A DNA stretch of 23,702 bases from an uncultured Roseateles sp. (GTDB lineage: Bacteria; Pseudomonadota; Gammaproteobacteria; Burkholderiales; Burkholderiaceae): the NCBI GenBank assembly GCA_946480605.1, contig CAMLKW010000043.1, forward strand, positions 1-23,702, given 5' to 3'. Below are positions 1 through 23,702 of this stretch, in pieces (the stretch's first letter is position 1; the number at the start of each line of letters is the position of its first letter). A model generated the notes under the pieces. That model saw nothing but the letters and a program-made list of their open reading frames with translations, made no database searches and had not been told where the DNA came from. The translations under genes were made by a program, and so were the position numbers.

Positions 1-862
1 CGGTCGCCACTTCATGCTCGAAGCTGTGGCCGGCCAGCGTGGCGTGGTTGACCTCGATGTTGACCTTGACCTCGTTCTCCAGGCCGTAGGTCTTCAGGAA
101 GCCGTAGACGGTGGCGCTGTCGTAGTCGTACTGGTGCTTGGTGGGCTCTTGCGGCTTGGGCTCGATGAGGATGGTGCCCTTGAAGCCGATCTTGTGCTTG
201 TGCTCGACGACGGAGGTCAGGAAGCGGCCGTACTGGGCCAGCTCGCGCTTGAGGTCGGTGTTCAGCAGCGTCTCGTAGCCTTCACGGCCGCCCCACAGCA
301 CGTAGTTGGCGCCGTTCAGGCGGTTCGTCCACTCCAGCACATGCTTCACCTGCGCGGCGGCGTAGGCGTAGACCTCCGGATCGGGGTTGGTGGCGGCACC
401 GCTCATGAAGCGGCCGTGCGAGAACAGGTTGGCCGTTCCCCACAGCAGCTGGACCTTGCCGTCCTGCATCTTCTTGGCGGCGGCTTCGAGCAGGCCGTCC
501 AGGATGCGGTTGGACTCGGCCAGGTTGGCGCCTTCGGGGGCCACGTCGCGGTCATGGAAGCACCAGTAGGGCAGGCCCAGCTTGCCGAAGAAGTCGAACG
601 CGGCGTCCAGCTTCATGTAGGCCGCCTTGACCGGGTCGGCCTCGTTGAACCACGAGCGCTGGAACACGGTGTTGCCGAGGCCGAAGACGTCCTCGCCCTT
701 CCAGCAGAAGTTGTGCCAGTAGCAGACGGCGGGGCGCAGGTGTTCGGCCAGCGTCTTGCCCAGCACGACGCGGTTGGCGTCGTACCAGCGGTAGGCCAGC
801 GGGTTGGTGGATTGCGGGCCTTCGTAGGTGACGACGGGGAGATCGGAATAGGCGGTGCTCAT
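1..862 (-). CDS. xylA: Xylose isomerase (partial, C-terminus beyond window)
   Basis: Isomerises D-xylose to D-xylulose in the cytoplasm, the entry to the pentose phosphate pathway. The 287 residues present carry XylA hallmarks in order: [14 protein letters not shown] (about 48-61), the [10 protein letters not shown] motif with His103 and Asp106 (matching His101 and Asp104 of the E. coli enzyme), a LWGGREGYE block, the [14 protein letters not shown] metal-ligand block and [14 protein letters not shown] near the cut. The family is about 440 residues, so roughly 150 are missing beyond the left edge; nothing suggests a pseudogene. The ATG at 862 follows an AAGGA-type ribosome site and fits the family N-terminus. 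It is the fourth gene of a minus-strand unit, 45 bases after the GPH symporter stop, so it processes the xylose released by the GH43 enzyme upstream. Identity is very secure. Confidence 0.97.
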
Positions 863-907
863 GGCGGGTCCTTACTGCGGGAAAAGGGGGTTGTTGGAAG
901 AAATGGA

Positions 908-2464
908 TCAGGCGGTGGCGGGCACGGCGCCGGTGCCGCCCGCCGTGTCGTTGCCGCTGCCGGCGTGCGCCTTGCGGCGGCGCTGGTCGAGTTCGTCGGC
1001 CATGCGCAAGGTGGTTTCCTTGTCCAGCTTGTTGGCCAGCAGGCACACGGTGCAGGCGGCGAACAGCGCACCCACGACGAAGCTGGACGCGACGCGGTAG
1101 CCCTCGATGGCGCCCGGCGCCGTGGGGGCTTGCGTGTCGTAGCCGAAGAAGCCGGCCAGCAGCCACAGCAGGCTGGCCGAGCCCAGCGCCAGGCCGGCCT
1201 TCAGCGAGAAGCCGATGGTGGCGAACACCATGCCGGTGAAGCGGCGGCCGGTCTGCCATTCGGAGTAGTCGGCCGCGTCGGCGTACATGGACCACATCAC
1301 CGCCACGGTGGGCGCGTAGACGATGGCGCTCAGGATGTGCAGGCCCAGCATGGCCCAGACGGCGTCGGGCGGCAGCAGGTACATCGCGCAGGCGGTCAGC
1401 GTGCACAGGCCGAAGCACCAGATGCCGATGGCGCGCCGGCCATAGCGGGCCGACAGGCCCATGGACAGCATGATGACGACGATGGTGGTCGCCGTGCCAG
1501 CCATGTTGATGATGCTGTTGAACACGTCGGCCACGTTGGAGCTGGCCAGCTGGTCGCGCGTGCCGTGCACGATGTAGCCCAGGCTGTCGGCCAGGCTGCC
1601 GGTGCTGGCGGCGTCGGGCGTCGTCAGGCCTAAAGCGGCGACGAAGTCGAACATGGCGGCCTTGTCGGCGTAGTGGTGGTAGTAGTTGTAGTGCGCGCCG
1701 CCGCGCAGCGCCAGCATGCCGAACTGGAACAGCGTGTACAGCACCAGCGCGATCCAGGGGCCGTTCTTCAGCAGGTCGGAGAAGTCCTGCCTGGGCGACG
1801 ACTTGGTCTCGACGATGGGCTTGATGCGCTCCTTGGTCGTGAAGAAGGTGACGAGGAACAGCACCAGGCAGGCGACGGCCCAGATGGACATCGTCATCTG
1901 CCAGCCGTGGGCGCGGTCGGCGCCTTGGGCGAACTTGGCCACCAGCGGCAGCGTCAGGCCACCCACCGCAAACTGCGCGACGTTGACGGACACGAAGCGG
2001 TAGGAGTTCAGCTTGGTGCGCTCGTTCAGGTCGCCGGTCATCACGCCGCTCATGGCCGAGTAGGGCATGTTGTTCATGCTGTACAGCGTCATCAACAGCG
2101 TGTTGGTGATGCCCGCATACGCGATGACCATGCCGGTGCTCCAGCCCCAGGCCGGGTCCGGCGCCGTGTAGGCCAGCACCATGACGACGGCCCAGGGCAC
2201 GGACGTCCACAGCACCCAGGGGCGGAACTTGCCCCAGCGCGTGTTGGTGCGGTCGGCCAGCACGCCCATGACGGGGTCGAAGATCGCGTCCCACAGCCGC
2301 GGCCACAGCAGGATGGCCGCGGCCGTGTTGGCGCTGAGGCCGAACACGTCCGTGTAGAAGTTCAGCTGGAACAGGATCATCGACATGAAGACCAGATTGG
2401 CCGCGGCGTCGCCGCAGCTGTATCCGGCCTTCTCGATGAAGGACAGGGGCTGGTGGGTGGTCAT
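908..2464 (-). CDS. GPH-family sugar:cation symporter (probable xylo-oligosaccharide/xyloside importer)
   Basis: A 518-residue inner-membrane carrier of the glycoside-pentoside-hexuronide:cation symporter family (MelB, XylP, XynP relatives). Visible features: hydrophobic N-terminal helices, the family motif WDAIFDPVMGVLADRTNTRWGKFRPW at about 58-83 shown here by its key acidic residues Asp59 and Asp63 (equivalent to the MelB cation-site aspartates), about 12 membrane segments and a charged C-terminal tail. It is somewhat longer than the usual 450-480 residues because of a central loop around 250-290. It sits between the GH43 beta-xylosidase (44 bases upstream) and xylA (45 bases downstream). 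Since the GH43 enzyme has no signal peptide, this carrier is the natural importer of its substrate; that substrate assignment is inference from context. Other pentosides are possible. Confidence 0.88.
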   Translation of the reverse strand: MTTHQPLSFIEKAGYSCGDAAANLVFMSMILFQLNFYTDVFGLSANTAAAILLWPRLWDAIFDPVMGVLADRTNTRWGKFRPWVLWTSVPWAVVMVLAYTAPDPAWGWSTGMVIAYAGITNTLLMTLYSMNNMPYSAMSGVMTGDLNERTKLNSYRFVSVNVAQFAVGGLTLPLVAKFAQGADRAHGWQMTMSIWAVACLVLFLVTFFTTKERIKPIVETKSSPRQDFSDLLKNGPWIALVLYTLFQFGMLALRGGAHYNYYHHYADKAAMFDFVAALGLTTPDAASTGSLADSLGYIVHGTRDQLASSNVADVFNSIINMAGTATTIVVIMLSMGLSARYGRRAIGIWCFGLCTLTACAMYLLPPDAVWAMLGLHILSAIVYAPTVAVMWSMYADAADYSEWQTGRRFTGMVFATIGFSLKAGLALGSASLLWLLAGFFGYDTQAPTAPGAIEGYRVASSFVVGALFAACTVCLLANKLDKETTLRMADELDQRRRKAHAGSGNDTAGGTGAVPATA

Positions 2465-2508
2465 GCTTGTCTCGTGTCGTTGTTGTTGTGGCCGGCGGTC
2501 AGTGCCGC

Positions 2509-4158
2509 TCAGTCCTTGACCTGATAGCTGAGGTAGTCGAAGTCGGCATGCTTGCGCGTGCCGGCCAGGTCCTGGCAGGCGATGCCGACGAAGTTGCCGG
2601 TGAAGCCGAAGCTGCTGGCAAAGCCGTTGACGAAGCGGGTCGCGAACTCATCGCTGAGCATCGCAGTGTCCAGCGCCGGGCCCACCGCCTGCCAGGGTTG
2701 GTCGCCCTGGCGGAAGTAGAAACGGTAGTGGTCGTGGCTGAACTCCAGCGCCAGGTCTACCGGGCCGGCCGCCAGCGCGATGGGTTCGCTGACCGCTGCG
2801 ATCGCCGCATCGCGGTTCACATGCAGGCAGACGACGCGCTCGTTGCTGTCCAGGTCGCGCGTCACGTGCAGGTAGGCGTGGTTGCGCGTGTTGTAGTACG
2901 CGACCAGGCCGGCCATCTGGTGGAAGTTGTCCGGCTCGAAGTCCACGCGCGTCTCGACGCGGGCATTGAAGTGCTGCTGGCGGCGCGCGACCAGGCTCTG
3001 GTCGAACAGGCTCATCAGCGACTCGCGGCCGGTCAGGCGCAGGTGGCCGGGGCGGGCGGTCAGCGACGCCCAGCTCTCGTCGAAGGGCTTGCGCAGCGAG
3101 TTCAGGTGGCCGCTGAAGACGGGGCTGTCGAAGTCGTCGCGCGCCGGCTCGGCGGGGAACGGATGCGGCGGCAGGTCGGGTGGCGCGATCTTCAGGCTGG
3201 GCTGCTGGCCGCCGACGACCTCGGGCCAGTCGTCGTCGCGCCAGCGGATGCGCTGGATGGCGGTCTCGCGGCCCAGCGGGCAGTGCAGGCCTTCGTAGCC
3301 GCCGGCGGGGTTCTGCTTGGCGGCGTTGGGGCCGCTCCACTCCAGCGGCCGGCCGCACAGGTGGGCCATGAACCACTCGCCGTTGGCGGTCTCGACCCAG
3401 CTGGCGTGGCCGCTGCGCTGCAGGCCGTCGGTGGGTTTCTGCCAGGCGGTCAGCAGCGGGTTGCCGGGCAGCGTCTCGTAGGGGCCGTCGATCTGGCGCG
3501 AGCGGGCCAGCGTCACGGCATGCTCGTAGTAGGTGCCGCCCTCGGCGGTGAGCAGGTAGTACCAGCCTTTGCGGCGGTACAGGTGCGGGCCTTCGACGAC
3601 GCCCAGCGGCGTGCCGGCGTAGATGTTCTTGACGGGCCCCACCAGCTTCTTGGCCTCATGGTCGTACTCCTGCAGCAGGATGCCGTTGAAGTGGTTCTTG
3701 CCGGGCTTGTGCGTCCACTGCTGGTTCAGCAGCCAGTGGCGGCCATCTTCGTCGTGAAACAGGCTGGGGTCGAAGCCCGAGCTGTTCAGGTAGATGGGAT
3801 CGCTCCACGGGCCGTCGATGCTGGGCGCCGTGATGAGGTAGTTGTGCGTGTCCTTGAACGCGCCGATGGTGGAGCGCACGTCGGTGTAGATCAGCCAGAA
3901 CTGGCCGCCCGAGTAGCTCAGGCAGGGCGCCCAGACACCGGCGGAGTCGGGGTGGCCGGTCAGGTCCAGCTGGCTGGTGCGCGTGCACGCATAGCTGTGG
4001 TGGCGCCAGTTGACGAGATCCTTGGAGTGGTGGATGCGCACGCCCGGCCACCATTCGAAGGTGGACGTGGCGATGTAGTAGTCATCGCCGTCCGCACCGG
4101 GGACGCGGCAGATGGAGGGATCGGCATGGAAGCCCGGCAGGATGGGATTGGTGATCAT
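2509..4158 (-). CDS. xynB: Glycoside hydrolase family 43 beta-xylosidase (subfamily 11-like)
   Basis: Releases xylose from non-reducing ends of xylo-oligosaccharides; some members also act on arabinosides. The 549-residue protein begins MITNPILPGFHADPS, the standard start of the two-domain beta-xylosidases (five-blade propeller to about 310, then a C-terminal beta-sandwich from about 330). The GH43 catalytic triad is present: general base Asp13 (FHADPS), pKa-modulating Asp130 (SGFDPSLFHD) and general acid Glu189 (GVVEGPHLYRR), close to the D14/D127/E186 spacing of the Selenomonas enzyme. No signal peptide is visible, so it should be cytoplasmic. The frame stays open far upstream of this ATG over the neighbouring transporter gene, but that part is a shadow; the ATG at 4158 is two bases after the transporter stop, which implies translational coupling. 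No clear Shine-Dalgarno sequence precedes it. Confidence 0.95.
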   Translation of the reverse strand: MITNPILPGFHADPSICRVPGADGDDYYIATSTFEWWPGVRIHHSKDLVNWRHHSYACTRTSQLDLTGHPDSAGVWAPCLSYSGGQFWLIYTDVRSTIGAFKDTHNYLITAPSIDGPWSDPIYLNSSGFDPSLFHDEDGRHWLLNQQWTHKPGKNHFNGILLQEYDHEAKKLVGPVKNIYAGTPLGVVEGPHLYRRKGWYYLLTAEGGTYYEHAVTLARSRQIDGPYETLPGNPLLTAWQKPTDGLQRSGHASWVETANGEWFMAHLCGRPLEWSGPNAAKQNPAGGYEGLHCPLGRETAIQRIRWRDDDWPEVVGGQQPSLKIAPPDLPPHPFPAEPARDDFDSPVFSGHLNSLRKPFDESWASLTARPGHLRLTGRESLMSLFDQSLVARRQQHFNARVETRVDFEPDNFHQMAGLVAYYNTRNHAYLHVTRDLDSNERVVCLHVNRDAAIAAVSEPIALAAGPVDLALEFSHDHYRFYFRQGDQPWQAVGPALDTAMLSDEFATRFVNGFASSFGFTGNFVGIACQDLAGTRKHADFDYLSYQVKD

Positions 4159-4160
4159 CG

Positions 4161-5690
4161 TCAGGAGGTCGCAGGAAGAAGGGAAGCCGGGCCGCGGTGC
4201 GAACGGCCGGCGTAGGTGAGCAGGGCGCCGATGAGGCCGAGGCCGATGGCGGCCGTCAGCGCCTGGGCGGCGCCGGAGAACTTGGCGGCGGCCACGCAGG
4301 CCTGCCAGTTCGCGGCGATGAGCGCGGTCAGCGCCAGGCCCAGCAGCGCCAGCACACCGCCGGCCGTCAGCAGGCCGCGGTGGCGGTGCGTCAGGTCCAG
4401 CGCGGCGTCCAGGTTCACGCGCTCGAAGCGACCGCGGAACCAGAACCAGAAGATGGCCAGGCTGCTCAGGTGCATGGCGCCGGCGTAGACGAAGGCCCAT
4501 TGCTGGGTGCCGGTCCATTGCACGGTCAGCGCGGTCAGCAGCGTGATGAACATGCCGCCGATGCCGCCGGCCGTCGCGCCCAGGCCGATGACGGCGCCGG
4601 ACACCTGGGTCGGGAACAGGTCGGTGGCCGAGGTCATCAGGTTGGCCGACCAGGCCTGGTGGCAGGCCGTGGCCAGCGTGATGAGCGCCACGCAGACGGC
4701 GAAGCTGTCGGTCCAGTAGGCCAGGATGCTGCCTGGCATGCAGGCGGCGAAGATGCCCATGGTCACCATGCGCGCCTTGCCCACGGGCCAGCCGCGCTTC
4801 GTCAGGTGGCCGGACAGCCAGCCGCCGAAGATGGAGCCCACGCTGGAGCCCAGGTAGATCAGGGCCACGAGGCCGGCGCTCTTCAGCGGGTTCTGGCCGC
4901 GCTCGCGCTCCAGGTAGGACGGCAGCCAGAACAGGAAGAACCACCACACCGGGTCGGTCAGCATCTTGCCGAGCAGGAAGGGCCAGATCTGGCGGTAGCG
5001 CAGCAGCGCGGTCCAGGGCAGGCGCAGCGTCTGCGTGGCGGGCGGCTGGCCGGCGCGAATGTGGGCCAGTTCGGAGGCCGACAGCCGCGGATGCTGCTCG
5101 GGCGCGTGGAAGCCGCGCTGCCAGAACACCAGCCACAGCAGGCCGGCTGCGCCGATGGCGATGAAGGCGGACTGCCAGCCGAAGCTCAGCGCCAGCCAGA
5201 CGGTGACTGGCGACGCGATGATGCCGAGCGCCGTGCCGCTGTTGAACAGGCCGGTGGCCAGCGCGCGTTCCTGCTGCGGGAACCACATCGCCACCGCCTT
5301 GATCGCGGCCGGGAAATGCGCCGCCTCGGCCATGCCCAGCAGGAAGCGCACGATCACCAGCCCCAGCACCGTCGCGACCAGCCCGTGCGCGGCGGAGGCC
5401 AGCGACCACAGGATCAGCGCCACGGCCAGGCTGCGCTTGACGCCGAAGCGGTCGATGGCCGTGCCGATCAGCGGAGGGAAGGCGGCGTAGGCGGCGGTGA
5501 AGGCGAACGTGATCCAGCCGTAGTCGGCATCGGTCAGCGCCAGGCCGCCGGCCTCGAAGGGCTGCTGCAGGCTGGTCTTCAGCACCGACAGCGCATTGCG
5601 GTCGATGTAGTTGATCGTCGTCGCGACGAACAGCAGCGCGCAGATCCACCAGCGCTGGCGGCCCACGGCCGCGGTGCTTGCCGACGACAT
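4161..5690 (-). CDS. MFS transporter, ACS/ExuT-like (probable hexuronate or aldouronate importer)
   Basis: A 509-residue inner-membrane carrier of the anion:cation symporter branch of the major facilitator superfamily, which includes ExuT and GudP. Typical signatures are NYIDRNALS in helix 1 (27-35), the loop motif IDRFGVKRS (79-87), and the GMAEAAHFPAA/WFPQQERALATGLFNSG block (119-152). Twelve helices end near residue 420. An unusual tail of about 80 residues follows with two more hydrophobic stretches (about 438-460 and 475-495), suggesting 14 membrane segments. It is the first gene of the minus-strand unit, divergent from aguA, with a xyl-box-like operator at 5716-5729 ahead of it. Because the GH67 enzyme next door is exported and releases glucuronate in the periplasm, import of (4-O-methyl)glucuronate is the most economical role; aldarates or aldonates are alternatives. 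Confidence 0.87.
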   Translation of the reverse strand: MSSASTAAVGRQRWWICALLFVATTINYIDRNALSVLKTSLQQPFEAGGLALTDADYGWITFAFTAAYAAFPPLIGTAIDRFGVKRSLAVALILWSLASAAHGLVATVLGLVIVRFLLGMAEAAHFPAAIKAVAMWFPQQERALATGLFNSGTALGIIASPVTVWLALSFGWQSAFIAIGAAGLLWLVFWQRGFHAPEQHPRLSASELAHIRAGQPPATQTLRLPWTALLRYRQIWPFLLGKMLTDPVWWFFLFWLPSYLERERGQNPLKSAGLVALIYLGSSVGSIFGGWLSGHLTKRGWPVGKARMVTMGIFAACMPGSILAYWTDSFAVCVALITLATACHQAWSANLMTSATDLFPTQVSGAVIGLGATAGGIGGMFITLLTALTVQWTGTQQWAFVYAGAMHLSSLAIFWFWFRGRFERVNLDAALDLTHRHRGLLTAGGVLALLGLALTALIAANWQACVAAAKFSGAAQALTAAIGLGLIGALLTYAGRSHRGPASLLPATS

Positions 5691-5715
5691 CAGGCGGCCC
5701 GTCCGAACGAAGCGT

Positions 5716-5729
5716 TGGTAGCGCTAGCG
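5716..5729 (+). promoter_or_regulatory. xyl-box-like LacI operator, transporter-proximal site
   Basis: Reads TGGTAGCGCTAGCG, matching 12 of 14 positions of the xyl-box TGGTAGCGCTAACA described for the LacI-family XylR of Xanthomonas and Caulobacter. It has the central TAGCGCTA palindrome with CpG at the centre, as LacI-family sites do. It lies about 26 bases ahead of the ExuT-like gene start (5690), so a bound repressor would block that unit. Its centre is about 142 bp from the second site in the same intergenic region, a spacing that could allow looping. Confidence 0.65.
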
Positions 5730-5857
5730 ATGATGGTCCGGGTAAACCCCTGTCGCGCAGGCGACGTGTCAGGTGTTCCGGACGCGTTGTGGTTCAAGAC
5801 TTGTCTCCGTTGGGGATGGTCGCCGGCCGACCGTCGAATGACAGTTGCCGGACGCAA

Positions 5858-5871
5858 ATGTAGCGCTACCA
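5858..5871 (-). promoter_or_regulatory. xyl-box-like LacI operator, aguA-proximal site
   Basis: Reads TGGTAGCGCTACAT on the minus strand (11 of 14 matches to the xyl-box) and lies inside a wider inverted repeat, CAAATG then CATTTG at 5855-5860 and 5870-5875. It lies about 60 bases ahead of the aguA start. A weak sigma-70-like pair, TTGCCG at 5845-5850 and TACCAT at 5867-5872 (16-base spacer), would place the operator over the -10 region of the aguA promoter; the promoter assignment is tentative. Confidence 0.78.
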
Positions 5872-5930
5872 TTTGGGTTCACGCAAGCCGGGGAAATCGC
5901 GCACGCGGCCGGACACGAACAGGAGACGAG

Positions 5931-8066
5931 ATGAAGTTCACAGGCAAATGGCTGGTGGCAGCGCTGATGGCGATGGCACCCGCCCTGGCATGGGCCGAGG
6001 ACGGCTACGAGCTGTGGCTGCGCTACCGGCCGGTGCAGGGCGCGGCGCTGGCGCAGTTGCAGACGGGCGCCAGGGCCATCGTGCGTGCCGGCGCGGATTC
6101 GCCCACGCTGCAGACGGCCGTCGCCGAACTGAAGCGGGGTGTGGCCGGCATGACTGGACGTGAGCCGGCGCTGACTTCGCGCATCGCGCCCGGCGCGCTG
6201 GTGCTGGCCACGCCGGCGAGCGCGCCCGCCGGGCTCGCGATGCCGTGGGCGGAACTGGGCCCGGAAGGCTATGCGCTGCGCCGGCTCAAGCTGCAGGGCG
6301 CGGACGTCACGGTCATCGCCGCCAACACCGACATCGGCCTGCTGTACGGCAGCTACGCCTGGCTGCGTGCCGCGCAGACCGGTGTCGACCTGGCCCGTCT
6401 GGACCTGCGCTCGGTGCCCAAGGTCCAGCTGCGCATGCTCAACCACTGGGACAACCTGGACCGCCATGTCGAGCGTGGCTATGCCGGCGCGTCCATCTGG
6501 GACTGGTGGAAGCTGCCGGAGATCCTGGACACGCGCTACACCGACTACGCCCGCGCCAATGCGTCGCTGGGCATCAACGGCACGGTGCTGAACAACGTCA
6601 ACGCCAAGGCCGACTCGCTGACCGCGCCCTGGCTGGCCAAGGCCGCGGCGCTGGCCGGCGTGTTCCGGCCCTATGGCATCAAGGTCTACCTGTCGGCGCG
6701 CTTCTCGGCGCCGGTGGAGCTGGGTGGGCTGAAGAAGTCCGACCCGCTGGACCCGGCGGTGCGCGCTTGGTGGAAGGCCAAGGCGGACGAGATCTACAAG
6801 ACCATCCCGGACTTCGGCGGCTTCCTCGTGAAGGCCAACTCCGAGGGCCAGCCCGGCCCGCAGGACTACGGCCGCCACCATGCCGACGGCGCCAACATGC
6901 TGGCCGAGGCGCTGGCGCCGCATGGCGGCGTCGTGCTGTGGCGCGCCTTCGTCTACGCGCCCGAGGCCAAGGACCGCGCGGCCCAGGCCTTCGACGAGTT
7001 CAAGCCGCTGGACGGCAAGTTCGCGTCCAACGTCATCGTGCAGGTGAAGAACGGCGCCATCGACTTCCAGCCGCGCGAGCCTTTCCATCCGCTGTTTGGC
7101 GCCACGCCCAAGACGCCGCTGGCGCTGGAGCTGCAAATCACCAAGGAGTACCTGGGCTTCGCGACGCACCTGGTCTACATGGGCCCGCTGTTCGAGGAGG
7201 TGCTGAAGGCCGACACCGGCCACGGCGGCACGGTGGCGCGCGTGGTGGATGGCAGCCTGGCGAAACACCGGCTGACGGCGATGGCCGGCGTCGCCAACAC
7301 CGGCACCGACCGCAACTGGAGCGGCTCGCAGTTCGACCAGGCCAACTGGTACGCCTACGGCCGCATGGCCTGGGACCCCGACCTTGGCGCTGCCGACGTG
7401 GCCCGCGACTGGGTGGCGCAGACCTTCACGGCCCGGCCTGCGGCGCGCGACGCCATCGTGAGCCTGATGCTGGCCTCACGCGAGGCCGTCGTGGACTACA
7501 TGACGCCGCTGGGTCTGCACCACCTGATGGGCACTGGCCACCACTACGGCCCCGCGCCGTGGGTGGACAACCTGGAGCGCGCCGACTGGAACCCGACCTA
7601 CTTCCACCGCGCGGCCAAGGAAGGCATCGGCTTCGACCGCACCGCCACCGGCAGCAATGCCGTGGCGCAGTACGCGCCGGCTGTGGCCAAGCGCTGGGCC
7701 GACCCGCGCACCACGCCGCCGGAACTGCTGCTGTGGTTCCACCACCTGCCCTGGGACTACGCGATGCCGTCGGGCCGCACGCTGTGGGCCGAGTTGATTG
7801 CCCGCTACGACCGCGGCGTCGCTGCCGTGGCCGGCGTGCGCGCCCGCTGGGCCGCGCTGCAGCCCGACATCGATGCCGCCCGCCACGCCGAGGTGACGGC
7901 CTACCTCGTCCAACAGGAGCGCGAGGCGCGCTGGTGGCGCGACGCCTGCATTGCCTATTTCCAGTCGGTCTCCGGCCTGCCGCTGCCGGCCGGCGTGCGC
8001 CCGCCCGAGCGCAGCCTGGACGAGTACAAACGGGAGCGCTTTCCGTATGCCCCCGGCAAGGGCTGA
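5931..8066 (+). CDS. aguA: Exported GH67 alpha-glucuronidase
   Basis: Cleaves alpha-1,2-linked (4-O-methyl)glucuronate from the non-reducing-end xylose of aldouronic acids. The 711-residue length matches the family. The catalytic residues keep exactly the spacing of Cellvibrio japonicus GlcA67A (E292, D365, E393): Glu305 in ANSEGQPGP, Asp378 in GAIDFQPREP and Glu406 in QITKEYLG. The N-terminus is a signal peptide: basic MKFTGK, a hydrophobic core and a likely cut after AWA (residue 22), so the enzyme should be periplasmic. The ATG at 5931 follows an AGGAG ribosome site; the frame is open much further upstream but only as a shadow of the divergent transporter gene. It heads the right-hand unit and carries an operator in its promoter. 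Identity is very secure. Confidence 0.97.
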   Translation: MKFTGKWLVAALMAMAPALAWAEDGYELWLRYRPVQGAALAQLQTGARAIVRAGADSPTLQTAVAELKRGVAGMTGREPALTSRIAPGALVLATPASAPAGLAMPWAELGPEGYALRRLKLQGADVTVIAANTDIGLLYGSYAWLRAAQTGVDLARLDLRSVPKVQLRMLNHWDNLDRHVERGYAGASIWDWWKLPEILDTRYTDYARANASLGINGTVLNNVNAKADSLTAPWLAKAAALAGVFRPYGIKVYLSARFSAPVELGGLKKSDPLDPAVRAWWKAKADEIYKTIPDFGGFLVKANSEGQPGPQDYGRHHADGANMLAEALAPHGGVVLWRAFVYAPEAKDRAAQAFDEFKPLDGKFASNVIVQVKNGAIDFQPREPFHPLFGATPKTPLALELQITKEYLGFATHLVYMGPLFEEVLKADTGHGGTVARVVDGSLAKHRLTAMAGVANTGTDRNWSGSQFDQANWYAYGRMAWDPDLGAADVARDWVAQTFTARPAARDAIVSLMLASREAVVDYMTPLGLHHLMGTGHHYGPAPWVDNLERADWNPTYFHRAAKEGIGFDRTATGSNAVAQYAPAVAKRWADPRTTPPELLLWFHHLPWDYAMPSGRTLWAELIARYDRGVAAVAGVRARWAALQPDIDAARHAEVTAYLVQQEREARWWRDACIAYFQSVSGLPLPAGVRPPERSLDEYKRERFPYAPGKG

Positions 8067-8103
8067 GAGCCGATTCAAGGGATGATGGAAAATCTTGGCT
8101 CTC
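8065..8103 (+). other. Imperfect inverted repeat between aguA and the LacI gene
   Basis: GAGAGC (8065-8070) pairs with GCTCTC (8098-8103), and inside it CAAG (8076-8079) pairs with CTTG (8094-8097), leaving a five-base bulge and a 14-base loop. It begins within the aguA stop codon. There is no T-tract, so it is a poor intrinsic terminator; it could stabilise the mRNA end or damp read-through into the regulator gene. Its role is unknown. Confidence 0.35.
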
Positions 8104-8131
8104 CAAGAACAACGAACTCTCGAGGTGCAGA

Positions 8132-9208
8132 TTGAAGCCAAACGCGCGCCAGGGGCGTAGCACCAAGGTCGCCACCATCGCCGATGTGGCCAGCCTGGCC
8201 GGCGTGTCGCCCATGACGGTGTCGCGCGTGGTCAACGGCGAGCAGAACGTCCGGCCCGGCACGCGGGAGAAGGTGCAGGCCGCGATCGCGGCGCTGAACT
8301 ACCTGCCCAACCAGGCCGCGCGCCGGCTGGCCGGTTCGGAGCCCATCCGCATCGGCATGCTCTACATCGACCCCAGCGCCGGCTACCTCAACGAGTTCCT
8401 GATCGGCCTGCTGAACAAGAGCAGCCTCAGCCACGTGCAGCTCATCGTGCAGCGCTGCGACGCCGCACGCGACGGCGAGGAGAAGCCGGTGGCCGAGATG
8501 ATCGCCAACGGCATCGACGGCCTCATCCTGCCGCCGCCCTTCTGCGACTCGCAGCCGCTGCTCAAGCTGGTCGCCGAGACCGACACGCCGGCCGTGGCCG
8601 TGTCCGCGGGCCAGCCGCCCGAGGACGTCTGCGCCGTGGGCATCGACGATTTCCAGGCCGCCTACGAGATGACGCGCCACCTGCTGGGCCTGGGCCATCA
8701 CCGCCTGGGCTTCATCATCGGCGACCCCTACCAGCGCAGCAGCTCGCGCCGCCTCGCCGGCTTCCACGCCGCGATGACCGACGCGGGCCTGAACATCGCC
8801 GAGGAAGAGGTCGTCGCGCAGGGCATGTTCACCTACCGCTCGGGGCTGGACGCGGCCGAGTTCCTGCTGTCGCAGGAGCAGCGCCCCACGGCCATCTTCG
8901 CCAGCAACGACGACATGGCGGCCGCCACCGTGGCCATCGCCCACCGCCTGGGCCTGGACGTGCCCAGCGACCTGACCGTCGTGGGCTTCGACGACGCGCC
9001 TCTGGCCACCACGATCTGGCCCGAACTCACCACCGTGCGTCAGCCCATCATGGAGATGGCCGGCGCCGCGGTGGACCTGCTGGTGCGCCACATCCGCGCG
9101 CGCCGCTCCGGCGAGCCCTTGCCCTGCGAGCATGTGCTGAAGGACTTCGAGCTGATCCGCCGTCAGTCCGACGCCGCACCCCGTCTGCGCCCGCCCCTGC
9201 GGCGCTGA
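8132..9208 (+). CDS. LacI-family transcriptional regulator (probable XylR-type local repressor)
   Basis: A 358-residue LacI/GalR regulator: DNA-binding helix-turn-helix at 13-35 (TIADVASLAGVSPMTVSRVVNG), hinge helix at about 56-69 (NYLPNQAARRLAGS), then a periplasmic-binding-protein-like effector domain with the usual GYPSD-like replacement SNDDMAAA and VVGFDDAPLA near the C-terminus. No ATG or GTG lies in frame ahead of the helix-turn-helix; the TTG at 8132 gives a normal N-terminus (MKPNARQGRSTKVATI) and has GAGG about six bases upstream, so TTG is chosen. It lies 65 bases after aguA and is probably transcribed with it. Xyl-box-like sites occur in front of the neighbouring transcription units, which makes it the best candidate to bind them. 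The inducer could be xylose, a xylo-oligosaccharide or an aldouronate; the sequence does not decide. Confidence 0.92.
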   Translation: MKPNARQGRSTKVATIADVASLAGVSPMTVSRVVNGEQNVRPGTREKVQAAIAALNYLPNQAARRLAGSEPIRIGMLYIDPSAGYLNEFLIGLLNKSSLSHVQLIVQRCDAARDGEEKPVAEMIANGIDGLILPPPFCDSQPLLKLVAETDTPAVAVSAGQPPEDVCAVGIDDFQAAYEMTRHLLGLGHHRLGFIIGDPYQRSSSRRLAGFHAAMTDAGLNIAEEEVVAQGMFTYRSGLDAAEFLLSQEQRPTAIFASNDDMAAATVAIAHRLGLDVPSDLTVVGFDDAPLATTIWPELTTVRQPIMEMAGAAVDLLVRHIRARRSGEPLPCEHVLKDFELIRRQSDAAPRLRPPLRR

Positions 9209-9245
9209 ACCCACTTCAAGGCCCAATGGCGGGCCGGAGAAACTC

Positions 9246-10082
9246 ATGGAACAACTGACCGGCCTGCGCTTCAAGCGCCTGCTGCTGACCGGCGCCGCCG
9301 GTGCCCTGGGCCGCATGCTGCGCCCGCGCATGAAGCGCTACTGCGAGACGCTGCGCGTGTCCGATCTCGTGGCGATGGACCCCGCCGGCGACGGCGAGGA
9401 AGTCGTCATCGCGCCGCTGGAAGACGAGGCCGCGATGTACGACCTGCTGGACGGCGTGGACGCCGTGCTGCATTTCGGCGGCGTGTCCGTCGAGAAACCC
9501 TTCAGCACCGTGCTGCCGGCCAACATCGTCGGCGCCTACAACCTCTACGAAGCCGCGCGCCGGCGCGGCACCAAGCGCATCGTCTTCGCCAGTTCCAACC
9601 ACGTGACCGGCTTCTACGGCCAGGGCGAGACCATTCCCGCCCATGTCGTGCCGCGCCCGGACAGCTACTACGGCCTGTCCAAGGCCTTTGGCGAGAACCT
9701 GGCGCAGTTCTACTTCGACCGTCACGGCCTGGAGACGGTGACCATCCGCATCGGCTCCTGCCTGCCCGAGCCGCAGGACCGCCGCCACCTGTCGAGCTGG
9801 ATCAGCCACGACGACATGGAGCGGCTGCTGGTCGCCGCCTTGAGCGCACCGGTGGTGGGCCACAGCATCGTCTACGGCGCCAGCGACAACCGCACGACCT
9901 GGTGGGACAACAGCCAGGGCAAGCATGTCGGCTACCGCCCGCAGGACAGCTCCGAACCCTGGCGTGCCGCCGTCGAGGCCAGGCAGCCGCACATCGACCC
10001 GACGCGACCCGAGGCACGCTACCAGGGCGGTGCCTTCGTCGTGCTGGGCCCCTTCGACTTCGCCGGCCAGGGCCCCAAGTGA
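9246..10082 (+). CDS. udh: Uronate dehydrogenase (NAD-dependent, SDR fold)
   Basis: Oxidises D-glucuronate or D-galacturonate at C1 to the aldaro-lactone with NAD+, the first step of the oxidative uronate route. The 278-residue protein is an extended short-chain dehydrogenase with the Rossmann motif TGAAGALG (15-22), the HFGG segment typical of uronate dehydrogenases (about 76-79), catalytic serine in ASSNH (115-119), and the Tyr142-x3-Lys146 pair in YYGLSKAFGE. Length and motifs match the Pseudomonas and Agrobacterium enzymes. The ATG follows a GGAG ribosome site. Its stop overlaps the GTG start of the lactonase by four bases, which matches the chemistry because the lactone is the next enzyme's substrate. 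Other NAD-dependent epimerases are excluded by length and the HFGG/ASSNH motifs. Confidence 0.93.
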   Translation: MEQLTGLRFKRLLLTGAAGALGRMLRPRMKRYCETLRVSDLVAMDPAGDGEEVVIAPLEDEAAMYDLLDGVDAVLHFGGVSVEKPFSTVLPANIVGAYNLYEAARRRGTKRIVFASSNHVTGFYGQGETIPAHVVPRPDSYYGLSKAFGENLAQFYFDRHGLETVTIRIGSCLPEPQDRRHLSSWISHDDMERLLVAALSAPVVGHSIVYGASDNRTTWWDNSQGKHVGYRPQDSSEPWRAAVEARQPHIDPTRPEARYQGGAFVVLGPFDFAGQGPK

Positions 10083-11050
10083 GCGGCCCCCGCATCCCCT
10101 TCCAGCCGGCCGCGCGCCTGCCCGACGCGGCCTTCGAGATCCTCGCCCCCGAGGGCCGCGAGCTGCGGCTGTTCTCGGCCTGCGTGGAGCAGCTGGCCAC
10201 CGGCCTGCAATGGGCCGAGGGCCCGGTGTGGTTCGGCGACGGCCGCTACCTGCTGCTGTCCGACATCCCCAACGACCGCATCCTGCGCTGGGACGACTGC
10301 AGCGGCGAAGTAGGCGTGTTCCGCCAGCCGGCCGGCAACGCCAACGGCCATGCGCGCGACGCGCAGGGCCGGCTGGTCAGCTGCGAGCACCTGGGGCGGC
10401 GCATCACGCGTACCGAGTTCGATGGCCGCGTCACCGTGCTGGCCGACCGCTACGACGGCAAGCCGCTGAACTCGCCCAACGACATCACCTGCGGGCCGGA
10501 CGGCGCAATCTGGTTCACCGACCCCGAGTTCGGCATCGCCAGCGACTGGGAAGGCCTGCGTGCCACGCCCGAGCAGCCGCATGGCGTCTATCGCATCGAC
10601 CCGGTCAGCGGCGAGTTGCAGCGCGTCATCGACGACCTCGCCGGCCCCAACGGCCTGGCCTTCACGCCCGACGGCCAGCGCCTGCTGGTGGTGGAGAGCC
10701 GCGCCCAGCCGCACCGGCTGATCTGGTCCTACACCGTCGACGGTGCGACGGTCAGCGACAAGCGCTTGCTGATCGATGCCGAAGGCCCCGGCGCCTTCGA
10801 CGGCATCGCGCTGGACACGCAGGGCCGCATCTGGTGCGGCTTCGGCGGCGGCGGCCAGCCGGGCGTGGACCCGGCGCTGCTGGATGGCGTGCGCGTCTAC
10901 TCGCCGGAGGGCCAGGCGCTGGCCCACATCCACCTGCCCGAGCGCTGCGCCAACCTGTGCTTCGGCGGTGCCAAGGGCAACCGCCTCTTCATGGCCAGCA
11001 GCCATTCGCTGTACGCGCTGTACGTGAACGCGCGCGGGTTCGTGCGCTGA
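10079..11050 (+). CDS. SMP-30/gluconolactonase-family aldarolactonase
   Basis: Predicted to hydrolyse the glucaro- or galactarolactone made by Udh to the open aldarate. The 323-residue protein is an SMP-30-type six-bladed propeller; the divalent-metal ligands can be placed at Glu47 (WAEGPVW), Asn191 (GPNGLAF) and Asp241 (GAFDGIAL), with Asn134 (NSPND) nearby. The Asn-to-Asp distance of 50 equals that in SMP-30 (N154/D204). The start is a GTG at 10079 inside the Udh stop (GTGA overlap); the frame stays open further upstream, but only over udh. The adjacent udh and downstream galM support a sugar-lactone role. Such enzymes beside udh have been described as uronate-pathway lactonases (UxuL-type); assignment to that exact subgroup is inference, and xylonolactone or gluconolactone remain possible. 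Confidence 0.88.
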   Translation: MSGPRIPFQPAARLPDAAFEILAPEGRELRLFSACVEQLATGLQWAEGPVWFGDGRYLLLSDIPNDRILRWDDCSGEVGVFRQPAGNANGHARDAQGRLVSCEHLGRRITRTEFDGRVTVLADRYDGKPLNSPNDITCGPDGAIWFTDPEFGIASDWEGLRATPEQPHGVYRIDPVSGELQRVIDDLAGPNGLAFTPDGQRLLVVESRAQPHRLIWSYTVDGATVSDKRLLIDAEGPGAFDGIALDTQGRIWCGFGGGGQPGVDPALLDGVRVYSPEGQALAHIHLPERCANLCFGGAKGNRLFMASSHSLYALYVNARGFVR

Positions 11051-12084
11051 TGGCGGCCGGCATCACCGCACGCGACTACGGTCGCCTGCCGGACGGCCGC
11101 GCCGTCCGCGAATACCGCCTCGACAACGGCCGCGGCCTGGTGCTGACGGCGCTGGACTGGGGCGGCATCGTCACCGGCCTGTGGCTGCCGGGCCTGGCCG
11201 ACAGCGTCGTGCTGGGGCTGCGCGACCTGGACGCCTATCTGAGCGGTGCCGGCTCCTACCTGGGCGTCATCGCCGGCCGCTACGCCAACCGCATTGCCGG
11301 CGGCAGCTTCGAACTGGACGGCCAGCGGCACACGCTGCCCGCCAACAACGGCGCCCACTGCCTGCACGGCGGCCCCGAGGGCTTCCACAGCCGGCTGTGG
11401 ACGGCCGAGGCGCAGCCGGTGGCGGCCGATGGCGGCGTCACGCTGCGGCTGGCGCTGCACAGCCCGCATGGCGACCAGGGCTTTCCGGGTGCGCTGGACA
11501 TGGCCGTGCGCTACACGCTGGGCACCGACATGAGCTGGCGCGTGGACTACGAGGCGCACTGCGACCGGCCCACGGTCGTCAACCCGACCTCGCACGCCTA
11601 CTTCAACCTGGCCGGCGCCGAGTCGGGCTCGGCGCTGGCGCAGCAACTCACGCTGCATGCCGGCCGCTACACCGAGGCCGATGCGACCGGCATCCCCATC
11701 GCGCACCGCCCCGTCGACGGCACGCCCTTCGACTTCCGCCGCGAGCGTGCCGTGGGCCTGGACGTGGGCTACGACCACAACTGGCTGCTGGACCAACCGA
11801 TGGATGGCGCGCTGCATGCCGCCGCGCGCCTGCGCGACCCGGCGTCGGGCCGCTGCATGGACATCCAGACCACCGAGCCGGCGATCCAGTTCTACGCCGG
11901 CACCTGGATGGACGGCTCGCTGGCCAGCCCGGGCGGGCGGCCCTATCGGCGTGGTGCCGGCCTGTGCCTGGAGACTCAGCACAGCCCCGACTCGCCCAAC
12001 CGGCCCGTAGGTCCCGACTGGCCCAGCACGGTGCTGCAGCCGGGCGAAGTGTTCCGCTCGACGACGCTGCACCGGTTCAGCTGA
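11050..12084 (+). CDS. galM: Aldose 1-epimerase (mutarotase)
   Basis: Interconverts alpha and beta anomers of aldoses. The 344-residue protein has the expected active-site residues: His106 in CLHGGPEGFH, His182 in NPTSHAYFNL and Glu308 in CLETQHSPDSPN, matching H96, H170 and E304 of the Lactococcus enzyme. No signal peptide is evident. The ATG shares a base with the lactonase stop (TGATG), so translation is coupled. In this locus it could speed the anomeric exchange of xylose released by GH43 before XylA acts, or of glucuronate before Udh, which oxidises one anomer. The sequence does not distinguish these. Confidence 0.94.
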   Translation: MAAGITARDYGRLPDGRAVREYRLDNGRGLVLTALDWGGIVTGLWLPGLADSVVLGLRDLDAYLSGAGSYLGVIAGRYANRIAGGSFELDGQRHTLPANNGAHCLHGGPEGFHSRLWTAEAQPVAADGGVTLRLALHSPHGDQGFPGALDMAVRYTLGTDMSWRVDYEAHCDRPTVVNPTSHAYFNLAGAESGSALAQQLTLHAGRYTEADATGIPIAHRPVDGTPFDFRRERAVGLDVGYDHNWLLDQPMDGALHAAARLRDPASGRCMDIQTTEPAIQFYAGTWMDGSLASPGGRPYRRGAGLCLETQHSPDSPNRPVGPDWPSTVLQPGEVFRSTTLHRFS

Positions 12085-12088
12085 AGCC

Positions 12089-12631
12089 ATGCCCGAATCC
12101 GTTGCCGAGTTCATGCGCTTCACCGCGCCCGATGCGCAGGCCCACGCGCGCGGCATGGCCGGGCTGCGCGAGAAGCTTCAGCAGGCGCTGGTGCTGGGCG
12201 ATGCGCTGGCCATCGTGGACCATGCCGCGGAGCTGGGCAGCATGCTCACCACGGACCGCCGCGAGCGCGAGGCGCTGGACCTGCTGCGCGAGCACGCCGC
12301 GGCGGCGCGGGCGCTGCCGGGCGAGGAGCCCGCGGGCTGGTTCTGGAATGCCTATGCGACGGCGCTGCAGTACGCCGGCCAGCGGGCGGAGGCCGAGGCC
12401 TACTTCGAGCTGGCACTGCGCCTCAGCGCCGCCGGGGGCTGGCGGCGCCTGCAGGCCATGGTGCTGCATCACTGGGGCCGCAGCCTGGTGGAGCAGCGGC
12501 GCTTCGCCGAGGCGCAGGTCCGGATCGCCGAGGCCCTGGCGCTGCGCGTGGAGCTGGGTAGCCCCATGGAGGCCTCGTCGCGGTGTGCGCTGGAGGCACT
12601 CGCCGGGCTGCGCGGCGAACCGGCGCCGTGA
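12089..12631 (+). CDS. TPR-like helical-repeat protein of unknown function
   Basis: A 180-residue soluble, alanine- and leucine-rich helical protein with two recognisable TPR-like helix pairs: about 85-115 (key residues W, N, Y, A, GQ, AEAYFELAL) and about 121-152 (LHHWGRSLVEQRRFAEA). The N-terminal half (20-70) also looks helical and may hold a degenerate repeat. No signal peptide, catalytic motif or cofactor site is seen. The ATG lies four bases after the galM stop, and its own stop overlaps the next gene's GTG by four bases, so it belongs to the udh-lactonase-galM unit by position. I do not recognise a named family. A scaffold or partner for the small membrane protein encoded next is one idea, based only on gene order. 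Confidence 0.72.
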   Translation: MPESVAEFMRFTAPDAQAHARGMAGLREKLQQALVLGDALAIVDHAAELGSMLTTDRREREALDLLREHAAAARALPGEEPAGWFWNAYATALQYAGQRAEAEAYFELALRLSAAGGWRRLQAMVLHHWGRSLVEQRRFAEAQVRIAEALALRVELGSPMEASSRCALEALAGLRGEPAP

Positions 12632-13029
12632 GGGCGACTACCCTGCGAGCCGGCGTGCTCATCCGCGCCGACTGGATGGCTGGAGCGGTCGCCGGCACGC
12701 TGGTGCTTGCCCTGCATGGCTGGCTGGCCAGGCTGTACGCCTTGCCCCAAGCCTTGCTGCTGCTGATCGGCCTGGCCAACCTGGGCTACGCCTGCTTGTC
12801 CTTCACGCTCTGGCGGCTCGGCCGGGGTGGCCGGGTTCCGCTGCTGCGGCCGATGGCCGCCGCGAACATGGCCTGGGCGCTGCTGTGCCTGGCCTGGGCC
12901 GCCCGCTGGGCCGGCGAGGCCAGCGTGTTTGGCATGGCCCAGTTGGTGGGCGAGGCCGTCTTTGTCGGGGTGCTGGGCGGGCTGGAGTGGCGCGCCGGCT
13001 CGGCTCAGAGGATGAAGTACTCGGGATAG
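12628..13029 (+). CDS. Small four-helix integral membrane protein, unknown
   Basis: A 133-residue very hydrophobic protein with four predicted membrane segments at about 16-36, 40-62, 74-93 and 100-121, separated by short arginine-rich loops (for example LWRLGRGGR), and a short polar tail. The GTG at 12628 sits in the stop of the TPR-like gene (GTGA overlap) and is preferred over an in-frame ATG-like start upstream, which would lie inside that gene. No family, catalytic motif or transport signature is recognised. It is the last gene of the aguA-side unit, and its 3' end runs 25 bases into the convergent GntR gene. Because it is coding-like and coupled, I consider it real but unassigned. Confidence 0.6.
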   Translation: MRATTLRAGVLIRADWMAGAVAGTLVLALHGWLARLYALPQALLLLIGLANLGYACLSFTLWRLGRGGRVPLLRPMAAANMAWALLCLAWAARWAGEASVFGMAQLVGEAVFVGVLGGLEWRAGSAQRMKYSG

Positions 13030-13682
13030 CGCTTCTGGATCTCGTCCACCGACGCCAGCGTGCCGGACAGGTGGTCGCGCACGGCATGCTGCGCCGCCTC
13101 GACGTCGCGGGACTCGATGGCTTCCAGGATGGCCTGGTGCGCGCGCAGGATGGACTCGGTCTTGCCGACGAAGGGCGAGTGCAACAGCCGCAGACGGTCC
13201 ACGTGGCCCGACATGCGCACGACCGTCGACCACAGCCGTGGCAGGCCGGCCGCCACGTACATGAGCCGGTGAAACTCCTTGTCGGCGGCGATGAAGCCGA
13301 GGAAGTCCTTCTGCGCTGCCAGGTCCGCCTGGCGGGCCAGTTGGGTGCGCAGATCGGCGATGACGCTGTCCTCATGCGAGATGGCCAGCTGGCGGGCGAT
13401 CTCGATCTCGATGGAGCGACGCAGGAAGTGCGCCTCGCGGGCGGCCGGCACGTCGATGCGGCTGACCTGCGTCGTGTACTGCGCCCGTATGATGACCAGC
13501 CCCTCTTCGCTGAGCCGGATGAGCGCGTCGCGCACGGGCGTCTGGCTGATGCCGAAGCGCTGTGCCAGCTCGGCGCGGTCCAGCGCGATGCCGGGCGCCA
13601 GTTCCATGGAGATGATCGCGGCCCGCAGCGCCTCGACGACCTGGGGTGCCACGTGGCGGGTGTGATCTAGCGTGTAGTTCAT
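13005..13682 (-). CDS. GntR-family regulator, FadR/FCD subfamily
   Basis: A 225-residue regulator: winged helix at about 12-75 (APQVVEALRAAI, ISQTPVRDALIRLSEEGLV) and a FCD ligand-binding domain at about 85-205. Candidate metal ligands Asp134, His138, His182 and His204 have the spacing seen in metal-dependent FCD proteins, whose ligands are often small organic acids such as aldonates, uronates or keto-acids. ATG at 13682 is chosen; a GTG at 13709 would add nine residues but would leave almost no leader, because a -10-like TAAAAT at 13730-13735 and a palindrome at 13716-13729 lie just upstream. The same palindrome occurs in the divergent FAH/receptor promoter, so self-control plus control of that promoter is inferred. 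The 3' end overlaps the convergent membrane-protein gene. Confidence 0.9.
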   Translation of the reverse strand: MNYTLDHTRHVAPQVVEALRAAIISMELAPGIALDRAELAQRFGISQTPVRDALIRLSEEGLVIIRAQYTTQVSRIDVPAAREAHFLRRSIEIEIARQLAISHEDSVIADLRTQLARQADLAAQKDFLGFIAADKEFHRLMYVAAGLPRLWSTVVRMSGHVDRLRLLHSPFVGKTESILRAHQAILEAIESRDVEAAQHAVRDHLSGTLASVDEIQKRYPEYFIL

Positions 13683-13715
13683 CGCGGTTCTGAGGTCGGA
13701 TCGGGCCACTGATGC

Positions 13716-13729
13716 CCTAATACATTAGG
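13716..13729. promoter_or_regulatory. GntR-type operator in the GntR gene's own promoter
   Basis: Reads CCTAATACATTAGG, an inverted repeat with 6-bp arms around a 2-base centre. Its inner 12 bases are identical to a site at 15205-15216. On the minus strand it follows a -10-like TAAAAT (13730-13735), so it would cover the start of transcription, the usual arrangement for autorepression. No convincing -35 box was found. Confidence 0.7.
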
Positions 13730-13840
13730 ATTTTATGAGCCACCCCGGGTGGCTTCATGTGGGTGTTTCCCGGCGCCGGCAGGGGTGGGGCGGGCGGCGC
13801 GCGTGCCCGGTGCCGGCGCTGCGCCGCCCGGCGGGCCGGA

Positions 13841-13875
13841 CAAAAAAACGGCGGCTCCGCAGGGCGGGCCGCCGC
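13841..13875 (-). terminator. Rho-independent terminator downstream of the FAH-family gene
   Basis: On the minus strand a GC stem (13868-13874 with 13849-13855, 7 bp, loop 12) is followed by seven T residues (A-tract at 13842-13848 on the plus strand). It lies about 43 bases beyond the FAH-family stop at 13918 and ahead of the GntR gene, so it separates the two. Confidence 0.8.
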
Positions 13876-13880
13876 AAGTG

Positions 13881-13907
13881 AAAGGACGCCCACCAGCCCG
13901 GGCGTCC
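13881..13907 (-). terminator. Second hairpin just after the FAH-family gene
   Basis: GGACGCCC (13884-13891) pairs with GGGCGTCC (13900-13907), an 8-bp perfect stem with an 8-base loop, followed on the minus strand by only TTT. It is a weak terminator or an mRNA-end stabiliser sitting directly before the stronger T-tract terminator. Confidence 0.5.
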
Positions 13908-13917
13908 GACCAGAGAT

Positions 13918-15102
13918 TCAGAGTTGCAGGCGTTGCCGGCGCAGGTGCTTGAACAGCTCGCCCAGTCCGTAAGTCCAGGGCGGGATGGCGTCGCTGCGCT
14001 GCACCGTGTTGACGAGGGCGCCGAGCGCGGGGCTGGCGATGGTGACGACGTCGCCCAGCCGATGCGTGAAGCCGGCGCCGGGCGCGCCTCGGTCCTGGAT
14101 GGGCGAGAACATGGTGCCCAGGAACAGCATGAAACCGTCGGGGTATTGGTGGTGCGGGCCGCAGGCGTGGCGCACCAGTTCCAGTGGGTCGCGGCTGATC
14201 TCCTGCATGCGGCTGACGCCTTCCAGCACGAAGCCGTCGTCGGCGCCGGCGATGCGCAGGCTGACGGTGGCGGCGCGCACGGTGTCCAGCGTGAACTGGC
14301 CGTCGAAAAGGCGGATGAAGGGGCCGATGGCGCAGGAGCCGTTGTTGTCCTTGGCCTTGCCCAGCAGCAGCGCGCTACGGCCCTCGATGTCGCGCAGGTT
14401 GACGTCATTGCCCAGCGTCGCGCCGACGACCTCGGCGCGGCCGTTCACCGCCAGCACGACCTCGGGCTCGGGGTTGTTCCACTGCGAGTCCGGGTGCAGG
14501 CCCACGGCGTCGCCGAAGCCCACGGCCGACATCGGCTGGGCTTTCGTGAAGACCTCGGCGTCCGGGCCCAAACCGACTTCCAGATAGGGCGACCAGGCGC
14601 CGCGGGCGACGAACTCGGCCTTGAGCCGCTGCGCCGTCGCCGAGCCGGGGCGGATGCTGGCGAGGTCGGTGCCCAGCGTGGCGGTCAGCGACCGGCGCAG
14701 TTCGTGGGCGCGTGCGGCGTCGCCGCCAGCCTGCGCCTCGATGACGCGCTCCAGCAGGCTCACCGCAAAGGTCACGCCGCAGGCCTTGATGGCCTGCAGG
14801 TCGCAGGGGGCCAGCGGGCGGGGCAGGGCGGGGTTGGGGGATGTGGCCAACGCATTGGCCAGCACGGCCTGCACCGACCCCAGCGGCCGGCCGGGTGCGT
14901 GGCGGGCCAGCTCCACCACATCGTGGCGGTCCAGCAGTTCTGCCAGCGTGGCGGCCTGGGCGGACAGGTCAACGAGTTCGCCACCGCGCACCGTCACCAG
15001 CGCCGGGCCCGCGGCCTCAGGGTGCCATACGCGCCCGACCAGGACAGCGCTGGCCGAATCGGTCGGCAAAGCGGTCTGAGTTGAAGCGTGGCGGTCTTGC
15101 AT
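13918..15102 (-). CDS. FAH-family 2-keto-3-deoxy-sugar-acid dehydratase/hydrolase (XylX-like candidate)
   Basis: A 394-residue protein of the fumarylacetoacetate hydrolase family, in the long form that includes 2-keto-3-deoxy-pentonate dehydratases (Caulobacter XylX type) making alpha-ketoglutarate semialdehyde. The divalent-metal site is visible as Glu212 and Glu214 in NNPEPEVVLAVN and Asp233 in LGNDVNLRDIEG; the following LLLGKAKDNNGSCAIGPF block is typical of this subgroup. The N-terminal third is less conserved. The ATG at 15102 is the only start fitting this length. It is divergent from the TonB receptor, with a xyl-box-like operator about 40 bases and a GntR-type palindrome about 100 bases ahead of it. 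No xylose dehydrogenase or xylonate dehydratase lies in the window, so the exact substrate (2-keto-3-deoxy-xylonate, -arabinonate or a uronate-derived keto-acid) is open. Confidence 0.82.
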   Translation of the reverse strand: MQDRHASTQTALPTDSASAVLVGRVWHPEAAGPALVTVRGGELVDLSAQAATLAELLDRHDVVELARHAPGRPLGSVQAVLANALATSPNPALPRPLAPCDLQAIKACGVTFAVSLLERVIEAQAGGDAARAHELRRSLTATLGTDLASIRPGSATAQRLKAEFVARGAWSPYLEVGLGPDAEVFTKAQPMSAVGFGDAVGLHPDSQWNNPEPEVVLAVNGRAEVVGATLGNDVNLRDIEGRSALLLGKAKDNNGSCAIGPFIRLFDGQFTLDTVRAATVSLRIAGADDGFVLEGVSRMQEISRDPLELVRHACGPHHQYPDGFMLFLGTMFSPIQDRGAPGAGFTHRLGDVVTIASPALGALVNTVQRSDAIPPWTYGLGELFKHLRRQRLQL

Positions 15103-15141
15103 CGTTGAAGCTCATCGGAGCCCGTGGCTGATGTCGGCCAT

Positions 15142-15155
15142 TGTGAGCGCTACCG
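15142..15155 (-). promoter_or_regulatory. xyl-box-like LacI operator ahead of the FAH-family gene
   Basis: Reads CGGTAGCGCTCACA on the minus strand, 12 of 14 matches to the xyl-box. It lies 40 bases ahead of the FAH-family start codon, in position to repress it, and is about 121 bp (centre to centre) from the next site over the receptor promoter. Confidence 0.68.
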
Positions 15156-15203
15156 ATGTGCTTGCCAATCGCGGTTAACACGGGCGCCATGGTTCTGATA
15201 TCC

Positions 15204-15217
15204 ACTAATACATTAGT
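15204..15217. promoter_or_regulatory. GntR-type operator in the FAH/TonB-receptor divergent promoter
   Basis: Reads ACTAATACATTAGT, an inverted repeat whose inner 12 bases (CTAATACATTAG) are identical to those of the site ahead of the GntR gene at 13716-13729. It lies just upstream of the receptor's predicted -35 box and between the two xyl-box-like sites, so it could serve both divergent genes. Confidence 0.7.
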
Positions 15218-15228
15218 ACACACCCTCG

Positions 15229-15257
15229 TTGACGGTGTGAAAGGTGGGGCGTAAATT
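15229..15257 (+). promoter_or_regulatory. Predicted sigma-70 promoter of the TonB-dependent receptor gene
   Basis: TTGACG at 15229-15234 and TAAATT at 15252-15257, with a 17-base spacer, match 5 of 6 and 4 of 6 consensus bases. Transcription would start near 15264, inside the xyl-box-like operator at 15263-15276, leaving a leader of about 80 bases before the ATG at 15344. Confidence 0.65.
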
Positions 15258-15262
15258 GCAAA

Positions 15263-15276
15263 TGTGCGCGCTACCA
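15263..15276 (-). promoter_or_regulatory. xyl-box-like LacI operator over the receptor transcription start
   Basis: Reads TGGTAGCGCGCACA on the minus strand (12 of 14 xyl-box matches). The flanks extend the symmetry, with AAATG at 15260-15264 and CCATTT at 15274-15279. It follows the predicted -10 box by five bases, the classic place for a repressor site. Confidence 0.78.
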
Positions 15277-15304
15277 TTTCTATTTGATGTCGCGTTAACG
15301 GCGC

Positions 15305-15316
15305 CCGAAATTTCGG
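15305..15316. repeat. Perfect 12-bp palindrome in the receptor leader
   Basis: CCGAAATTTCGG is perfectly self-complementary and lies between the predicted transcription start and the ribosome site of the receptor gene. It has no loop, so it is a protein-binding candidate rather than an RNA hairpin. Only this copy was noticed. Confidence 0.4.
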
Positions 15317-15343
15317 CATGCAGAATCAAAGAGGAGACGACAG

Positions 15344-18300
15344 ATGAGCAAGACCCCCTCGCGGCCCGAGCGCCGCACGCGCCTGGACCGCCAACTGGCC
15401 CTGGGCACCACGCTGCTGGCCGGGCTCATCGCCCAGGCCTATGCGCAGACCCCGGCCCAGTCGCAGCAGGCCTCCACGCAGCAGTTGGACACGGTGGTCG
15501 TGACCGGCATCCGCGCGTCGCTGGAAAGCTCGGCCAACGCCAAGAAGAACGCCGTGGGCTTCCTCGACGCGATCACGGCCGAGGACATGGGCAAATTCCC
15601 GGACAGCAACATCGCCGAGTCCATCGCCCGCATCCCCGGCGTCACGATGACGCGCGAGATCACCGGCGAGGGCCTGCAGATCCAGATCCGCGGCCTGGGC
15701 ACCAACTTCACCCGCATCCTGCTGAACGGTGCGCCGGTCGCGTCGGCCTCCACCGGCCGCACCGACACCGGCAGTGCCAACCGCGAAGTCGACATGGACT
15801 TCCTGCCCGGCGAACTGTTCAGCCGCGTCAGCGTCATCAAGAGCCCGACCGCCTCGCTGCTGGAAGGCGGCGCAGCCGGCATCGTCGACATGCGCAGCGC
15901 ACGCCCCTTCGACAAGAAGGGCTTCCGCACCGCCTTCACGCTGACGGGCACCAAGAATCAGAACGCCGAGGACTGGGGCAACCGCGGCTCGGCGCTGGTC
16001 AGCAACACCTGGAACAACGTGTTCGGCGTGCTGGCCGGCGTGGCCTGGTCGACCAACAAGGTCAAAACCACCGGCTTCGAGTCCATCGGCTGGACCAATG
16101 CCAACCTGTCGGCCACGCAAGGCGCCAGCCTGGGCACGGCGCGCAACAGCACCGGTGGCGGCAACTGGACCATTCCCGGCACCGTGCCGGCCGGCGCGGG
16201 CAACGGCCTGAACACCGGCGACGCGATCAACGAGGCCTTCCTGCTGGCCAAGAACCCCGGCCTCAGCATCCAGCAGATCGACAACGCCATCCTCCCGCGC
16301 CTGGGCCGCGCCATGGTGGCCGAGGGCAGCCGGGACCGCAAGAACGCCATCCTGTCGGTGGAAGCGCGTCCGAACAGCTCGGTGAAGTTCTTTGTGGACG
16401 CCATCTACGGCCACAAGAAGAACCAGTTCGAGCGCGTGGACATGAACTGGGTGGGCCGCAACGGCTCGTCCATCCCCATCAACATGACGGTGGACAAGAG
16501 CGACTGCGCTGCCGGCTGCACGGTCACCAAGGGCACGTTTGCGAACTCGCAGTACTTCCTGGAGTACCGGCCCTACACGGAGGAGACCAAGTTCCATAGC
16601 GTCAACCCCGGCATGAGCCTCAGGCTGACCGACGCGATCAGCCTGGATGTGCAGGCCAACAAGACCAAGAGCGACTTCCAGCGCCAGTCGCCGACGGTGC
16701 TGTTCCAGACCGTGCTGGGCTCGGGCCTGACGACGGAGTACGACAACACCAGCGGCGTGCCCAAGCTGAGGGCCATTGGCGCCAACGGTGCCACCGACCT
16801 GCTGAACACGCCCAGCGCCTTCGGCTGGAACGGCGGCCGCCTGAATCAGCAGGACGAATTGCGCTCGGTCCGCACCTCCGGCCTGCGCGGCAACTTCGAC
16901 ATCGACGCCGGCATCTTCGACGTCAAGTTCGGCGGCTCCCATGACAGCGTCTCGCGCCGCATCAACACGCTGGACAACAGCGGCTACTGGGAAAACATCG
17001 CCTGCCGGCGCAATGTCAACGTGTTCCTGCCGGGCCCCAACACCGTCAACCCCGGCCCCTGCAACGGCGCCGGCGCGGCCGGCGCGGCGGCCGGCACCTA
17101 CCCGGGCTATGGCACGGGCTTCACGGCCGGCGCCAATCCGGCGTCGCTGCAGTTCCAGGGCTCGACCATCCCGAATGCGTCCGTGCCCAGCTATCTGCGG
17201 CCCACGGCCAACGGCTTCGTCACGCTGGACTGGGCCCGCTTCGCGAAGGACTCCGGCTACCAGATGGCCCGCGACGCGGCGACCTTCGGCACCGCCAACT
17301 CCAACAACAACGTGGCACCCGGGTTCTTCCAGGAAAAGGTCGATGCCATCTTCACCGAGGTCAACGGCGAGACCACGCTGTTCGGCAACCAGCTGCGCTA
17401 CAACGCTGGCGCCCGCTATGCGACGACGGAGCAGACCTTCGCCACGCTGACCACCCCGGCCGACCCGCGCAACGCCGCGCAGAACCTGGCCGACGGCGGC
17501 CGCTATCCGGCCCGCGTCGTCGAGAGCCTGACGACCACGACCTACAGCAACTTCCTGCCGTCCGGCAGCCTGGCCTACAACCTGCGCAAGGACGTGCTGG
17601 CCCGCGCGTCCATGTCCAAGACCATCACGCGCGCCGACCCCACACAGCTGCGCGCGCTGTCGCTGAGCTTCACCGACCCGGCGGCCCAGAACGGCCAGCT
17701 GACCAACCCCGACCTCAAGCCCTACGAGTCCAAGAACACCGATCTGGGCATCGAGTGGTACACGGGCCGTGAAGGCTATGTCGCGCTGGCCTGGTTCAAG
17801 AAAGGCATCCAGGGCTTCACGGCCAACCGCACGCTGAACGTGAGCTTCGCGGACCTGAACACCTATGGCGTCAACTGGACCCAGGGCGGCCTGACCGACA
17901 CGCAGAAGACCGGCCTTTACACGCGCGCCGGCCTGCCGGTGCCCGCCGACCTGGCCACGGCACCCACGGGCGCCGCGCTGGCGGCGATCAATGCGCTGGG
18001 CGTCACGCTGACGCAGACGCAGAACACTGCCGACGAGCTGCAGATCAAGGGCCTGGAGTTCACGGTGCAGCAGCCGCTGGAGATCGTGTCGTCCTACCTG
18101 AAGGGCTTTGGCGTCAGTGCCAACTACACCAAGGTCAAACAGTCCGGCGCCAACGTGGCCACCGGCGTGCCGCCCTACACCTACAACATGGCCATGTACT
18201 ACGAAGGCCGGTTCGGCGGTTTCCGCCTGACCAAGACCTTCACCAAGGGTTCGCAGTCCACCGGCAAGGGCCAGAACGGCATCACGGAAGCGGCGTTCTT

Positions 18301-18517
18301 CGGGCTGGACTACGCGCAGGTGGACTTCACCTCGCGTCTGAACGTCGGCGAGATCCTGGGCAGCGTCTTCGGTGTCAAGCGCGACCTGCAGGCCACGTTC
18401 GACATCTTCAACGTGGCCCGGGCGTCGCAGCGCACGAACTTCCAGTTCGCCAATGCGCCCTACGCGATCTACGAGCCGGGCCGCACCTATCAGGTCGGTC
18501 TGCGCGCGAGCTTCTGA
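15344..18517 (+). CDS. TonB-dependent outer-membrane receptor (probable xylan-oligosaccharide uptake)
   Basis: A 1057-residue energy-coupled outer-membrane receptor of the large Xanthomonas/Caulobacter carbohydrate type. In order: a basic N-terminus and hydrophobic signal segment with a cut near AYA-Q (about residue 34), a TonB-box-like LDTVVVTGIRAS (48-59), the plug domain (DAITAEDMGKFPDSNIAESIARIPGV, about 75-100, and IQIRGLGTNFTRILLNG), then a long 22-strand-type barrel ending in the aromatic residue of RASF, the outer-membrane assembly signal. The ATG at 15344 follows GAGGAG. Its substrate is inferred from the shared regulation and neighbours: probably acidic or neutral xylo-oligosaccharides too big for porins. 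It carries its own promoter with two regulator sites and ends in a strong terminator. No SusD-like partner is present, as expected for Proteobacteria. Confidence 0.95.
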   Translation: MSKTPSRPERRTRLDRQLALGTTLLAGLIAQAYAQTPAQSQQASTQQLDTVVVTGIRASLESSANAKKNAVGFLDAITAEDMGKFPDSNIAESIARIPGVTMTREITGEGLQIQIRGLGTNFTRILLNGAPVASASTGRTDTGSANREVDMDFLPGELFSRVSVIKSPTASLLEGGAAGIVDMRSARPFDKKGFRTAFTLTGTKNQNAEDWGNRGSALVSNTWNNVFGVLAGVAWSTNKVKTTGFESIGWTNANLSATQGASLGTARNSTGGGNWTIPGTVPAGAGNGLNTGDAINEAFLLAKNPGLSIQQIDNAILPRLGRAMVAEGSRDRKNAILSVEARPNSSVKFFVDAIYGHKKNQFERVDMNWVGRNGSSIPINMTVDKSDCAAGCTVTKGTFANSQYFLEYRPYTEETKFHSVNPGMSLRLTDAISLDVQANKTKSDFQRQSPTVLFQTVLGSGLTTEYDNTSGVPKLRAIGANGATDLLNTPSAFGWNGGRLNQQDELRSVRTSGLRGNFDIDAGIFDVKFGGSHDSVSRRINTLDNSGYWENIACRRNVNVFLPGPNTVNPGPCNGAGAAGAAAGTYPGYGTGFTAGANPASLQFQGSTIPNASVPSYLRPTANGFVTLDWARFAKDSGYQMARDAATFGTANSNNNVAPGFFQEKVDAIFTEVNGETTLFGNQLRYNAGARYATTEQTFATLTTPADPRNAAQNLADGGRYPARVVESLTTTTYSNFLPSGSLAYNLRKDVLARASMSKTITRADPTQLRALSLSFTDPAAQNGQLTNPDLKPYESKNTDLGIEWYTGREGYVALAWFKKGIQGFTANRTLNVSFADLNTYGVNWTQGGLTDTQKTGLYTRAGLPVPADLATAPTGAALAAINALGVTLTQTQNTADELQIKGLEFTVQQPLEIVSSYLKGFGVSANYTKVKQSGANVATGVPPYTYNMAMYYEGRFGGFRLTKTFTKGSQSTGKGQNGITEAAFFGLDYAQVDFTSRLNVGEILGSVFGVKRDLQATFDIFNVARASQRTNFQFANAPYAIYEPGRTYQVGLRASF

Positions 18518-18535
18518 GGCCTTCAGCGCAATGAC

Positions 18536-18564
18536 AAGGGGCTCCCGCGGGAGCCCCTTTTTTT
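18536..18564 (+). terminator. Rho-independent terminator of the TonB-receptor gene
   Basis: GGGGCTCC (18538-18545) pairs with GGAGCCCC (18550-18557) around a short CGCG-type loop, and seven T residues follow (18558-18564). It sits 20 bases after the receptor stop in the convergent gap before the esterase; on the minus strand the T-tract is poor, so it serves mainly the receptor. Confidence 0.9.
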
Positions 18565-18574
18565 CGCGTGGCCT

Positions 18575-19858
18575 TCAGCGCTTCGGGCAGCGGCGTTGCA
18601 GCAGCTCCAGCGGGAAGGCGTCGGCCATCGCCTGATAGCCGGCCATGGACGGATGCAGGCCGTCGTTGTCCAGTTCCTTGCGCAGGTGCGACGGCCGCGC
18701 CGGGTCGCGGGCCAGCGCGTCGAAGTCAACGACAGCATCAAAGCCGCCTTCGCGGCGTATCCAGTCGTTCAGCGCCTGGCGGTCGGCCTCGTTCTCCGGG
18801 CCCGGCTGGTAGTAGCCGCTGCCGCCGTAGGGCATGACAGTGCCGACGAACAGGCATACGCCGCGCGTGCCGGCCTGGGTCTTCAGCGTCGTCAGGCCCG
18901 CCTTCAGCTCGGCCAGCAGCGCGGCGCGCGATTCGGGCGTGGTCTGGCGCTGCCGGTGGCTGCCGCCCAGGTCGTTCACGCCGGCCAGCAGCACGGCGTG
19001 CGTCGCGCCGCTGCGCGCCAGCGCATCGCGGTCGAAGCGCTCCAGCACGCGCGGCCCCAGGCCGTCGCGCAACAGCCGGTTGCCGCCGATACCGGTGTTG
19101 ACCACGGCCACTGCCTGGCTCTGCGCGACGAGGCGGCGCGACAGCGCGTCGGTCCAGCGCAGGTAGCTGCCGGCCTGCACGCCGTAGCCATCGGTGATGG
19201 AGTCGCCGATGGCCACCAGCACCGGCTGCGGCGCTGCGCCGCTGACGTCCACGGCCGCCAGATGCCACCAGCCGTCGCGCGGCGTGGCGGCGCTCCAGTC
19301 CGCCTTGTCCACCTGGTTGCCGGCCAGTGCCCAGCTCTGGATGCGCGAGCCCGGATGCACGGTCGCCCGTGCCGGCGACTGCGCCAGGTGCATCTGCACG
19401 GCCAGGTCGGCCGTGCGTGGCACGGCCAGCGGTACCGGGTCGCTCCAGGCTTCGGCACCGGGCGCCAGGCGCAGCGCGCGCTGGCCGCCAAAACTCAGCG
19501 GCCGCAGACTGCCTTCCTGCAACTGCGGGCGGCCGGATTCGGTGCCCGCGGCCACCAGCGCCACGCTGGCTGCGTCCAGCTTCAGCTCCTGCTGCCCGAA
19601 CAGGTTGCTGACACGCACCCGCACGGCCGTGCCGGCCACCGTCGTGCGCACCACCTGACGCAGGCTCACGTCGTTCAGCGGCGCCTGCCAGGGCGCGGGC
19701 GGCGGCGTGCTGCCGGGGGCGGCGGGCTGCTGGTCCAGCTGCGCGCTGCCCCAGGCCGCCAGCCACTGTGGCGGCGCCGTGTCGCGAGCGGGCGATGCGC
19801 AGCCGGCCAGCAGCAACGCGGCGAGAAGCAGGGTGGGGCGGCGGAGCAGGACGGGCAT
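18575..19858 (-). CDS. SGNH/GDSL esterase lipoprotein (XynE-like, probable carbohydrate acyl-esterase)
   Basis: A 427-residue SGNH hydrolase. The N-terminus is a lipoprotein signal with lipobox LAGC and Cys20, so it should be membrane-anchored, facing the periplasm or the surface. An N-terminal beta domain (about 30-205) with LNDVSLRQVVRTTVAG and RVSNLFG precedes the catalytic domain: block I AIGDSITDGYG with nucleophile Ser220, block II GIGGNRLL (Gly259), block III GVND (Asn295) and block V DGLHPS with Asp399 and His402. This layout matches the XynE-like subgroup first noted in a rumen Prevotella xylanase cluster. An operator-like site sits at 19887-19900, about 30 bases before the ATG. Deacetylation of xylan oligomers is the likely role; pectin or arylester substrates are possible. 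Confidence 0.9.
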   Translation of the reverse strand: MPVLLRRPTLLLAALLLAGCASPARDTAPPQWLAAWGSAQLDQQPAAPGSTPPPAPWQAPLNDVSLRQVVRTTVAGTAVRVRVSNLFGQQELKLDAASVALVAAGTESGRPQLQEGSLRPLSFGGQRALRLAPGAEAWSDPVPLAVPRTADLAVQMHLAQSPARATVHPGSRIQSWALAGNQVDKADWSAATPRDGWWHLAAVDVSGAAPQPVLVAIGDSITDGYGVQAGSYLRWTDALSRRLVAQSQAVAVVNTGIGGNRLLRDGLGPRVLERFDRDALARSGATHAVLLAGVNDLGGSHRQRQTTPESRAALLAELKAGLTTLKTQAGTRGVCLFVGTVMPYGGSGYYQPGPENEADRQALNDWIRREGGFDAVVDFDALARDPARPSHLRKELDNDGLHPSMAGYQAMADAFPLELLQRRCPKR

Positions 19859-19886
19859 GGGGGTGTTGGGAATGATGGACCGAAAA

Positions 19887-19900
19887 TGATATCGCTACCA
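19887..19900 (-). promoter_or_regulatory. xyl-box-like LacI operator ahead of the esterase gene
   Basis: Reads TGGTAGCGATATCA on the minus strand, 12 of 14 xyl-box matches. The left half TGGTAGCG is intact. A -10-like TATCAT (19886-19891) overlaps its downstream edge; no good -35 was found. It ties the esterase to the same regulon although the gene lies beyond the convergent receptor. Confidence 0.7.
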
Positions 19901-20032
19901 AGTTGCCGCGCCATAGGCATCGCCCCTGCCGCTGTAGGACCTGGACGACAGCCGTCTCCGGTTCGTGATGACAGTGCAGCATCGCGGTCGCGTCGAGGAT
20001 GGCGACACTGCTTGCAACGCCAGGAGAAGACC

Positions 20033-20698
20033 ATGTCCAAGCTCTCAATCTCGGCCCGACGCGCCGGCCTTGTTGCCCTCGCGGCCTCTTTGACTCTGGC
20101 CGCCGGCTGCTCGTCCATGAGCGAGCGTGAGCGCGGCACCGCCCAGGGCGCGGGCGTCGGCGCCGTGGCGGGCGCCGTCATCGGCTCCATGACCGGCGGC
20201 AATGCCGGTCGCAGCGCGGCCATCGGCGGCGTCGTGGGCGCGGTCGCCGGCAATCTGTGGTCCAAGCGCATGGAGGAGAAGCGCGAGGCGCTGGCCCGCG
20301 CCAGCCAGGGCACCGGCGTGGAGGTTGCCCGCACCGACGACAACCGCCTGAAGCTGAACGTGCCCAGCGACGTGTCTTTCGACTCCGGCCGGGCCGACAT
20401 CAAGCCGCAGATGCGACCGGTGCTGGACGAGATCAGCCGCAACCTGGACCCCGGCGTGCGCGTGAGCATCGTGGGCCACACCGACAGCACCGGCAGCGAT
20501 GCGATCAACGACCCCCTGTCGCGCGAGCGTGCGATGGCCGTGCGTGACTACCTGGGCGCTCGCGGCGTGGCGCCGTCGCGCATGTCGGTGACGGGCCGGG
20601 GCTCGCACGAGCCGGTGGCCAGCAACGACACCGAGTCGGGCCGCGCGGCCAATCGTCGCGTGGAGATCTTCCTGTCCGAGCAGAACCCGGCCGGCTGA
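20033..20698 (+). CDS. OmpA-family lipoprotein with glycine-zipper segment (YiaD-like)
   Basis: A 221-residue outer-membrane lipoprotein that should tie the outer membrane to peptidoglycan. Signal peptide with lipobox LAAGC, lipidated Cys26; a glycine/alanine-rich zipper at about 37-75 (GAGVGAVAGAVIG, AAIGGVVGAVAG); then an OmpA C-terminal domain at about 100-215 with DVSFDSGRADIKP, the peptidoglycan-contact stretch IVGHTDSTGSDAIND and LSRERAMAVRDYL, and the closing NRRVEIFL. The ATG at 20033 has AGGAG in front; the frame runs on upstream, but only as a shadow of the esterase. It is divergent from the esterase gene, ends in a strong hairpin, and appears unrelated to the xylan locus. Confidence 0.93.
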   Translation: MSKLSISARRAGLVALAASLTLAAGCSSMSERERGTAQGAGVGAVAGAVIGSMTGGNAGRSAAIGGVVGAVAGNLWSKRMEEKREALARASQGTGVEVARTDDNRLKLNVPSDVSFDSGRADIKPQMRPVLDEISRNLDPGVRVSIVGHTDSTGSDAINDPLSRERAMAVRDYLGARGVAPSRMSVTGRGSHEPVASNDTESGRAANRRVEIFLSEQNPAG

Positions 20699-20723
20699 CC
20701 TGCGGAGCGCGCGCCCAAGCAAA

Positions 20724-20751
20724 AAGGGCCTGATCGTTTGATCAGGCCCTT
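20724..20751. terminator. Bidirectional terminator between the OmpA-family gene and tRNA-Thr
   Basis: AAGGGCCTGATC (20724-20735) pairs with GATCAGGCCCTT (20740-20751), a 12-bp perfect stem with a GTTT loop. On the minus strand it is followed by TTTTT, a good terminator for the tRNA; on the plus strand only TT plus CGTG follows, but it is the only candidate after the lipoprotein gene. Confidence 0.85.
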
Positions 20752-20759
20752 CGTGTGTC

Positions 20760-20835
20760 TGGTGCCGGCAAGAGGAGTCGAACCCCCGACCTTCGCATTA
20801 CGAATGCGCTGCTCTACCAACTGAGCTATGCCGGC
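20760..20835 (-). tRNA. tRNA-Thr, anticodon CGT
   Basis: A complete 76-base cloverleaf on the minus strand. The acceptor stem GCCGGCA pairs with TGCCGGC; the D-arm contains AGCTCAGTTGGTAGAGC; the anticodon loop TTCGTAA gives anticodon CGT, reading ACG (Thr); the T-arm contains GGTTCGACTCC. The 3' CCA is encoded (20760-20762). A hairpin with a T-run follows nine bases downstream. Confidence 0.97.
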
Positions 20836-20890
20836 CCTGAGGCGCTGGGCTGTTGCCTGCGCGTCAAGCCCGCCATTATAGCGGCATTTT

Positions 20891-21901
20891 TCAGTCCATC
20901 TCGCGGTGGTAGGCGGCGATGCGTTCGACCTCGTTTTTGGAGCCCAGCGCCACGGCCACGCGCTCGTGCAGCTTGGTGGGGTTCAGGTCCATGATGCGCT
21001 CGCTGCCGTTGACGGCTGCGCCGCCCGCCTGCTCGATGAGGAAGGCCATGGGGTTGGCCTCGTACATCAGGCGCAGCTTGCCGGGCTTGTCGGGTTCGCG
21101 CCGGTCCCAGGGGTAGAGGAACACGCCGCCGCGGGTCAGGATGCGGTGCACGTCGGCCACCATGCTGGCCACCCAGCGCATGTTGAAGTCCTTACCGCGC
21201 GGGCCGGTGGCGCCGGCCAGGCATTCGTCGATGTAGCGCGTCACTGGCTGCGCCCAGTGGCGCATGTTGGACATGTTGATCGCGAACTCCTTGGTGTCGT
21301 CCGGGATCTTGACCTCGTCCTGCGTCAGAACCCAGGAGCCGGTCTCGCGGTCCAGCGTGAACATCGCGACGCCGTCGCCCACGGTCAGCACCAGCATGCT
21401 CTGCGGGCCGTAGACGCAGTAGCCGGCCGCGGCCTGCTGCTTGCCGGGCTGCAGGAAGTCTTCCTCGCTGACGCCGCGGGTGTGGCCGACCTTGCGCAGC
21501 ACCGAGAAGATGGTGCCGATGCTGACGTTGACGTCGATGTTGCTGGAGCCGTCGAGCGGGTCGAACAGCAGCAGGTACTCGCCCTGCGGGTAGCGGTTGG
21601 GCACCACGTAGATGCTGTCCATCTCCTCGCTGGCCATGGCCGCCAGATGACCGCCCCATTCGTTGGCCTCGATCAGCACCTCGTTGGCGATGATGTCCAG
21701 CTTCTTCTGCACTTCGCCCTGCACGTTCTCGCTGCCGGCGCTGCCCAGCACGCCGCCCAGGGCGCCCTTGTTGACGGCGATGGCGATGCGCTTGCAGGCG
21801 CGCGCGACCACCTCGATCAGCAGCCGCAGCTCCTGCGGGATGTGGCCGTGTTCGCGTTGCTGCTCGATGAGGTATTGGGTGAGGCTGGTCTGGCGTGACA
21901 T
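20891..21901 (-). CDS. fbp: Fructose-1,6-bisphosphatase, class I
   Basis: Hydrolyses fructose 1,6-bisphosphate to fructose 6-phosphate in gluconeogenesis. The 336-residue length is typical. The metal/phosphate signature [13 protein letters not shown] (111-123) is intact, with SEEMD (91-95) supplying the other metal-binding acids, NMSNMRHW and [14 protein letters not shown] in the substrate region and [20 protein letters not shown] residues near the C-terminus. The ATG at 21901 lies 11 bases after the pepN stop, so both are probably on one transcript. Growth on pentoses or uronates feeds C3 and hexose phosphates upward, so the enzyme is useful then, but I see no regulon site here. Confidence 0.97.
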
Positions 21902-21912
21902 GGATGTGCTGC

Positions 21913-23702
21913 TTAGTTTCCAGAGGCGAGGGCGCGTTCGACGATTTCTCGAACGTCGGTGGACAGGTCGGGCTTGGCGGCCACGCGGGCCACGGCCTCG
22001 CGGGCTGCGCTGCGATAGGGCTCGGCCAGCACGGCCCAGCGGTCCATCGCGCGGGCGACGCGGCTGGCCAGCTGCGGGTTGATGGCGTCGATGGCCAGCA
22101 CCTGCTCTGCCCAGAACACATAGCCGGCGGCGTCAGCGCGGTGGAAGGCGGCGGGGTTGAACATGCACAGCGATGCCAGCAGGCTGCGCGCGCGGTTGGG
22201 GTTCTTCAGCGTGAAGTCGGCGTGCTTGGTCAGCGCCTTGGCGCGGGCGAACACGCGGCCCTCGACCTCGGGCGCGCGCGCCTGCAGCGCGAACCACTTG
22301 TCGATGACCAGCGCGTCGTCCTTGAACAGCGCATGGAAGCGCTCCAGCGCCGGCTGGGCCAGCGGCGCACCTGCGTTGACCAGTGCGGCCAGCGCGCCCA
22401 GGCGGTCGGTCATGTTGGACGCTTCCTTGAAGCGCTGGTAGGCCTTGCCCGGCCACACGGTGTCGCCCGTGGCCTGCGCGTCCAGCACCAGCATGGACAG
22501 CGCCAGGTTGGCGAGAGCCCGCTTGCCGGACGAGACCGGATCGGGCGTGTAGCCACCGGCGATCTGGTTGGCCTCGAAGGCGGCGATCCAGTCGTCGCGC
22601 AGCGCGGCGGCCAGTTGCTGCTGTGCAGCCATGACGGCGGCGTGGATGGCCTGCGGGTCCACCACGTCCAGCTGCTCGGCGATGTAGGCCTCGCCCGGCA
22701 GCGTCAGCGCCAGTTCCTTGAATGCCGGGTCCAGGTCGGCGTGGTTCAGCACGCCGCGCATGGCCTCGATGAAGGCATTGCTGAGCTGTAGCGGCTGGCC
22801 GGCACGCAGCGCGTGCAGGATGCGGTTCAGCGCCAGGCGCTGGCCGGCTTCCCAGCGGTTGAACGGGTCGCTGTCGTGGCGCATCAGCACCAGCAGCGCG
22901 GCGTCGGACAGGCCGTCGTCCAGCACCACCGGCGCGGAGAAGCCGCGCAGCAGCGACGGCACGGGCTCGCTGTCGATGTTCTCGAACACGACGGTTTGCT
23001 CGGCCTGGTCCAGCACCAGCACCTGCTCGACGTCGCCGTTCGCGTTCAGCGGCAGTGCGGCGCCGTGGCGGTCCAGCAGGCCCATGACGATGGGCACGAC
23101 CTGCGGTTGCTTGTCGGTCTGGCCCGGCGTGGCGGGCGTGTGCTGGCTCAGGCGCAGCGTGTACGTGCGCGCGGCAGCGTCATGCTCGCCGTGCGCCTTC
23201 ACGCGCGGCGTGCCGGCCTGCGAGTACCAGCGCTTGAACGCGTCCAGACGCGTCGTCAGCGGCGAGCCCGGGTTGGCATCGGCGATGGCCTGCGCGAAGT
23301 CGTCGCAGGTCACGGCCTGGCCGTCGTGGCGCTCGAAGTAGAGCTTCATGCCGGCCTCGAAGCCCTTGCGGCCGACCAGCGTCTGGTACATGCGGACGAC
23401 TTCGGAGCCCTTCTCGTAGACGGTGGCCGTGTAGAAGTTGTTGATCTCGCTGTAGCTGTCCGGGCGCACCGGGTGGGCCATGGCGCCGCTGTCCTCGGGG
23501 AACTGCAGCGCGCGCAGCTGGCGCACGTCCTGGATGCGGCAGACCGCGCGAGCCGACGGCGTGCCGGCCATGTCCATGCTGAATTCCTGGTCGCGGAAGA
23601 CTGTCAGGCCTTCCTTCAGCGACAGCTGGAACCAGTCGCGGCAGGTCACGCGGTTGCCGGTCCAGTTGTGGAAGTACTCGTGCGCGACGATGGACTCGAT
23701 GC
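21913..23702 (-). CDS. pepN: Aminopeptidase N, M1 zinc metallopeptidase (partial, N-terminus beyond window)
   Basis: Removes N-terminal residues from peptides in the cytoplasm. The 595 residues present begin just before the zinc motif HEYFHNW (codons at 23668-23682), followed by [19 protein letters not shown], whose Glu is the third zinc ligand, and [10 protein letters not shown], as in E. coli PepN. The C-terminal part holds the DUF3458-like beta and helical domains ([30 protein letters not shown], and [17 protein letters not shown] near the end). The full protein is about 870-900 residues, so about one third lies beyond the right edge, including the GAMEN exopeptidase motif. It ends in TAA, 11 bases before fbp. 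Confidence 0.96.

Follow-up and report, generated by a model that had tools for sequence, protein, structure and literature searches.

Five xyl-boxes and a LacI-family regulator of the XylR kind in a probable glucuronoxylan-fragment utilisation locus of a Roseateles sp.

We conclude, with high though not complete confidence, that the locus described here is a glucuronoxylan-fragment utilisation cluster controlled by a LacI repressor of the XylR kind, which would be the protein encoded at 8132-9208. The window (the whole stretch of DNA that we analysed, 23,702 nt from an uncultured Roseateles sp.) holds five xyl-boxes. The sequence supports the view that these are operators of one LacI-type regulator, and that regulator is most likely the local LacI protein. 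The sites, their conservation, the clade of the regulator and its recognition helix were all read directly from the sequence.

The window has a G+C content of 69%. Judged by the LacI gene, it is most closely related to seven Roseateles-group loci (L001-L006 and L041), with 90-94% identity. We assigned the genes with Pfam and NCBIfam. On the minus strand there are a GPH-family sugar:cation symporter (908..2464; TIGR00792 over its cut-off), a GH43 beta-xylosidase with a GH43_C2 domain (2509..4158; Pfam) and an MFS transporter of the hexuronate/galactonate type, which we call ExuT-like (4161..5690; PF07690, with TIGR00893 as the best NCBIfam match, below its cut-off). These three are divergent from a plus-strand series that begins with aguA, a GH67 alpha-glucuronidase (5931..8066; Pfam GH67 N, M and C). 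The second gene of the aguA unit is the LacI-family regulator of the XylR kind (8132..9208; assigned from Pfam, the tree and the recognition helix), followed by an NAD-dependent dehydrogenase of epimerase fold that is a probable uronate dehydrogenase (9246..10082; PF01370, the substrate being presumed), an SMP-30/gluconolactonase-like lactonase (10079..11050; PF08450) and an aldose 1-epimerase (11050..12084; PF01263). A small protein with a weak TPR match lies between the aldose epimerase and a GntR/FCD regulator on the minus strand (13005..13709; PF00392 and PF07729). This second regulator is absent from the initial annotation.

The remaining genes start with an FAH-fold gene on the minus strand (13918..15102), followed by a TonB-dependent receptor of the Xanthomonas/Caulobacter type on the plus strand (15344..18517; TIGR01782 at 505.9 bits against a cut-off of 310) and, on the minus strand, an SGNH/GDSL esterase that is probably a xylan-related deacetylase (18575..19858; PF13472, the substrate again being presumed). 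Beyond the esterase are OmpA-like, FBPase and PepN genes. The FAH gene had no Pfam match at 1e-5. It matches PDB 9kkt (E 3.5e-120) and the 2-keto-3-deoxy-D-arabinonate dehydratase 2q18 (E 1.4e-18), and its product is 54-57% identical to FAH genes in five Caulobacter-genus genomes. We take it to be a 2-keto-3-deoxy sugar acid dehydratase like xylX. Its start is the ATG at 15102; our own gene caller picked a later start at 14997.

The five xyl-boxes and their distribution

The published xyl-box is TGGTAGCGCTAACA, as quoted in passages of PMC10380989 and PMC7748154. The initial annotation placed five matches to it in the window, all of them intergenic, and we found each of them where it had been reported: at 5716..5729 before the ExuT-like unit, at 5858..5871 before aguA (14 bases ATGTAGCGCTACCA), at 15142..15155 before the FAH gene, at 15263..15276 before the receptor and at 19887..19900 before the esterase. 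On the better strand they match 12, 11, 12, 12 and 12 of the 14 positions. All five centres are intergenic, the genes behind them are the ones originally named, and the distances from box edge to start codon are 26, 60, 40, 68 and 29 bp, respectively. The core said to be common to all of them, TGGTAGCG, is exact in four; the 15142 site has CGGTAGCG instead. A further exact copy of the core is at 10017-10024 on the minus strand, inside the uronate-dehydrogenase-like gene.

Both forms of the motif are in excess in the window. The core TGGTAGCG was seen 5 times against 0.47 expected, and TGGTAGCGCTANCA with up to 3 mismatches matched 13 times, counted by strand, where 4.4 would be expected. Neither count was reached in any of 100 shuffles. 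We also trained a 20-position matrix on 150 sites from outside the Roseateles group. With this matrix the five window sites took ranks 1-5 (esterase 27.0 bits, receptor 20.6, aguA 19.3, FAH 16.6 and ExuT-like unit 14.1), and the sixth place was genic with 5.3 bits, although the test is partly circular, since the consensus used to choose the training sites (up to 3 mismatches) itself resembles the sites of the window. Places of at least 14.1 bits numbered 5 in the window, whereas 30 windows simulated with a first-order model had a mean of 0.07 and a maximum of 1. The same threshold, applied to the seven other Roseateles-group loci, gave 1 genic place (126,507 bp) and 16 intergenic ones (16,586 bp).

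The matrix scan of the window found no other intergenic site of at least 5 bits, which leaves FBPase and PepN without one and the OmpA-like gene with no more than the site it shares with the esterase. The proposal that the whole 20-kb locus is one regulon was thus too wide, and the receptor and GntR promoters also carry a second, different palindrome.

It had been suggested that a motif equally common inside genes would speak against these sites. We searched for the self-complementary consensus TGGTAGCGCTACCA in the window and in 80 related loci, allowing up to 3 mismatches and splitting genic from intergenic bases with gene calls from a codon-usage script. There were 43 matches in 1,427,259 genic bases (1,427 kb) versus 168 in 199,388 intergenic bases (199 kb). 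A site lies within 350 bp of 211 genes in this set, including GH3 (34), FAH (33), AguA (30), the regulator itself (26), receptors (14), GH43 (8) and SGNH esterases (5). The names behind these counts were taken from one representative each, and the counts for single genes are upper limits because divergent neighbours share boxes and both were counted.

We also scanned four genomes of relatives, G001-G004, obtained via L001 (Pelomonas sp. Root1444), L004 (Roseateles saccharophilus), L006 (R. puraquae) and L041 (Pelomonas sp. Root1237). In these genomes 21 of the 25 motif matches examined are intergenic. The motif was not over-represented in them when counted as TGNTANCGCTACCA with up to 1 mismatch (15, 11, 15 and 11 against 70, 77, 51 and 67 for the backwards control), so it is location and not count that sets it apart; TGNNNNCGCTACCATTT with up to 1 mismatch gave 18 matches against 9 for its control. 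Of ten neighbouring genes scanned, three encode receptors and two encode aldo/keto reductases; the others are a GH3, a GH2, an SGNH esterase, a GntR/FCD regulator and a beta-helix protein. Some of the matches in these genomes may belong to other LacI proteins.

The individual boxes are also conserved. The 14 bases of the ExuT-like box are identical in L001 and L003, where it is 143 bp from the aguA box (142 in the window); the pair was not found in L005, L006 or L041. The aguA-box 14-mer ATGTAGCGCTACCA is present in all seven other Roseateles-group loci, and in two of them, L002 and L004, no AguA was found beside it. When the aguA promoters of six loci are aligned, AAATGTAGCGCTACCATTT is kept (with C as the last base in L003) while most flanking bases drift. 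Compared to the symmetric AAATGGTAGCGCTACCATTT, the aguA box has one base missing in its left half. The FAH-box 14-mer also occurs before the FAH gene of L003 and before an ILVD/EDD gene in G004, and the SGNH homologues of G002, G003 and G004 (64-65% identity) are preceded by boxes of 22.0-29.3 bits.

Each window site has 2-3 mismatches to the 14 positions of the published box and the raw genome counts are not above the control, as might be the case if the five matches were chance resemblances in a GC-rich genome. The shuffles and simulations, the intergenic enrichment and the conservation across loci contradict this, and we rejected a chance origin as wildly improbable.

The LacI-family regulator and its relatives

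The protein encoded at 8132-9208 has matches to PF00356 (LacI), PF13377 (Peripla_BP_3) and PF00532, that is, a DNA-binding domain and a sugar-sensor domain. Among the window genes scanned it is the only LacI-type protein, just as first described. Comparison with its relatives supports its being a regulator of the xyl-box (XylR) kind.

We examined 80 loci with a LacI protein 54-94% identical to it; 41 of these hold AguA, 49 hold FAH and 63 hold either. In a tree made with a quick method (midpoint root for drawing), the window regulator falls in a 103-row clade together with Oxalobacteraceae, sphingomonads and the Caulobacter clade (SH-aLRT 99), and all 15 other LacI rows from Roseateles/Pelomonas genomes fall outside it. 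The Caulobacter clade is sister to the group holding the window regulator and is not inside it (SH-aLRT 93). The initial annotation proposed that the xyl-box system extends to this lineage. The position of the regulator in a clade of the XylR kind agrees with that, but the system is not special to the lineage, as it is shared with Oxalobacteraceae, sphingomonads and Caulobacterales.

A homologue with an E value no worse than 1e-60 is present in 27 of the 31 genomes of the genus to which G005 belongs. The Caulobacter clade (L168-L184) makes up 17 of the 20 loci listed for this genus. Among the matches listed, the FAH gene is on the same stretch in 14 of the 17, all 14 with a box within 2 mismatches, and two of the remaining three have a box before an FAH gene placed elsewhere. 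From this linkage to the FAH gene and the box, we presume that the Caulobacter-genus regulators are XylR; the regulator of L173, a member of this clade, has 90% identity to proteins of C. henricii and C. hibisci. G005, G020 and G024 of the Caulobacter genus have a closer homologue (59-60%) beside FAH with no box within 2 mismatches, although sites scoring 17.4-18.6 bits, altered at the centre, are present in G005. At 1e-110 the regulator was in 3 of 150 genomes of a family sample, with the centre G001 and G004 included, so it looks like an accessory trait there. Among 369 genomes sampled from the class of G010 there were 4 matches, centre included.

The recognition helix, GVSPMTVSRV, is identical in the window regulator and in all 17 regulators of the Caulobacter clade. 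In 82 rows from L001-L080, 49 have this helix, 13 have Ala for Pro, 7 have another residue and 13 were not read by the pattern. The helix is useful for considering whether the boxes are real LacI operators bound by another LacI paralogue, alone or in competition. Such paralogues are plentiful, as G001-G004 have 45 LacI matches in all (9-14 per genome), and related boxes precede other receptors in these genomes. However, the Pro-Met pair is absent in 40 of the 41 other LacI matches, the next best homologue of the regulator is only 43-45% identical, and kin of the window regulator are linked to such sites across related loci. The one exception, G002:C11:2783-2920, is 33% identical and has the helix EVSPMTASRA. 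A second Pro-Met LacI thus exists in one of the four genomes, so the XylR-kind regulator may not be the only protein to recognise the boxes. Overall we consider binding by a paralogue unlikely, and the local regulator the better candidate.

The effector is a different matter. The regulator could belong to the XylR clade and yet now respond to an aldouronate or glucuronate, which would make the locus a glucuronate regulon and not a xylose one. This is compatible with our explanation except for the effector, and we regard it as a real possibility that falls short of an even chance. The unit of the regulator includes aguA, the uronate-dehydrogenase-like gene and the lactonase, its clade is separated in the tree from the xylX-linked Caulobacter clade at the SH-aLRT of 93 given above, and its sensor domain is 51% identical (146/287) to that of L173. 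On the other hand, several sensor motifs are common to the window regulator and Caulobacter. Boxes also stand before FAH genes in related loci, before ILVD/EDD and aldehyde dehydrogenase genes in sphingomonads and before an SDR gene in L014 and L079, which weighs against a changed effector because these are the gene kinds of oxidative xylose catabolism. Among solved structures of the LacI family, the nearest are CcpA, PurR and similar proteins, which are too distant for the effector to be named from them.

The receptor promoter and a second palindrome

The receptor has a sigma-70-like promoter, TTGACG-17-TAAATT, at 15229..15257 on the plus strand, and the 15263..15276 xyl-box is directly downstream of the -10 hexamer. 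In an alignment of four receptor promoters (the window, L003, L005 and G004), TAAATT is present in all four, TTGACG in three (TTGACT in G004), and AAATGTGCGCGCTACCATTT at the box is identical throughout while most flanking bases drift. On the minus strand, a promoter-like match overlaps with the FAH box. A consensus promoter is thus beside the box at the receptor and FAH genes; we found none at aguA/ExuT or the esterase.

All four promoters have a second box upstream of the receptor box, by 121, 123, 122 and 122 bp in the window, L003, L005 and G004. It is weaker than the receptor box, with scores of 16.6, under 8, 11.6 and 11.5 bits. Only in the window is the FAH gene the divergent neighbour of the receptor. 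Since the upstream box is kept in the others as well, the 15142 box may be an auxiliary operator of the receptor besides serving FAH.

Between these two xyl-boxes, just upstream of the -35 hexamer, is the palindrome CTAATACATTAG (15205..15216), and another copy is before the GntR gene (13717..13728). Two copies in the window compare to 0.05 expected with one mismatch allowed, and 0 of 100 shuffles reached 2. With up to one mismatch, CTAATNNATTAG occurs only in the window, L003 and L188 (G004) among the window and 193 loci, many of which overlap. A tblastn search found the GntR homologue in the same three. L005 has the receptor promoter and its box, with neither the palindrome nor the GntR gene. 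In the whole genomes of G001-G004, the exact palindrome is found once, in G004, where it separates the receptor from the GntR gene. The backwards palindrome is about as frequent (G001 and G004 each have a forward and a reverse match), which makes the position of the palindrome, and not its count, the evidence. The receptor and GntR genes of L003 and G004 are divergent neighbours that share a single palindrome; in the window they are separated by the FAH gene, and both promoters carry a copy.

The GntR/FCD regulator therefore seems, from the placing of these copies, to have CTAATACATTAG as its own palindrome before itself and the receptor, and it probably shares control of the receptor gene. 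A more specific version is that the receptor is under two-input control, with XylR responding to pentose and GntR/FCD to a sugar acid or uronate, perhaps with XylR looping over the 121-123 bp between boxes. We see this as a toss-up. Within the locus, this promoter is the most interesting part, as it combines two xyl-boxes with a probable GntR operator.

Proposed mechanism and known systems

We infer binding, repression, the effector, the operon structure and the role of GntR, and the mechanism would be as follows. Without inducer, the repressor would occupy the xyl-boxes. At the receptor, the box comes directly after the -10 hexamer, and a repressor bound there would mask the start of transcription. 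The boxes of the other four genes are 26-60 bp before the start codon, which would fit the same mode of repression, and the upstream box of the FAH/receptor pair may assist as an auxiliary operator. The inducer that releases the repressor would be xylose, a short xylo-oligosaccharide or an aldouronate. Release would turn on the receptor for uptake together with the transporters, the esterase, GH43 and AguA to remove acetyl, xylose and glucuronate, and the FAH dehydratase for sugar-acid catabolism. As its gene follows aguA in the same unit, the regulator would limit its own synthesis. Through CTAATACATTAG, GntR/FCD would probably contribute another input, both to the receptor and to its own gene.

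The closest system is the XylR/xylX promoter system of Caulobacter, reportedly described by Stephens et al. in 2007. The FAH-linked regulators of the Caulobacter genus and the window regulator have the same recognition helix, and the same kind of box stands before an FAH-fold gene. The window differs in that its regulator belongs to the sister clade (52-55% identical) and is located in the aguA unit, that the FAH gene is beside the receptor, and that a complete oxidative xylose gene set was not seen within the window.

In Xanthomonas, the XylR/xyl-box xylan CUT loci (Dejean et al. 2013) are cited in passages of PMC7748154, PMC10380989 and PMC13282271. Our tie to Xanthomonas XylR is through the published box sequence alone, TGGTAGCGCTAACA, which the window boxes match at 11-12 of 14 positions. 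Those loci also combine a receptor and a transporter in one carbohydrate locus, as in the window, but we identified no xylose isomerase gene in the window. A LacI repressor of the SuxR type controls a TonB-receptor locus for sucrose in Xanthomonas, according to PMC1790865. It resembles the window by gene content, with LacI repressor, receptor, inner-membrane transporter and hydrolase together, and differs in being a sucrose system. Passages of PMC4052901 list LacI regulators of glucuronate/galacturonate use (ExuR, KdgR, UxaR and UxuR), have xylose among the effectors and give no xyl-box regulon for the Roseateles lineage. Among the open-licence papers that our searches listed, none is listed as naming a XylR/xyl-box regulon in Roseateles.

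The xyl-box itself is already known, being in print from Caulobacter and Xanthomonas. What this study does is tie it to a clade of regulators in Roseateles-group bacteria, Massilia, Duganella, sphingomonads and Caulobacterales, and the matrix can serve for the prediction of xylan regulons in such genomes. The receptor promoter, where two xyl-boxes are combined with the likely operator of a second regulator, allows a direct test of the interplay between two regulators. If two-input control is true, the cell would take up glucuronoxylan fragments to the full only when the sugar of the backbone and the acid of the side chain are both present.

Paired xyl-boxes and a palindrome at the receptor promoter

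In four loci, the gene for the TonB-dependent receptor (15344-18517, plus strand, in the window) is preceded by a pair of xyl-boxes, 14-bp operator-like sites of the XylR (LacI) type, with a spacing of 121–123 bp. These are the window (15142-15276) and the related loci L003 (16058-16194), L005 (14942-15077) and L194 (10070-10205), and their divergent neighbours differ. The palindrome CTAATACATTAG also occurs upstream of the receptor (15205-15216), with another copy (13717-13728) upstream of the GntR/FCD regulator gene. Among the loci examined, this gene and the palindrome were found together in all three that encode the gene.

The aguA box and its neighbours

The divergent position at the aguA box holds the ExuT-like unit in the window, but a ROK-family-match gene in four relatives, L002 (8356-9555), L004, L006 and L041; we scanned the L002 gene and assigned the other three by cluster. 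The left half of the box (5858-5871) is one base short of the symmetric form, as in 7/7 Roseateles-group relatives. A partial gene at the window edge (2-862) has a weak, below-cut-off match to a xylose-isomerase-like TIM barrel (PF01261).

Variant and isolated sites

Two sites in a Caulobacter-genus genome, L200:141-154 and L200:1450-1463, are centred on CCGG, not GCGC; they accompany a regulator that lies beside FAH and belongs to the closer clade.

After an aldose epimerase gene, the relative L001 carries two xyl-box-like sites (14300-14401; 13.4 and 18.6 bits, 88 bp apart) similar to the FAH and receptor boxes. We found no FAH or receptor match adjoining them, and a short segment close by resembles window 13836-13916 at the 81% level. 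These sites are possibly the scar of a lost FAH-receptor pair.
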